DNA of 64,000 nucleotides. Origin: Chakrabartyella piscis. GTDB lineage: Bacteria; Bacillota; Clostridia; Lachnospirales; Anaerotignaceae. Made by a program: the position numbers and the translations under genes. How positions within the stretch are numbered: the stretch's first letter is position 1; each line of letters begins with the position of its first letter. Below, piece by piece: positions 1-64,000 of the stretch. Where the stretch lies: NCBI GenBank assembly GCA_030067835.1, contig CP092441.1, positions 620,001 through 684,000 on the forward strand, in the 5' to 3' direction. Under the pieces are notes generated by a model. The model worked only from the letters and a program-made list of their open reading frames with translations, searched no databases and was not told where the DNA came from.

Positions 1-729
1 GAATCCCCAACGCATATAATTGCGTTCACCTGTTGCAAGTGGGATGGAGGTGGATTTGTGTAGTTCAGCAAAGGCATCGATGTTTTCAACAATAACAGGT
101 TCTTCAACAAATATAGGTTTCAAAGGTTCCAATTCTTTTAAAATTGTTTTGGCAGTACCCTTATGAGGACGTCCGTGGAAGTCGATTGCAATACCAAAAT
201 CAGGGCCAACAGCATCACGAACTGCTTGTACTTTTTCCAAGAAAGTGGTAATCGTTTTGTGGTCATTGATCCAACCAATGGCATCTGTACCCATCATTTT
301 TACATTATTGAAGCCTTGTGCTTTCTTTTCCAATGCACTTTTGGCAGCAATTTCAGCTGTATCGGAATCAATCCAACTATACATTTCCATTTTATCACGG
401 ACTCTACCACCCAACAAATCGTAAATGGGTACATTTAAGTCTTTGCCCTTGATATCCCAAAGAGCTTGGTCAATGCCAGACAATGCACTGGAAAGTACAG
501 GACCACCACGATAAAAACCGCCACGATAGATGGTTTGCCAGATGTGTTCCACTCTACGAGGGTCTTCACCAATCAAATATGGTTTCAATTCGTGTACACA
601 TGCTTCGGTTGTCGAAGCACGTCCTTCTACAACAGGTTCACCCCAACCAACGCAACCATCATCCGTTTCAATGCGAACCAAAAGCCAACGTGGTGGTATT
701 CTAAAAGTTTCAATTTTTGCTATTTTCAT
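1..729 (-). CDS. DgoD-like sugar-acid dehydratase (enolase superfamily), 3' part outside window
   Basis: Reads from ATG at 729 leftwards and runs off the window, giving the first 243 residues of a protein that should be about 380 aa. The N-terminus (MKIAKIETFRIPPRW) and the capping domain resemble galactonate/mandelate-racemase-type dehydratases. In the barrel, AIDFHGRPH supplies the first metal Asp and a catalytic His, FVEEP the second metal ligand and ATGER the third, the pattern of D-galactonate dehydratase. It should dehydrate an aldonic acid to a 2-keto-3-deoxy acid in the cytoplasm. The start is set by GGAGAAT just upstream. It is the second gene after the SDR gene (50 bp gap), so the two are probably co-transcribed. 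A clear paralog lies at 61372-62520. The exact substrate cannot be read from sequence. Confidence 0.88.
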   Translation of the reverse strand, partial: MKIAKIETFRIPPRWLLVRIETDDGCVGWGEPVVEGRASTTEACVHELKPYLIGEDPRRVEHIWQTIYRGGFYRGGPVLSSALSGIDQALWDIKGKDLNVPIYDLLGGRVRDKMEMYSWIDSDTAEIAAKSALEKKAQGFNNVKMMGTDAIGWINDHKTITTFLEKVQAVRDAVGPDFGIAIDFHGRPHKGTAKTILKELEPLKPIFVEEPVIVENIDAFAELHKSTSIPLATGERNYMRWGF

Positions 730-778
730 AAGTATTCTCCTTCTAAATTTGTACGAAACGCAGTTGATACAACAAGAA

Positions 779-1558
779 TTAAGAAAGTGGAGGTACAAAT
801 TCAGCATCCATCGCATTTTCTGGAACAACAGGTAACAAAGCACCACCATCAACAGTGACACGAGTACCAGTCATATAACTACATTTTTCAGAAGCAAGGA
901 ATACCAAAATTTCAGCAATTTCTTCAGGTGCAGCAAAACGTTTGCTCAAGATACGATCTTTGACTTCTTGGATTGGGTGATCATCAGCCCAAACATTGGT
1001 ATAACCAGGTGCAAGAGAAAGAATGCGAATACCATAAGGTGCAAGTTCTACAGCTGCATTTTCTGCAAATTTAGTGGAAGCAGCTTTGGTAGGTGCATAA
1101 ATTGTTGCAAGAGGGAAACAGCCATCTACATGGTTGGAAGTGATGTTGATAATGACACCAGCTTTTTTGTGAGCAACCATATTTTTAGCAGCCATTTGTG
1201 TTCCAAAATAAACAGACTTCCAATCTGTATTGGTGACGTGTTGCCATTGTTCTTCAGTTGCTTCAAGCAATGGATAAAATTCACTGACACCAGCATTGTT
1301 GACCATCAAATCAAGAGAAGGTGCAAATTTTGCAAATGTTTGGAACATATTTTTGAGACTTTCCATATTGCCAACATCGGCTTGGATGGCAATTGCTCTA
1401 CCACCGGCACTTTCGATTTGGGCACAAGTATCTTTTGCACCTGCTTCATTACGACAATAGTTAACGCCTACATCATAACCATTTTTTGCCAAAGCTATGG
1501 CAATGGCTTTACCAATTCCGTGACTTGCTCCAGTAACAAGAGCTGCTTTTTTTTCCAT
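779..1558 (-). CDS. SDR-family dehydrogenase/reductase
   Basis: A 259-aa classical short-chain dehydrogenase. The N-terminal TGASHGIG motif is the cofactor glycine loop, NNAG follows at about residue 87, and the catalytic Ser and the YAPTK Tyr-Lys pair lie near residues 140-160. The family oxidises or reduces alcohols and ketones with NAD(P)(H). Its position as first gene of an operon with a sugar-acid dehydratase suggests it acts on a hexonate or keto-acid, as gluconate 5-dehydrogenase-type SDRs do. FabG-like activity cannot be excluded from motifs alone. Length is normal for the family. The ATG start is preceded by AAAGGGGTAT. Confidence 0.88.
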   Translation of the reverse strand: MEKKAALVTGASHGIGKAIAIALAKNGYDVGVNYCRNEAGAKDTCAQIESAGGRAIAIQADVGNMESLKNMFQTFAKFAPSLDLMVNNAGVSEFYPLLEATEEQWQHVTNTDWKSVYFGTQMAAKNMVAHKKAGVIINITSNHVDGCFPLATIYAPTKAASTKFAENAAVELAPYGIRILSLAPGYTNVWADDHPIQEVKDRILSKRFAAPEEIAEILVFLASEKCSYMTGTRVTVDGGALLPVVPENAMDAEFVPPLS

Positions 1559-1613
1559 AAGATATACCCCTTTCGTAAATTAAAGTACCAATGAAAATTA
1601 AGTAACACAAAAG

Positions 1614-1657
1614 TGTGTACGTTAACTACATTATAACATCATGTCAAAAAAAGACAA
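1614..1657 (-). promoter_or_regulatory. Minus-strand promoter with LacI-type operator for SDR-dehydratase operon
   Basis: Read on the minus strand, TTGTCT (1657-1652) and TATAAT (1635-1630) are 16 bp apart. The palindrome-like TGTAGTTAACGTACACA (1630-1614) lies directly downstream of the -10, over the expected transcription start. It shares GTTAACGTAnACA with the site in front of the divergent ABC operon, which supports a single repressor. GTTAACGT-type half sites are typical of LacI/GalR-family operators. No regulator gene of that family is in the window. Confidence 0.6.
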
Positions 1658-1912
1658 TAAGATTTTGAAAAAATTAAAAAAGTTGTTAAAAATGCACAAT
1701 ATATAATTCGATATTTAATGGAATTTCTTTTGTAAAAGAATGATAGATATTTAAAATAGATAGCATACAAGTAATTCTGTGTACAAATAAATACAATGTT
1801 GAAAATTCAGAAAGCCGAAAAAAGCTTTATCGTTATAAAAAACAAGAACTATACTTTATGCACAAAAAAACATAATAAAAATTGACAAATGTGATGAAAA
1901 GATATAAAAAGA

Positions 1913-1941
1913 TTGACAATATAAAAATGCAAGTTTATAAT
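1913..1941 (+). promoter_or_regulatory. Sigma-A-type promoter of ABC importer operon
   Basis: A perfect TTGACA (1913-1918), a 17-bp spacer and a perfect TATAAT (1936-1941), placed about 75 bp upstream of the ABC ATPase start. The DNA between this and the divergent promoter (about 1658-1912) is AT-rich and shows no gene or clear structure. Confidence 0.75.
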
Positions 1942-1948
1942 TGAAGAA

Positions 1949-1962
1949 TGTTAACGTAAACA
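1949..1962 (+). promoter_or_regulatory. LacI-family-like operator
   Basis: TGTTAACGTAAACA is an imperfect 14-bp palindrome centred on CG, 12 of 14 positions symmetric. It starts 7 bp after the -10 box, a position where a bound repressor would block initiation. It matches the site upstream of the divergent SDR operon over GTTAACGTAnACA. Confidence 0.6.
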
Positions 1963-2018
1963 CAAGAAAAATATGGGAAACGAAATGGTATTAGAATAAA
2001 AGGGAAGGAGAGTTTAAA

Positions 2019-3524
2019 TTGGGAAATTCTGTTGAATTTAGAAATATTAGTAAAATATTCCCTGGTGTAAAAGCTCTAGATGACATCAGTTTTAAGGCTG
2101 AAAGTGGTCAAGTGTATGCTTTTTTAGGTGAAAATGGAGCAGGAAAGTCTACTTTGCTTAAAATCCTCAATGGCGATTATCAACCTGATGGTGGACAATA
2201 TCTTATAAATGATATGCCGATTCGTTTTCAAACACCCAAAGAAGCCTTGGCTCATGGAGTCAGTGTTATTTATCAAGAACGCCAAATTTTGTTGGATATG
2301 ACTGTGGCAGAAAATGTTTTTTTGGGGGATTGGCCAAAAGGGAAATTTGGAGAAATTGATTTTGAAGCAATGAATCAAAAAACAAAAGAGATCGCAACCA
2401 ACTTTGGATTGGACATTGAACCAGATATGAAGGTGGGGATGTTGAGCATAGCTCATCAACAAATGGTTGAAATTATGAAGGCTGTGGTTAGAGATTCTAA
2501 AATCATTGCATTTGATGAACCGACTGCAAGTTTGAGTGACAAAGAAATTGATATTTTGTTTGAAATCATTGAACGATTGAAACAAGAAGGAAAGGTTATT
2601 TTCTATGTATCACATCGCATGAATGAAATTGCTCAAATTGCACAAAAGGTAATTGTATTCAAAGATGGTACTTTGGTAGATGTTGTGGATCAAGCAACCA
2701 CATCTGAAGATGAGTTGATTCGTTTGATGGTAGGGCGTTCCTTGGGAGATATTTTCAATGGATTGCCACATAATGAGACTTTTGAAGAAGTTTTGCTGGA
2801 AGTGGATGAAATGCTGACACCTTATGTAAACAAGGTGAGCTTTAAAATACACAAAGGTGAAATATTAGGTTTTGCAGGGTTGGTTGGTTCTGGTAGAACA
2901 GAAACCATGAATGCACTTTTTGGTTTGAATCCTATGTATAGTGGAAAAATTATCCTTGAAGGAGAAGAAATCAGACCAAAATCACCAGCAGAAGCATTGG
3001 AATATGGCTTTGCAATGGTTCCAGAAGATAGAAAAATGCAAGGGATTTTACCCAATATATCGGTTAGAGGCAATATCACCATTTCCATGTTGAAAAAATT
3101 AATCAATAAAATTGGATTCATAAAAAATGGAGAAGAAGAAATTGCTCAAGAAATGATTCAACAGCTGAATATAAAAACACCAAATTCAGACAAATTGATT
3201 CTGCAACTATCAGGCGGTAATCAACAAAAGGTTATTTTGGCAAGATGGTTGAAAACAAACCCAAAGGTATTGGTTTTGGATGAACCCACAAAAGGGATTG
3301 ACGTTGGTGCCAAATCAGAATTTTACCGAATCATAACAGAATGTGCACAAAAAGGAATGGCAGTAATTGTTATATCTTCAGAGTTGCCAGAAATTATAGG
3401 CATTTCCGATAGGATTTTGGTTATGAGAGAAGGGCGAATTTCAGGAGAATTGTTGAGAAAAGATTTTTCCGAGGAACAAATTTTGAAATATGCAATGGCT
3501 AGTCCAGATAGTGAAGCTGTATAA
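2019..3524 (+). CDS. Sugar ABC importer, dual ATP-binding protein (RbsA/MglA/XylG type)
   Basis: A 501-aa protein with two fused ABC domains. The first has a normal Walker A (GENGAGKST, about residue 38), a degenerate signature (LSIAHQQ) and Walker B ending in FDEP. The second has a degenerate Walker A (GLVGSGRTE), but a good LSGGNQQK signature and LVLDEPTKGIDVG. This asymmetry is standard for CUT2-type monosaccharide importers. It energises uptake with the permease 11 bp downstream and the lipoprotein at 4640. The start is TTG, chosen because GGAGAG lies about 9 bp upstream and no better ATG is present. The neighbouring sugar-acid enzymes suggest an aldose, sugar acid or related ligand. Confidence 0.93.
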   Translation: MGNSVEFRNISKIFPGVKALDDISFKAESGQVYAFLGENGAGKSTLLKILNGDYQPDGGQYLINDMPIRFQTPKEALAHGVSVIYQERQILLDMTVAENVFLGDWPKGKFGEIDFEAMNQKTKEIATNFGLDIEPDMKVGMLSIAHQQMVEIMKAVVRDSKIIAFDEPTASLSDKEIDILFEIIERLKQEGKVIFYVSHRMNEIAQIAQKVIVFKDGTLVDVVDQATTSEDELIRLMVGRSLGDIFNGLPHNETFEEVLLEVDEMLTPYVNKVSFKIHKGEILGFAGLVGSGRTETMNALFGLNPMYSGKIILEGEEIRPKSPAEALEYGFAMVPEDRKMQGILPNISVRGNITISMLKKLINKIGFIKNGEEEIAQEMIQQLNIKTPNSDKLILQLSGGNQQKVILARWLKTNPKVLVLDEPTKGIDVGAKSEFYRIITECAQKGMAVIVISSELPEIIGISDRILVMREGRISGELLRKDFSEEQILKYAMASPDSEAV

Positions 3525-3535
3525 GGGGGATATGT

Positions 3536-4555
3536 ATGGGTGCTTTGATAACAAAATTGAAGAAAAGTGATTTTGCAGAAAAAATTACACTGATGGTTGC
3601 AATGGTGATTCTGGTTATTGTATTTACATACATGAATCCCAATTATGCTACATCAGCGAATATGACAAATATCTTGGTTGCTTGTTCTTTGGCAGGCTTT
3701 GTGGCAATTGGTGAAACCATGTTGATCATTGCCAATCAAAATGACCTTTCAGCAGGGTCTGTTGCAGCTTGTGCAGGTGTAGTTGCTGCACTTTTGACAC
3801 AACTAGGAGTTCCAGCTTTGGTATCCATTGCAATTGCTGTTTTGCTGGGTTGTGTGGTTGGTGCAGTCAATGCATCACTTGTTACATTTTTGAAATTACA
3901 ACCATTTATCGCAACACTTGCAACCATGTCAGTTGTACGTGGGTTTGCGTATATTTTGTGTGGTGGTAAAGCAGTTGCTGTTAGTGACAAAACATTTAGA
4001 ATGGTTGGTAGCTACAAAGTATTTGGAATCATTTCATTGCCAATTGTATTGTTGTTGATTGCATTTGTTGTATTGGGACTTGTTTTGGCAAAAACTCATT
4101 TTGGACGTAGTATCTATGTACTTGGTGGAAATGGATATGCAGCACGTTTGGCTGGTTTGAATCCAACTTCCATTACCTTTAAATTACATATTTTGCAATC
4201 TGGACTTGCTGCATTTGCAGGGGTGCTTTTGGCAGCTCGTATGAATTCTGGTCAACCGTCTGCTTGTGTTGGTTTGGAATTTGATGCGATTACAGCAGCA
4301 GTATTGGGTGGCACTGCATTTACAGGCGGTATTGGTACCATTTTTGGAACATTCTTAGGGATGTTGTTGTTGCAAGGGTTCAACACTGGACTCAATATGA
4401 TTGGTGTACAAATTTTCTGGCAAGAAGTTGCACAAGGTACACTTTTGGTTATTGCACTTGCATTTGACTACTATAGAAAACGTATGAGAGATAAAAAATT
4501 GCTTGCTGAAAGTATGGAAACAAGGGGCATTAAAATTCCCAAATTGAGCAAATAG
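3536..4555 (+). CDS. Sugar ABC importer permease (RbsC type)
   Basis: A 339-aa polytopic membrane protein of the branched-chain/ribose permease family, with about ten hydrophobic segments. The conserved stretch around GLNPTSITFKLHILQSGLAAFAG and the following GGTAFTGGIGTIFGTFLG loop are typical of RbsC-like permeases and form the contact with the ATPase. It sits between the ATPase (11 bp upstream, SD AAGGGGGA) and the binding lipoprotein, so the set is a complete CUT2 importer. A single permease gene implies a homodimer in the membrane. Confidence 0.92.
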   Translation: MGALITKLKKSDFAEKITLMVAMVILVIVFTYMNPNYATSANMTNILVACSLAGFVAIGETMLIIANQNDLSAGSVAACAGVVAALLTQLGVPALVSIAIAVLLGCVVGAVNASLVTFLKLQPFIATLATMSVVRGFAYILCGGKAVAVSDKTFRMVGSYKVFGIISLPIVLLLIAFVVLGLVLAKTHFGRSIYVLGGNGYAARLAGLNPTSITFKLHILQSGLAAFAGVLLAARMNSGQPSACVGLEFDAITAAVLGGTAFTGGIGTIFGTFLGMLLLQGFNTGLNMIGVQIFWQEVAQGTLLVIALAFDYYRKRMRDKKLLAESMETRGIKIPKLSK

Positions 4556-4639
4556 CCATTACTTTGGTTTTTATGGTTACAGAGGGTAACTGTTTTAACA
4601 TAACAATGAGGGTACTAATCAGAAAAGGAGAGATGTAGT

Positions 4640-5692
4640 ATGAAGTATGCTAGAAAATTATTATCAATTGTATTGGCTGGAGCAATGGTGTTGTCTATGA
4701 CAGCATGTAGTAGCTCTTCAACAGCAGAAACAACAGCGGATTCTTCCAGTGAAGCGGCAGCTGTAACAACCAGCTCTGGAGATTCCAAAGGAAATATTGT
4801 TGGTATCTACAAATTGGGTACAATGACATGGTTTATCGAAGAAGGTGCTGCATCAGGTCAAGTGGTAACAGATGCAGGTTACAACTGGAAGTTCTTGGAT
4901 TGTGATGGCGATGCTGCTACATACATGGAACTTTTAAATACAGTTATTGCAGATAAAGTTGATGGTGTTCTTGTTTGTTTGCCAGACCAAAACTTGAGTC
5001 AAGTAACAGTTGAAATGTTGGATGAAGCAGGTATTCCTGTAATCGCAGTTGATGATGCTTTGCAAGAAGAAGATGGTACAAAAATTGCTCCTTGGGTAGG
5101 TATCGATGCTTATAACATTGGTAGATCCGTTGGTGAATGGGCAGTTGATTATATTCTTGACAACGACCTTAAAGATGATGAATCCTTTGGTATTTTGTAT
5201 ATGACAGCTGAAACAGTTTCTTCTTGTGTACCTCGTACAGTGGGTGAACGTGAAGCAATCGCAGAAGGCATTCCAGATTTCCCAGAAAGTCGTCAATTCT
5301 TCGCAGATTGTGATACTTCCGCAGAAGATGGTAACCAATCCGCTAATGCTGTTGTAACAGGACATCCTGAAATCACAAAATGGCTTGTAATTGGTGTATC
5401 TGATGAAAGTAGCCAAGGTGCTGCTCGTGCAATTGAATCTGCTGGTTTGGGTGCTGACTCTATGGTAGTTGGTCTTGGCGCTTACCTTTGTCCAGATGAA
5501 TTCGAAAATGAAGATTCTTGCTTCAAAGCTGCTGCTTACTTCTCCGCTCGTGATATCGGTGGTACAGCTGCAACAAAAATGATTGATTATTTGGAAAATG
5601 GCACAGAAATTCCAGCAGAATATGCTGTAGGTGCAACAATTGTTGAAAAAGGCGATGATTTGGCTGCAATTATGCCAGAATACATCAAATAA
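4640..5692 (+). CDS. Sugar-binding lipoprotein of ABC importer (RbsB-like)
   Basis: A 350-aa precursor. The N-terminus has two basic residues, a hydrophobic core and the lipobox LSMTAC with the modified Cys at residue 23. A Ser/Thr/Ala-rich linker follows (about 24-50), as in Gram-positive anchored binding proteins. The rest is a periplasmic-binding-protein type 1 fold: VGIYKLGTMTWF near the start, then DGVLVCLPDQN and IPVIAVDDA. It would capture ligand outside the cell and deliver it to the permease. The 84-bp gap to the permease contains a short GTTAC/GTAAC stem that could adjust relative expression. A terminator follows the gene. Confidence 0.9.
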   Translation: MKYARKLLSIVLAGAMVLSMTACSSSSTAETTADSSSEAAAVTTSSGDSKGNIVGIYKLGTMTWFIEEGAASGQVVTDAGYNWKFLDCDGDAATYMELLNTVIADKVDGVLVCLPDQNLSQVTVEMLDEAGIPVIAVDDALQEEDGTKIAPWVGIDAYNIGRSVGEWAVDYILDNDLKDDESFGILYMTAETVSSCVPRTVGEREAIAEGIPDFPESRQFFADCDTSAEDGNQSANAVVTGHPEITKWLVIGVSDESSQGAARAIESAGLGADSMVVGLGAYLCPDEFENEDSCFKAAAYFSARDIGGTAATKMIDYLENGTEIPAEYAVGATIVEKGDDLAAIMPEYIK

Positions 5693-5715
5693 ATTGTTGG
5701 TTCAATAGCAGGTAG

Positions 5716-5747
5716 AGGGTTGCATGAAAGAGGGTGCAACCCTTTTT
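5716..5747 (+). terminator. Rho-independent terminator after binding-protein gene
   Basis: AGGGTTGCA pairs perfectly with TGCAACCCT (9 bp, 10-nt loop) and is followed by five Ts. It sits 23 bp past the lipoprotein stop, just before the epimerase-like gene, so that gene is either read through at reduced level or has its own start signal. Confidence 0.8.
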
Positions 5748-5772
5748 GCTATCAAAAATCAGATGGAGTGTG

Positions 5773-6705
5773 ATGAAAATGGTAGAATATATAGAGTTTC
5801 TTGGCGAAACCTGTATTCAAATTGAAAATGATTTGGTGCAAGCAATCCTTCTTCCACGTTGTGGTGGAAAAATAATCTCTTTTGTGTACAAGAAAACTGG
5901 ATTTGAACTATTGTATCAAAATGCCAAAAAAAAATATGGAGAACCATTTTTGGGAGCAGATTTTTCAGAATATGATGCAAGTGGATTTGATGATGCATTT
6001 CCCAATGTAGATGCTGGTGAAGTGGAAGTGGCTGGAGAATCAATGCACTATCCAGATCATGGAGAAATTTGGAGTGCTTGTTTCACAGCAACAATTGATG
6101 GTGAAACAGTACATTTGACTTACACAAGTCCTGTTTTTGGTTATGAATTTGAAAAAACAGTTTATTTGGAAGAAAATCAGTTGTGTTGTGCATATCGTAT
6201 TTTCAATAAGAGCAAACGAGCATTTCCAGCATTTTATACCTGTCATTGTTTGGTGAAATACGAAGAAGGTATGCGTATTTTAATGCCAAAGGAAGTGACA
6301 GAAGTGGAAAATGTATTCACGGGTGACTGGTTGGGTGAAGCAGGAAGCACTTTACAATATCCAATTGCAGATGTACCAACAGGCAAACTGGATTTGACAA
6401 AATTTCCAGACTATGGAACATTGAAATACTATGCAAAAAAACCAATTCAAGAAGGTGTTTGCAAATATGTATATCCAAAATCAAATATGGAAGCGTCGAT
6501 TGTATTCGATACAGAAAAATTACCTTATTTGGGACTTTGGATAACAGCTGGTGGCTATAGAGGTGAATGGAACTGTGCATTGGAACCAACAAGCGGATAT
6601 TATGACAGTGTGGAAATTGCAAACCAAAAAGGAAACTGTCCAGTGTTGCAACCAAATGAAACATTTGAATTTACCCTTTCCATTGTATTACAAGACAAAA
6701 AATAA
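5773..6705 (+). CDS. Aldose 1-epimerase/mutarotase-superfamily protein
   Basis: About 310 aa with the galactose-mutarotase-like beta fold: an N-terminal NDLVQAILLPRCGGKIISF strand pair, central CHCLVKYEEGMRI and a C-terminal ALEPTSGYYDS segment, where the Glu corresponds to the usual catalytic base region. Such enzymes interconvert sugar anomers or act on sugar derivatives. Downstream of a sugar importer it probably prepares the imported sugar. A longer frame starts inside the terminator at 5734 and is rejected. ATG 5773 (GGAG only 4 bp away) and ATG 5779 (10 bp away) are both possible. Exact substrate unknown. Confidence 0.75.
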   Translation: MKMVEYIEFLGETCIQIENDLVQAILLPRCGGKIISFVYKKTGFELLYQNAKKKYGEPFLGADFSEYDASGFDDAFPNVDAGEVEVAGESMHYPDHGEIWSACFTATIDGETVHLTYTSPVFGYEFEKTVYLEENQLCCAYRIFNKSKRAFPAFYTCHCLVKYEEGMRILMPKEVTEVENVFTGDWLGEAGSTLQYPIADVPTGKLDLTKFPDYGTLKYYAKKPIQEGVCKYVYPKSNMEASIVFDTEKLPYLGLWITAGGYRGEWNCALEPTSGYYDSVEIANQKGNCPVLQPNETFEFTLSIVLQDKK

Positions 6706-6724
6706 ATAGATGAATCAAAAAAAT

Positions 6725-6782
6725 CCCTTTTGCAATCAGTGTATTCAAAAAATCAAGAAAATGAACACATATTGTAAAAGGG
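6725..6782. terminator. Bidirectional terminator-like long hairpin between convergent genes
   Basis: CCCTTTTGCAAT (6725-6736) pairs with ATTGTAAAAGGG (6771-6782) with one G-U pair. The arms are A/T-rich at the outer side, and a second inner pairing of GTGTATTC with GAACAC is possible. It lies between two converging genes and could stop transcription from both sides. Confidence 0.5.
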
Positions 6783-6795
6783 AGTTTGATTTCAA

Positions 6796-7491
6796 TTATA
6801 AAAATGCTGCAACTGCCATCCAAACAGCAATGGTAATCACAGTTCTACCCAACAGGTTGAAACCAGTGTTTTCTGCAAAGAGTGCTTCTTTTGTAACACC
6901 AAGACCAATTGGCAATGCCCAAAATTGTGGATTGGATAGAGAAAGACCAAAGAAAATCATACGTATAATATTCACTACAAAAGCCAAGAAAATAAGCAAA
7001 CTCAATAAGCTACGAATCTGAGTCATAAAGGAAGCATTGCTCTGACTGGTGTGCTTAGAAAAAGTTTGTGTTTGTTTGGGAGCCTGATAACTGCCGGAAG
7101 AATTCCATTGTTGTGTTTGGAAGCCAGTAGAAGCATTTGGTTGTTGTGAACTGGCAGAAGGTCTCCAAACTTGTTGTCTTTGGGAAGATTGTTGCTGAGT
7201 AACACCATATGTATTGAGCCCTTTATAGTTGGAAGTTCCATTGTTCAATATATAGGTAGAACCCATTCTTGAAACATAGGGAATCTTTCCGCTGTCAATC
7301 AGACTTCGGGTGTAAGAGGTAGAGCCTTCTAGTGAATTGGTTTCTGTATCTTTACCAAATCCTCGCACAAAATACCCGTTATTTATGATGAACTGTCTCA
7401 AAGTTTCTTCAAAACTATAGTCATTGATTTGTGAATAACCTTCAGATCTTAAATATTCACACAAAGAATGGATGGCTTCGGCTTTTGTCAT
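6796..7491 (-). CDS. Hypothetical membrane protein with Q/S-rich linker
   Basis: A 231-aa protein that I do not recognise. Residues 1-95 look like a soluble alpha/beta domain (MTKAEAIHSLCEYLRSEGYS start). Residues about 96-150 are a low-complexity Gln/Ser/Thr-rich linker, and the last 70 residues hold two or three hydrophobic segments, so it is a membrane protein with its N-terminal domain on a flexible tether. It lies downstream of spoIIE on the same strand with a hairpin between them. SD AAGGAG is 6 bp from the ATG. Function unknown. Confidence 0.7.
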   Translation of the reverse strand: MTKAEAIHSLCEYLRSEGYSQINDYSFEETLRQFIINNGYFVRGFGKDTETNSLEGSTSYTRSLIDSGKIPYVSRMGSTYILNNGTSNYKGLNTYGVTQQQSSQRQQVWRPSASSQQPNASTGFQTQQWNSSGSYQAPKQTQTFSKHTSQSNASFMTQIRSLLSLLIFLAFVVNIIRMIFFGLSLSNPQFWALPIGLGVTKEALFAENTGFNLLGRTVITIAVWMAVAAFL

Positions 7492-7502
7492 AATAATCTC
7501 CT

Positions 7503-7536
7503 TAAGGGTATATTTTTTAATAAAAGTATACCCTTA
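7503..7536 (-). promoter_or_regulatory. Hairpin abutting the ribosome site of the downstream gene
   Basis: TAAGGGTATA and TATACCCTTA form a perfect 10-bp stem with a 14-nt A/T loop between spoIIE and the gene ending at 6796. The stem ends at position 7503, the first base of the AAGGAG ribosome site (7503-7498). It could be a weak terminator for spoIIE or could control access to the ribosome site. No long U-run follows. Confidence 0.45.
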
Positions 7537-7577
7537 TAAACAGGTGATGTCAAATGGCACTTAGGAATATTTATAAT

Positions 7578-9965
7578 TCAAATATGCTTCCAAAAACGAC
7601 CCACCAAAACCATCATATCATCAGCTCTTTCCTTTGCAGAAGGCGATTCCAATAAGATTTTCTTGGCACCTTTTAGCACCAAATCCGCCAAATCTCTAGG
7701 GTTTGACATGGGGTTTTTGTGCAACCGTTTTTTCAGCCAAGATTCCAATTCATGTTCGCCACCAAATATATCGGTGATACCATCGGTCATCATAAAAATC
7801 AAATCACCATCTTTGAACGTGAATGCACGCTTGATGACTTCCACTTGTTGCAAAATACCAGCAGGCAAAGAATGGGTTTCCACAGACACCAAACGTTCAC
7901 CACGATATATATAAGAAGCAACAGCCCCCATTTTGATAAATTCACCAACACCAGTAAACAAATCCATGTGGCAAATATCCAAGGTGGCATAGGTATCACC
8001 ACCACTACCAAAAAGTAGCGCAGAATTGATGAGCTGAACAGCCAAATTGGTGTCAAATCCAGCTTCCATAAATTGCTCCAAAAGCTCAATGGCTTCGATG
8101 CTTTCTTTGGCAGCACCAGCACCTTTACCCATACCATCAGACAATGCCATCAAAACACCACCAGATTCTGTGTACAAAACAGAGGAAGCATCACCTGTAA
8201 TGGTGTCAGAAGCGGGTAAGTATGCAGTTGCTGTGGTCAAAATATAGGGTGGTTCTTCCAAATAGGTGAGCAAACAAGGGGTATCTGCCTTTTGTGGGCA
8301 AATGCAATTGGAAGAAATGGTCATTTTGCAATGAAGTACATCCTCCACCAAGTGTAAAATTTGCTGTCTACAAACACCCAAACCATTGCAACCATCAAAG
8401 GCAATTTGTACTTGTTTGCGTTGTTGCATATCGTTTTCAGTGACACGCACATGCTCCACAGACAACCCTTCTGATTTGCAAGCTTCTAAAATTTCTTTTG
8501 CTTGCTCTTCATGGAATTTTGTGGTGGTTTCCAAATGTTGTCCAATGTTTTCTATGATTTCACCAACAGCAGACATTTGAGAACCCATCAATTGACGATT
8601 TTCCAAAAGTTTACCAGACCAATATTCCTTGTGACGTTGCAATTCCAAAATACGAGTGCTTTTCTCACAAAAGGCATCCAAACGTACACAACTTTCTTGA
8701 AACTGCATGGGAAATGAAATGGTGTTGACAGGGTGTTCCTGTGCCAATGTACTTGCCACCATGGGGTATGTATGTTGTACATCTTCTTTCCAACAATACT
8801 GAGCCAGACCACAACCTTTGCAAACAGAATCGGTCAGTTCATTGACAAGGGCAGGTATGTCTATTTTTGTAGCTTCTATTGCATCTGATTGAAAGTTTTT
8901 TGCCAAAGATTTGAATGCTTTGGCATAAGAATGGAGTTCCTCTTGTAACATTTCCTTTTTCCATAAATATTGGTGTTTCCACTGTGATTCTTCCCATAAA
9001 ACCCGACTGTAGTTGGCAAGAAATGACTTTGGTGTGCACAAAAAGCAAATGATACCAACCATCCAACCCATAGAAAGATATTTGGCAATGGGCAGACCAT
9101 CATGATAAAATAGAAAAATAAGAGGTGTGAGCAGTAAGCCTGTTGCAATTGGAATTTTGCCAAAATTTTGGAAGATACCACCCACCAAACCACTGACAGC
9201 AAAGGTGATAAACCAAATCAAAGGAATGCCACCACCAAGATATAAGATAAAACCAAAAATCATACCCACAGCAGAAGCACTGCCACAACCACCACGCAAA
9301 GCACAAAATCCAATCCAATAGGCAACAAAAGCAGCAACCACACCTTCTTGTACAATGGGAGAAGAAATGGCAGAAGCACCACAGAAACAACAAGCACCCA
9401 AAAAACAAAGACTGTACACTTCTTCTTTGGTAGGAATGTTGCGACTGTTGCGTTGCCAAAGATAGAGTAGGGCTTTTTGACCCATCAAAGAAAGTAAAAT
9501 GACAAGGGCAGTTTCCACTGCTGCAAGTGCGAAGAAGAAGGTCAAACCACCTTGTGAGAAAGCATAAAATACACCTGACAAACACATGGCAAATCCACTG
9601 ACCAAAGATTTACGCAGGGTGTAATCCCTTTGTAGATGGCGATGCAAAGTCATTTGGATGGCAGCACTGCTGGTTAGAATTGCCCAAGACTGTGTAGGCA
9701 AAATTTGCAAGCTACCAATGGCAACACCCACCCAAGCAAACCAAAAGAATAGTTTTTCTCCAAAGAAAAAAGATAGAAAAACCATACCCATAGGATGCAA
9801 TAACTGCACTAAGGTGATGTGACCAAATAGGACACCCAAAGTGCCAATGAGAATTGCAGTACCAAAGGTTTTTAGCAGCTGTAGACCGCTTCCTTTGGTG
9901 AATTTGCGTTGTTGTATGTAAGATTCCAACTGTCCTTTTTCCAAATTGATGTTTGTTTTTTCCAT
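7578..9965 (-). CDS. spoIIE: Stage II sporulation protein E, membrane PP2C phosphatase
   Basis: A 795-aa protein with the SpoIIE plan: a cytoplasmic N-terminus, about ten membrane helices (residues roughly 30-320), a central regulatory region and a C-terminal PP2C-type phosphatase. ALSDGMGKGAGAAKES and MMTDGITDIFGG provide metal-binding Asp residues. In Bacilli and Clostridia SpoIIE dephosphorylates SpoIIAA to free sigma-F in the forespore and acts at the polar septum, so this gene marks the organism as an endospore-former. The frame extends to 10079, but ATG 9965 has GGAGGG 8 bp upstream and gives the expected N-terminus. The small gene at 10076 is immediately upstream on the same strand. 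Confidence 0.93.
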   Translation of the reverse strand: MEKTNINLEKGQLESYIQQRKFTKGSGLQLLKTFGTAILIGTLGVLFGHITLVQLLHPMGMVFLSFFFGEKLFFWFAWVGVAIGSLQILPTQSWAILTSSAAIQMTLHRHLQRDYTLRKSLVSGFAMCLSGVFYAFSQGGLTFFFALAAVETALVILLSLMGQKALLYLWQRNSRNIPTKEEVYSLCFLGACCFCGASAISSPIVQEGVVAAFVAYWIGFCALRGGCGSASAVGMIFGFILYLGGGIPLIWFITFAVSGLVGGIFQNFGKIPIATGLLLTPLIFLFYHDGLPIAKYLSMGWMVGIICFLCTPKSFLANYSRVLWEESQWKHQYLWKKEMLQEELHSYAKAFKSLAKNFQSDAIEATKIDIPALVNELTDSVCKGCGLAQYCWKEDVQHTYPMVASTLAQEHPVNTISFPMQFQESCVRLDAFCEKSTRILELQRHKEYWSGKLLENRQLMGSQMSAVGEIIENIGQHLETTTKFHEEQAKEILEACKSEGLSVEHVRVTENDMQQRKQVQIAFDGCNGLGVCRQQILHLVEDVLHCKMTISSNCICPQKADTPCLLTYLEEPPYILTTATAYLPASDTITGDASSVLYTESGGVLMALSDGMGKGAGAAKESIEAIELLEQFMEAGFDTNLAVQLINSALLFGSGGDTYATLDICHMDLFTGVGEFIKMGAVASYIYRGERLVSVETHSLPAGILQQVEVIKRAFTFKDGDLIFMMTDGITDIFGGEHELESWLKKRLHKNPMSNPRDLADLVLKGAKKILLESPSAKERADDMMVLVGRFWKHI

Positions 9966-10075
9966 ATATATCCCTCCATTTCTTCCATTGTATCCAAAGA
10001 TGGTGTTGGATTTTGTCACAATTGGAGACTTGGATTCGCAAACTACGACAAAAGGAAGGATATTTCGAGGATGTA

Positions 10076-10288
10076 TCATTGAAAATTACTACGATTGTCA
10101 AGATATTCAAATATAGAAACAAGGATATCAATTTGAGCCAAACATTCAGAATTGCTCAATGTGTCATCTTGTAAAATGTGTTTGATTTTTTGCAATACAG
10201 TGCCAAGATCCAATTCCAAATCAGATGGTATGACATGTAAATTCTCTTTTTCTAATATATACATGATGCTTTTTTTGTTGGTTTCCAT
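10076..10288 (-). CDS. Small hypothetical protein upstream of spoIIE
   Basis: 70 aa from ATG 10288, chosen over an in-frame start at 10303 because GAGGGG lies 8-9 bp upstream. The protein is acidic and helix-rich (LELDLGTVLQKIKHILQDD, then DILVSIFEYLDN) with no membrane segment. I do not recognise the family. It ends 110 bp before spoIIE and is driven by a good promoter at 10324-10352 with two inverted-repeat operators. A link to sporulation is only positional. Confidence 0.6.
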   Translation of the reverse strand: METNKKSIMYILEKENLHVIPSDLELDLGTVLQKIKHILQDDTLSNSECLAQIDILVSIFEYLDNRSNFQ

Positions 10289-10310
10289 AAAATCACCCCT
10301 CAATAGTTGT

Positions 10311-10337
10311 TATAATCGTAATTATTATACGATTATA
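10311..10337. promoter_or_regulatory. Inverted-repeat operator 1 in divergent promoter region
   Basis: TATAATCGTA and TACGATTATA form a perfect 10-bp inverted repeat separated by 7 bp. It covers the -10 box of the minus-strand promoter. The core TCGTA-N7-TACGA recurs at 10356-10380, which suggests binding by the adjacent XRE regulator. Confidence 0.6.
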
Positions 10338-10352
10338 ATGATTAAAATGCAA
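10324..10352 (-). promoter_or_regulatory. Minus-strand sigma-A promoter for small gene and spoIIE
   Basis: On the minus strand TTGCAT (10352-10347), a 17-bp spacer and TATAAT (10329-10324). The -10 box overlaps operator 1. The 5' leader to ATG 10288 is short. Confidence 0.6.
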
Positions 10353-10355
10353 TGT

Positions 10356-10380
10356 ATTATCGTAGTAAAATTACGACAAT
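10356..10380. promoter_or_regulatory. Inverted-repeat operator 2
   Basis: ATTATCGTA and TACGACAAT, 8 of 9 positions symmetric, again with a 7-bp spacer. It lies immediately upstream of a TATAAA-like -10 (10380-10385) for the XRE gene, consistent with autoregulation. Confidence 0.55.
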
Positions 10381-10401
10381 ATAAAGTATTTGGAGGGAAG
10401 T

Positions 10402-10710
10402 ATGATGATGGATGTATTGGGGCAGATTACAAAACAAAGGGAACGCAGAGGTTGGACAGAATATTTGCTTGCAGAAAAAGCAGAATTGCCACAATCCACC
10501 ATATCCTCTTGGTACAAAAAGCAGATGTTACCATCTTTATCTTCTTTGGAAAAAATATGCAATGCGTTTGATATGACAATGGCACAATTTTTCGCAGGTA
10601 CAGAAGAAGCATTTCCATTGTCGGATGAACAACAGGAGTTGTTGGTAAAATGGGCATGCTTGCAAAACCAACAAAAAGAGCTGTTGTTGCAATTGATACA
10701 AACTATGTGA
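10402..10710 (+). CDS. XRE-family (Cro/CI-type) transcriptional regulator
   Basis: 102 aa. An N-terminal helix-turn-helix of the XRE type spans about residues 5-60 (LGQITKQRERRGWTEYLLA, then LPQSTISSWYKKQMLPSLSSLEKICNAFDM), with a short C-terminal helix after EEAFPLSDEQQ. It most likely binds the two TCGTA-N7-TACGA sites in the divergent intergenic region, controlling itself and the small gene plus spoIIE. Three ATG codons in a row (10402, 10405, 10408) follow GGAGGG, and the exact start is uncertain by one or two codons. Confidence 0.85.
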   Translation: MMMDVLGQITKQRERRGWTEYLLAEKAELPQSTISSWYKKQMLPSLSSLEKICNAFDMTMAQFFAGTEEAFPLSDEQQELLVKWACLQNQQKELLLQLIQTM

Positions 10711-10826
10711 ATTCAATATTGGGGTTGCAAAAGGTGGCGTAGAAACGTCACTTTTTTTGTAGCCAAAATTAAAGATAACGAGACTTATTATATACTTCGT
10801 ATTATGCTTATAATCTGTAGTACGAC

Positions 10827-10970
10827 GGTTGATTCGTGAATCAACCCTACAACTGCACACTTGAGTTTCGTGGTTATTCATGACGGCAGGAGCAAGCCCC
10901 TGCCCTACAGATGTGGCACATTTGAACTTTGTGGCAATTTATAACGGGATGTCGGGACGCCATCCCCTAC
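10827..10970. repeat. Three palindromic repeats ending in CCTAC (REP-like)
   Basis: Three hairpins of unrelated arm sequence share the same layout and end: GGTTGATTC/GAATCAACC + CTAC (10827-10850), GGCAGG/CCTGCC + CTAC (10885-10908), and GGGATG/CATCCC + CTAC (10946-10970). A fourth copy in the opposite orientation lies at 19018-19041. They resemble dispersed palindromic repeats of Clostridia. No gene is visible from 10711 to 11299. Confidence 0.6.
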
Positions 10971-11092
10971 ACAAACATAATATCAAGATATTTTGAAACA
11001 GTAATCAAGAGGTGAGGGGCTTGTCACTCATGGTCTAATCGTAGGCTTTATAACATCACACTGTTTACTTTCGGAGGTATTTTTAAGGACTC

Positions 11093-11139
11093 ACCGCCAA
11101 AGAAGTGGCGGTCACCGTAGGTGATTTTGCTTGCAAAAT
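11093..11139. repeat. Cluster of three consecutive perfect small hairpins
   Basis: ACCGCCA/TGGCGGT (loop 6), CACC/GGTG (loop 3) and ATTTTGC/GCAAAAT (loop 2) follow one another within 47 bp. The minus-strand open frame crossing this region (11308-11048) has no ribosome site and an unlikely composition, so I treat the segment as non-coding repeat DNA. Confidence 0.45.
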
Positions 11140-11299
11140 GATGACCCGTCGTGTTAGACCCTTTGAATCGGGGCAAGTAAGCCAAAAGATAAGGTGAAGA
11201 AAGAGCGAGAGGGCAATGTAGTGTTGCGGCTAGAAGGTGCAATGGCAGAGAATATGCAATAATGATATTGATTAGAGGAATATTAAAACAAAACAAATA

Positions 11300-11387
11300 T
11301 TGACACATTGTTCAAAAAGATGTTGACATACCGTTCAACATATAGTATGGTACTCGTTGAACAATATGTCAATGAACGATGTGTCAA
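11300..11387. promoter_or_regulatory. Promoter of ATP synthase operon with four 16-bp operator repeats
   Basis: Promoter: TTGACA (11323-11328), 17-bp spacer, TATGGT (11346-11351). Four copies of TTGACAnAnnGTTCAA surround it: two direct (11300-11315, 11323-11338) and two inverted (11357-11372, 11372-11387), so the whole block is a large palindrome over the -35 to +20 region. The same half site, the same promoter position and the same 34-bp offset to the inverted half site occur at the TetR gene (18283-18330), which strongly suggests control by that regulator. Confidence 0.75.
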
Positions 11388-11402
11388 CAAAGGAGGTGAG
11401 GC

Positions 11403-11489
11403 ATACAAGCATTAGATTTAAATGATATAACTGCTGAAAAAGGTTGCGATATGTTTTGGTGGTTTGTAGTGTTTTGTATTTTTGGATAG
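11403..11489 (+). CDS. Possible 28-aa leader peptide with ATA start
   Basis: A near-ideal AGGAGGTGAG (11391-11400) is not followed by ATG, GTG or TTG at working distance. Six bases after GGAGG, ATA opens a 28-codon frame ending FWWFVVFCIFG before a stop at 11487. Either translation starts at ATA, or this is the remnant of a small gene whose start was lost, or a leader whose translation affects the next gene. The peptide's C-terminal half is strongly hydrophobic. Speculative. Confidence 0.3.
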   Translation: MQALDLNDITAEKGCDMFWWFVVFCIFG

Positions 11490-11511
11490 CTTAATAAAAA
11501 AGGAGGGAGCT

Positions 11512-11784
11512 ATGGAACTGATTGTAGCCATTGTTTTGGCAATCGTCTTTGGTGGTTTGCAATTTTTCTTGCTTTGGAAGGGGATTCGTTCCATGGCAAA
11601 TCATCAGCTGAAGATATTTTATTTCGTTGCACAGTTTTTCTGTCCACTTGTGGCGTTGGGATTGTGCGTTTGGCTGGCAAAGGATTGGCTGGTTTTATCA
11701 GCATCCATCATCTGTGGCATCCTAGTTGTAGGTGCCATAGCTTATAAAGTCTATATGCAAAAACAAGAGAGAAGGAAGGTTTGA
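11512..11784 (+). CDS. atpI: AtpI-like small membrane protein of ATP synthase operon
   Basis: 90 aa with three hydrophobic segments, a basic C-terminus (KVYMQKQERRKV) and GGAGGGAGC 2-8 bp before the ATG. The position directly upstream of subunit a, with a 4-bp overlap, is the usual place of AtpI/ATP synthase protein I, which helps c-ring assembly. Sequence similarity to AtpI is too weak for me to be certain, so the name rests mainly on location and topology. Confidence 0.55.
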   Translation: MELIVAIVLAIVFGGLQFFLLWKGIRSMANHQLKIFYFVAQFFCPLVALGLCVWLAKDWLVLSASIICGILVVGAIAYKVYMQKQERRKV

Positions 11785-12683
11785 TTTTTTTGGATTCTAT
11801 CTTAATGCTAGGGCTGTTGGCTCTAGGGCTTTTGTTGGCAAACATGGGTTTCTTTTGGCGAAGGAATCTGAAAAAAAGCATAGATCAAAAGCCTGAAAAT
11901 AAATCTAAGTTGACCATAGCAACAGCCATGTTTCTTGGTGGTGGCTGGTTTTTCTTAGGTCAATTACTCACCTTGATTTTCGGTGAGAAAAATGAAGAAA
12001 TTGCCGTGGAAATCTGGGCACCTAGAACAGAGTTTTTGGGAATGGATTTTAGTACCACTGTATTGATTTCTTGGGTGATTTTAGCAATTTGCCTCATATT
12101 GGCATTGCTATTTCGCTTATTAGTGGTACCGAAAATGACTGATAATCCCAAAGGCATACAAAATGTCATGGAGATGGCGGTGGAAGCTATTTGTAAATTT
12201 ACCCATTCCAACGTGGGTGATTTGGGCAATAACTTACCAGCATATTTGTTCTCCACATTTGTCTTTTTGATTGGCTGTGCTGCTGTGGAATTGATGGGTG
12301 TTCGAGCACCAACAGCAGACATCACAATGACATTTGCATTATCCATCATCACCTTTTTCCTAATCAATTATTATGGTTTCAAGAAAAAAGGTTTTGGGGG
12401 AAGAATCAAGTCTATGGCGAGTCCAAATGCCATGATTCTACCCATTAAAATTGTATCGGATTTGGCAGTGCCAATCTCTTTGGCTTGTCGACTTTTTGGA
12501 AATATGTTGGCTGGGATGATTGTTATGGAACTGCTCTATGTGGTGTTGGGCAACCATGCCATTGCCATTCCAAGTGTGGCTGGGTTATATTTCAATGTTG
12601 CCCATCCATTGATTCAAGCATATATCTTTGTTACCTTGACACTCACCTTTATTGGTGAAGCGACTGAAGAAGCGCACGCATAA
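11781..12683 (+). CDS. atpB: F-type ATP synthase subunit a
   Basis: A 300-aa membrane protein with five to six helices. The diagnostic helix LACRLFGNMLAGMIVMELLY carries the essential Arg that releases the ion from the c-ring, and the C-terminal helix ends QAYIFVTLTLTFIGEATEE as in Clostridial AtpB. The start is TTG 11781, overlapping the previous stop by 4 bp, with AAGGAAGG directly upstream; the first ATG (11805) has no ribosome site. It forms the ion half-channels next to the c-ring encoded downstream. This subunit is absent from the second ATPase-like cluster at 32866-37898. Confidence 0.93.
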   Translation: MIFLDSILMLGLLALGLLLANMGFFWRRNLKKSIDQKPENKSKLTIATAMFLGGGWFFLGQLLTLIFGEKNEEIAVEIWAPRTEFLGMDFSTTVLISWVILAICLILALLFRLLVVPKMTDNPKGIQNVMEMAVEAICKFTHSNVGDLGNNLPAYLFSTFVFLIGCAAVELMGVRAPTADITMTFALSIITFFLINYYGFKKKGFGGRIKSMASPNAMILPIKIVSDLAVPISLACRLFGNMLAGMIVMELLYVVLGNHAIAIPSVAGLYFNVAHPLIQAYIFVTLTLTFIGEATEEAHA

Positions 12684-12716
12684 AAATATTAGTGATTAAA
12701 TATGGAGGATTTTATT

Positions 12717-12941
12717 ATGGAAAATGGTTTGATTGCAATTGCTGCCGCATTGGCAGTTTTACCTTGTGGTTTGGCAGGTCTTGGCATGGGTTTGGGTACA
12801 GGGCGTGCTGCTGAAGCGACCGCTCGTCAACCAGAAGCTTCTGGCAAAATCAGTGCTACCTTGCTTTTGGGTTTGGCTTTGGCAGAATCTTGTGCCATCT
12901 ATGGCTTCGTTATGGCTCTTATCATCGCATTTGTTATGTAA
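12717..12941 (+). CDS. atpE: F-type ATP synthase subunit c
   Basis: 74 aa: helix 1 with the GLGMGLGTG glycine repeat, the RQPE loop (Arg37) and helix 2 with the ion carrier Glu57 in LALAES. The Gln normally found in helix 1 of sodium-type c subunits is not at the equivalent position (a Met is), but Ser58 after the Glu and a later Tyr are present, so proton coupling is more likely without being proven. The start ATG 12717 has GGAGG 8 bp upstream; the earlier ATG 12702 has none. It provides a useful internal reference for the c-like protein at 32866. Confidence 0.93.
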
Positions 12942-12950
12942 GGAGGAAAT

Positions 12951-13631
12951 ATGGAATTTCATTTGATTGATATTATACTACACCTGATTAACATTGTTGT
13001 GCTGTTTGTTTTATTGAAAATGTGGGTATTCAAGCCTGTGCAATCTTTTATGGCTGCTCGTCAAGAAAGGGTTGCAGCTCAGTTGGAGGATGCCGACAAT
13101 CAGCAAATGGAAGCACAAAATTTGAAACAAGAATTGAACCAAAAGCTATCTTCAATGAACGATACCTGTGAACAAATGATCAGCGAAAGTCGTAAAAAGG
13201 GTAGTGATGCAGCTCAAAAAATCATTGACAACGCAGAGGAAAAGGCTCGAAACATACTACAAGAAACACGTATTGCAGCCACTTCCCAACAACAACAGAT
13301 TTTGGATTCTGCCAAAGTGGACATAGCAGATTTGGCAGTGGATATGGCAAGTCGTGTTTTGAAATTTGATCAAGATATTCTTTCACAAGTGGTGGAACCT
13401 AAAGAGAAAAAAGGTACTATGAAAGGTACATTGAAAACAGCTACTCACTGCGAAAAAGACACATTGTCTGAGATGAGCAATATGTTGGAAAACCTATTGG
13501 GAACCAATCTTCATTTGGATGTCCAAGAGGATGAAAGTTTGATTGGCGGGTTTATTGCCTATATCAATGGACAAGTCTATGATTTTAGCTATGCAACGCA
13601 ACTACATTCGATGAAACAGGCACTACAATAA
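12951..13631 (+). CDS. atpF: ATP synthase b subunit fused to C-terminal part of delta
   Basis: 226 aa. Residues 1-30 are a membrane helix, and about 35-130 are a long charged coiled coil as in subunit b (VFKPVQSFMAARQERV and on). The last 60 residues end with ESLIGGFIAYINGQVYDFSYATQLHSMKQAL, which matches the C-terminal signature of subunit delta (SLIGGxxxxIGxxxxDxS). No separate atpH exists between this gene and atpA, and the N-terminal OSCP domain of delta is largely missing. The fusion therefore provides a shortened peripheral stalk. SD AAGGAGG is well placed before ATG 12951. Confidence 0.85.
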   Translation: MEFHLIDIILHLINIVVLFVLLKMWVFKPVQSFMAARQERVAAQLEDADNQQMEAQNLKQELNQKLSSMNDTCEQMISESRKKGSDAAQKIIDNAEEKARNILQETRIAATSQQQQILDSAKVDIADLAVDMASRVLKFDQDILSQVVEPKEKKGTMKGTLKTATHCEKDTLSEMSNMLENLLGTNLHLDVQEDESLIGGFIAYINGQVYDFSYATQLHSMKQALQ

Positions 13632-13644
13632 AGGAGGGAACCCT

Positions 13645-15153
13645 ATGCTACAATTTGATAACACCAATATAGGAACCTTTCTCAAAGAAAAACTGCAAGA
13701 TTTCACACCAGAAATGGTCAATTATCAATATGGTACAGTCATCAGTTCTCAAGATGGCATTGTCACTGTAAAAGGGTTGTCTGGCGCAAAATATGGGGAA
13801 CTATTGGAATTTGAAAATGATACTTATGGCATGGCGATGGACTTGGGGCTAGACAAAGTGAGTGCTTGTCTTTTGACCAAAGGTGATTATGTTACACCAG
13901 GTTCTATGGTGCGTGCCACAGGACGTATTTCTGATGTGGGTGTTGGAGATAACTTATTGGGTCGTGTGGTAGATCCCATTGGCAGATCGCTAGATGGCAA
14001 ACCACTACATGTGACGGAATATCGTCCAACTGAATTTCCAGCACCAGCCATTATGGATAGATCGCCTGTCAACACACCTATGGAAACGGGGATTTTGGCG
14101 GTAGACTCCATGATTCCCATTGGACGTGGACAACGTGAGTTGATTATTGGCGATCGCCAAACAGGAAAAACAACCATTGCATTGTCTGCCATGATGAATC
14201 AGAAAGAATCTGGTGTCATTTGTGTTTATTGTGCCATTGGACAAAAAGCATCCTCTGTGTCGAATTTGGTACACACATTAGAAGAAGATGGTACCATGGA
14301 ACATACCGTTGTGGTGGCTGCTCCAGCTTCCAACAGTGCAACTATGCAATATTTGGCACCTTATGCTGCTTGTGCCATTGCAGAATATTTTATGTATAAA
14401 GGGAAAGATGTTTTGGTGGTTTATGATGATTTATCCAAACACGCTGTGGCATATAGAACCATGTCATTGTTATTGAAACGTCCATCTGGTCGTGAAGCAT
14501 ATCCAGGGGATGTGTTCTATCTGCATAGCAGACTTTTGGAACGTGCAGCAAAATTATCCCCAGAACTTGGCGGTGGATCAATGACTGCATTGCCCATTGT
14601 GGAAACCATGGCTGGAGATATTTCTGCTTATATTCCAACCAATGTGATTTCCATTACAGATGGTCAAATCTACTTGGAAAGTGAACTGTTCCATGCCGGT
14701 ATTCGTCCAGCGGTAAATGTTGGGTTGTCTGTATCTCGTGTGGGTAGAAGTGCTCAATACAATGCCATGAAAGCGGTATCTGGCAGTTTGCGATTGGAAG
14801 TTGCACAATATCGAGATTTGGCGGTATTTGCTCAGTTTGGTGCAGATGTGGATGATACCACAAGAGCATTGCTTGCCAAAGGTGCCAATATCACTGAGTT
14901 TTTGAAGCAATCCAAGGAAACCATTCATCCATTGTCCACGCAAGTGGCACTGCTGACCTTGTTTGATATACCTTTCATGTCTAAGCTCAAAACAACTGAA
15001 GTTGCCAAGTTCCAAGAAAAATTACTTGCTTATTTACAAGAACATGAAATGGAACTGATGGCAGAAATTGATAGAACAAAGCAGTTGACATTGGAAAACG
15101 GAAAGGCTTTGCGTCATGCCATAGAAACCTTTGCTAGGTATTGGGAGGAATGA
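13645..15153 (+). CDS. atpA: F-type ATP synthase subunit alpha
   Basis: 502 aa, full length. P-loop GDRQTGKT at about residues 169-176, AIGQK with the alpha-type Gln, and VSRVGRSAQ at about 364-372 containing the Arg finger that completes the catalytic site on beta. The N-terminus keeps the MLQFDNTNIGTFLKEKLQDF stretch that contacts the peripheral stalk. SD AAAGGAGGG precedes ATG 13645 by 6-8 bp, and the next gene starts 3 bp after the stop. Sequence is conserved, consistent with a working enzyme. Confidence 0.96.
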   Translation: MLQFDNTNIGTFLKEKLQDFTPEMVNYQYGTVISSQDGIVTVKGLSGAKYGELLEFENDTYGMAMDLGLDKVSACLLTKGDYVTPGSMVRATGRISDVGVGDNLLGRVVDPIGRSLDGKPLHVTEYRPTEFPAPAIMDRSPVNTPMETGILAVDSMIPIGRGQRELIIGDRQTGKTTIALSAMMNQKESGVICVYCAIGQKASSVSNLVHTLEEDGTMEHTVVVAAPASNSATMQYLAPYAACAIAEYFMYKGKDVLVVYDDLSKHAVAYRTMSLLLKRPSGREAYPGDVFYLHSRLLERAAKLSPELGGGSMTALPIVETMAGDISAYIPTNVISITDGQIYLESELFHAGIRPAVNVGLSVSRVGRSAQYNAMKAVSGSLRLEVAQYRDLAVFAQFGADVDDTTRALLAKGANITEFLKQSKETIHPLSTQVALLTLFDIPFMSKLKTTEVAKFQEKLLAYLQEHEMELMAEIDRTKQLTLENGKALRHAIETFARYWEE

Positions 15154-17857
<2,704 letters not shown>

Positions 17858-17864
17858 TGCACAA

Positions 17865-17892
17865 TTGACGGGCTAACCGTGTATTATATAAG
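17865..17892 (+). promoter_or_regulatory. Candidate promoter for small membrane protein gene
   Basis: TTGACG (17865-17870), 16-bp spacer, TATAAG (17887-17892), in the 66-bp gap after atpC. Plausible but not strong. Confidence 0.4.
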
Positions 17893-17923
17893 AATTATTT
17901 GAAAATGGAACGGGAGTGATTGT

Positions 17924-18274
17924 ATGAATGCAGAAAATGATTCACTACAACTTGAGTATGAGGATAAAACAATGGCTGAAACCGAAACAATGGATAAAAC
18001 CGAAACAATAGATATCAGTGAACATCAAGACATACTGAAAGCACATAAAATTGGAGATATTAGCTTGACTGTCACGACAGTAATTTTGGTCATCATTAGC
18101 TTATATGTTGATGCACATTTCGCACCATTTATTATACTTTTGATGTCCTCAAGAATTGGAAAATCGGTGTATACGATTATCAAAACAACTTCAAAAAAAG
18201 AAATTGGTAAACTTGTGGTATGGCTTGCATTATTTGCAAAGTCAGCAGCTTCTTGTTTCCAACTTTTGGTGTGA
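17924..18274 (+). CDS. Hypothetical small membrane protein
   Basis: 116 aa. Residues 1-45 are acidic, Thr/Glu-rich and soluble. Residues about 46-115 hold three hydrophobic segments with a basic KTTSKKEIGK turn between the second and third. I do not recognise a characterised family. It lies between the ATP synthase operon and its putative TetR regulator, with a GGGAGTGA ribosome site before ATG 17924. Confidence 0.65.
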   Translation: MNAENDSLQLEYEDKTMAETETMDKTETIDISEHQDILKAHKIGDISLTVTTVILVIISLYVDAHFAPFIILLMSSRIGKSVYTIIKTTSKKEIGKLVVWLALFAKSAASCFQLLV

Positions 18275-18282
18275 CCACAAAA

Positions 18283-18330
18283 TTGACACATCGTTTAATA
18301 TGTAGTATAATCAGACTTGAATGATGTTGG
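18283..18330 (+). promoter_or_regulatory. Promoter/operator of TetR gene, copy of ATP synthase operator
   Basis: TTGACA (18283-18288), 17-bp spacer, TATAAT (18306-18311). TTGACACATCGTTTAA (18283-18298) and the inverted half site TTGAATGATGT (18317-18327) match the operator repeats at 11300-11387, with the same 34-bp distance between half-site starts. This predicts autoregulation together with control of the ATP synthase operon. Confidence 0.7.
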
Positions 18331-18347
18331 TTGAAGGGGGCTTATGG

Positions 18348-18965
18348 ATGAAAATAAAGGATTTGCATCACGAAACAGCAATAAAGATAATAGAATGTTC
18401 CATTGAATTGTTCAATGAACATGGGTATGAAGGAACTTCCATTAGTGATATTTCAAAGAAAACAGAAATGTCCAGAGGCATTCTTTACCATTATTTCAAG
18501 AACAAAGATAGTCTGTATTTATATTGTGTCAAAAAATGTATAGATGATTTTAGGTTATATATCAAAGAAAATACCAACGATTTGCATAAAGGTAAAGAAG
18601 CGGCATTGGCATTGTTGAATACACAGCAGAATTTTTTGAAAATTCATCCACAGTATCGTGTATTGTGCTACAATACTTTGGCGCAACGTCCAGCACATTT
18701 ATGTGATGAGCTTTTCGAAATCAAAAAAGCACTTAAGGAAGACAATGCTTTGGCATTTGAAGATGCCTTCAAAGATGTGAAATTTGGAAAGGGTGTTACT
18801 TTAAATGATGCACTTCGTTTCTTAACACTTTTGCAAAACAATGCTGTATGTGCATTGGATATATTATCGGATATAGAAAATGCAAATGCCCAAGAGGAAG
18901 CTTTTTTTCGAACAGCAACCATTTTTATCAATGGATTGGAACAAGATTTTGAAACAGAGGGGTAA
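18348..18965 (+). CDS. TetR-family transcriptional regulator
   Basis: 205 aa. The N-terminal DNA-binding domain is typical: ELFNEHGYEGTSISDISKKTEMSRGILYHYFKNKDSLY contains the helix-turn-helix. The C-terminal part is a helical ligand-binding domain with no obvious relation to a known ligand class. The start is ATG 18348, 7 bp after AGGGGG; the in-frame ATG 18321 lacks a ribosome site. Shared operators indicate that it represses itself and the ATP synthase operon 7 kb upstream. The inducer is unknown. Confidence 0.88.
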   Translation: MKIKDLHHETAIKIIECSIELFNEHGYEGTSISDISKKTEMSRGILYHYFKNKDSLYLYCVKKCIDDFRLYIKENTNDLHKGKEAALALLNTQQNFLKIHPQYRVLCYNTLAQRPAHLCDELFEIKKALKEDNALAFEDAFKDVKFGKGVTLNDALRFLTLLQNNAVCALDILSDIENANAQEEAFFRTATIFINGLEQDFETEG

Positions 18966-19017
18966 TAAATTTGTGAGGATAACCTGTGGTCGCTTTTGTA
19001 ATGACATAGAATAAGAT

Positions 19018-19045
19018 GTAGGGGCGGATTCCATATCCGCCTATT
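19018..19045. repeat. CCTAC-type palindromic repeat, possible terminator of tetR
   Basis: GTAGG then GGCGGAT/ATCCGCC around a 5-nt loop, followed by TATTTTG. In reverse orientation it matches the arms-plus-CCTAC layout of the three repeats at 10827-10970. Position after tetR allows a secondary role in termination. Confidence 0.55.
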
Positions 19046-19096
19046 TTGTTTCAATACAGATATTTGCATGAGATGAATTTTAAGGAGTGGTAAATA

Positions 19097-19942
19097 ATGA
19101 AAGATAAGGAGAATCCTCAAAATGACTTGGTTTCCATCATTGTGCCTGCCTATAATGCAGAAGCCACAATCAAAAGATGTTTGGACAGTATCGTAAAACA
19201 AAGCTATCGAGAAATAGAAATCATTGTCATCAATGATGGTAGCATAGATGATAAACATGATATTTTGGAGGAATACAAACAACTAGATTCCAGAATCATT
19301 GTGATACACATAGAAAACAGTGGTGTTTCCTGTGCTAGAAATGAAGGTTTGGCAGTTGCGAAAGGGAAGTATATTCAATTTGTGGATAGCGATGATTGGA
19401 TTGAGGCAGATACAACAAAATTGTTGGTACAAGCCATTTGGAATGATTGCGAACTGGTGATTTCTGATTATACAAGGGTATTTGAAAAACGTAAGATGGT
19501 TTGTGGGGATATCAAAACCAAAGGCATCATTACACGAACAGAATTTGCACTGGAAATGCTGAAAGCACCTTCTAACTTTTATTATGGAGTGCTTTGGAAT
19601 AAGTTGTACCATGCAGATATCATCAAAGAGCACAATCTATCTTTTTCTGAGGAGCTGAGTTGGTGTGAAGATTTTCTGTTCAATCTGGAATACCTACAAT
19701 ATGTGAAATGGGTTTATATTTTGCATCAACCACTGTATGATTATGTCAAAACAAAAGGAAGTCTATCCTCTATCGGGGGTGATATCAAAGAAGTTGTTGG
19801 TATGAAAACCGCCCTTTTTAAGCACTATAAATCATTATATGAATCTATGGATTTATACAATGAAAACAAAATGAAAATTAACCGATTTTATATTGATTTT
19901 GCAAGGGATACCATCAAATCCTATCACAAAACAAGAAAGTGA
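19097..19942 (+). CDS. Family 2 glycosyltransferase
   Basis: 281 aa. The GT-A fold motifs are clear: VSIIVPAYNAEATIKRCLDS at the N-terminus, VINDGS, and the metal-binding DSDD at about residues 97-100. It would transfer a sugar from a nucleotide-sugar donor, most often to a surface glycan or lipid. No membrane segment is seen. It precedes ftsH by 9 bp, without other glycan genes nearby, so the acceptor cannot be guessed. SD AAGGAGTGG precedes the ATG. Confidence 0.88.
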   Translation: MKDKENPQNDLVSIIVPAYNAEATIKRCLDSIVKQSYREIEIIVINDGSIDDKHDILEEYKQLDSRIIVIHIENSGVSCARNEGLAVAKGKYIQFVDSDDWIEADTTKLLVQAIWNDCELVISDYTRVFEKRKMVCGDIKTKGIITRTEFALEMLKAPSNFYYGVLWNKLYHADIIKEHNLSFSEELSWCEDFLFNLEYLQYVKWVYILHQPLYDYVKTKGSLSSIGGDIKEVVGMKTALFKHYKSLYESMDLYNENKMKINRFYIDFARDTIKSYHKTRK

Positions 19943-19951
19943 GAACACACT

Positions 19952-21829
19952 ATGCCGACAAAAAACACAAAGAAACCGATTATTTATTACTGGTGTATCG
20001 CATTGCTCATCATTATGGCAATTAATACATTTATTTTACCCTTGTTCGCTCAAAGCAATGTGGTAACAGTCACATATGATGTCTTTTTGGATAGCCTACA
20101 AGCAGATGAAATTACCCAAGTAGAGGTTCGGGATGATTCCATTTATTATATTATCGAAACCGATGAAGTGGAAGATTCCAGTGAAACACTCATCACATTA
20201 AACCAAGAGAAACCAACGGTATATCAAACAGTTCGTATGCAGGATACGTCTTTGGTAGACCGACTTTATGAAGCAGGCGTTACTTTTACAGAGGTTTTGG
20301 CAGCAGAACCATCTCTTTTCTCAACCATCATCAGTACAGTGATTATGATTGCTGTTTTTTCTCTGATTTGGCAATTTATCATGAGAAAAATCATGGGGAA
20401 ATCAGGCGGTATGGGCAATGCCATGTCCTTTGGAAAATCCAAAGCGAAAATATATGTTGCGGCACAAACAGGCAAAACATTCAAAGATGTTGCTGGACAA
20501 GATGAAGCAAAAGAAGCTTTGACAGAAATTGTTGACTTCTTGCATCATCCAGAAAAATATGCAGAAGTGGGTGCGAAACTGCCAAAAGGTGCGCTGCTTG
20601 TGGGTCCTCCAGGAACAGGGAAAACACTACTTGCACAAGCTGTTGCAGGGGAAGCAAATGTCCCATTCTTTTCCATTTCTGGTTCGGAATTTGTAGAAAT
20701 GTTTGTGGGTATGGGTGCAGCAAAAGTTCGAGATTTGTTCAAACAGGCAAACGAAAAAGCACCTTGTATTGTGTTCATTGATGAAATTGACACCATTGGC
20801 AAAAAGAGGGATAATGGACCTAGTGGTGGTGGAAATGATGAACGTGAACAAACATTGAATCAACTATTGACAGAAATGGATGGTTTTGATGGTCAAAAAG
20901 GTGTTGTTATTTTGGCAGCTACCAATAGACCAGAAACATTGGATAAAGCACTTCTTAGACCGGGTAGATTTGATAGACGTGTGCCTGTAGAGTTGCCTGA
21001 TTTGCATGGTCGTGAAGCCATTTTAAAGGTTCATGCAGAGAAAATCAAAATGGAAGAAACCATAGATTTCAATGCCATAGCAAGAGCAACAGCAGGTGCA
21101 TCGGGTGCAGAGCTTGCAAATATCATCAATGAAGGGGCACTTCGAGCTGTACGAATGGGCAGAAATATGGTCAATCAAAATGACTTGGAAGAAAGTGTGG
21201 AAGTCATTATTGCTGGGTATCAAAGAAAGGGTAAAGTGATTTCAAAACACGAAAAAGAAATCATTGCTTACCATGAAGTGGGACACGCTTTGGTTGCAGC
21301 TTTGCAAAAAAAATCTGCACCAGTTCATAAAATCACCATCATACCAAGAACTTCTGGTGCTTTGGGATATACCATGCAATTGGAAGAAAGTGAGGTTTTC
21401 CTTCTGGATAAAGAAGTGGCATTCAACAAAATTGTAACCTTTACAGGAGGTAGAGTTGCTGAGGAAATTCAGTTTGGCTCCATCACATCAGGTGCATCCA
21501 ACGACATTGAACAAGCAACAAGAATTGCAAGGGCTATGATTGCAAGATATGGTATGGATGATGATTTTGGCATGGTTGCATTTGAAACGGTGAACAATGC
21601 GTATCTAGGTGGAGATGCTTCCCTTGCTTGTTCCGATGAAACAGCCACAAAGATTGATGAAGCTGTGGTGAAATTGGTTAGAGAAGCCCATGACAAAGCA
21701 TATCAAATTATTTCTGAAAACAAAGAAAAATTGATGGAAATTTCAAATTATCTTCTGGAAAAAGAAACGATTACAGGCGAAGAATTTATGGGTGTTTTGA
21801 ATGGAACTATGAAAAAAGAAAGTATTTGA
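19952..21829 (+). CDS. ftsH: ATP-dependent zinc metalloprotease FtsH
   Basis: 625 aa. One N-terminal membrane helix, an extracytoplasmic segment of about 80 aa and a second helix near residue 125 precede an AAA+ domain with Walker A GPPGTGKT (about 221-228), Walker [10 protein letters not shown] and the second region of homology [19 protein letters not shown]. The peptidase domain has HEVGH (about 441-445) with the downstream Asp in [10 protein letters not shown]. It degrades membrane and short-lived regulatory proteins. Full length and conserved. Confidence 0.96.
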
Positions 21830-21858
21830 TGGTTGTAGCAGAATAAGGGGGATATGAA

Positions 21859-22251
21859 ATGAATCGGTTTCGAAATTTTATGGTGGGACGATATGGAACA
21901 GATAAATTGGGAATAGCATTGCTGATATTGTCGATGATTTTATCGTGGACTGGTGGTTTAACAGGATTGGAACCATTGGTAGTTGTTTCCTATGTGCCAT
22001 TTATATGGTGTATATATCGGATGTTTTCCAAAAACATTTATGTACGAATGAATGAAAACAATAAATTTCTCACCAAATATACTCCTGTTGAAACTGCAAT
22101 CAAGAAAAAAGTACAGGTGCTATTTGGCACAAAAACCCATAAATATTATAAATGTTCTGGTTGCGGGCAAATGATTCGTGTGCCAAGAGGACGTGGTAAA
22201 GTGGAAATTGCTTGCCCAAAATGCAACAATCGCTTCATCACAAAAACATAA
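21859..22251 (+). CDS. Small membrane protein with C-terminal zinc ribbon
   Basis: 130 aa. Two hydrophobic segments (about residues 17-55) are followed by a cytoplasmic part ending in a four-cysteine zinc ribbon, CSGCGQ ... CPKCNNRF. The family is common in Firmicutes as an uncharacterised protein. It sits 30 bp after ftsH and 22 bp before the lipid-kinase gene, so co-transcription is likely. Function unknown. Confidence 0.8.
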   Translation: MNRFRNFMVGRYGTDKLGIALLILSMILSWTGGLTGLEPLVVVSYVPFIWCIYRMFSKNIYVRMNENNKFLTKYTPVETAIKKKVQVLFGTKTHKYYKCSGCGQMIRVPRGRGKVEIACPKCNNRFITKT

Positions 22252-22273
22252 GATATTGAACTAAGGAGAAAAA

Positions 22274-23167
22274 ATGGATAGAAAAAAATTGCTTTTGATT
22301 TATAATCCCCACTCTGGAAAAGGGCAGATGAATTGGAATCTTGGCGAAATTGTTGAGATGTATACCAAAAATGGATATATCGTGACAGTTTGCCCAACAC
22401 AGGGGAAAAAAGATGCAGTTAATCTTGTGACAGAGTATGCAGACCAATACGAAATGATTGTTTGTAGTGGTGGAGATGGAACAGTAAGCGAAATTATGAA
22501 TGGATTGATTGCCATAGACAATCCGCCACTCATTGGATATATCCCCAGTGGAACCACCAATGATTTTGCATCTAGTTTGGGCATTTCAAAGAATATTATG
22601 ACAGCGGCAGAAACTGTTGTGGAGGGAATGCCCTTTGCTTGCGATGTGGGAACCTTCAATGGGCAAGCATTTGGTTATATTGCAGCATTTGGCTTGTTTA
22701 CTGATGTTTCTTATCAAACTCCACAGGAAATGAAAAATGTTTTGGGCAGAATGGCTTATCTTTTGGAAGGGGCAAAGCGATTGGGGCATATTCCTTCTTA
22801 TCATTTGACGGTGAAAACAAAAACAGAAATCATTAGCGGTGAATTTATTTATGGGATGATTACCAACTCCACTTCTATTGGTGGATTCAAAGGTTTGAGT
22901 GGAGATAAAGTGAAGTTGGATGATGGTTTGTTTGAAGTGGTTTTGGCAAAAAAACCGAAAAATTTATCGGATATCCATGCACTTTTGCAGTGTGTTCTAA
23001 CAGCAACTCCTGATCCAAATTATTTATATACTTACCAAACAGAATGGGTTGCAATCACTAGTGAAACACCCATTGATTGGACTTTGGATGGTGAATTTGG
23101 TGGAAGTTTCACACAGGTTGATATTGAAAATCATAAACAAGCGGTTCGTATTATGATTGACCGTTGA
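22274..23167 (+). CDS. YegS/DagK-type lipid kinase
   Basis: 297 aa with the diacylglycerol-kinase catalytic fold: IYNPHSGKGQ at the N-terminus, the nucleotide-binding GGDGT at about residue 66 followed by VSEIMNG, and the GTTNDFA motif near 97. Such enzymes phosphorylate diacylglycerol or related lipids and recycle lipid in Gram-positive bacteria. Last gene of the ftsH transcription unit, followed by a terminator. Confidence 0.9.
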   Translation: MDRKKLLLIYNPHSGKGQMNWNLGEIVEMYTKNGYIVTVCPTQGKKDAVNLVTEYADQYEMIVCSGGDGTVSEIMNGLIAIDNPPLIGYIPSGTTNDFASSLGISKNIMTAAETVVEGMPFACDVGTFNGQAFGYIAAFGLFTDVSYQTPQEMKNVLGRMAYLLEGAKRLGHIPSYHLTVKTKTEIISGEFIYGMITNSTSIGGFKGLSGDKVKLDDGLFEVVLAKKPKNLSDIHALLQCVLTATPDPNYLYTYQTEWVAITSETPIDWTLDGEFGGSFTQVDIENHKQAVRIMIDR

Positions 23168-23236
23168 ACATGGTGAGTGGCAAAGTGGCATGTGGTTACA
23201 GTAAACGAGATGAAAAGAAAATGAAAATGAGAATGG

Positions 23237-23268
23237 GGCACTGAGAGTGAAATCTTGGTGTCTTTTTT
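23237..23268 (+). terminator. Terminator after lipid-kinase gene
   Basis: GGCACTGAGA pairs with TCTTGGTGTC over 10 bp (with G-U pairs), loop GTGAAA, followed by six Ts. It separates the ftsH unit from the surface-protein/ATPase-like unit. Confidence 0.7.
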
Positions 23269-23286
23269 GGTATAAATTAGCCCTCT

Positions 23287-23344
23287 ATTTTTCTATCACA
23301 ATAGAACAAACAGTAGGATAGAAAAATGGCTTTGCTCTACTGTG
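23287..23344 (+). other. Pair of mutually exclusive hairpins in long intergenic region
   Basis: ATTTTTCTATC (23287-23297) pairs perfectly with GATAGAAAAAT (23317-23327). ACAGTAG (23310-23316), in its loop, can instead pair with CTACTGT (23337-23343). The two structures cannot both form fully. The stretch lies upstream of the mapped promoter at 23625, so it would act on another transcript or as DNA. From 23345 to 23624 I see only AT-rich sequence without genes. Confidence 0.4.
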
Positions 23345-23624
23345 ATTCACCATACTATGTTGCTTTAGATATGATGTTGATTATAGAAATGATAATTTTG
23401 TGTATACACCATTTAATATGAATAAAATATATTAAATACAAGAAAAAAGGTATAAAGGGAAAAATGTATAATAAAAAAAGAAAAAACGGGATAAAACCAA
23501 CAAAACATGTGATATATTGCCAATAAATGTTAAAAATGACGAATTTTTATAATTGCCTAGTTATCCTATATGAATAAAGATGATTAAAAATGGAGTAGAA
23601 TTTTGGTGAAATAGCGCAAATTAA

Positions 23625-23653
23625 CTTTACATCAAACTTTAAAAGTGGTATTA
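23625..23653 (+). promoter_or_regulatory. Promoter of surface-protein/ATPase-like operon
   Basis: TTTACA (23625-23630), 17-bp spacer, TATTAT (23648-23653). It leaves an untranslated leader of about 145 nt before ATG 23806. It is the best promoter I find between the upstream terminator and the 28-kb gene block. Confidence 0.55.
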
Positions 23654-23805
23654 TATTAACAATTATATAGAAAAATATTTTCATGAAGTGTTTGACTTTG
23701 TTGATTATTTCAATGAATATTATAGATTTATTGTATCATTGCAAAGGGAAAAGCATATATAAATTAGAGTGGTTCGGGTAAGCGTGTGTGAAAGGGGTAA
23801 AATAT

Positions 23806-26800
23806 ATGTTAAAACGAATTGTTGCAACAACTGTGGGCTTGATAGCAATTGTGGCAATTGCATTTATATCTTTTGGGGTTTGGAAAACATCCAGTGAGCG
23901 TCCAACGTTTTATACCAGTGGGTATGTGTTACAAGGGGATAGTCTGGATGGAAGCAAGCAAATTGAGTTTCAGGAAGAAACGGTATTTGTCTCTTCGAAA
24001 GCAGGCGTTGTAACCTTTGATAATATATCAGGTGACACGAGTTCTGTGCCCACACAAAGTTTTGTCAACTTCAACGATGGAAATGTAATGTCATTTACAG
24101 ATGGGGTTCTTGTGGATTTTGCGGATCTTTCCAATAATTTCATCAATAACTATCATATAGATGCAATGTTGCGTGTCAATGCAAATGGAGGACAATATAC
24201 AACAGAAACCACTGCTGGCACAATGACTTTTGATGAAAACTTGTGGAAGCTTTCTGACCAAAAATATTTGATCCAATCTCCAACATTAAAGGTACATTTT
24301 TCAGACAGTGATGTACGTGAAGTTGCAGACTATGTACAAGTATCCGTTTCAGACGATGGCATTGTAAATGTTTTGACCACTGACAATGTTTGGGCAACCA
24401 TTTCTGAAAGCTTTTATATTGAAACAGAAGGTGGTGTGCAAATCAATCCTGTAACACAACTCATTACAGATGGCAATTATACCATGTCCATGGCAAAACT
24501 TTCTGTAAATGCAGATGATGTCATCAAATTGACAGAAGATGAAACACGTAGACAAATTGTTCCAGAACTTACCTTTGAAGTCATCAATGGTGAAGATGGT
24601 GAATCTGGTGTTGCTGGTCAAGCTGGTATCGCTGGTGAAGATGGTGCTGCTGGTATTGATGGTGTCATTGGTGAGATTGGTCTTACTGGTGAAGCCGGTG
24701 AAGATGGTGACGAAGGTGATGAAGGGGAACAAGGTGAAGGTGGAGCAGTAGGGGAAACAGGTGCAACTGGTGAAAAAGGATCCAAGGGTTCAACAGGTGC
24801 CGATGGTTTGAGTGGCGATGATGGAGCAAAAGGTGTTTCTGGTGCGTCTGGTGCTGCTGGTGCCGATGCAACAGGTGATTCTTCTACAAATAGTGCTTTG
24901 CCAACCATGACCATTAAAAATTGGGCTTTGTCCTCAACTTCCATTGCGGGTACCATTGCAATTTCAGACGTGGCGGGATATTTCCAAGAAGAAACCCTTA
25001 CATTATATAACTCTACATATCCAGCAACAGTTTCTGTATATAATTCATCAACTGGTGAAACCATAGACTGTTATGTTGCTACATATAATGAAACTACTGG
25101 CATATATTCTGTAGATACAAGTAGAAATGAAACCAACTTCAATGATGGGAATTCGTTGTATGACGAAGCGGAAATACACTTCATTTTGCCAGATGGGGAA
25201 CAGCTTTCACCAAATACAAATTATCAATTGATTGTGGAAGCCTACTATATGATGAACTATGATGTATATTCCAGAAAATTCGTAGATGAAACCTTCTACA
25301 CAGATTCTGCTGGTGTATATTTGACCAAAAAACTGGCAACTACCTCCACATTGGAATTGAATACCATCATATCCACTGCATATCAATCTTCTGTGGAACA
25401 GGTTGAGGTTGTGTTGTTGACAGCCAGCCAAATGAAGAATTACACATATTTATCCGACGATGGTTATACACAAAAATATGTTTTGGATTATGACAACTAT
25501 AGAGCTACCTATTATTCCAGCGATTCTACTAATGGAACTATAGTAAACAGTGTTACTGTTTCAAAAGATAATACAATAGTTGGTTTTGAAGGTTTGACCA
25601 GCGATACAACATATTACGCAAAAATAGTTGTTACAATCAATGGTTTGAAAACCATGTCTGAACAAGAGCTTGAAGTGCAAACATTAAAAGTCAAACCAAC
25701 ATGGGATACCGATACAGACCCATATGCGTATTATAATCGTGTAACAGGTCAAGTGGATGTATATCGTCAATCGGTTACAGATGATGATGGTGCAGTTACA
25801 GAATATGTATATACTCCTTATCAATATGATACCAGTACAGGCAATTGGGTTGCCCTAACAAGCCACCAAAAAGTGATGCAGTCCTACACATCAGGGGCAG
25901 CAACCTTTACACTATCCGCTGGATATTATTACTACTTCAATGTAACAATGGTTACATATAATAATGAACAAACCATTGAATACAATTTAGGAGATACAGA
26001 CGAGATTTATGTACAAGGTGGTTCTTTGCCTGGTTTGGAATTGGTGGCAGATGAAACGGGTAGTTTCTATGACACATACAATGGAACTCTTACAATCTTA
26101 AGTGATGCCAATACCACAATAGATATTGGAGTCAATGCATTGTTAAAGATTGAAATCAGAGGTGACTTGATTGGTTCAGAAACCTTGTCCTTTAGTACCG
26201 TTGGGGATACCAAAACAGACAGCAATGGCGTATATACAGCAACTTTGCTGGAAGACATTGCTGGAACAGCATATCATTTGGATTTGGACTTCCAAGATTT
26301 GTTGCAAAATACACAATATACCATCACAGTTACTGCATACATAGATTTTGATGCAGCTGCCGACGAATATGAATCTTTGAGCTATGAACTGGGTACTGTC
26401 AGCTTTAGAACCTATGACACACCAACAGCATATGTAACATGGACCACTTCAGATGATGCAAATGGTACATCTGTCATTAGTGAAAATATCAGTCTTTCAC
26501 TGATGTCTTCAACCTTTACAGATGATGCAATTACCCATGCTTCAGATGAGCTTTTGGATGGGCAAGTAACAATAGAGTTGCAAAATGCAAGTACTTCCAA
26601 AGCACAAGGGACAGCAACCATAACAGGTAGTGATCTTGTAAGTCTATATTCTTCTTCTGGTTTGACATTAACAGAGGCAAGCTTTGGTAAAACAAGTATT
26701 GACACCAGTACAGACCTTGATATTGTTGTGACAGAGGTTGCTGATGGAACCATATTCAATCAAAATACACTTGGGTACTACAATACCTTTGATATTTTGA

Positions 26801-29800
26801 ATAGCAGCAAAGATGTATCCTTTAACCAATCTTTGGCTTCTCTTGTAACTTCACCAGAAAAAGCCATTACAGCAACTGCCATTACAAAAGAAGTGGCAAG
26901 TAAATATGGTGTTGATCCAGATGATTATGAAGATTATCCAGATGATACAATTATAGGATATGAATTGACCTCTAATTTTGATAATTCAGATCGTATGGGC
27001 GAAACATTGACCTACTATGCTATGGATTATTCTCAATTCTACAATCTTGTTGTTGTTCCAAGCAGTTGTCCTGAATTTGATCTTTCAGATGCAGATTCTA
27101 TGGAAGAATTGGGATTGGGAATTGTCAGCCAAGCAACAATAGACATTAGCAGTAGTGCAACAATCCCTACTGTTGCGATTATCTTTGGAAATGATCCAGA
27201 TGATGCAGCAACGAAAGACTATGCAGGCGAAGCACAGTTTGCCCACATATCTTCCCAAGGACATTATGTGTATTATGCAGGGAATGAAAATTTGAGCAAC
27301 TCAGGGGAATTGCTTACAGGTATGGAACGTGGATTCCGTTACTTATTTGCATACACTGCAAAGGTTGCAAATTCTGATGGTGGAGAATCCTATGATTATC
27401 CAATCGACAGAACAGACCAATATGAAATTTATAAAGATACATATGGTACTGGTTTGGGTGTAACAGGAGATATTGGTGCTACCAAAACCTATATGTTAAA
27501 CTCAGGTGTTTTAGATGCACCATTGGTAGAACCACAAATTTATAGTTATGTGTATGATACAACAGACGTTTATGCAAGCACTTCAACTGTTGGGACCATT
27601 GATTTGCGATATGCCTATAGTGATGTGGATGATGTTGTAATCACAGATTCATCAGATGCAGATTATACCGTTATTTCCCATTCCTTGACTGGCATACAAG
27701 GCTTTAGTGGTGAACCAATAGGAACCAGTATTGAAAATAGTGCGACAGGAGCTTGGAATTCATTGAAACTACAGTATTCTGTTTCCTATCAAGGGGATAA
27801 ATCTGTAGTATTAACACCAACTGTCAACTTCAATCTCTATAAGGTGGATTATACAAATGCAATCACCCATTTGACAGGGGAATCTGCAACAGAAACCTAT
27901 TACCTTGCTAACATTCCAGTGGAATGGTATTGGACTGCTTCGGATCTTGGTACACCAACAATTTCAATGGATATAGACAACGAAGATAACAAGATTACGT
28001 TCTCCTTTGCAATTTATGCAGATTATTTGATTAGCAGGGCGTATGGTTTGGAATTGACAGTTAGTGCGGTTGATAAAACAAAACAGATAGAGGATGTAAC
28101 GCTTTATGCAGGTATTTCACAAAGTAGTGATGGTAAATATTATGGACAAATTTCAACAGCTCTATTAAGCGATTTCATAGACGAACGAATCCAATACTCT
28201 GCAAAAGTTTTATATGATGATGGAACACAAGGCTGGAGCAATTTGGAAAGTGATTATTTTGCATTGCAACAAACGGTAACCAGTGGAGAATTTGCATTGG
28301 GGAATTATTCCGGTATTTCTTCCAATTCCTCTTCCGCAAGCTACAAATTGTTGCAACAAGCATATGAATCAAATGAATCCAGATATTTGACAACGGATGT
28401 TTTGGAAAATACCATTAATTTGTTTGACACAAACGGCAATGAAGATACTTTTGACACAGAATTTAAATTCTATGCCACAGAAGATGGAGCCAGTGATTCA
28501 GAAAAATGGTACTATCTAAGAGTTTATGAAGATGGTGTCAAAGATCGTGGTTCAACTTACTTCACAATGAAGGGTGTTGGCACCATTGACACAGCAGTAG
28601 ATACAAATACGGCAACTGGTACCATAACAAGTATCACACCAACTATTGGGTATACCTCATCTCGTATTTACACATCCACATCAACAGGGTTTGTACTGAG
28701 AGATTTCACAGTTACAGCGTATGAGGATGTTTTTTATGAAAATGTATATGTGAATGTGTATTATGAAGATCCAAACAATATTGGAAGTCCAGATTATACC
28801 AATGAGTTGAAGCTTGAAAATGGATATAGCAACTTTGTAACCTTGAATGCATCTGGAAACTATGTTGCCGATTCTTTGACAAATGAAGGTACATTTGTAT
28901 TTGATACATCTGAGTTATATGATACAAATCAAACCTTCTATATTGTGCTTTCGATGTCGGATGATGATGGAGCAACAACATACACTGTATTGAAAACTTC
29001 AGGGGAAAAGGCAGAATATTCCTTCTATCTTGCATCTCAATTTACCTTCTATCCAATAGTAGATGCGACAACAGGAAGTGAAATTCTATACAAGAATACA
29101 AGTTATTTTGATAAATACCTTTATTTCCAATATCAAGTGAGTAGGGATGATGAAGTGTATGTGACCTATGATATTGTAGACGCAAAAGGTGAGGTTGTGA
29201 TTTCTCATGAGACAATGCAATCAGAAGGAATGTATACATCGAATATGGCATTTGATAATTTGCCAACTACCATAACAGGTAATATATTGTTGACACCAAG
29301 TGCAACAAGGGGTCTTTTGACAACAGGTGTAACCTACTCGGTAGTTGTTACAGCATATGACACAGGTACAGCACCAATTGGTACCTATGAATATGACTTT
29401 GTACTTCCAGTTGTAATTTCTACAGGTGCAACCATCAACATTACAGATGCGTCATATGATAACTTGACCTATCAAGTCACCATTACCGACACAGAATATG
29501 CTTTGATGGGTACACCAGCTACCAACCAAACCTCGGGCTTATATGCAGTTCGTTTTACAGATTCTGTTGGTAGACAAATATTTACAACCTATGATGATCA
29601 AGTATTCAATGCTGGGGTGCCAAGACAAAGCTTTACATTGTCAGATGACACTTTGGAAGGTTATGTAACGGATGCAAATTCAGGAACACAAACAAAGTAT
29701 TCCTTGACTTCAGGAGAAACCTATTGGATCAATATTTATGCTGTTATTGATAGTAACTTTGATAGCTTAGGTCCAGATACAACCGTTGATGAAAATGAAG

Positions 29801-30333
29801 ACTATTATCAAAAAGGGTATACAGATTTCTTTGGTGCAACAAATGGAGTGTATCCGTTTAATACCTATATAGATTATGCTTGGACGCAAAACTCTGGTCA
29901 AAGCAATTCTTATAAAACGACACAATCTCCTGCAATCGAAAAAGCATTCAATATTGAAACATTGGCACAAGAAACAATTGAATCTGGTGATTTGCTCATT
30001 AAAAATGCTTCGCTTGCACGTAATGGAACAGCATTTAGATTGACATTGTCAGAAAGTTTTGGTGTCATTTCCACGACAGATGAACAGGCATTTGATAAAA
30101 TCCAATGGAGTGTATCAGGTAGTACATACGATGGAAAAACTGTGACACAAAATGGTATTTCCTATGATGGATCGGATACTATGTTTGTTGAATATACAAC
30201 AACATCAGGCGCTACCACATACTATTATGACATTCCATATGAATTTGACACTGGTGAATACAAAATTACAATTCAGTTGTATCAAAATAATGTTTTGTAC
30301 CAAGCGTATAGCTTTACAATGATTGAAGCGTAA
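23806..30333 (+). CDS. Giant surface protein, N-terminal anchor and collagen-like stretch
   Basis: 2175 aa. An N-terminal membrane helix (about 7-28, RIVATTVGLIAIVAIAFISF) with no clear cleavage site suggests a type II anchor with the rest outside the cell. Residues about 30-255 form a beta-rich domain that recurs in outline in the proteins at 30347, 38700 and 39507. Residues about 262-355 are some 30 Gly-X-Y triplets rich in acidic residues, a collagen-like stalk. The remaining 1800 aa are repeated beta-sandwich-like, Thr/Tyr/Asp-rich segments, fibronectin-III-like in spacing (SxNTxYxLxVxAY patterns). No C-terminal anchor. ATG 23806 with AAAGGGG is chosen over GTG 23788. Function unknown; adhesion, or a moving surface element of the neighbouring ATPase, is possible. 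Confidence 0.85.
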   Translation: MLKRIVATTVGLIAIVAIAFISFGVWKTSSERPTFYTSGYVLQGDSLDGSKQIEFQEETVFVSSKAGVVTFDNISGDTSSVPTQSFVNFNDGNVMSFTDGVLVDFADLSNNFINNYHIDAMLRVNANGGQYTTETTAGTMTFDENLWKLSDQKYLIQSPTLKVHFSDSDVREVADYVQVSVSDDGIVNVLTTDNVWATISESFYIETEGGVQINPVTQLITDGNYTMSMAKLSVNADDVIKLTEDETRRQIVPELTFEVINGEDGESGVAGQAGIAGEDGAAGIDGVIGEIGLTGEAGEDGDEGDEGEQGEGGAVGETGATGEKGSKGSTGADGLSGDDGAKGVSGASGAAGADATGDSSTNSALPTMTIKNWALSSTSIAGTIAISDVAGYFQEETLTLYNSTYPATVSVYNSSTGETIDCYVATYNETTGIYSVDTSRNETNFNDGNSLYDEAEIHFILPDGEQLSPNTNYQLIVEAYYMMNYDVYSRKFVDETFYTDSAGVYLTKKLATTSTLELNTIISTAYQSSVEQVEVVLLTASQMKNYTYLSDDGYTQKYVLDYDNYRATYYSSDSTNGTIVNSVTVSKDNTIVGFEGLTSDTTYYAKIVVTINGLKTMSEQELEVQTLKVKPTWDTDTDPYAYYNRVTGQVDVYRQSVTDDDGAVTEYVYTPYQYDTSTGNWVALTSHQKVMQSYTSGAATFTLSAGYYYYFNVTMVTYNNEQTIEYNLGDTDEIYVQGGSLPGLELVADETGSFYDTYNGTLTILSDANTTIDIGVNALLKIEIRGDLIGSETLSFSTVGDTKTDSNGVYTATLLEDIAGTAYHLDLDFQDLLQNTQYTITVTAYIDFDAAADEYESLSYELGTVSFRTYDTPTAYVTWTTSDDANGTSVISENISLSLMSSTFTDDAITHASDELLDGQVTIELQNASTSKAQGTATITGSDLVSLYSSSGLTLTEASFGKTSIDTSTDLDIVVTEVADGTIFNQNTLGYYNTFDILNSSKDVSFNQSLASLVTSPEKAITATAITKEVASKYGVDPDDYEDYPDDTIIGYELTSNFDNSDRMGETLTYYAMDYSQFYNLVVVPSSCPEFDLSDADSMEELGLGIVSQATIDISSSATIPTVAIIFGNDPDDAATKDYAGEAQFAHISSQGHYVYYAGNENLSNSGELLTGMERGFRYLFAYTAKVANSDGGESYDYPIDRTDQYEIYKDTYGTGLGVTGDIGATKTYMLNSGVLDAPLVEPQIYSYVYDTTDVYASTSTVGTIDLRYAYSDVDDVVITDSSDADYTVISHSLTGIQGFSGEPIGTSIENSATGAWNSLKLQYSVSYQGDKSVVLTPTVNFNLYKVDYTNAITHLTGESATETYYLANIPVEWYWTASDLGTPTISMDIDNEDNKITFSFAIYADYLISRAYGLELTVSAVDKTKQIEDVTLYAGISQSSDGKYYGQISTALLSDFIDERIQYSAKVLYDDGTQGWSNLESDYFALQQTVTSGEFALGNYSGISSNSSSASYKLLQQAYESNESRYLTTDVLENTINLFDTNGNEDTFDTEFKFYATEDGASDSEKWYYLRVYEDGVKDRGSTYFTMKGVGTIDTAVDTNTATGTITSITPTIGYTSSRIYTSTSTGFVLRDFTVTAYEDVFYENVYVNVYYEDPNNIGSPDYTNELKLENGYSNFVTLNASGNYVADSLTNEGTFVFDTSELYDTNQTFYIVLSMSDDDGATTYTVLKTSGEKAEYSFYLASQFTFYPIVDATTGSEILYKNTSYFDKYLYFQYQVSRDDEVYVTYDIVDAKGEVVISHETMQSEGMYTSNMAFDNLPTTITGNILLTPSATRGLLTTGVTYSVVVTAYDTGTAPIGTYEYDFVLPVVISTGATINITDASYDNLTYQVTITDTEYALMGTPATNQTSGLYAVRFTDSVGRQIFTTYDDQVFNAGVPRQSFTLSDDTLEGYVTDANSGTQTKYSLTSGETYWINIYAVIDSNFDSLGPDTTVDENEDYYQKGYTDFFGATNGVYPFNTYIDYAWTQNSGQSNSYKTTQSPAIEKAFNIETLAQETIESGDLLIKNASLARNGTAFRLTLSESFGVISTTDEQAFDKIQWSVSGSTYDGKTVTQNGISYDGSDTMFVEYTTTSGATTYYYDIPYEFDTGEYKITIQLYQNNVLYQAYSFTMIEA
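24589..24872 (+). repeat. Collagen-like Gly-X-Y repeat region
   Basis: About 30 consecutive Gly-X-Y triplets (GEDGESGVAGQAGIAGEDG and so on), one of the few interruptions being at the ends. Asp, Glu and Ala dominate X and Y. Codons vary (GGT, GGA, GGG), so this is protein-level repetition rather than a recent DNA tandem repeat. Confidence 0.85.
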
Positions 30334-30346
30334 AGGAGGGGATGTA

Positions 30347-32758
30347 ATGAGACAAACAAGAAAATTTAGTGGCAATACAAAATTCATCTTCTCTATATTT
30401 GCAACAATTATACTTGTTATTACAGGTAGTATGGCTTTTGTGGCACAACAAGTAACTGCTAGTGGGGCGTGGGAAACTACGATCCCCGCTGCTAGTGTTG
30501 TTTTTGATAGCGTATATGTACCAATGCAAATTGCAGATGAAGCTGTGGTAACACGTGGATTCGATGGACAATATACGTTGGTGGAAGGTGAAAGTGAAGT
30601 CCCTTTGGGAAATCACACAATGGCATACACTGGAACTGGTGTTAGCGTCTTTGGTGGTGGATATCTCATTGATGCAGATGGAAGTGTTGTATCCATAGAA
30701 GATGGAACAGAAATCCCAAATAGTGCAGAAGGTGCATTTATCAAACTGGCGGATAGACGTTATATCATTATGGGAGATTCCATTACCGATTCCGAAAATA
30801 TATTTACAACAGAGGATTATCTCTATATTGTGCTGGATATGGTGGGAAATGCACGTATGTATTCCAACACAATGAGCCTCAAAACCACACAACCAACAAC
30901 CATTCAAACAGCATCTTTAGAGTTTGATATTGCAAATGAAATTTTGACATTAAATGGTGAGCAATATGATTCTTCTCGTTTGTTTGGTACAACAAATACA
31001 TACGATTCAGGAATTTACAAAACCATAGAAGAATCCCAAACTCCAGACCTCATCAATACAGTCATCGAAGCAGGTGACGGTGGATCTGGTGGTGCTGGTG
31101 GTTCTGGTGGTGCTGGTGGTGACGGTGGCCAAGGTGGTATCGGTGGTACAGGTGGTATCGGTGGTACAGGTGGTATCGGTGGTACAGGTGGTATCGGTGG
31201 TATCGGTGGCGATGGTGGTACTGGTGGTACAGGTGGTACAGGTGGTACTGGCGGTACTGGTGGTACAGGTGGTACAGGTGGTACTGGTGGTACAGGTGGC
31301 TCTGGTGGCCAAGGTGGTACAGGTGGTACAGGTGGTACAGGTGGTTCCGGTGGTATTGGGGAATCTCAAGACACAGTAACCATTTTGCAACTCACAAGTT
31401 GTATTGCAACCACAACATCTGACATCGAAGTCAGCTACTATTTCGTGGATCCATTTGGTACTTTGGGAACAGTTTACTTAGAACTTCATAAAGTAGCAGA
31501 GTTGGATGCTCTTGGAATCACACTCAGTGATGCCTATAACCCTAGCGATGAAAACGCTGAGGCAGTCGAAACATATTGGGCGAACTATACAGGTAAAAAC
31601 CGTGTATCCATAGATGTGTATAATGATACATATACCTTCTCTGGTCTTGAAAGTGATACAAAATATAGTGTTGTATTGGGTCATGCACTTGCTGCTGACG
31701 ATGGTACAGGCAACTTGGTTTCTACAAAATACCTAGACCGTATTGTAACGGTAACAACCCTTGTTGCAGTCAATAAAATTTCTATGAACTATAGTTCTGA
31801 TGAAAAAGTTGGTGTAACCTTGCAAATTGAAGATGCCAATATCACTGGAGGAACAGGTCTTTTGGCGCTATATAGTACAGAGGATGACGGAACGAAAAAG
31901 TTAGTTGCGGATTCTAAAAATTTGTCGGAAGAGGATTTTGAGCAGGCGGTGCAAACGGGATATACCTATGAATTTATTGTCAATGGTAGTTTGTCAGATT
32001 ATGGTCAAATTCTAACCATAGAATTGCAAGATGCAAGCGCTGAAACATATCTATCGGCTTCTTATCTCAATAGCCAATATGATGGAGACTATAACTTAGC
32101 TTTGATTTCATCTGCAAGTCTGTATGAAACAACCAGCTCTTCAGGCGGTGGATCTGGTGGATCTGGTGGCGACACAGAAACAGAAGGTGAAACTGGCGGA
32201 ACAGAAGGCGAAACTGGCGGAACAGAAGGCGAAACTGGTGGAACTGAAGGTGAAACTGGTGGAACAGAAGGCGAAACTGGCGGAACAGAAGGCGAAACTG
32301 GCGGAACAGAAGGCGAAACTGGCGGAACAGAAGGCGAAACTGGCGGAACAGAAGGCGAAACTGGCGGAACAGAAGGCGAAACTGGCGGAACAGAAGGCGA
32401 AACTGGCGGAACAGAAGGCGAAACTGGTGGAACAGAAGGCGAAACTGGCACAGGAACAGGTGGTTCAGGAAGTACAGACACAAGCGGTTCAGGAAGTACA
32501 GATACAAGTGGTTCAGGAAGCACAGATACAAGTGGTTCAGGAAGCACAGATACAAGTGGTTCAGGAAGTACAGATACAAGTGGTTCAGGAAGCACAGATA
32601 CAAGTGGCTCAGGAAGTACAGACTCAAGTGGTTCAGGAAGCACAGATACAAGTGGTTCAGGAAGCACAGGAACAAGTGGTTCAGGAAGTACAGATACAAG
32701 TAGTTCAGGAAGTACAGATTCAAGTGGTTCAGGAAGCACAGGTGCAGAAAATGCTTAA
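30347..32758 (+). CDS. Surface protein with three low-complexity repeat domains
   Basis: 803 aa. A membrane anchor lies near residues 12-36. A beta-rich domain (about 40-235) resembles in layout the N-terminal domains at 23806 and 39507 (a ...DRRYIIMGDSI..YLYIVLD-type segment). Then follow a Gly-rich GGTGGTGG/GGIGG region (about 245-338), a folded middle domain (about 345-600), some thirteen TEGETGG heptads (about 611-702) and about eleven SGSTDTSG octads to the C-terminus (ends GSTGAENA). No cell-wall sorting signal. ATG 30347 follows AAAGGAGGGG; the frame overlaps the previous gene only if an unused earlier start is taken. Likely a flexible stalk or linker outside the cell. Function unknown. 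Confidence 0.82.
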   Translation: MRQTRKFSGNTKFIFSIFATIILVITGSMAFVAQQVTASGAWETTIPAASVVFDSVYVPMQIADEAVVTRGFDGQYTLVEGESEVPLGNHTMAYTGTGVSVFGGGYLIDADGSVVSIEDGTEIPNSAEGAFIKLADRRYIIMGDSITDSENIFTTEDYLYIVLDMVGNARMYSNTMSLKTTQPTTIQTASLEFDIANEILTLNGEQYDSSRLFGTTNTYDSGIYKTIEESQTPDLINTVIEAGDGGSGGAGGSGGAGGDGGQGGIGGTGGIGGTGGIGGTGGIGGIGGDGGTGGTGGTGGTGGTGGTGGTGGTGGTGGSGGQGGTGGTGGTGGSGGIGESQDTVTILQLTSCIATTTSDIEVSYYFVDPFGTLGTVYLELHKVAELDALGITLSDAYNPSDENAEAVETYWANYTGKNRVSIDVYNDTYTFSGLESDTKYSVVLGHALAADDGTGNLVSTKYLDRIVTVTTLVAVNKISMNYSSDEKVGVTLQIEDANITGGTGLLALYSTEDDGTKKLVADSKNLSEEDFEQAVQTGYTYEFIVNGSLSDYGQILTIELQDASAETYLSASYLNSQYDGDYNLALISSASLYETTSSSGGGSGGSGGDTETEGETGGTEGETGGTEGETGGTEGETGGTEGETGGTEGETGGTEGETGGTEGETGGTEGETGGTEGETGGTEGETGGTEGETGGTEGETGTGTGGSGSTDTSGSGSTDTSGSGSTDTSGSGSTDTSGSGSTDTSGSGSTDTSGSGSTDSSGSGSTDTSGSGSTGTSGSGSTDTSSSGSTDSSGSGSTGAENA
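31078..31362 (+). repeat. Gly-rich tandem repeat (GGTGGTACA units)
   Basis: About 30 nine-base GGTGGTACx-type units, encoding GGT, GGI and GGS tripeptides. The units are near-identical in DNA, so copy number could change by slippage or recombination without breaking the frame. Confidence 0.9.
32178..32450 (+). repeat. 21-bp tandem repeat encoding TEGETGG
   Basis: About 13 copies of a 21-bp unit (GGAACAGAAGGCGAAACTGGC type), nearly identical, with a few GGT/GGC variants. In frame, so copy changes alter only protein length. Strongly acidic. Confidence 0.9.
32461..32748 (+). repeat. 24-bp tandem repeat encoding SGSTDTSG
   Basis: About 11-12 copies of a 24-bp unit beginning GGTTCAGGAAGCACAGATAC, with single-codon variants (TDS, TGT, SSS). 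Gives a flexible Ser/Thr/Gly/Asp C-terminal tail, a possible glycosylation substrate. Confidence 0.9.
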
Positions 32759-32770
32759 AAACTAAATTTT

Positions 32771-32810
32771 GATTGTGGTTTTGTGACTTAATTGGTGCAA
32801 AGCCACAATC
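32771..32810 (+). promoter_or_regulatory. Strong intercistronic hairpin without U-run
   Basis: GATTGTGGTTTTG (32771-32783) pairs with CAAAGCCACAATC (32798-32810) over 13 bp with one G-U pair. No T-run follows, so it is probably an RNA-stability or processing element separating the surface-protein part from the ATPase-like part of the transcript. Confidence 0.5.
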
Positions 32811-32841
32811 TAACTAGCATTGGAATCAAATTATATAGTAG

Positions 32842-33114
<273 letters not shown>

Positions 33115-33127
33115 GGGGTATCAGATT

Positions 33128-33895
33128 ATGTTGTATGTAGGTGCAGCCATTATCATTGGATTACTTGTAGGTTTTGTTGCATTGGCTATTTTATGGCTTG
33201 CAAAGTCAGTGAATGAGAGTATCGGTAGGAAAACAATGAACCTAGTATCGGAATACGATCAATTGCTGGAGCAAAAAAGTAGAGAATTGTTAAAAAGTCA
33301 AGCAAGAGAATATACAAGTCAGAGAACAGAAACAACAAAAGAAATTGTGTTCAGCATGGGAACAGTTGAACAAGCACCAACAGGAATCATAAACGCTGCA
33401 CAACGTATGAGCAATACGGTGTATCGTGACGCTTCTGTGGGAGAAATATATCGTAAAATTCATGAAGGGTTTGCTTGCAATACAAAGGAAATATTTGCAG
33501 ATCTGGGTATCAAAGATGAAGTTGTGGAAGAAGGTCTTGCAACAAGGCTTTTGCAACACATCAGCTACAATCAAATATACGAACTTTGTACACTGCCAGG
33601 AAAGATGCAATACGAAGTATTGAAGGAAACAATACCAGAAGAATTTTTTGTTTTGCTCAAAGACTTTCAAAAAAATGATGACAATTTTGACAGTTTGGAT
33701 TTCTATAATTATTTAAAAGAATTGGTGGAATTGGAACCGAAAAAAACAGTCATACATGTTGCAAAAGGAGCAAATACATCTGATTTTCCAAGTGGTATGG
33801 TGGTTGTAGAAGATTATGATATTTGTGAAGGTATACAAATAGAAAAAAGCAATACACTTTATGATTTTTGTATAAAAACAAGGGAGATTGGTTAA
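33128..33895 (+). CDS. Peripheral-stalk (b/delta or E-like) protein of the diverged ATPase
   Basis: 255 aa. One N-terminal membrane helix (about 4-27) is followed by a charged coiled-coil (about 30-75), then a helical soluble domain. The C-terminal segment SGMVVVEDYDICEGIQIEKSNTLYDF resembles the beta-hairpin end of delta, FliH and V-type E subunits. Position between c-like and alpha-like genes equals atpF/atpH in normal operons. It would join the alpha/beta-like head to the membrane as a stator. Weak sequence similarity; the role rests on topology and gene order. The gene ends one base before the ATG of the alpha-like gene. Confidence 0.7.
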   Translation: MLYVGAAIIIGLLVGFVALAILWLAKSVNESIGRKTMNLVSEYDQLLEQKSRELLKSQAREYTSQRTETTKEIVFSMGTVEQAPTGIINAAQRMSNTVYRDASVGEIYRKIHEGFACNTKEIFADLGIKDEVVEEGLATRLLQHISYNQIYELCTLPGKMQYEVLKETIPEEFFVLLKDFQKNDDNFDSLDFYNYLKELVELEPKKTVIHVAKGANTSDFPSGMVVVEDYDICEGIQIEKSNTLYDFCIKTREIG

Positions 33896-35227
33896 ATGAA
33901 TCATGCAATCAATACAGTAGACTCAGTGCTGAGTGAAAAAATTTCGGCGATAAAAAGTGGATTAAATGTGTATTCAACTGGAAGCGTTCGTTTGGTTCGT
34001 GAATATATCGTAGAAGCGACAGGACTTGAAAATGTTTCCTATTTTGAAAAAGTAATCATTGGTGAAGGCAGCGAAGGATATGTAGATGCTATTCGTCAAG
34101 ATTGTATTTTGATTGCCTTGACACGCATAAAAGGTAAGTTACAAGTTGGCGATAAGGTGGTATCCACTGGCGAAGAATTTACAGCCAATTATTCCAGTCA
34201 GTCTGTTGGGCACATTGTCAATATGTTTGGCGAAGATTGCTTGGCGGGCAAAACAATGGAAAATTTACTGAATGTAAAAGTGGAAACAGAGGCAATCCCC
34301 ATTATGGATCGTATTTCTGTAACACGCCCACTTTTGACAGGCATCACAGGTATCGATTTGATTTATCCAATTGGTCGTGGACAACGTCAATTGATCATTG
34401 GAGATAAAAAAACAGGCAAAACACAAATTGCATTGGATACCATTTATAACCAAAGAGATCAAGAAATCTTGTGTATCTATGTGGCAATTGGCAAAACAAA
34501 AAAAGAAGTAAAAGATATTTACAATCAACTTTTGCGACGTGGTGCAATGGAATATACCATCATTTTGGCAGCATTCAATGATGATCCAGCACCTGTGTTG
34601 CGAAACACACCTTATGCGGCACTTGCAATGGCAAGAACCCATTTGGAACAATCAGAAGATGTTTTGGTTGTCATTGATGACTTGAAACGTCATGCAGATG
34701 TTTGTCGTGAAATTGCACTTTTGATGGGCAAAACACCAGGTCGTGATGCATATCCACCAGATATCTTCTATGCACATTCCCGTGTATTGGAAATGGGTTG
34801 TCAACATAAAAATGGCGGTTCCATCACAATATTACCAATTTGTGAAACAAGAGGTGGAGATATCACAGATTATATTTCTACAAATATCATCTCCATTACA
34901 GATGGTCAAATTGTATTGTCTGCAAAAAGCTTTGAAAAAGGGCAAAAACCAGCCATCAATTACGGTTTGTCTGTATCACGTTTGGGCGGTGCAGTGCAAG
35001 AAGCTGCAATGAAACGTACAGGGCCACCTATTCGACGTGAACTTTTGGCATATTTGGAACAACGTGAAATTTTTGAACTTGCTAATATAGACGAAATGGG
35101 CGAATCCATGAAACGTTCTATGATACGAGGTGCTAGAATTTTGGATATGCTCAAACAACACAAATATGCAATTCGTACATCAAAAGAATCTTTGACTATG
35201 GTTCAAAATCTTGATAGGGGCGAATAA
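33896..35227 (+). CDS. Diverged F1 alpha-like subunit
   Basis: 443 aa, about 60 shorter than AtpA of this genome (502). The P-loop GDKKTGKT (about 169-176) and the Arg finger context SVSRLGGAVQ (about 358-368) are kept, while the alpha-type Gln in AIGQK is changed (AIGKTKK), so this subunit is non-catalytic but can complete the catalytic sites of the beta-like partner. The N-terminal crown segment that binds the normal peripheral stalk is replaced, and the C-terminal helical domain is shortened. Its own stalk protein is encoded directly upstream, with stop and start adjacent. This is a separate lineage from the standard alpha at 13645. Confidence 0.9.
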   Translation: MNHAINTVDSVLSEKISAIKSGLNVYSTGSVRLVREYIVEATGLENVSYFEKVIIGEGSEGYVDAIRQDCILIALTRIKGKLQVGDKVVSTGEEFTANYSSQSVGHIVNMFGEDCLAGKTMENLLNVKVETEAIPIMDRISVTRPLLTGITGIDLIYPIGRGQRQLIIGDKKTGKTQIALDTIYNQRDQEILCIYVAIGKTKKEVKDIYNQLLRRGAMEYTIILAAFNDDPAPVLRNTPYAALAMARTHLEQSEDVLVVIDDLKRHADVCREIALLMGKTPGRDAYPPDIFYAHSRVLEMGCQHKNGGSITILPICETRGGDITDYISTNIISITDGQIVLSAKSFEKGQKPAINYGLSVSRLGGAVQEAAMKRTGPPIRRELLAYLEQREIFELANIDEMGESMKRSMIRGARILDMLKQHKYAIRTSKESLTMVQNLDRGE

Positions 35228-35230
35228 TTT

Positions 35231-36031
35231 ATGAATGTAAAAGCAGTTGTAAAGGTAATGAATTTCCATGCTCTTTTGCGAGTAGATGCCTCCAGACGAT
35301 TGTCTGATATGTATAGTACTATGCAGGATGAGTTGGAAGCGATGATGAGCATTATTTTGAGCAATGACAATTTGAAATTGGACAAAACGCTGAAATTGCC
35401 AGATCCAAAATTGCCAGTTCTTCGTATTTATATTGCGTCAGATCTTGGTTTTTGCGGCGGTATCAACACTTCTATCACAGCTGAATTACAAAAAGATGGT
35501 GGTAGTGAAAAAATTGTATTGGGTAAAAAAATCAGAAAAAATAGGGAAGTAGCTTTGTATTTGACAATGGATGAATTTGAAAGTCAACAGGCTCTTGTGG
35601 AACAATATCTCAAACGTGCAGTCAAAGAGCGTAAATGGTCAGCAGTAGAGCTTGTATACAATCATTTTTACAATTTGAGTTCCATCAAGCCTATTGTGAA
35701 ACGGATTTACCCAATCAATTTAGAAGATTTGGAAAATCAATCTGAAGAAGATGGACGTAAAGTCAAAAATCAGGTGGATTTTTTCATAGAAGGCGATGCA
35801 ACAGATGTTTTGGAAAATATGATTATTTCTTTCTTGAACTATGAGTTTAAAATTGCGTTGGCAAGTGCGAAAGCATCAGAAAATGTAATGCGACAAAACG
35901 CAACATCTGAGTCACTGAAAAAATTAGATGAAATGGAAGAAGAAGAAATCAAATACAATCGTAAAATGAAAAATCAAAAAAGTTTCCAAAAAACAATTGA
36001 TAGTTTTGTGAAACAAAAAAGTTTGAAATAG
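35231..36031 (+). CDS. Diverged F1 gamma-like rotor subunit
   Basis: 266 aa. It keeps the central gamma motif ASDLGFCGGINTSI (standard SDRGLCGGFN) and the C-terminal rotor helix start YEFKIALASAKASENVMRQNATSES, which aligns with the KASEHxARMxAM region of gamma. The N-terminal helix is recognisable but diverged. The end is extended by a very basic/acidic coiled coil (EEEEIKYNRKMKNQKSFQ). This keeps the parts needed to turn inside an alpha3beta3 head. The gene is followed by a 52-bp gap and the beta-like gene, so unlike in the standard operon of this genome it is not fused. Confidence 0.85.
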   Translation: MNVKAVVKVMNFHALLRVDASRRLSDMYSTMQDELEAMMSIILSNDNLKLDKTLKLPDPKLPVLRIYIASDLGFCGGINTSITAELQKDGGSEKIVLGKKIRKNREVALYLTMDEFESQQALVEQYLKRAVKERKWSAVELVYNHFYNLSSIKPIVKRIYPINLEDLENQSEEDGRKVKNQVDFFIEGDATDVLENMIISFLNYEFKIALASAKASENVMRQNATSESLKKLDEMEEEEIKYNRKMKNQKSFQKTIDSFVKQKSLK

Positions 36032-36041
36032 CCAACAATAA

Positions 36042-37478
<1,437 letters not shown>

Positions 37479-37490
37479 GGAGCAAATTTT

Positions 37491-37898
37491 ATGAGAAAGA
37501 GGAAAGAACAATTCTCAACAGAATTTGAAGATACATATGCTGTACCCAAAATTCGTGCTCGTATCATTGATGGTACAAAAGGTTTGGATTTTTTGCCAGA
37601 GGTGTCAGCTGTTCGTATACGTGATCTGGATTATGGTCTATTGATTATGGAAGATTTTATGCCAAGTATAGGAAGCATAGAAGGATCAGTTGTGTTTGTG
37701 ACACCTGATGGTGAGGTGCGTTATGACAATGTAAGAGGTTTTTATAAGCACCAACAAAATGAGTTTACATTTTTGATTGAATCCAAATTAGAAATGACAA
37801 AAACGGATGCGACAGAGCAAGAACAAGAGCATGAAAAAAAAGGAAAAGAAGGCAAAAGGAAACGATTTGGTAGAAAAAAAGATATGGAAAATGAATGA
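37491..37898 (+). CDS. Diverged epsilon-like subunit with Lys-rich tail
   Basis: 135 aa. Residues about 20-100 have the strand pattern of an epsilon beta sandwich (RARIIDGTKGLDFLPEVSAV; GLLIMEDFMPSIG; VVFVTPDGEVRY). The normal two-helix C-terminal domain is replaced by a highly charged tail (EQEQEHEKKGKEGKRKRFGR). Position after the beta-like gene equals atpC. It probably links the gamma-like shaft to the c-like ring. The basic tail may bind lipid headgroups or another protein (inference). Confidence 0.65.
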   Translation: MRKRKEQFSTEFEDTYAVPKIRARIIDGTKGLDFLPEVSAVRIRDLDYGLLIMEDFMPSIGSIEGSVVFVTPDGEVRYDNVRGFYKHQQNEFTFLIESKLEMTKTDATEQEQEHEKKGKEGKRKRFGRKKDMENE

Positions 37899-37929
37899 GT
37901 TGTGAATCCCGGTGTAAAGGTTAACACCT

Positions 37930-37959
37930 AGTGTGCAATCATAGAGGTTGTTGTACACT
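37930..37959 (+). promoter_or_regulatory. Hairpin after epsilon-like gene
   Basis: AGTGTGCAA pairs with TTGTACACT over 9 bp (one G-U), loop 12 nt, no T-run. It may mark a processing site. The remaining gap to 38167 holds no gene that I can support and no convincing promoter. Confidence 0.35.
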
Positions 37960-38167
37960 ATAAACGTTGTGAGTGGGTGTGGTGGATTGGTACATTGGGA
38001 TTTGCCACTGTTTTACTGAAAGATATGTGGTATGAAAATGTAATGGATAACGGTATAGATGACAATGAAAGATTTCCTAAGGTATGTAACTTTTTCTATA
38101 CCAAGAAAATGTGTGTATCTCTTGATTGGTAGAGATAACGATGTATGGGATGCGAGGAGGAAGAAGA

Positions 38168-38719
38168 ATGGGTGTGCAGGAATATATACTTCGCCTCATG
38201 GTTGCGTTACAACCTATGTTGGTGTGTATCATAGCAGTTGTCATAATCACTTGCTTATGTTTGCCCATACTTGTTGTGAAAAGTCGTGGCTTGTGGTTTG
38301 ACAAAGCAAATTTCAAGTTCTTATCCCTTTTTTATAAAATGTCATTTTATGATTGTGTAAGACTTGCAAGTGCTTCTGTAAGATGTATTATGGTTGTTGT
38401 GTTTGTAATACAATTTGCAAAATTACAAGCAATACATTTGGTGTGTTTTGGTATGGTAGCTGTTTTATATGCTTTTGACAAAAGAGAAATGACAAGAACG
38501 CTTTCAAACATAATCTGGATTGTAGTGCAATTGGTATCATTGCTTTCATTAAATGTGGTTTGCGGATACATATTGGATATGAGCACAGGGGTTGCGTTTG
38601 TTGCGGTATACGTTGTATTAGGGATTTTTGTTACCCTTTTTGCAATTTATTTGTTTATTACAGAAATAAACGAGGTATCTATGGGAAGGAGAGCAAGAAT
38701 TGAGATCAATGGCAATTAA
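38168..38719 (+). CDS. Unrecognised five-helix membrane protein
   Basis: 183 aa from ATG 38168, chosen over 38126 because GAGGAGG lies 8 bp upstream. Five hydrophobic segments with basic turns (VKSRGLWFDKANFK, FDKREMTRTLSN). No family recognised. In the diverged-ATPase unit no subunit a exists, and this is the only polytopic membrane protein between the ATPase-like genes and the giant protein, so it is the best candidate for a membrane stator or a connector. Nothing in the sequence proves that. It overlaps the next gene by 20 bp. Confidence 0.65.
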   Translation: MGVQEYILRLMVALQPMLVCIIAVVIITCLCLPILVVKSRGLWFDKANFKFLSLFYKMSFYDCVRLASASVRCIMVVVFVIQFAKLQAIHLVCFGMVAVLYAFDKREMTRTLSNIIWIVVQLVSLLSLNVVCGYILDMSTGVAFVAVYVVLGIFVTLFAIYLFITEINEVSMGRRARIEINGN

Positions 38720-39476
38720 CGATAATGAAGAAAATAGAGAAAGAAAACGTCAAAAAAAAGGGTTTTTTAGAAGACTGAGCAAAAAAGAACGTGTTATTTT
38801 TGTGTTTCCAGCAGTGGCAGCGGTAATAGCGATTTGTGTTACAACATTCATCAATATGTCGGTAGAACGATATACTTTGCCATATGAAGGAATTCGATAT
38901 TATGCAGGAAGTTCTTTTGCAATTGAAGCAGATAGTGTGTTGAAAAGAGCGGATAACAATACAACGGTAGTGGAACTACAAAATAGTGAATATGAATTAG
39001 ACAGTTTGCCTATTTATTACAAGGATATCAATACAATTCTTTTGGCAAACAATATGGTGTATGTGGAACCAAGAATGAATGAAGTTTCAAGATTGGATTA
39101 TTTTTCAGAGATTGAATTTACAAGCAATGGCTCAATCTATGCCACAAAAGGCAATGATGAAGTTTTTTTAAGAGGTGGATTTGCTTATGATGGAGAGGAC
39201 ATTTACGTCTTTTTTGAAGATGTTATCATAGAATACAATGGATATAAAATGGTTTTGCCAGCTATGTCATATGTAGAAGCTGTTTTTACAGGCGATGTTA
39301 TGATTTATAATAGTGGAGCAGGCGAGCAGTATATGGAAGCGCCAAAAGGCGATGTTATCGTTACTTTGAGTGATTCAGAGACTAAATTATCTCTAATTGA
39401 AGATTCCATGTCAGCAGGAGATGGAACAAAACAACTTATCTTTACAAGACCCGATGTGCTAGATAGTATTTATTAA
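38700..39476 (+). CDS. Single-TM extracytoplasmic protein sharing the cluster's N-terminal domain plan
   Basis: 258 aa. A basic cytoplasmic N-terminus (about 1-32, RERKRQKKGFFRRLSKKE), one membrane helix (about 33-53) and a beta-rich outer domain of 200 aa (segments DINTILLANNMVYVEP, EDIYVFFEDVII) that parallels the first 200 outer residues of the surface proteins at 23806, 30347 and 39507, but without their long extensions. It may be the common docking or base piece. TTG 38700 has AAGGAGAG upstream; ATG 38709 is the alternative. It overlaps the previous gene, so translation is coupled. Confidence 0.65.
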   Translation: MRSMAINDNEENRERKRQKKGFFRRLSKKERVIFVFPAVAAVIAICVTTFINMSVERYTLPYEGIRYYAGSSFAIEADSVLKRADNNTTVVELQNSEYELDSLPIYYKDINTILLANNMVYVEPRMNEVSRLDYFSEIEFTSNGSIYATKGNDEVFLRGGFAYDGEDIYVFFEDVIIEYNGYKMVLPAMSYVEAVFTGDVMIYNSGAGEQYMEAPKGDVIVTLSDSETKLSLIEDSMSAGDGTKQLIFTRPDVLDSIY

Positions 39477-39506
39477 CTACAATTGTTGTGGTTGTGGGGG
39501 GATTAC

Positions 39507-42500
39507 ATGAAAAAATTTTTTGCGGTAATGACGGCAATGATGGCAATTTTCATTTTTATGATAGTGCAAGCAGAAGAAGCATTCCTAATTTCTGAGGATT
39601 CGGGGTATGCTGTTTCTACATCTGCGGGGATTGTCCAATCATTGAGTTCTGGAAGCAATGAAACAAAAGACCTTGCAAGAATTGAATATGAAGATATTAT
39701 ATATGAAACCATCAGCGGTTATTATGTAGGTGAAGATAGAGTGGCTATCGACATTGATTATCCTATGTATATAAACGGTGGTGCTGTTTTGCGTTTCTTC
39801 GAAGAAGGCAATTGGTTGATTACACCAGAAGTCATTTTGCAAGAAACATATGATGGGCTTTATGTTGCAAATGGTGACTCCTACAACAAGGGTATGGAAC
39901 AAACTGACTCAAATGAAGAGTTTATTTTGCTTGCTCTAGATAATGGTTTGTATATGAATGTGCAAGCATCCGTTTTCACAACAAGAATGGAAAGTCATGA
40001 GATACCCTCCAATAGTATCTTGTATTTTGACGAGTCTGTTTTCAGATGGTATTCCTATAGTGCTGGTCGTTTGACTTATGGCGAAGAAGAAAAGGTGTTT
40101 GATGCAACCTTAGCCATTGGAGAAAATGTATATGACTATGCAAGTTTGTTGGATGCTTTGGGCTTGATACGTGAAGCCATAGAGTTGCAAGAAAAAGGTC
40201 AAAATACAGATGATTTGCAAGAAGAAGCTTATTTGGTTTTGAACAAAGGGAAAACCATCAAAAAAAGTAATACAGAGGAAAAATTCAATCAGTATGAAGT
40301 GTCATTGGAAGAAATCAATGGTGAACTTGCAGATAATTCTAGTGGTGGCAATGGAGCAAGCGTGCAAAAGGATGTGGATTCTGATATAGAATCTCAAGAG
40401 AGCATATATACGATTACTGGTGAGAGAGCACAGTATGATGGTGCAGCAGAGTTGGATGACGATGACGCAGAAATCAACGTTGAAGAAGGCGACAAAAATG
40501 ATGATGACGATAATGAAGATAGCGATGATGATGATTCTGACGATTCTGACGAAAGTGACAATGAAAATGATGATTCTGAGGAAAGCGATAATGATTTAGA
40601 ATCGGATTCTGATTCTGATGACGATTCTGACGAAGATTCTGATGATGATTTCGATGATTCAGATGATGATTCTGATGCTTCTGATGATTCTGACGAGTCT
40701 GATGATGACGATGATGACGATGAAGAAGACGACGACGACGATGATGACGATGATGATGATTCTGATGACGATGACGATGATGACGATTCTGATGATTCTG
40801 ATAATGAAACAGACAAAGGCGATTCCACAGGCGGAAACAGCGATGGTTCTGGTAATAGTGGAGGAGAAGGAGAAGGTGAAGGAGAAGAGGGCGAAGAATT
40901 AGAAGGAGAAGAAGGCGAAGATGAAGGTGGTCTTGTAGTTCCAGAAGATTCTGAAAATGATTCTGAAAGCAGTTCTGGTGGCACAACAGGTGGCGGTGCA
41001 GATACAGAATTCGTTTATACCATTCCAACCATTAAATTTGGGAATTTGGATGTTTGGAGCTATGCAACTGGTGCAAAACTACATATTTTTGACCCAAGTG
41101 CGACGATCATCAGTGGTGTTAGTATTGTTGTATACAAAAGTTTGGATAGAGATGCAGCAGTGACCACAGAATATACAGATCCATATACAGGTGTAGTGTA
41201 TACTGCTTACAATGGAGAAATATTCTCTGGTAAAACAGCTCTTGCAAGCAAAAACTATAGAAGTGATGCAGAATTTGCTTTGGGTGAATTGCCAATTGAT
41301 TCCACAGTATATATTCAATATTCTTATAGTTATTATTTAGAAGAAGATGTTCCTGTTTTGGATGAAGAAGGAAACGATACAGGCGAAGTGACTTCAACAC
41401 GTTCTCGTGTATCTGTCAAATCCGATTTGATTGAAGTAACTACTACAGGAATAGAAGAAGTGAGTATTGTCAATGCAGATTGGACAGAAAATTTTGCAGC
41501 ATCTAGTTCAGGGATAAGTCTGACCAATTTGACTATGGCCAATAGCACAGACTATGATGCGGATTTGGAAGACTTTAGTTTTGAAAACTATAAACTCAAT
41601 TGTGTTTCTTTCTTGACTTCAATGAAGTTGACGGTTACAGACCAATATGGGGAAGAACAGACCCTTTCTGTTCCATACTCCACCCTTGCAAAGGCAAAAG
41701 AAAATCCCACAAGTTATCTTTCCACAAATCCTGCCCTTGCATCCAATTCTGTATATACATATACAGCACAAGGGTATGATAAAAATTCCAACGCATTCCC
41801 TATGCAAATTTCTGTAGATGGTGGAGTGACCTATGTGGATGAAAGTGAATTTGAAGGGACATTCTATACACAAAAAGAAAAACCCACAGCAAGCATATCA
41901 GAAGTTGAAAATGTTGCCGATAAGTTGACAATTCAAATTGCAATTTCTGACCCAGATGGTGCCATTGCAACAGGTTCTTCCTTGTTCTTATCTGCACAAT
42001 CTACACAAGGTGTGGATTCAGCACTGTATGGCTATGGAGATACAACCGTTAGCGATCAAACAACACTGGATACATCCAAAACCTTTGGTGGAGGAGATAC
42101 ATATGAGATAGAGCTTGCAGATGCAAAAGATGGAGCAGTGTATACTTTGCGTATTGAAAGTTTGGACTTTGCGAAGTTTTATACATTGTCCATTGATGGT
42201 ACATATGATCCAACTCCAGATAGGGCACCAGAAGGATTGTCATTGGATACAGTTTCCACGAGCTTTGGATCTTTCTTGGTATATACAAAAGCACTTACCT
42301 ATGGTTCTGTAAGTTTTGATACAACCATTACTTCACAGGATACCTATGGTTCTATTACAGCAACGATGAATTCCAATAGTACAACAGAGCTTGTGGAATT
42401 GGTGGATGAATTCATCTTTGAAGTGAAAGAAATATCTACGGGAGTCGTCGTTGAGTCCTATACATTGTTGGCATCCGAATTGAACAATGGAGTTTTGTTT

Positions 42501-45500
42501 AACTTTGACGAAGAAGATTCGAAATATACAGTCACTGTAGACAAAGAGGAAACAGGCGATTTTGCCATTAGTTTTACAGGAACAGGTGCCCAATTTAATG
42601 GAAAAGACCTTTGGGAAGCTTTGTGTATCAGTTACAATAGCGATACAGAAAAATATAGCTCTCCAATTACATTGAATGTGGATATTGATGAAGGTACTTT
42701 GAAAACATCAACACAATATTCCATTTCCATAACCTCTAATGTTATCAAATCCAATGCAACAACAGAGGTTACAACAAATTTGTCCAATAGCACCTTCTAT
42801 ACCAAAAAATTGATACCAACCATTGAAATAGATGATATCTTCCTATCCAGTGAATACTTAAATGTATTGGATTTGTTGGTGTATGACCCTGATGGAACCA
42901 TTATCAATGAACAAGTGCAAGTGTTGCTATACTATGGAAGTATCTGCTTGTATTCTGATTTCATCAGTGCAAATGCACAAACAGAAAGAACAGCGTATTA
43001 CGACATTGAAATAGATGGTTTGATTGAAGGCGAAGAATACGAATTGGTTTTGGTGGCTCCAAGCTACAAAGATACCATTGACTCCACAGTAACAGAAATC
43101 AATAAAGAATTGTGGAGTAGAACTTGTGTTGCTGGCGGTAACTTAAATGGGGATATATCTTTGACTTCTGTAGATTATACAGATAGAGCGGATAAAATCA
43201 ACCATTTGATTACCATTAGTGGTGAAGAAGCTATGTTGGGTATTGCAAACAGTGCAGATCCAACAAATAGTGATAACTCAAACCACGATTGGCATTACTA
43301 CAATTCCCAATACTATGCAACATATGACACACCAGTCTATGATTTGCAAGATGATTTGGGTGTATCCTATCAGGATTTGGCGTATATATATGTTCCAGAT
43401 TATAGACCAGATTACGATATCGACAATCCGTATTATATTGACGATGGTGGCACCACTAGGATGACGAGTTATATATATGTCAGATTCTACAAAGATGATG
43501 GCAAGGGTGGATATACTTATGTGTCTACACAGAGTACATATGTGCTAGGTGGACGTATTCCTATGATTGATGTTCCCCATTGGAGTAGTTCATACGATGA
43601 AATCACAGGTATTTCCTTCTACATTCCAGATGCATATGCCTTTGATGATACGGTTGCAGAAAAATATCAAGAAAGTTATCTTTCTAAATATGGATTCACC
43701 GCATACTATATCAAACAAAGCGAAGTCAGTGACATAGACATGTTGGAACTTTCAGGAGGGTCCGTTTCTGATGGTGCATCAGGGGTTCATGGCGGAACTT
43801 TCTCTGCCTTCCAACTTCCAGATTCAACCACAGGTATTTTGGCAAGCAATTCAACTTATGGAACACTGAATATGATTCCTGTTACACCAGGGGATTGGTA
43901 TACTAGAAACTACAGTGGATACTATGGAGAGGTAGACAGTTGGATTTCAGGCAAGTCATATAGTGAGGCCTCAAGCACCATTCGATTCTTCAGTGAAGAT
44001 GGCGCTTATGTAGGGTATCACGCTGATGCTGCTAACAATAGTTTGCTGATTATCCCAGAAGGTGTCTACTATATGAGTGTTCCTCAATACACCAATAGTA
44101 CAAATGCCTCATGGGGTTCCATGATGAAGATATTTGATGGAAACAGCGACACCAGCGACTACTTTGGTGCAACTGTGTCTACTTATGTCAATTATGAAGG
44201 TAGTTCTTCACGTGTACCAGATGAAATAACATTTACGTTGCAAAATTCTGATTCTATGGAACTTCCCATTTATTCGGATTATAGAAGTATTTCATTCCCG
44301 CTTACGATAAATGAAGACCAGACAGATGCATATGATGGACTATCTCTCTATAGTTTGCAATTGAGTGAGGATGAGGAAAAAAGTTTACAACAACTGTTTA
44401 CCGATTTAACGGCTAGTGATGGTTGGCGTATTAAAATTACAACAGAATACCAAGGAAATGACGTAAGTCTGGACTATATTGACTTTAGAACAGATATGGT
44501 ATATAGAACCATAAGAAGTTCGGGGGATATGCGTGTTGTGTCATGTCACCATATGCTCAATTATTTGATTATAGATGACTTTACCTTTAACCTAAAAAAT
44601 TATAACACAACATTTTCTGGTGTTTTGGATGCACAAGGTCATGTGGTAACAGTGGACGATTCCTCTTCCGTTAGAAGCTTTGTGTATAGCAACTTTGGTA
44701 CCATCAAAAATATTGTTTATGACATTCCAGCTGGAGCTTATTCAGACACCTATGGAGGTTTCTGTTATAATAACTATGGAAAAATAGACAATATCATTCT
44801 CAGAACCTTGGGCGATGTAACCATAGAATACTATGCAGATTCACTTCTTTGTACCACCAACCAAATTGATGGAACCATATCCAACTTCATTGTTGCCCTT
44901 GGTGGCAATGCAACAGTTGCACAAACAACATCTATAACAAGTGGTACAGCTGTAGCAATTCGTTACAACCGTGGTGTTGTGGAAAATGGATATATGTATA
45001 GTCAAAATGCAGGTGAAGGTGTTCGTTTGTATCCTGGTGAAGGAATCAATACAACATATGCTTCTGGTTTGGTTGGATATAATGAGTATGGAGGCATCAT
45101 TCAAAATATCTATACAGACTATGACTTGTGGATTGCAAGTGAAGCCATTGGCACAATGGGTTCTGCTTGGGTTAGATATACAGCAGCCAATACAGAGTCT
45201 ATGTACCATGTTGGGGAAATGTATGAATACGTTTCTGGTTTTGGTATCACCTATACCAAATTGGATGCAATGCGATTGGTTTCTTCCAGAAGTTCTATGA
45301 GTGTAATGGATAATCTGTGGTTTGTTTCGGATAATCTCTATTCCAGAAATGCTGTTACAGATACGGATACAGAAGATTTCATCAGCCAAACAGGTATTGC
45401 ACAGTTGTATAACATTGAGTGGCAAGAAAGTATTTTGGGGGATCATTTTGATGTGGAAGAAAGCATCAATATGGGCTTCTACCCAAGACTCAACACCCTT

Positions 45501-48500
45501 CCAATTTCCATGCAAAAATATCAAGAATATAGATATTTGCCATCCTTGGATGGAGAATCGGCGCCAATTCCTTTGGAAGATTCTATGGTGGAATACAATA
45601 GAGAAGTGGATGATACAACAGCAAGAATTCAAGTGAATTTCCAAAATGAAAGCAGAGCAACCATAACAGGGGTATCCATTGATAACCTGACAGTTGTAGA
45701 TGTTGTAAGCACAACAAGAAATGATGATGGATTCTACGAAGTTGTGATTGATGTTGCAATTGATCCTGAAAATGAGGAATACATCAGTGAATATGTTTTG
45801 GAAAGTGTGATTTATACCTTAAACAACAAAACCTATGTTTCTTATCCAGACTATACATTGACCAATGTTTCCATGTGGAAGGGAATTTCAGAAGTTTCAG
45901 GCTGGACAGCAATGAACAATGAAATGAGCTGGAACTATTTCCTCAAAAATGACTTGGACTTTACAGGAACAGTTGTTGGTAACATTGTCATCAATGGTAG
46001 TTTGACCAGTTTGACTTCCAATACAACATTCAAAGGTGCTTTGGATGGCAATGGATATACACTGGAAAATATCAAAATGGAAAATACAGCTGCACCTTGG
46101 GTGTTTGCAAATCTGTATAGTGCAGAAATATTTGATTTGAACATTGACAATATGTATATATCATCCACCAGCAAAGCTACATATGGACAAAGTGGATTTA
46201 TTCGCTATAGCTCAAGCCATGGAAATCTCATTGATAATGTTCATGTAACCAATAGTACCTTAATCGGTGGTGGTAACATGGGTATGATTATTGGACAGTC
46301 TGGAAATGAGCTTGTGATAAAGAACTGTTCTGTAACAGATTCCACAATAAACGATATTTCTTCCAGCTATGCAGCAAGTGTTGGTGGCATTATAGGATAT
46401 TACACAGGTGAAAGAGTTTCCAATTGTTTCACAAGAAATGTGGATATTACCATAAACGAGTCATCTATTGTAAGTAGTGTTGGCGGGCTTATTGGTAGTG
46501 GATCTTACTCTTCAGCATACAATTGTTATACACACGGAACCATTTCCGCAACAGGTTCTTATATTGGCGGTATTATGGGGCGTGATGGTGAAACACGTAA
46601 TTGTTGGAGTTATGTCACAATGGATGTGGATGGCAACTATGTTGGCGGTGTATCTGGTTATGCAGATACCAGACCAATCAATGTTTTGTCTGTTGGGGAT
46701 ATTGTCAGCACAGGTAGCGATGCCCATCGTATTGTAGGTTTGGCATCATCCACATCTGTACAATATCCATGGTATTCCAATTCCACATCATATAATATGC
46801 AAAATGTATCCAATGTTGGTAGTGGTGAAGTTGATGATGCAAAACAACTTGTATCTACAACAGGACTCATTGAGTATTCCACATGGACAGATATTATCAT
46901 GTTGGATGATGAGTGGAACTATGATAACATGCACTTAACGGTGAAAGAATCTCAAATTGTAGACACAGAAGAAGATACAGAAGAAGATACCGAAGTGGAT
47001 ACAGAGGTAAGTAGTGATGTGTATTACTTCCCATTTGTATATAGTACAAAACTGGATGAAAATGGAAATCGTCAATTGGTTCTAAACCAAGAGTTGATTC
47101 AAATGCCAGGACAAGTGGAAGAACCAAGCATGACCATAGAAAGAACTTTGTGGGACAATACAAGTACTTCTGCTCCTTATCAATTGCGTTTCCTTTTGGA
47201 GTATCCAGGGCTTACAGCGACTGAAGTGGAAGCTTTGATTACAAATGAGGATGGTTCCATCAATACAGATGCATTGTACATCACTGGTATGGACATGACA
47301 AATGCAACGGTTTATGTGCAAACATCTGGCGACCAAATTCAAGTGGATATCACGACTTCTGAGTATACCTTGGCTTTGGACAGTTATCGTTTTGTATTGA
47401 ATTATGATATTGGTGGTGTGGAAAAAGAATTTATTTCCACTTTGTATTATGAAAGAACAGACGGAACACCATTCATTCCGTATCATGAAATTGGCAGTTT
47501 GTCACAATGGAATGATATATTCAGTGCAGATGAAGGTATTCACCAAATCAGCAGTGAAAACTTTAAAATTACAGGTATGATAGACTTTGAAGAAGGCTCA
47601 ACCATATATTCAGGGTTGAAATTGGGTAGACTGGAAGGTTCTGCCAGTGATGGTAGCGTTGGATTTAAAAACCTCAACTACTATGCAGGAACTGATGGCA
47701 ATGCATGGATTGACACCGTTACAAATGTAATGAAGGATTTGACCTTCATAGACATATCTGGGGACTTCTCTGGTACAACATCAACTCGTTCCAGAACAGG
47801 TATGATTTTGTATACAAATGGTTTGGAAAATATCAACCTCAGTGGCATCAAATTGAAATCCAACAACTATTCCGCAAATTATTTGGGCTTTGTCAGTTAC
47901 TTGCAAGGAGATATGACCAATATCAACATTTCTCCAGATTTAAGTAACGCAGACAACAACTCAGAAAGTGGATTTGGTGTGTATATTGATTTGTCTGCTA
48001 CAACAAGCACAGGCTATTATTACATTGGTGGTGTTGCAGCATATCAATACGGAAGTATGGTGGATATTACAGCATCCAATATAACCGTATTTTCAAGCAA
48101 TAAATGCCAATACATTGGTGGTATTGTAGGTTCCCAATATAATACCAGTGCATATAGCAACTCAAATATCAATGTAGAAGATGTAACAATTTATGCCTAC
48201 AATGCAGCAGGCGCTGTTTCTGGGTATTATTTATCTGTTTCAACAGATATCAATGTTTCAAACTCTTACATCAATACACAACTTGGTGCTGCTGGTGTTG
48301 CATATGTTACTTCTGGTAGCATGACAAATGTTGTTGTGGATAATGTAACCATAACAGGATATTACACAGGTAATACAACTGGCGGTTATGGAAAAGGTGG
48401 TGCTTTTGGTACTGTAAACAGTGGTAGCTACACAATGTCCAATATAGTGGTGAAAAACAGTATCATAGAAGGTACTTGTGATTTGGGTGGTATATTTGGT

Positions 48501-51500
48501 AGACAATACAATCTCTATATACGAGATAGTCAAGTTATAGACACAGATATCACTGCACTCAGCCAAAGTGGCAAAACCTATACATACGCTAGTGCAGGTG
48601 GTATTGTTGGATACGACTGGAGCTCAACAAGACTTTATGAAAATCTAACGGTGCGTAATGTTAATGTTACAGGGCATAATCACACTGGCGGTATTCTTGG
48701 ATGGAAATACTCCAATGCAGTATCCATGGAAAGAATTTATATTGCAGAAGATGTAACAGTTACTTCTAATATTGGTTCTGCAGGTGGTTTGGTTGGGTTG
48801 GCTGAATATGTAGATATAAGTAGCATAGCCATTGGTGCTGATGTAAATTCGCTCACCTCCTATGCAGGTGGTTTGATTGGCAATGTTTCTTCTGCCAACA
48901 CAACTTCTGTAAGTATTGCAAATTCATACTATACAGGGGATGTTATGTCATCTGTAGCAGCTGGTGGTGTGATTGGGTATATTGCGGATGGTACTTGTGT
49001 CGAAGAAATAACAAGTGTTGCGGTCAATGCAAATGTTATGAGCACAGGAACAAGCGTTTCACCTACAGTAAACCATTCCAGTAAGGAAAATGCAGCCAAC
49101 GAAATTTACGTATTTGAAGACACTACATTAAATGGTGTTAGACTTTCCAGTTCCATTGCAATGCCTGGTATTACAGCACAAACCTATATTGCAACCAATT
49201 CTACCCTTGTGGATGGCGATTGGTTCAAGAATGCTGGAAATTATCAATCCATTGGTTTTGATGAATCCAATTGGTACTTTGCTCATATGTCAGATGAAGA
49301 CAATGCATATATGCCATTTGTTTTGACAGACACAGAAGTGGAAGTGGAAGATGGAGAAGATGCTGTTTCTGCTCAGATTTTGCCATATTCCAACAAAATA
49401 GAAAATCCTGATTATGTAGCAGGTGGAAGTGAAGAGCAGTACCTATCTGTTGGTATTTTGCTTCCAGCAGCAGGTGGTGTGGAAGAAGATTTGGCAGTTT
49501 ATGCTTCTGGTGTCAATACAATTAACATCGAAGTGAAATTGGATGATGATGAAACCACAGAAGAGATTACAATTGCATCAGGCGAAACGGTTGTAACCTA
49601 CAAAGCAGAGGAAGTTAGAGGTAGTACCAGCAATAGCGACAGTGGATATGCAGTGTTGACAGTTGCATATGACTTTGCAGATGAGTTTACAGTATCCTAT
49701 GATGGTGGTTCTGGAACCTATGCAGCAAGCGACTTAGCACGTGATGTTATGTCATATGGAAATTATTGGTACTATGTAAGTGATGCAGAAGATACAAAAG
49801 GAGATATTGTCTTTGGTAATGCATCATCAGTTTACACCATGGAAGAACATGAAGATGAACCAACCATTATTCATATGTGGCAAGGTAAAGCATTGGCAGA
49901 TGATGGAACAATTTATTCCTTAAGCAATGCAATGACTGAATATGGTAGTGGTGGTGAGAATCAATGGGGTCAAGTTGCAACCACTCCATTCTATACAACT
50001 GCAAGCAATGGATATGCCCTTACCAACTACTATAACTTTACAATTTATGGTGGTTCACTGGTTTCTGACAACCGATTGTATGTACAAACTACAGGTACAG
50101 CTTTGGTGTCCAATAAACAAAATGCTGTTTATGATGGTGTGCAATTTACATATCATACATCATCTAAATTAACTTATTATGGATTGCTGATTGATAATGC
50201 ATTTGTAGATATGACAGGCAATATGATTTTGGGTTCCCTTGCAACAAGTGGAATTGATCACATTTCCAACAGTTTGGGATATAGTGAAACAGTTGTTGCT
50301 GTTCGATATGAAAGTGGAGCAGTTGCAGTTGTCAACTACTATACAGGAACAATATTGTCTTCGACAGTCACACTTTCCGATTATGTGCAAGGTGTTGTTG
50401 CAAATATTTTGTCAAGTATGATTTCCTCAGGAGATGAAGTCCTAGGAGAAGCTGAAGATGTGTTCAATCAATTGGACGAAAGCGATTACGCTTCCAATGC
50501 ACTCAATGATGTGGAAGGTACCTCCTATGAAAATGGAATATCTTATGCAGATGGAACAGCACAAGGTGGAGATGACGACTCAGAATTAGAGGAAGCTACC
50601 ACTGGAACGACTGCTGCTACAATAGAATCGGGTGCAGATGATGCAGATAACGGAACCAATAGTGGTTCAGGTTACGAGGGTGCAGTTGATGATGAAGAAG
50701 CAACAGGAACCATAGAATTCAATTCTGGTGTAAAGGCAACCATTGTAAGCTCTGATGGAAGCACACTGGTAACAGAAAACAGTACAAATTCTGAGGGTTC
50801 TGATGCAGAATCTGCGTCTGATGGTGATAACAATAGTGGAAATGCATCTACAGATGAAAAGGATGCAACAATCTTTGATGAAACTGTGGATGAAACCGAT
50901 GAGGACTCTTTGGAAACAACAAGTTCCGATGAGGAAGAAAAAGATCTTGGTACCATTGGTGAAGGCGATGAGGAAACAGCAACTGGTGAATATGAAGAAA
51001 TTCCAGAAGAAATGCTTTCTAGTGATGTGGATGATATGAGCAGTGCAGGGGAAGAGTTGTCTGAAAACAGTACAACATCATCGGCTGCAAATGTTGTAAT
51101 CACTGGCATTAACTATCCAGAAACCGCTATTTACGATGCCCAAGAACAAACTCTTGCAACGGATTTGGGTGTTCTCAAAATAGAAGACGCAAGCTATGTT
51201 CCAGGAGAAGGCGTTTATGTTGCAGATGAATTGATTTACATGGAAGCTGGAACATTCACTACACCTGAAGGCACACAAAGAGTTGAATTGATTTCAACAG
51301 AACAACAATATGAAGCAATTTTGGAATCTTTGGGCGAATTTGTTATGGTATATAATGTAGATGCACAGGGATATGAAAAAGTGAAAACAGCAACATTGTT
51401 GAACAATGCTTCGAAACACACAACCTCGATTGATGATGAGGAAGAAGAAGCGTTGCAAGTTGATAATGAAGATGAAGATGGATTTGCTGTCAACAAAGGT

Positions 51501-51617
51501 TGGGTCAAAACATTATCACAAATGGAAAAAAGCGGATTTACATTGTTATTCTTTATCTTACTTGCAAGTATTGTTGTATTAGCGGTCATTTATTTTAAAG
51601 TCAAAAAACGTGAATAG
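39507..51617 (+). CDS. 4036-aa giant surface protein with Asp/Ser-rich and GLUG-type repeats, C-terminal anchor
   Basis: The signal peptide MKKFFAVMTAMMAIFIFMIVQAEEA is followed by a 200-aa N-terminal domain like those in the neighbouring surface proteins. An extreme Asp/Ser/Glu tract (about 317-435) follows, then Gly/Glu-rich linker and long Tyr/Thr/Ser-rich beta domains. Two regions carry GLUG-type units (about 2220-2420 and 2830-3190; GGIIGYYTG, GGLIGSGS, YIGGIMGRDG, GGVSGYADT), which form beta-solenoids in other adhesins. A second acidic linker lies at about 3640-3860. A last small domain is followed by one membrane helix (LLFFILLASIVVLAVIYF) and a short basic tail; there is no LPxTG motif. 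ATG 39507 follows GGGGGGA. One third of the window's coding capacity in this region is devoted to it. Function unknown. Confidence 0.87.
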   Translation: MKKFFAVMTAMMAIFIFMIVQAEEAFLISEDSGYAVSTSAGIVQSLSSGSNETKDLARIEYEDIIYETISGYYVGEDRVAIDIDYPMYINGGAVLRFFEEGNWLITPEVILQETYDGLYVANGDSYNKGMEQTDSNEEFILLALDNGLYMNVQASVFTTRMESHEIPSNSILYFDESVFRWYSYSAGRLTYGEEEKVFDATLAIGENVYDYASLLDALGLIREAIELQEKGQNTDDLQEEAYLVLNKGKTIKKSNTEEKFNQYEVSLEEINGELADNSSGGNGASVQKDVDSDIESQESIYTITGERAQYDGAAELDDDDAEINVEEGDKNDDDDNEDSDDDDSDDSDESDNENDDSEESDNDLESDSDSDDDSDEDSDDDFDDSDDDSDASDDSDESDDDDDDDEEDDDDDDDDDDDSDDDDDDDDSDDSDNETDKGDSTGGNSDGSGNSGGEGEGEGEEGEELEGEEGEDEGGLVVPEDSENDSESSSGGTTGGGADTEFVYTIPTIKFGNLDVWSYATGAKLHIFDPSATIISGVSIVVYKSLDRDAAVTTEYTDPYTGVVYTAYNGEIFSGKTALASKNYRSDAEFALGELPIDSTVYIQYSYSYYLEEDVPVLDEEGNDTGEVTSTRSRVSVKSDLIEVTTTGIEEVSIVNADWTENFAASSSGISLTNLTMANSTDYDADLEDFSFENYKLNCVSFLTSMKLTVTDQYGEEQTLSVPYSTLAKAKENPTSYLSTNPALASNSVYTYTAQGYDKNSNAFPMQISVDGGVTYVDESEFEGTFYTQKEKPTASISEVENVADKLTIQIAISDPDGAIATGSSLFLSAQSTQGVDSALYGYGDTTVSDQTTLDTSKTFGGGDTYEIELADAKDGAVYTLRIESLDFAKFYTLSIDGTYDPTPDRAPEGLSLDTVSTSFGSFLVYTKALTYGSVSFDTTITSQDTYGSITATMNSNSTTELVELVDEFIFEVKEISTGVVVESYTLLASELNNGVLFNFDEEDSKYTVTVDKEETGDFAISFTGTGAQFNGKDLWEALCISYNSDTEKYSSPITLNVDIDEGTLKTSTQYSISITSNVIKSNATTEVTTNLSNSTFYTKKLIPTIEIDDIFLSSEYLNVLDLLVYDPDGTIINEQVQVLLYYGSICLYSDFISANAQTERTAYYDIEIDGLIEGEEYELVLVAPSYKDTIDSTVTEINKELWSRTCVAGGNLNGDISLTSVDYTDRADKINHLITISGEEAMLGIANSADPTNSDNSNHDWHYYNSQYYATYDTPVYDLQDDLGVSYQDLAYIYVPDYRPDYDIDNPYYIDDGGTTRMTSYIYVRFYKDDGKGGYTYVSTQSTYVLGGRIPMIDVPHWSSSYDEITGISFYIPDAYAFDDTVAEKYQESYLSKYGFTAYYIKQSEVSDIDMLELSGGSVSDGASGVHGGTFSAFQLPDSTTGILASNSTYGTLNMIPVTPGDWYTRNYSGYYGEVDSWISGKSYSEASSTIRFFSEDGAYVGYHADAANNSLLIIPEGVYYMSVPQYTNSTNASWGSMMKIFDGNSDTSDYFGATVSTYVNYEGSSSRVPDEITFTLQNSDSMELPIYSDYRSISFPLTINEDQTDAYDGLSLYSLQLSEDEEKSLQQLFTDLTASDGWRIKITTEYQGNDVSLDYIDFRTDMVYRTIRSSGDMRVVSCHHMLNYLIIDDFTFNLKNYNTTFSGVLDAQGHVVTVDDSSSVRSFVYSNFGTIKNIVYDIPAGAYSDTYGGFCYNNYGKIDNIILRTLGDVTIEYYADSLLCTTNQIDGTISNFIVALGGNATVAQTTSITSGTAVAIRYNRGVVENGYMYSQNAGEGVRLYPGEGINTTYASGLVGYNEYGGIIQNIYTDYDLWIASEAIGTMGSAWVRYTAANTESMYHVGEMYEYVSGFGITYTKLDAMRLVSSRSSMSVMDNLWFVSDNLYSRNAVTDTDTEDFISQTGIAQLYNIEWQESILGDHFDVEESINMGFYPRLNTLPISMQKYQEYRYLPSLDGESAPIPLEDSMVEYNREVDDTTARIQVNFQNESRATITGVSIDNLTVVDVVSTTRNDDGFYEVVIDVAIDPENEEYISEYVLESVIYTLNNKTYVSYPDYTLTNVSMWKGISEVSGWTAMNNEMSWNYFLKNDLDFTGTVVGNIVINGSLTSLTSNTTFKGALDGNGYTLENIKMENTAAPWVFANLYSAEIFDLNIDNMYISSTSKATYGQSGFIRYSSSHGNLIDNVHVTNSTLIGGGNMGMIIGQSGNELVIKNCSVTDSTINDISSSYAASVGGIIGYYTGERVSNCFTRNVDITINESSIVSSVGGLIGSGSYSSAYNCYTHGTISATGSYIGGIMGRDGETRNCWSYVTMDVDGNYVGGVSGYADTRPINVLSVGDIVSTGSDAHRIVGLASSTSVQYPWYSNSTSYNMQNVSNVGSGEVDDAKQLVSTTGLIEYSTWTDIIMLDDEWNYDNMHLTVKESQIVDTEEDTEEDTEVDTEVSSDVYYFPFVYSTKLDENGNRQLVLNQELIQMPGQVEEPSMTIERTLWDNTSTSAPYQLRFLLEYPGLTATEVEALITNEDGSINTDALYITGMDMTNATVYVQTSGDQIQVDITTSEYTLALDSYRFVLNYDIGGVEKEFISTLYYERTDGTPFIPYHEIGSLSQWNDIFSADEGIHQISSENFKITGMIDFEEGSTIYSGLKLGRLEGSASDGSVGFKNLNYYAGTDGNAWIDTVTNVMKDLTFIDISGDFSGTTSTRSRTGMILYTNGLENINLSGIKLKSNNYSANYLGFVSYLQGDMTNINISPDLSNADNNSESGFGVYIDLSATTSTGYYYIGGVAAYQYGSMVDITASNITVFSSNKCQYIGGIVGSQYNTSAYSNSNINVEDVTIYAYNAAGAVSGYYLSVSTDINVSNSYINTQLGAAGVAYVTSGSMTNVVVDNVTITGYYTGNTTGGYGKGGAFGTVNSGSYTMSNIVVKNSIIEGTCDLGGIFGRQYNLYIRDSQVIDTDITALSQSGKTYTYASAGGIVGYDWSSTRLYENLTVRNVNVTGHNHTGGILGWKYSNAVSMERIYIAEDVTVTSNIGSAGGLVGLAEYVDISSIAIGADVNSLTSYAGGLIGNVSSANTTSVSIANSYYTGDVMSSVAAGGVIGYIADGTCVEEITSVAVNANVMSTGTSVSPTVNHSSKENAANEIYVFEDTTLNGVRLSSSIAMPGITAQTYIATNSTLVDGDWFKNAGNYQSIGFDESNWYFAHMSDEDNAYMPFVLTDTEVEVEDGEDAVSAQILPYSNKIENPDYVAGGSEEQYLSVGILLPAAGGVEEDLAVYASGVNTINIEVKLDDDETTEEITIASGETVVTYKAEEVRGSTSNSDSGYAVLTVAYDFADEFTVSYDGGSGTYAASDLARDVMSYGNYWYYVSDAEDTKGDIVFGNASSVYTMEEHEDEPTIIHMWQGKALADDGTIYSLSNAMTEYGSGGENQWGQVATTPFYTTASNGYALTNYYNFTIYGGSLVSDNRLYVQTTGTALVSNKQNAVYDGVQFTYHTSSKLTYYGLLIDNAFVDMTGNMILGSLATSGIDHISNSLGYSETVVAVRYESGAVAVVNYYTGTILSSTVTLSDYVQGVVANILSSMISSGDEVLGEAEDVFNQLDESDYASNALNDVEGTSYENGISYADGTAQGGDDDSELEEATTGTTAATIESGADDADNGTNSGSGYEGAVDDEEATGTIEFNSGVKATIVSSDGSTLVTENSTNSEGSDAESASDGDNNSGNASTDEKDATIFDETVDETDEDSLETTSSDEEEKDLGTIGEGDEETATGEYEEIPEEMLSSDVDDMSSAGEELSENSTTSSAANVVITGINYPETAIYDAQEQTLATDLGVLKIEDASYVPGEGVYVADELIYMEAGTFTTPEGTQRVELISTEQQYEAILESLGEFVMVYNVDAQGYEKVKTATLLNNASKHTTSIDDEEEEALQVDNEDEDGFAVNKGWVKTLSQMEKSGFTLLFFILLASIVVLAVIYFKVKKRE
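40456..40812 (+). repeat. Asp/Ser-coding low-complexity tract (GATGATGAC/GATTCT units)
   Basis: About 360 bp of GAT, GAC and TCT codons encoding nearly uninterrupted Asp, Ser and Glu, giving a very high negative charge at the wall-facing base of the giant protein. Such SD-type tracts span cell walls or bind calcium in other surface proteins. The minus-strand open frame over it is an artefact of the repeat. Confidence 0.88.
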
Positions 51618-51623
51618 CAAATG

Positions 51624-51659
51624 AATAAGACCCCTGTATCTTAATATAGGGGTCTTATT
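51624..51659 (+). terminator. Strong terminator closing the surface-protein/ATPase-like unit
   Basis: AATAAGACCCCTGTAT pairs with ATATAGGGGTCTTATT (16 bp, one G-U, loop CTTA). It lies 6 bp after the stop of the giant gene and separates it from the signalling module. Confidence 0.85.
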
Positions 51660-51681
51660 TCAAAAAAAGAGGTAGAAGCCG

Positions 51682-52473
51682 ATGAATGATTACAAAATGT
51701 ATATTTTAGGAGCAAGGGGATCGCATAGTGTTTCTGGCGTTCAGTTTACTGAATTTGGTGGAGATACATCATGCTATATTTTGAAAAATAAAACCCATGC
51801 AATTATTTTAGACTGTGGAACAGGGCTATACAATGCACAGGAATTATTGCAAGATTGTACACAGGTGGATATTTTGTTATCACATTTGCATTATGACCAT
51901 GTAATTGGTGTATTGAGACCTGTATTTCGAAAAGATGTGATTGTTAATGTATATGCTGAATTTACTGAATTTGGCGGAATTGATGTAGTGAAAAAGCTAC
52001 TGCAACCACCATTTTGGCCTGTAAGATATGGGAATCTCCACCATGTTGATGTACAATCTGAACATGGGGGTGTAATTTTCTTGCAAGAAGATGTGAAAGT
52101 CAGTTGGTTTGCAGGGAATCATCCAAACTATGCAAGTATTATTAGAATTGATATGCCAGGATGTAGTTTGTGTTATGCTACAGATTATGAACACAGCAAT
52201 TTTGTTTTTCCAAAGGAAGCAGTGGAGGGATGTTCCATTTTCATGTACGATGGTATGTATTTGCAAGAGGAATATGCAGCACACAAGGGATGGGGACATT
52301 CCACATGGTTGGAAGGGTGTAAAATAGGCAAAGAATACGGTGTTCCCAATATGTTTATCATCCATCACAATCCTACAAAAACCGATGAAGAATTGAATAA
52401 AATAGAAGAAGAAGCAAAATCAAGTTATCCAAATGTTTGGTTTGCAAGACAAGGTACAGAAATCAAACTGTAA
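51682..52473 (+). CDS. Metallo-beta-lactamase-fold hydrolase
   Basis: 263 aa. The first metal motif is HLHYDH (about residues 74-79), later Asp in ATDYEHSNF and a C-terminal His in FIIHHNP. The N-terminus (YILGARGSHSVSG, FGGDTSCYIL) is like phosphoribosyl cyclic-phosphodiesterase and related cyclic-phosphate hydrolases. An N-terminal membrane segment is absent, so it is cytoplasmic. Substrate unknown. With a cyclase-like protein encoded 4 kb downstream, a cyclic-nucleotide role is worth testing. It leads the signalling gene block 65 bp after the giant gene. Confidence 0.85.
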   Translation: MNDYKMYILGARGSHSVSGVQFTEFGGDTSCYILKNKTHAIILDCGTGLYNAQELLQDCTQVDILLSHLHYDHVIGVLRPVFRKDVIVNVYAEFTEFGGIDVVKKLLQPPFWPVRYGNLHHVDVQSEHGGVIFLQEDVKVSWFAGNHPNYASIIRIDMPGCSLCYATDYEHSNFVFPKEAVEGCSIFMYDGMYLQEEYAAHKGWGHSTWLEGCKIGKEYGVPNMFIIHHNPTKTDEELNKIEEEAKSSYPNVWFARQGTEIKL

Positions 52474-52487
52474 AAGGGGGTATATAC

Positions 52488-53258
52488 ATGAGCCAAGAAG
52501 TGGAGTCTTTATGGGGAGCCATGAAGGATGTACAATACACACGTACATTGAAATTATTGAAACATAGTTTGCGAGATGCAAGGAATTTGGAAGCATCCCT
52601 TTCGGTATCACTGGATACCATTGTAGAAGCAGTACAGGCAGTCAGTGGAACATTTTGGTTCTATGAAAGATATAGAGATGGAAGGATTTATCCAAAATCT
52701 GTATATGGTGGGGGCAATTTGGGGAATGTTTCTTTGCTTCCAGGAGAAGGTATTGCAGGTGGCGTTATTTTATCGGGTGAAGCAACCATTGTATATGATT
52801 GTCAAAAGGATCCTCGTTGGCAAGGTAAAGTGGATGATAAAACAGGATTCAAAACAGAATCCATGATTTGTGTGCCCTTGGTTTCACAAGACAATGTATT
52901 CGGTTGTATACAAATCATCAATAAGAAAAGAAATTTCTATTTTGATGATAGTGATTTGGAGTTTGTAAAAGGTTTGGCACAAGATTCTGCAAGGTTGTTT
53001 GAAGACAATGGTATGCTAGAAGACTATTATAGTGGTCGAGAAAGAGAAAAAGAAGCACAGAGAGCAATCACATTTATGCAAGTTATGGGTGCTCACAATA
53101 TGGAAGAAATGGAATTTCAACTGAGAAGAATTGAACAATTTAGTACATTGAAAGTCAAAGAGCAACAAGAGGTTTTGGCACTTGCAAAAAGTATGTATGC
53201 GTATTTTGGCAAAAGCACAAAAAAATCTTTGTTTGGAAGACGTGGTGAAAAGAAGTAA
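52488..53258 (+). CDS. GAF-domain signalling protein
   Basis: 256 aa. A GAF domain covers about residues 30-180 (LPGEGIAGGVILSGEATIVYDCQKDPRW; TESMICVPLVSQDNVFGCIQIINK), which binds small ligands such as cyclic nucleotides or acts as a redox/light sensor in other proteins. The C-terminal 75 aa are helical with a basic end (KSTKKSLFGRRGEKK). No output enzyme domain is attached, so it likely works by protein contact. ATG 52488 has AAAGGGGG upstream. A terminator follows. Confidence 0.85.
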   Translation: MSQEVESLWGAMKDVQYTRTLKLLKHSLRDARNLEASLSVSLDTIVEAVQAVSGTFWFYERYRDGRIYPKSVYGGGNLGNVSLLPGEGIAGGVILSGEATIVYDCQKDPRWQGKVDDKTGFKTESMICVPLVSQDNVFGCIQIINKKRNFYFDDSDLEFVKGLAQDSARLFEDNGMLEDYYSGREREKEAQRAITFMQVMGAHNMEEMEFQLRRIEQFSTLKVKEQQEVLALAKSMYAYFGKSTKKSLFGRRGEKK

Positions 53259-53344
53259 TGGCTTGGGGCAATATATTTCAAAATATGTATATGCCATTGC
53301 ATTTCAAAATTTGATGGATGAATTGTGCTAGAAAAAGAAATATG

Positions 53345-53390
53345 AAAAAAGATGTAAAATGTATGTATTGGTTCAAGATACGTCTTTTTT
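53345..53390 (+). terminator. Hairpin terminator between GAF and phosphatase genes
   Basis: AAAAAAGATGTA pairs with TACGTCTTTTTT over 12 bp (one G-U), with A and T runs on both sides, so it can act in both directions. It separates the MBL-GAF pair from the phosphatase group. Confidence 0.6.
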
Positions 53391-53434
53391 CTGTATCTGG
53401 GGATATACTGATTCATGGACAAAGGGGCTTTTAT

Positions 53435-54835
53435 ATGGATATAAAAGAAAATATTTTTAAAGAAAGCGAAAAACTTGCAAATGAGTATGTTGCAAGAAGC
53501 TTGTTGGTATCGTCTGGGATTGTTGCATTGATTTGGCTCCTCAATTATCTTCGTATATTTACAAGCGATATGAAAGTGGTCAATATTGTTATGCCAATTG
53601 GGATACTATTTTTGATAGTTCCAGTCATTTTGATTAAAGTTTTACAAATTGAGGCTTTTTGGATCAAGTATTTGAGTTTATTTTGTTTTGTTGTGGGTAT
53701 TGGAGTGTTATACATTGGGTTGACCTTTCAAGTGGTGGTTGCATGGTTTGCGCCAATTGCATTATCTAGGCATTATTATTCTAAAAAAGCAATCCATTTC
53801 ACCTTCGTTGCCACTGTGATAATTATGTTGATTACCTTGTATATTGCTCTGTATTATGGGATTGTAGATGCCAATATGTTGCTCACCACTAGATATTTTC
53901 ATACAACATTTGAACGAAAGGTGTATATTGCATCTGAAATGATAAATGGCACAAATCTTTTGAAACGTGCATTTGTAAACTTCTATATTCCAAGATTGTG
54001 TATTCTTGGTGTGGTTTATGCCATCAGCTTGTCTTTGTCCAAACGTACACATTCTATTTTGTTGCAACAAGAAAAAGATTTGGCGGAAAAGAAACGAATT
54101 GATGCAGAACTTTCCGTTGCATCACAAATTCAAACTGCAATGTTGCCAGATGCCATCAATCCGTTTCCAGAGTATGATGCTTTTGATGTGTATGCGATGA
54201 TGGTGCCTACGAAAGAGGTTGGTGGAGATTTTTATGATTTCTTCTTGATTGACGAGGATCATTTGGCACTGATTATTGCAGATGTATCGGGAAAAGGTGT
54301 TCCGGCAGCCATGTTTATGATGTCAACTAAAATTAGAATTAAAAATTTGGTTATGTCCAAACAAACACCGCAAAATGTTCTGAAAGAAGCAAATAATCAA
54401 CTTTTTGAAAACAATGAAAATAAAATGTCTGTATCCATGTGGTTGGGTATCTATGAAATTTCCACAGGTAAATTGACAGCTTGTAATGCAGGTCACGAAT
54501 CTCCTATCTGGAAAACAAATGGTGTGTATACCCAAATGCACAACCCAGAAAGCTTTGCATTGGGCAGTGTGGAAGCTGCAAACTACATGGAATATGAAGT
54601 GAAACTGCAACCAGGCAATGTCATGTTTTTGTATACAAATGGTGTAACCAAAACTGTCAATCCAGCAGGTGAATTGTATGGATTGCAAAAATTGCTGGAG
54701 GGTTTGAATACTTTGCATACAGATTCTCTGGCACAAACGTTGGAGAATATCAAAAACAATATGGATACCTTTGCAGAAGAAGCACAACAGGATGATGATA
54801 TTACAATGCTTGCGATTCAAATAAATGAGATTTGA
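53435..54835 (+). CDS. Membrane PP2C/RsbU-type serine phosphatase 1
   Basis: 466 aa. Residues about 25-220 contain six membrane helices of a sensor unit, then a short coiled-coil linker and the PPM/SpoIIE catalytic domain: KEVGGDFYDFFLIDEDHLALIIADVSGKGVPAAMFM carries both metal-binding Asp, with DDDITMLAI at the end. In partner-switching systems this enzyme removes phosphate from a STAS antagonist, encoded here at 57620. The start ATG 53435 with AAAGGGG is preferred over 53318. A close paralog follows directly. Confidence 0.9.
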   Translation: MDIKENIFKESEKLANEYVARSLLVSSGIVALIWLLNYLRIFTSDMKVVNIVMPIGILFLIVPVILIKVLQIEAFWIKYLSLFCFVVGIGVLYIGLTFQVVVAWFAPIALSRHYYSKKAIHFTFVATVIIMLITLYIALYYGIVDANMLLTTRYFHTTFERKVYIASEMINGTNLLKRAFVNFYIPRLCILGVVYAISLSLSKRTHSILLQQEKDLAEKKRIDAELSVASQIQTAMLPDAINPFPEYDAFDVYAMMVPTKEVGGDFYDFFLIDEDHLALIIADVSGKGVPAAMFMMSTKIRIKNLVMSKQTPQNVLKEANNQLFENNENKMSVSMWLGIYEISTGKLTACNAGHESPIWKTNGVYTQMHNPESFALGSVEAANYMEYEVKLQPGNVMFLYTNGVTKTVNPAGELYGLQKLLEGLNTLHTDSLAQTLENIKNNMDTFAEEAQQDDDITMLAIQINEI

Positions 54836-54857
54836 AATATAGAGAAGGAGGGGTTTT

Positions 54858-56249
54858 GTGGGAGAGGATTTTTTCAAGAAGAATGAAGCGGATACAACGC
54901 AATATATTATCAAAAGTCTTATTGTTACCATTGTGTTTGGTTTGTTGATTTGGGCATTGAATATTGCTCATATTTTTACTGTAGATCAAAAAATTATGGG
55001 GATTGCTATGCCTTTGGGGTTGATTGTGTTTGCGCTTCCATATATTTCCTCTAAATTGTTTGATATCGAATTGTCCACCCTCAAAAATTTATCCATTCTA
55101 TGTTTTATCGTGGGAATTGCCATTATGAATGTAGGAATGACATATCAAGCGATCATCGCATGGACAGTGCCAATATTCATAGCTTCCCATCTGTATTCAC
55201 AACGTATTACAGTTGCTACCTTCATCATTATTTTGGTTTTGATGTTGATCAGTACATATATGGGGTTGTTTTTTGGCAACTGGGATTCTAATATGATGAA
55301 TTCCACCGAAGTGATTTATGGTTTTCAAGAGAGATTGGACTTTATAGCAACCAAAAAAGCAGGTGGACGTGATATCATTGTAAATGTGTTTGTTCTCTAT
55401 TATATACCACGTGCGTTGACTGTTTTGGGATTTTATTTTATAGATGTTACCTTATCCAAAAGAACACACTCCCTTTTGCAAAAACAAGCAGAACAATACT
55501 GGGAAAGGGAGCATATTGCGGCAGAATTGTCCATTGCCACAGAAATACAAAACTCTGCATTGCCAAATGTAGAGCTGGAATTTTGTGGACAAAAAGAATT
55601 TGATGTGGTTGCTTCTATGACACCAAGCAAAGAGGTTGGCGGTGATTTTTACGATGCATTTATGATTGATGAAGATCATGTGGCATTGGTCATTGCAGAT
55701 GTATCAGGAAAAGGTGTTCCAGCAGCCATGTTTATGATGGCAACCAAAATTATGATCAAAAATACAATCACTTCCCATCATACACCAGCGGAGGTTTTGA
55801 TGGCTGTGAACAATCAGTTGTGTGAAACCAATGAAAGCGATATGTTTGTAACAGTCTGGTTGGGTATCTATGAAATTTCTACAGGAAAGCTGACAGCGAG
55901 TAATGCAGGTCATGAATATCCTGTCATACAAAAAAAAGGCGGAGACTACGAAATATTCAAAGACAAACATGGTTTTGTCATTGGTGGGATGGAAAATGTG
56001 AAATATAGAGATTATGAAATGCAATTGGAACAAGGAGACACGTTATTTGTATATACAGATGGGATACTTGAGGCGATAGACAAAGATAATCAGGCGTATG
56101 GTTTTGGTCGACTCATAGACAAACTCAATTCTGTAAAAAGTTTTTCTTTGGAATATATTTTGAAAAATGTGGAGACGGATATCAACATATTTGCAGGAGA
56201 AATGCAACAATTTGATGATATCACCATGTTGGCATTCAAACGAAATTAA
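54858..56249 (+). CDS. Membrane PP2C/RsbU-type serine phosphatase 2
   Basis: 463 aa, GTG start with AAGGAGGGG upstream. Same plan as the preceding gene: six helices, KRTHSLLQKQAEQYWERE linker, then KEVGGDFYDAFMIDEDHVALVIADVSGKGVPAAMFM and QQFDDITMLAF. The two are clearly a tandem duplication, strongest in the catalytic part, with membrane parts more diverged, which suggests two different input signals acting on one output. Confidence 0.9.
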   Translation: MGEDFFKKNEADTTQYIIKSLIVTIVFGLLIWALNIAHIFTVDQKIMGIAMPLGLIVFALPYISSKLFDIELSTLKNLSILCFIVGIAIMNVGMTYQAIIAWTVPIFIASHLYSQRITVATFIIILVLMLISTYMGLFFGNWDSNMMNSTEVIYGFQERLDFIATKKAGGRDIIVNVFVLYYIPRALTVLGFYFIDVTLSKRTHSLLQKQAEQYWEREHIAAELSIATEIQNSALPNVELEFCGQKEFDVVASMTPSKEVGGDFYDAFMIDEDHVALVIADVSGKGVPAAMFMMATKIMIKNTITSHHTPAEVLMAVNNQLCETNESDMFVTVWLGIYEISTGKLTASNAGHEYPVIQKKGGDYEIFKDKHGFVIGGMENVKYRDYEMQLEQGDTLFVYTDGILEAIDKDNQAYGFGRLIDKLNSVKSFSLEYILKNVETDINIFAGEMQQFDDITMLAFKRN

Positions 56250-56292
56250 GATATAAAATTTTTGCAAACCTGTGTATGGGAGGTGATATTTG

Positions 56293-57606
56293 ATGTGTTT
56301 ACAAAATGAAGATGTTTCACGGTCAGTGACCCTATTCTTTTCCTTCGATTTGGTCAACTGTACACAATATAAGTCTGTACATGAGGGTACTTGGGCAAGC
56401 GGTGTCAGTGCAGTTATGGGATATATCATCAATACCTTTACCCAAAAAGAAATAGATGGATATCGTTTCTGGAAGGTATTGGGCGATGAAGTGATATTTA
56501 CAAAAAACATTCCCTATATGTATGAATTGGGGGATATTTTATCTGAAATATACAATGAATTGTTGCATTTCAATATTAAGATCAAAAATATGCAAATTGG
56601 TGATGCAGAAACAGCAAAATTTTTAGGGGTCAAAGCAACTGCATGGATTGCAGATTTATCGGCAACTGAAAAAAATGCAAACAATGTGTATATCGAATAT
56701 AAAATCAACGAAAATCAACTGCAATCAGAATATTTAGGCACAGATATAGATGCAGGATTTCGTATTTCCAAGTTTACCTCTTACAATCGACTGGTTATAT
56801 CCTTTGAAATTGCAGCATTGTTCTTGCAAGATAGGATGTTGTATCGAAAGATCAATCGAATCCATTTTGTGGGATATCGTCAGCTAAAGGGCATTTGGAA
56901 TCAAGAACCCTATCCTATATTTATGTATCATGACCATCGTAAAACCTCCTTCAAAGATTCTATTTTAGATGCATCTGATGCAAAAGTGAAAATTTTAGAA
57001 GAATATGTACAAGAGATGGAGTTGCGTGAAACAAACCCTCAATACAGTTGCTATGAGGAACAACTTTTGGTGGAATTGTGTGAAAATCCAATGTTACACC
57101 ATAAAGTTGAAATTTTGCAACAATGTATCAAAAATCAAACGAATATTACAACAATAACTTCTATGGCGAGCTTAAAAGTGCATTATTCTGTCATCTGCTA
57201 TGCTGTGGAAGATGAACAAGTCAAAATTTTGGTCACAAAAGATAGACAAGGAAATTTGGGATTTGGTGGAGCAGTCATGCACCATAACTTGCAATATTTG
57301 GATACCATGTATTTGTATTATCAAGAGCAATTTGGTGTGGAATTGAGTTTTGAAAAAGATGTGCGTTACAATGATCCGATTCCTTTGGTTATTTCAAACT
57401 ATACAACAACTGTAGAAGAAGAAACGTTGAAGGGAACCGTTTTTTTGGCAAAAATTGATTTGGAAAAATTATGGGGTGATTTATCAGAAGAATACGAAAC
57501 AATGGTGTACAATTTGGAAGATGTTCCTGAGTTTGTATTTTTTGATTGTGTATTGAATTCCAATCAAATGTTAGATACATTGCAAGGTATAACAACTGCA
57601 AAATAG
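56293..57606 (+). CDS. Class III cyclase-like protein with unknown C-terminal domain
   Basis: 437 aa. Residues 1-200 have the pattern of a class III nucleotidyl cyclase: FSFDLVNCTQYK (first metal Asp), FWKVLGDEVIF (Lys and second Asp of the K..GD motif) and GTDIDAGFRISKF (Arg in the place of the transition-state residue). The core spacing is unusual, so activity is not assured. The C-terminal 180 aa (VICYAVEDEQVKILVTKDRQGNLGFGGAVM) resembles a NUDIX-like beta fold but lacks the NUDIX box. The start ATG 56293 follows GAGGTGA. It lies inside the partner-switching group. I found no family name for the combination. Confidence 0.55.
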   Translation: MCLQNEDVSRSVTLFFSFDLVNCTQYKSVHEGTWASGVSAVMGYIINTFTQKEIDGYRFWKVLGDEVIFTKNIPYMYELGDILSEIYNELLHFNIKIKNMQIGDAETAKFLGVKATAWIADLSATEKNANNVYIEYKINENQLQSEYLGTDIDAGFRISKFTSYNRLVISFEIAALFLQDRMLYRKINRIHFVGYRQLKGIWNQEPYPIFMYHDHRKTSFKDSILDASDAKVKILEEYVQEMELRETNPQYSCYEEQLLVELCENPMLHHKVEILQQCIKNQTNITTITSMASLKVHYSVICYAVEDEQVKILVTKDRQGNLGFGGAVMHHNLQYLDTMYLYYQEQFGVELSFEKDVRYNDPIPLVISNYTTTVEEETLKGTVFLAKIDLEKLWGDLSEEYETMVYNLEDVPEFVFFDCVLNSNQMLDTLQGITTAK

Positions 57607-57619
57607 AAGGGAGAAATTT

Positions 57620-57916
57620 ATGAATATAACAATTGTGAAAAATGAGGGGAAAGTGGTATTGGAAGTAGAAGGAAGATTGGATACTTCAACTTCTCCTGAA
57701 TTTGAAAAAACTGTGAAAAGCTGCATTACAGACGCAACGGAATTGTATTTGGATTTGAAGAATTTAGAATATGTTTCCAGTGCGGGGCTTCGTATTTTTT
57801 TGATGGCACAAAAGGTTATGATGAAAAAAGGACAAATGGTTGTACAAAATGCAAATGAAATTGTAATGGAAATATTTGAAGTGACAGGGTTCGTTGACAT
57901 TTTAACCATTGAATAA
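57620..57916 (+). CDS. STAS-domain anti-sigma-factor antagonist (SpoIIAA/RsbV type)
   Basis: 98 aa, single STAS domain. The motif LKNLEYVSSAGLRIFL contains the Ser that is phosphorylated by the partner kinase and dephosphorylated by PP2C enzymes. In the unphosphorylated form such proteins bind the HATPase kinase. The substrate of the two phosphatases upstream and of the kinase 25 bp downstream is very probably this protein. Confidence 0.92.
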   Translation: MNITIVKNEGKVVLEVEGRLDTSTSPEFEKTVKSCITDATELYLDLKNLEYVSSAGLRIFLMAQKVMMKKGQMVVQNANEIVMEIFEVTGFVDILTIE

Positions 57917-57941
57917 CATATATTAGAAAGGATGTGATTTT

Positions 57942-58382
57942 TTGGAAATTATCATTAAAATAGAAGATAACAAACGGATTTTATATACAGAAGCAAAAGT
58001 AGAATCCATTCCCCAATTGACAGAATGTATTGAAACCTTTTTAGATGAAAACAACGTTTCTATGAAAATTCAAATGCAAATGAATATTGTTGTAGATGAA
58101 ATTTTTTCCAATATAGCAAAATACGCCTTTGATGATATATCTGGAGTTGCAAAAATCGTATGTGAATATTCTGAAACCAATAAAGAAATCGTTTTGGTTT
58201 TTGAAGATAATGGAAAACAGTACAACCCATTGGAAATCGAAAACCCTGATGTTTCTTTGCCAGTAGAAGAACGAACCATTGGTGGTTTGGGATTGTTTGT
58301 TGTTAAAAAAATTATGGATTCAGCAGAGTACACATATAAAAATGGATATAATATTTTTAAAGTAATCAAAAAGATACCTTAA
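57942..58382 (+). CDS. HATPase anti-sigma/switch kinase (RsbW/SpoIIAB-like)
   Basis: 146 aa, start TTG 57942 with AAAGGATGTGA upstream. GHKL ATPase motifs: the N-box in MNIVVDEIFSNIAKYAF, DNG in VFEDNGKQYNP, and GGLGLFVVKKIMD. It would phosphorylate the STAS protein and hold a third partner inactive. No sigma factor gene follows, so the controlled partner is encoded elsewhere or is not a sigma factor. Confidence 0.9.
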   Translation: MEIIIKIEDNKRILYTEAKVESIPQLTECIETFLDENNVSMKIQMQMNIVVDEIFSNIAKYAFDDISGVAKIVCEYSETNKEIVLVFEDNGKQYNPLEIENPDVSLPVEERTIGGLGLFVVKKIMDSAEYTYKNGYNIFKVIKKIP

Positions 58383-58412
58383 ATTGGTCAAGTAATTAGG
58401 AATGAATAAATA

Positions 58413-58448
58413 AACTGATTTTGCTGTACTAGCGAAGTCGGTTTTTTT
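58413..58448 (+). terminator. Terminator of the partner-switching group
   Basis: AACTGATTTTGCT and AGCGAAGTCGGTT pair over 13 bp including G-U pairs (loop GTACT), followed by T residues. From 58449 to 58703 the DNA is AT-rich with no supported gene; one eight-codon frame after GGAGGTG (58516) is noted but not called. Confidence 0.75.
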
Positions 58449-58703
58449 ATTGATTTTTCATTTTGCTTAAAATTTCAGAATCTTTTAGTCAATGTAAATG
58501 GAGGTGCAAAAGCACATGAATGGTCAAGATGTGAGCAGATGATGGGAGTATCCCTAAATATAGGTAAACAAATTGGTACTGTACAAAATAGGGAACAAAA
58601 TCAAAAAATGTTTGCTAAATATCAGAAAAAGGATTACAATAAAACATATTTGCAATAATAATTTGATAAAATAATGATATAAAAGTGATATAGGAGTGAT
58701 GAA

Positions 58704-59597
58704 ATGATGGGAATAAATTACATGATCAGCTGTTGCTCAACTGCTGACTTGTCGGCAGAACATTTCAAAAAAATTGATGTGGAGTATATCTGTTTTCATT
58801 TTGAATTGGATGGCGAACAGTATATGGATGATTTGGGGAAATCTATCCCCTTTGATACATTTTATGAAGCAATGAAAAATGGAGCTGATACAAAAACTGC
58901 ACAGGTGAATGTAAGCGAATACGAGGAATTCTTTGAACCTTTTCTCAAACAAGGAAAAGATATCTTGCATGTTTGCTTGTCATCAGGCTTATCTGGAACA
59001 ATGAATTCTGCATGTATTGCAAAGGAAATACTAGCTGAAAAATATCCTGAAAGAAAAATTTACATAGTGGATTCTCTAAGTGCCTCTTCTGGATTTGGAA
59101 TGATGATGGATAAGTTGTCTGAATTACGAGAACAAGGGTTATCTATAGATGAAGCTTATGATTGGATAGAAACACACAAACTGGAATCACATTGTTGGTT
59201 TTTCTCAACAGATTTGACCTTTTACATCAAAGGCGGTCGTGTATCCAAAGCAAGTGGCTTGATTGGTGGTGCACTTAAGGTTTGCCCTCTTTTGCATATC
59301 AACGAAGAAGGGAAGCTGATACCACAGAAGAAAATACGTGGAAAAAATCGAGCCATTGATGAAATTGTTAAGTGTATGGAAAATCACGCAATGGATGGGT
59401 TGGAGTATTCTGATAAGTGCTATATATCCCATTCATATTGCTATGAAGATGCAAAAAAGGTCGCTACATTGATAGAAGAAAAATTCCCAAATCTAAAGGG
59501 AAATGTGGAAATCAACTATATTGGTACAACCATTGGCAGTCATACAGGTCCAGGTACAGTGGCGCTGTTCTTCTGGGGAAATAGTAGAGCAATGTAA
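58704..59597 (+). CDS. DegV-family fatty-acid-binding protein
   Basis: 297 aa. N-terminal SCCSTADLSAEHF corresponds to the DegV STADL motif, and CLSSGLSGTMNSACIA and GLIGGALKVCPLL follow as in the family. DegV/FakB proteins bind a fatty acid and present it to fatty acid kinase FakA, which is not encoded nearby. SD GGAGTG is 6 bp before ATG 58704. A terminator follows 20 bp after the stop. Confidence 0.93.
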   Translation: MMGINYMISCCSTADLSAEHFKKIDVEYICFHFELDGEQYMDDLGKSIPFDTFYEAMKNGADTKTAQVNVSEYEEFFEPFLKQGKDILHVCLSSGLSGTMNSACIAKEILAEKYPERKIYIVDSLSASSGFGMMMDKLSELREQGLSIDEAYDWIETHKLESHCWFFSTDLTFYIKGGRVSKASGLIGGALKVCPLLHINEEGKLIPQKKIRGKNRAIDEIVKCMENHAMDGLEYSDKCYISHSYCYEDAKKVATLIEEKFPNLKGNVEINYIGTTIGSHTGPGTVALFFWGNSRAM

Positions 59598-59617
59598 TTT
59601 TAAAATAAAGAAACGAG

Positions 59618-59651
59618 AAAAAGACATCAGATTATAGTTTGATGTCTTTTT
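59618..59651 (+). terminator. Terminator after degV
   Basis: AAAAAGACATCA pairs with TGATGTCTTTTT over 12 bp. A run on the left and T run on the right allow use in both directions, serving the converging gene at 59791-60762 too. Confidence 0.8.
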
Positions 59652-59790
59652 GTTTGCTCAAAGAGAAAGGGTATGTTCATAAATCAAATATGCGATACAA
59701 TGTGCCAGCAATAAGATGCAAAGGAGACACTGTGTGGTTGCCTGTTGCTTCTGGAGTGGTAATACATATCCAAAAAGAGGATTTTTCATC

Positions 59791-60762
59791 TCAAAAAATC
59801 AAATCCATATCATCATCTATGTTTTTTGGATAAATTGCCAAAATATCTTCGTCTGGATCAAGTTCCTCATCGCAATCATCCTCGTCAAAATAACCTTCAT
59901 CAAAATATTCATCAAAATCAGAAAGATCTATTTCAAAATCGTCATCCACATCAGAAGCATCCTCCACACCAGAATCTTCATCTGCAAACGAGGTTTTGAC
60001 CAACCCTTGTATATGGTTTGTGTCAGGGTTTGGAAAGAAATCTTCATCATCACCATAATCAGAGTTATTGAAGAAAGGATAAGGCTCAAAAGCACCTTCA
60101 TTATAACATCCTGTAACAAGTTGGTCATTTTCCATATCATAGCATGTTGTGCCAATTTCAGATGGTACATAGGATGTGCAGATGATACAATCACTCAGTG
60201 CTCCAAAAACTTCTAAATCCAGTGGTTTGGTTGCAAATTGTGGTGCAATGAATCGATATGTTGCAGTGCTCCAATGGGACAAAAGTTCATCGAATGCATA
60301 GTCCAAATAAGCAAAATAATATTCAAAAAGAATGGTGTCTCGTGTGGTAAAGGCATCGCTGATGGCATATAGATGTTTCTTGTATTCTTCTATCATACTG
60401 TCTCGTTCTTTTAACTCGAGAGCAGCAATGGAAGTGATGAAATGCAAGTCAATGAAGCGATCCTCATAATGATCCAACATCAGACGATCCAAAGGAGCTG
60501 GGGATAATATAATTTCATTTTTCCATGGCATACAGTGGTAATAGTGGTGTGCAAGATCAAGGGCGTTATCCACATCCAAATCATTTTTACGCATCAAATC
60601 GATGGTGTTGATGGCAATGCAAAGGAAACGCATAAAATGATAGGGAATTTCATTGGATTTGCTTTCTGCAATGGTGATTTCCAAATCATCTTCGCCAATG
60701 CGATAGAAAAAACCTTGTCCATCATATGGTAGTGGAATGTAGTTGTAATCGATATCATTCAT
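59791..60762 (-). CDS. Hypothetical acidic protein
   Basis: 323 aa, not recognised. Residues 1-220 look globular with helices and Tyr/His-rich segments (LDLAHHYYHCMPWKNEIILSP). The last 100 are extremely acidic (DVDDDFEIDLSDFDEYFD, DEDDCDEELDPDED), giving a flexible negative tail. No signal peptide or membrane helix. Good SD (AAAGGAGAA) before ATG 60762. Standing alone between converging and diverging neighbours, it has no context that suggests a role. Confidence 0.72.
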   Translation of the reverse strand: MNDIDYNYIPLPYDGQGFFYRIGEDDLEITIAESKSNEIPYHFMRFLCIAINTIDLMRKNDLDVDNALDLAHHYYHCMPWKNEIILSPAPLDRLMLDHYEDRFIDLHFITSIAALELKERDSMIEEYKKHLYAISDAFTTRDTILFEYYFAYLDYAFDELLSHWSTATYRFIAPQFATKPLDLEVFGALSDCIICTSYVPSEIGTTCYDMENDQLVTGCYNEGAFEPYPFFNNSDYGDDEDFFPNPDTNHIQGLVKTSFADEDSGVEDASDVDDDFEIDLSDFDEYFDEGYFDEDDCDEELDPDEDILAIYPKNIDDDMDLIF

Positions 60763-61371
60763 AGTTATTCTCCTTTTTGTCTTGGTAGGGGTTGTTGTGT
60801 TCAGTCAACTGTAGCCCTAGTATATAGGGGTGAAAAACAAAAGTCCATTTGCGATTTTGACAAAGTTTTTTTGCACCAAAAACCAATTTCTGCAACCAAT
60901 TCAAAAGAAAATGTATACGTATATTCCTTTTTTTGACACGTATGCAACTGATTTTACAGGGGTATGCTTTGGCAATTTGCACAAAGATATTTTGGAGCAA
61001 GTCAAAAGTTTTTTACAAATATATAGCGTTTCGATGAAAGGTAAAGAGACTGAATCAGATACAATAGTGCTGAGTGTTTTGCATTGAAAGTGCATTTTTT
61101 TGTTTGCAAGACAAATGAAAGAAATGGATGTACAATGCAATATTTATCAGACAAATTTGATATGAAAATATACAACATCAACATAATTTCACAATAAAAT
61201 TAGTTGATATGCATATAAAGTTAAAATAAAATTAAAAATACTGTGCAATATTATAGTGTTTTGGAGGGAATAATAGATTGATTTCGAGGAAATTATTTGA
61301 TACAATAAAAATAGGTCAGATGAATTTAAAAGTATCAAGATGTAAGTTTAAGAGAGGGAGTGTGACAGATA
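60763..61371. other. Long intergenic region without supported gene
   Basis: Divergent region between the acidic protein and the second dehydratase gene. It holds a possible minus-strand -10 (TATACT near 60820), a 10-bp palindrome ATATGCATAT (61207-61216), a short TGCATT/AGTGCA hairpin before seven Ts near 61080-61097, and a TATTAT box at about 61249. An 85-codon frame at 60830 starts with GTG but has unconvincing composition. The operator seen at 1614-1962 is not repeated here. Confidence 0.5.
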
Positions 61372-62520
61372 ATGAAAATAGTTGAGGTCAATACATATCT
61401 AGTTCGACCAAGATGGGGTTTTGTAGAAATCATTACAGACCAAGGTTATGTTGGTTGGGGTGAAGGTGTTTTGGAAGGACATGCAGATGCAGTACAAGCT
61501 TGTATCCAAGAAATGAAACCTTATTTGATTGGTCAAGATCCATCTCGTATTGAAGATATTTGGAATACAATTTATAGAGCAGGATTCTACCGTGGTGGTG
61601 GTGTCTTGATGAGTGCAATTTCTGGAATTGATCAGGCACTTTGGGATATCAAAGGTAAGGTTTTCTCAGCACCTGTATATGAATTGATGGGTGGCAAATG
61701 TCGTGACAAAATCAAGGTGTATTCTTGGATTGGTGGAGATAGACCATCTGATGTTGGTGCAGCAGCAAAAGAAAAAATGGATGCTGGATTCAGTGCCATC
61801 AAAATGAATGGAACAGAAGAATTGCAATATGTAGACACTTATGAAAAGGTGGATGAAGTTTTGGAACGAGTTGCAGCCATTCGTGAAAGCTGTGGCAAAT
61901 ATTTCGGTATTGCAGTGGACTTCCATGGACGTGTGCATAAACCAATGGTAAAAATCCTAGCAAAAAAACTAGAAGAATTTGATCCATTGTTCATTGAAGA
62001 ACCTGTTTTGTGTGAACATATGGAGTTATTCCCTGAAATTGCAGCGTGTTGTAATGTTCCAATTGCCACAGGTGAAAGAATGTTTAGTCGATATGATTTC
62101 AAACGTTTGTTGCAAATTGGTGGTGTGGATATCATCCAACCAGACTTGTCACATGCAGGTGGTATTACAGAAGTGAAAAAAATCGCAGCTATGGCAGAAG
62201 CGTATGATGTGGCATTGGCACCACATTGTCCACTTGGACCAATTGCGTTGAGTGCTTGTTTGCAAGTGGATGCAACCAGCTACAATGCAGTCTTCCAAGA
62301 ACAAAGCATTGGCATTCATTATAATGTAGGAAAAAGTGTTTTGGATTATATCATCAACAAAGAAGATTTTACATTCAAAGATGGATATGTGGATATGCCA
62401 ACAAAACCAGGTTTGGGTGTTGAAGTGAACAAGGAATTGGTCATTGAAGAAAATAAAACACCACATCAATGGAAAAATCCAGTTTGGAGACATGCAGATG
62501 GTTCTGTAGCGGAATGGTAA
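61372..62520 (+). CDS. dgoD: Galactonate-dehydratase-like enzyme (DgoD family)
   Basis: 382 aa, complete. The enolase-superfamily barrel has VDFHGRVH (metal Asp, catalytic His), FIEEPV (metal Glu), ATGERMF (metal Glu) and APHCPLGPI (second catalytic His), matching the D-galactonate dehydratase set. It would make 2-keto-3-deoxy-galactonate or a similar product. Close paralog of the gene at 1-729. It is followed 16 bp later by TRAP transporter genes, which supports import of a sugar acid by that transporter. Related aldonates cannot be excluded. Confidence 0.88.
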
Positions 62521-62536
62521 ATAGGAGGAACACAAA

Positions 62537-63031
62537 ATGGAGTTGGTTCGAAAGATTAATGAAAAAATCATAAAAGCACTGAGTTTGATTTTGATTCTTT
62601 TTGGTACAGTTTTGACAATCACCGTTTTTGTAAATGTATGTAGCAGATATTTCTTCCATACAACCATTCCTTGGGCTGAAGAATTGGCTAGATTTATTTT
62701 CATTTGGGTTACCTTTATTGGTGTTGTAGTTGCAAATGATAAATCTGAACATATGAGATTGGACTTTTTGGTGGCAGCTTTGCCTGGAAAAGCACACAAA
62801 ACTGTTGAAATCATTGCATATATCATCAGTGTTGCATTGCTTTGTTTATTGATTCATGGTGGTACAAGATATACCCTTTCACAATGGGACTGGAAATCAT
62901 CTGCTTTGGGTGTGCGACATGGCTTGGTGTATTCTATTGCACCGATTTGTATGAGCTATATGTTGTTGCAATTTTTGGCAAAAGCAATTGTAGTGGTACA
63001 AAGTTTTGGTAAGAAAGGAGATGTGGAATAA
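62537..63031 (+). CDS. dctQ: TRAP transporter small membrane subunit (DctQ)
   Basis: 164 aa with four hydrophobic helices, including FHTTIPWAEELARFIFIWVTF, the DctQ signature region with the W-x-E-E-L pattern. It pairs with DctM in sodium- or proton-driven TRAP import of organic acids. It lies between the dehydratase and dctM and overlaps the latter by one base (TAATG). SD AGGAGG precedes ATG 62537. Confidence 0.9.
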   Translation: MELVRKINEKIIKALSLILILFGTVLTITVFVNVCSRYFFHTTIPWAEELARFIFIWVTFIGVVVANDKSEHMRLDFLVAALPGKAHKTVEIIAYIISVALLCLLIHGGTRYTLSQWDWKSSALGVRHGLVYSIAPICMSYMLLQFLAKAIVVVQSFGKKGDVE

Positions 63032-64000
63032 TGTTAGCTATATTTTTAATTTCTTTATTCGCACTCATTCTTATTGGAGTGCCTGTTGCAATTTCTTTGG
63101 TTGGTACAGCGGTTTGTATGATGATTGCACAAGGACCTATGACAACATTGAAATTGGCACAAAGCTTTATCATTGGTTGTGATAGTGTACCTTTGCTTGC
63201 AATACCATTCTTTATGCTTGCTGGTGAAATTATGAATGAGGGTGGTATTTCCAAACGTATTGTTGGATTTGCAAACTCTCTATTGGGACATTTTCGTGGT
63301 GGTCTTGGCTATGTAGGTGTCTTGGCAAGTATGGTATTTGCTGGGATTTCTGGCAGTGCTGTGGCAGATACCAGTGCTGTTGGTAGTGTTTTGCTTCCTA
63401 TTATGGATAAAAGCGGATACAACAAAGAAAAAAGTACAGCTCTTATTTGTTCCGCAGGTTGTGTAGGTCCTATTATTCCACCAAGTACACAAATGATTAT
63501 TTATAGTGTTATTGGTGAAGTTTCTGTAGTCAAAATGTTCTTGGGTGGTATCATTCCAGGGATTTTGATTGGATTTGGCTTGATGGGTGCTTGGTTTATC
63601 CATACAAGAAAAATGCATTATCCTGTTGGTGTAAAAGCAACAATTCCAGAAGTATTTTCTGCATTCAAAAGTGCGATTTGGGCAGTTTTGTTACCTGTAT
63701 TTATCATTGGATGTATTGTAACAGGTGTTGCAACTGCTACAGAAACCGCTTCTTTGGCAGTGGCATATGCATTGATTGTTTCGTTGTTTATTTATAAAGA
63801 AATGAAAATCCAAGCATTTCCTGGTATTATGTTACGTGCATGTAAAAGTACAGCAATTATGATGATGGTTGTAGGCGCAGCACAAGTTGCAGCATATTTG
63901 ATTACAACAGCTAGAATACCACAATTGTTGGCAACTGCTATTTTGTCCTTTACCGATAATATTTATGTATTTATGATATTAATTAACATTTTGTTGATTT
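63031..64000 (+). CDS. dctM: TRAP transporter large membrane subunit (DctM), cut by window end
   Basis: The first 323 residues of an expected 425-430 aa. Many helices, and the conserved ASMVFAGISGSAVADTSAVG and CVGPIIPPSTQMIIYS segments of DctM. This is the ion-coupled channel unit of a sugar-acid TRAP importer; the solute-binding DctP gene is expected past the window. AAAGGAG precedes ATG 63031. Confidence 0.93.
   Translation, partial: MLAIFLISLFALILIGVPVAISLVGTAVCMMIAQGPMTTLKLAQSFIIGCDSVPLLAIPFFMLAGEIMNEGGISKRIVGFANSLLGHFRGGLGYVGVLASMVFAGISGSAVADTSAVGSVLLPIMDKSGYNKEKSTALICSAGCVGPIIPPSTQMIIYSVIGEVSVVKMFLGGIIPGILIGFGLMGAWFIHTRKMHYPVGVKATIPEVFSAFKSAIWAVLLPVFIIGCIVTGVATATETASLAVAYALIVSLFIYKEMKIQAFPGIMLRACKSTAIMMMVVGAAQVAAYLITTARIPQLLATAILSFTDNIYVFMILINILLI

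What the first reader, a model, noticed from the sequence alone, without database searches (positions are those of the whole stretch)
23625..51659. An F1-like rotary ATPase encoded inside a giant-surface-protein operon
Six genes in the order c, stalk, alpha, gamma, beta, epsilon (32866-37898) are flanked, in one direction and with short gaps, by two large anchored surface proteins on one side and a 5-TM protein, a single-TM protein and a 4036-aa surface protein on the other. The genome has a standard ATP synthase 16 kb upstream, so this set is not needed for ATP synthesis. F1-like ATPase paralogs are known to serve gliding in some mollicutes (Mycoplasma mobile); I know of no established Clostridial counterpart. 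The inference is an ATP-driven rotary or stroke-producing machine working on extracellular proteins, for motility, adhesin movement or secretion.
Basis: partly seen in the sequence, partly recalled or inferred. Interest (0 to 1): 0.95.

Follow-up and report, generated by a model that had tools for sequence, protein, structure and literature searches.

The report
Ion-less rotary ATPase driving surface proteins
Dozens of bacteria, many from animal guts, encode a relative of the ATP-making rotary enzyme whose membrane ring in nearly every case lacks the residue that carries ions, usually in one gene cluster with large cell-surface proteins, so it is predicted to turn ATP into mechanical work on those proteins, as a distantly similar motor is thought to do in gliding mycoplasmas.

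Summary
A scan of genome contigs found 116 relatives; the best 80 loci were kept, from Clostridia, Bacilli and one Bifidobacterium isolate. Of these, 44 (one on a doubtful S1 call) hold S1, S2, c, stalk, alpha, gamma, beta, epsilon, 5-TM and 1-TM on one contig, 30 with the giant gene too. Alpha and beta form one clade (100/100) outside ordinary ATP synthases. Catalytic motifs are kept. The c-like protein keeps its glycines and polar loop, but 78 of 79 copies lack the ion-binding acid; 17 of 17 ordinary copies have it. None of the 80 loci has subunit a; 14 of 23 carrier genomes have none at all, and in 13 the F1-like pair is the only PF00006 pair above 101 bits. S1, S2 and 1-TM share a related ectodomain. 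Best reading: an ATP-driven rotary motor doing mechanical work on surface proteins. Trees join it to the mycoplasma gliding and MIB-MIP motors, but long branches leave that open. Rotation and use are inferred.

The parts
23788..30333 (+). S1, 2181 aa: N-terminal anchor, ectodomain, collagen-like Gly-X-Y stretch, long C-terminal part
   Evidence: (PF01391 1.9e-12); S1 present in 43 of 46 loci whose contig reaches it
30323..32758 (+). S2, 811 aa: N-terminal anchor, conserved ectodomain, glycine-rich and tandem-repeat tail
   Evidence: S2 in 58 of 63 loci with reach; related to the S1 ectodomain (hhalign 97.9%)
32866..33114 (+). c-like ring protein, 82 aa, two TM helices, no acid in TM2
   Evidence: PF00137 6.7e-8; hhalign to ordinary c 98.0%
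33128..33895 (+). stalk protein, 255 aa, one N-terminal TM; C-terminus like delta
   Evidence: present in 78 of 78 loci with reach
33896..35227 (+). alpha-like subunit, 443 aa, C-terminus about 55 residues shorter than ordinary alpha
   Evidence: PF00006 1.1e-69
35231..36031 (+). gamma-like rotor subunit, 266 aa
   Evidence: PF00231 1.4e-25; hhalign to ordinary gamma 98.8%
36072..37478 (+). beta-like catalytic subunit, 468 aa
   Evidence: PF00006 9.4e-63; P-loop and GER motif intact
37491..37898 (+). epsilon-like protein, 135 aa (weak assignment)
   Evidence: present in 66 of 66 loci with reach
38126..38719 (+). 5-TM protein (197 aa from TTG; 183 aa from ATG at 38168), five predicted long helices
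   Evidence: (pLDDT 87.3); 57 of 63 loci with reach
38700..39476 (+). 1-TM protein, 258 aa: anchor helix plus ectodomain of about 20 short strands
   Evidence: (pLDDT 91.8); 54 of 59 loci with reach
39483..51617 (+). giant surface protein (4044 aa from TTG, 4036 aa from ATG 39507), N-terminal signal/anchor and C-terminal TM
   Evidence: giant-type gene in 41 of 55 loci with reach

Best explanation
The cluster encodes an F1-type ATPase with a membrane-ring protein that lacks the ion-carrying acid, and it likely works as an ATP-driven rotary motor that passes torque through the membrane to the surface proteins S1, S2, 1-TM and the giant protein. Shown from sequence: intact catalytic motifs, gamma and c homologues, a ring protein without the ion-binding acid, no subunit a in the cluster, and conserved linkage to anchored surface proteins. 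Inferred: alpha3beta3 hydrolyses ATP and turns gamma/epsilon with the c-like ring; the stalk protein holds alpha3beta3 still; the 5-TM protein and the TM helices of S1, S2, 1-TM and the giant protein sit on or around the ring, and their ectodomains form an external shaft, collar or crank that moves the distal parts. The likely use is movement or pulling of adhesive surface fibres.
For: c-like: 78 of 79 copies (c was found in 78 of 80 loci, plus the window; the two other contigs end before c) have no Asp/Glu in the TM2 core, ordinary controls 17 of 17 do, while the glycines of TM1 and the loop AE[AS][VI]GRNPE are kept. Subunit a: an ordinary-a profile finds nothing in the 80 loci and only the ordinary gene in the window; PF00119 occurs in 9 of 23 carrier genomes, 14 have none; in 13 of 23 no PF00006 protein other than the F1-like pair scores above 101 bits. 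Beta P-loop and GER 64 of 64; alpha SVSR 72 of 73. Linkage: 44 of 80 loci hold all genes but the giant on one contig, one of them (L061) on a doubtful S1 call. Co-occurrence: in samples of 196 genomes of the order only G000 has the alpha and only G000 has 1-TM; S2 is in 22 of 23 carrier genomes, in one of them on another contig. S1, S2 and 1-TM ectodomains are related (97.9, 94.1, 87.0%; controls against 5-TM 0.4-24%). Between L078 and L088 alpha/beta/c are 98-99% identical, 1-TM 51%, S1 falls from 72 to 36% away from the membrane. The complete set sits in a Bifidobacterium colobi isolate at that genome's GC.
Against: No experiment, no complex model. One ring protein (L051) has an Asp one residue before the aligned ordinary Glu. 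Epsilon and stalk assignments are weak. The 5-TM model has no PDB match at E 0.001. The tree link to the mycoplasma motors may be long-branch attraction. Six loci with the second gene order (L102, L104, L105, L107, L109, L116) have no linked S2, though the genome of L107 has S2 elsewhere; the giant-type gene is missing in 14 of 55 loci that reach it. Fast divergence of S1 is not general: in L111/L113 and L110/L115 S1 stays 88-100% identical. A mechanical output is inferred by exclusion and by analogy.
Confidence: 0.55

Rival explanations
1. ATP-powered catch-and-release: the motor does not drive movement of an appendage but resets surface binding proteins so that they release a bound ligand, as proposed for Type 3 F1-like ATPase with MIB-MIP in mycoplasmas.
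For: Type 3 ATPase is needed for MIB-MIP function (PMC12994834, abstract and sections 6, 8 and first part of 12 read); trees place it near this family; exposed parts of S1 diverge fast in some close pairs.
Against: No protease or immunoglobulin-binding domain was found in the few S1, S2 and giant proteins scanned with Pfam (three S1, two S2, three giant-type); mycoplasma genes 1, 2, 4 and 5 show no similarity to the membrane and surface genes here.
Confidence: 0.2
2. A secretion or assembly ATPase that exports or builds the giant surface proteins.
For: Gene linkage to giant surface proteins; FliI/SctN are homologous ATPases with this kind of role (established knowledge).
Against: The surface proteins have ordinary N-terminal hydrophobic segments (S1 40 of 41, S2 54 of 57, 1-TM 44 of 44, giant 25 of 25); alpha scores 394 bits as F1 alpha against 167 as FliI, and a paired alpha/beta with a c-like ring is not the FliI plan (established knowledge).
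Confidence: 0.12
3. An ion pump with an unorthodox membrane half, the 5-TM protein replacing subunit a.
Against: 78 of 79 ring proteins have no acid in TM2; 5-TM against ordinary a 0.3% and no invariant column in 50 5-TM proteins.
Confidence: 0.08
4. A decaying duplicate of ATP synthase that happens to sit beside surface-protein genes.
For: Loss of the ring acid and shortened alpha.
Against: Alpha-like proteins keep 75% mean column identity over 25 members; conserved linkage in Bacillota and one Bifidobacterium; in 13 of 23 genomes it is the only such pair.
Confidence: 0.02

Closest known systems
Mycoplasma Type 2 F1-like ATPase (G1-ATPase of M. mobile gliding)
   Same: Extra alpha/beta/gamma set beside ordinary ATP synthase, intact catalysis, proposed to pass rotary motion to large surface proteins (PMC11864180, abstract, section 11 and found passages read); alpha/beta join this family in trees.
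   Different: Here a c-like ring, a TM stalk, 5-TM and 1-TM genes instead of the 12-TM and 2/3-TM proteins; no N-terminal extension of beta; no similarity of those membrane proteins, on profiles from five mycoplasma clusters only.
Mycoplasma Type 3 F1-like X0 ATPase (MIB-MIP)
   Same: F1-like cluster linked to surface proteins, no subunit a; alpha/beta join this family in trees.
   Different: As above; Type 3 alpha is reported to lack the N-terminal helix (PMC12994834 section 6); here a median of 166 residues precedes the P-loop, as in ordinary alpha (168), against 154 in Type 3.
Ordinary F1Fo ATP synthase
   Same: alpha, beta, gamma, c homologues, delta-like motif in the stalk, same catalytic residues.
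   Different: No a, no ion-binding acid in the ring, separate clade, surface proteins in the cluster.
Flagellar/type III export ATPases (FliI, SctN)
   Same: Homologous ATPase fold; non-ion work (established knowledge).
   Different: Single-subunit homohexamers without a c ring (established knowledge); scores far lower.

Membership tests
Ordinary F1Fo ATPase | Catalytic beta P-loop and Glu, alpha arginine finger | tested here: met
   Beta 64 of 64 for P-loop and GER motif; alpha SVSR 72 of 73
Ordinary F1Fo ATPase | Ion-binding acid in TM2 of c | tested here: not met
   78 of 79 lack it; 17 of 17 ordinary copies, from the 15 of 21 fetched operons in which the script found c, have it
Ordinary F1Fo ATPase | Subunit a with the ring | tested here: not met
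   None in 80 loci; G000 has one PF00119 gene, in its ordinary operon; 14 of 23 carrier genomes have none. Most genomes are MAGs
Ordinary F1Fo ATPase | Alpha/beta fall within the ordinary clade | tested here: not met
   Separate clade, 100/100 for alpha, beta and both together
Ordinary F1Fo ATPase | b/delta peripheral stalk | tested here: inconclusive
   Stalk vs delta 70% over 30 columns; vs b 3.8%
Mycoplasma Type 2/3 F1-like ATPases | Alpha/beta share a clade apart from ordinary F1 | tested here: inconclusive
   Together 97/99 (alpha), 88/87 (beta), 100/100 (both); mycoplasma-only grouping of Types 1-3 p-AU 0.104, 0.044, 0.0096; long branches flagged for beta and both; without Type 3, T1+T2 not rejected (p 0.116)
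Mycoplasma Type 2/3 F1-like ATPases | Seven-gene cluster with a 12-TM protein and a large 2/3-TM protein | tested here: not met
   Different genes in the locus maps; no hhalign similarity of 5-TM, stalk, 1-TM, c to genes 1, 2, 4, 5 (best 7.9%; five mycoplasma clusters)
Mycoplasma Type 2 (G1) | N-terminal extension of beta | tested here: not met
   Window beta 468 aa; median 147 residues before the P-loop in 64 members
FliI/SctN export ATPases | Alpha/beta score best as FliI/SctN | tested here: not met
   Alpha 394 vs 167 bits, beta 467 vs 201 bits
N-ATPase | Na+-binding c ring | tested here: not met
   Ring acid absent in 78 of 79; window c vs TIGR03322 13.9 bits, cut-off 130.85
N-ATPase | atpQ/atpR genes | not tested
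   Not searched

The most novel reading that the evidence does not exclude
A third output for rotary ATPases: a proton-independent, ATP-driven spinning machine in walled bacteria, in which a c-ring stripped of its ion site turns an external shaft built from related S1, S2, 1-TM and giant proteins. It would be the c-ring-bearing relative from whose line the mycoplasma gliding and antibody-shedding motors descend.
Probability: 0.3. Interest if true: 0.96.

Novelty: new variant of a known kind. Interest (0 to 1): 0.87.

Why it matters
[quoted passage not shown] Here is a family in Clostridia, Bacilli and one isolated Bifidobacterium, with a recognisable c ring that has lost its ion site. That makes two open questions testable: how F1 rotation could cross a membrane without ions, and where the mycoplasma gliding motor came from. 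It may also name a surface machine in little-studied gut bacteria.

Tried and rejected

Considered and rejected: that the acid is lost in every ring protein. I had read as 63 of 63; its alignment already held L051 with an Asp at position 59, and one search gives 78 of 79. Trees without this family put T1+T2+T3 on one side, but that only says ordinary Firmicute F1 is one side of an unrooted tree. The V-type outgroup was too long to be useful, and G000's own ordinary alpha and beta (long branches) were left out. The 98-bit PF00006 hit at 441 kb I take for Rho or FliI, not tested.

Rows dropped: loci with partial or low-scoring genes were left out of the alpha/beta sets (73 and 64 members, window included, from 80 loci plus window); alpha proteins over 600 aa were cut to 470 residues for trees; searches used 16-17 members of this family, 12 ordinary, 7 Type 3, 3-6 Type 2 and 6-7 Type 1. 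Loci whose contig ends before a gene are set apart in the 'with reach' counts. The 80 loci are not all independent: L085, L087 and L096 are from one assembly, and L077/L080 and L110/L115 are near-identical. Six loci counted as lacking 5-TM have a gene of about 400 aa in that slot, assigned only by an iterated profile that had absorbed them. L061's S1 call lies inside its S2 and is doubtful.

Full report
Observation. The six ATPase-like genes (32866-37898) and their neighbours are present as described, on one strand with short gaps. Pfam assigns c, alpha, gamma and beta; the stalk and the epsilon-like protein are weak assignments. The genome also has an ordinary F-type set at 11781-17857, a V-type-sized pair at 1.80 Mb and one weaker PF00006 gene.

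Conservation. The alpha-like protein has a discrete family: the 120 best of 6846 hits are 65-100% identical to it and 374-453 aa long; 25 of them have 75% mean column identity. A scan of genome contigs found 116 relatives; the best 80 were kept, labelled Lachnospiraceae, Oscillospiraceae, other Clostridia, Bacilli, Erysipelotrichaceae, Tenericutes/Mollicutes MAGs and the isolate Bifidobacterium colobi LC6. Six-frame profile searches of these 80 loci found c in 78, stalk 79, gamma 76, beta 72, epsilon 70, 5-TM 64, 1-TM 63, S2 64, S1 50 (one doubtful) and a giant-type gene in 44. Counting only contigs that reach the place, the numbers are 75 of 75, 78 of 78, 74 of 74, 70 of 71, 66 of 66, 57 of 63, 54 of 59, 58 of 63, 43 of 46 and 41 of 55. 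In 67 loci the genes found stand in the window's order (8 of them lack gamma or beta), in 12 gamma comes last and 1-TM, where found, lies upstream of c; L061 is the doubtful S1 case. Forty-four loci, L061 among them, hold S1, S2, c, stalk, alpha, gamma, beta, epsilon, 5-TM and 1-TM on one contig, thirty with the giant gene too.

Distribution. The system is rare and scattered: 1 of 196 genomes sampled in the window's order, 5 of 395 in the class of a Bacilli carrier, 1 of 112 in the genus of the Bifidobacterium carrier; each count includes the genome the search was centred on. In 196 genomes of the window's order the 1-TM protein also occurs in 1, the same one. S2 is in 22 of 23 carrier genomes; in G231 it is on another contig, and G230 has none. 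In B. colobi the cluster has the GC of its surroundings (58-61% in the locus, 58-59% in three other stretches on average), against 38% in the window, so it is resident there and horizontal transfer is likely.

The ring. The c-like protein keeps the glycine-rich TM1 and the cytoplasmic loop, which in ordinary c pack the ring and bind gamma/epsilon (established knowledge). In 78 of 79 copies TM2 has no Asp or Glu (L099 judged by eye because its loop differs); L051 has an Asp one residue before the aligned ordinary Glu. All 17 ordinary c copies tested have Glu there; they come from the 15 of 21 fetched operon stretches of related genomes in which the script found c, two of them with two copies.

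No partner for ions. An ordinary-a profile finds no subunit a in the 80 loci. Of 23 carrier genomes, 9 have a PF00119 gene and 14 have none. In 13 of the 23 (G218, G221-G225, G228-G234) no PF00006 protein other than the F1-like pair scores above 101 bits. Most are MAGs, so gaps are possible, but the pattern repeats. A pair that some cells keep as their only alpha/beta pair, without an ion site, is hard to see as a spare ATP synthase.

Catalysis and stator. Beta keeps the P-loop and the catalytic GER motif in 64 of 64, and alpha keeps SVSR in 72 of 73. The residues before the alpha P-loop (median 166) match ordinary alpha (168), unlike Type 2 (150) and Type 3 (154); the alpha C-terminus is about 55 residues shorter. 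The stalk has one N-terminal TM and a delta-like C-terminal motif (70% over 30 columns). So a stator that holds alpha3beta3 is plausible, not proven.

Outside the cell. An N-terminal hydrophobic segment is found in 40 of 41 S1, 54 of 57 S2, 44 of 44 1-TM and 25 of 25 giant proteins compared. The ectodomains of S1, S2 and 1-TM are related by profile comparison; the giant's is uncertain (1-TM to giant 62%; its matches to S1 and S2 cover only 42 and 63 columns at the end of the stretch compared). The 1-TM model (pLDDT 91.8) is a helix followed by about 20 short strands without a PDB match. In one group of close relatives the motor is nearly invariant while exposed parts change: L078 against L088, alpha 98, beta 99, c 99, 1-TM 51, S1 72 falling to 36, giant 72 falling to 44 then 67. 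Other close pairs do not show this: L111/L113 and L110/L115 have S1 at 88-100%.

Descent. Trees of alpha, beta and both joined give this family as one clade, 100/100 each time, outside ordinary Firmicute and mycoplasma ATP synthases. It groups with mycoplasma Types 2 and 3: 97/99, 88/87, 100/100. Holding Types 1, 2 and 3 together is not rejected by alpha (p 0.104), just rejected by beta (0.044) and rejected by both (0.0096). Long branches are flagged in the last two; without Type 3 the T1+T2 grouping is not rejected (p 0.116), without Type 2 T1+T3 is (p 0.006). I take shared ancestry as likely, not shown. The membrane genes of the two groups show no similarity.

Mechanism. Shown: parts, motifs, linkage, loss of the ion site. 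Inferred: ATP hydrolysis turns gamma/epsilon and the c-like ring; the stalk is the stator; the 5-TM protein and the anchors couple the ring to S1, S2, 1-TM and the giant; the distal parts bind or move against something outside. The closest model is the M. mobile G1-ATPase, where rotary motion is proposed to reach a crank and leg protein (PMC11864180 section 11), and Type 3, needed for MIB-MIP (PMC12994834).

Literature seen. PMC3369863: abstract, sections 18 and 19. PMC12994834: abstract, sections 6, 8, part 1 of 12. PMC11864180: abstract, section 11, found passages. PMC4154653: found passages. All others only in search listings.

Noticed in passing
15157-17454: In the ordinary ATP synthase operon gamma and beta form one 765-aa ORF; the alpha and beta of this operon are also long branches in trees.
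   Followed up: no
L051, L061, L064, L065, L067 alpha genes: In these Bacilli/Firmicutes loci the alpha-like ORF is 829-1090 aa long, so it carries a long extension beyond the alpha core.
   Followed up: no
L104, L105, L107, L109: These loci lack linked S1, S2 and giant genes and have a 281-309-aa gene after gamma; L104 and L105 follow it with runs of 212-270-aa proteins with SipW/TasA-like signal regions (by eye; TIGR04088 only below cut-off).
   Followed up: partly
51682-54835: Downstream of the giant gene: a beta-lactamase-fold protein, a GAF protein and a PP2C-type phosphatase with TM helices (names by eye from sequence). No relatives in the other loci, but many of those end inside the giant gene, so linkage is not tested.
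   Followed up: no
L073:15123-18566: The large protein after 1-TM ends in an ALK/LTK-type glycine-rich domain (PF12810, 3.8e-33).
   Followed up: no
L064:459-2168: The gene upstream of S1 is EzrA (PF06160, 2.9e-99); a 570-aa gene sits in the same place in L065, L067 and L070.
   Followed up: partly
32179-32741: S2 of the window ends in near-perfect tandem repeats, 21-nt x 12.9 and 24-nt x 12.2, which could vary in copy number.
   Followed up: no
L049 (Bifidobacterium colobi LC6): The whole set lies in an actinobacterial isolate at local GC; 1 of 112 genomes of the genus has it.
   Followed up: yes
genome G219 (carrier of L055): Two F1-like alpha/beta sets, each with an S2, on two contigs.
   Followed up: no
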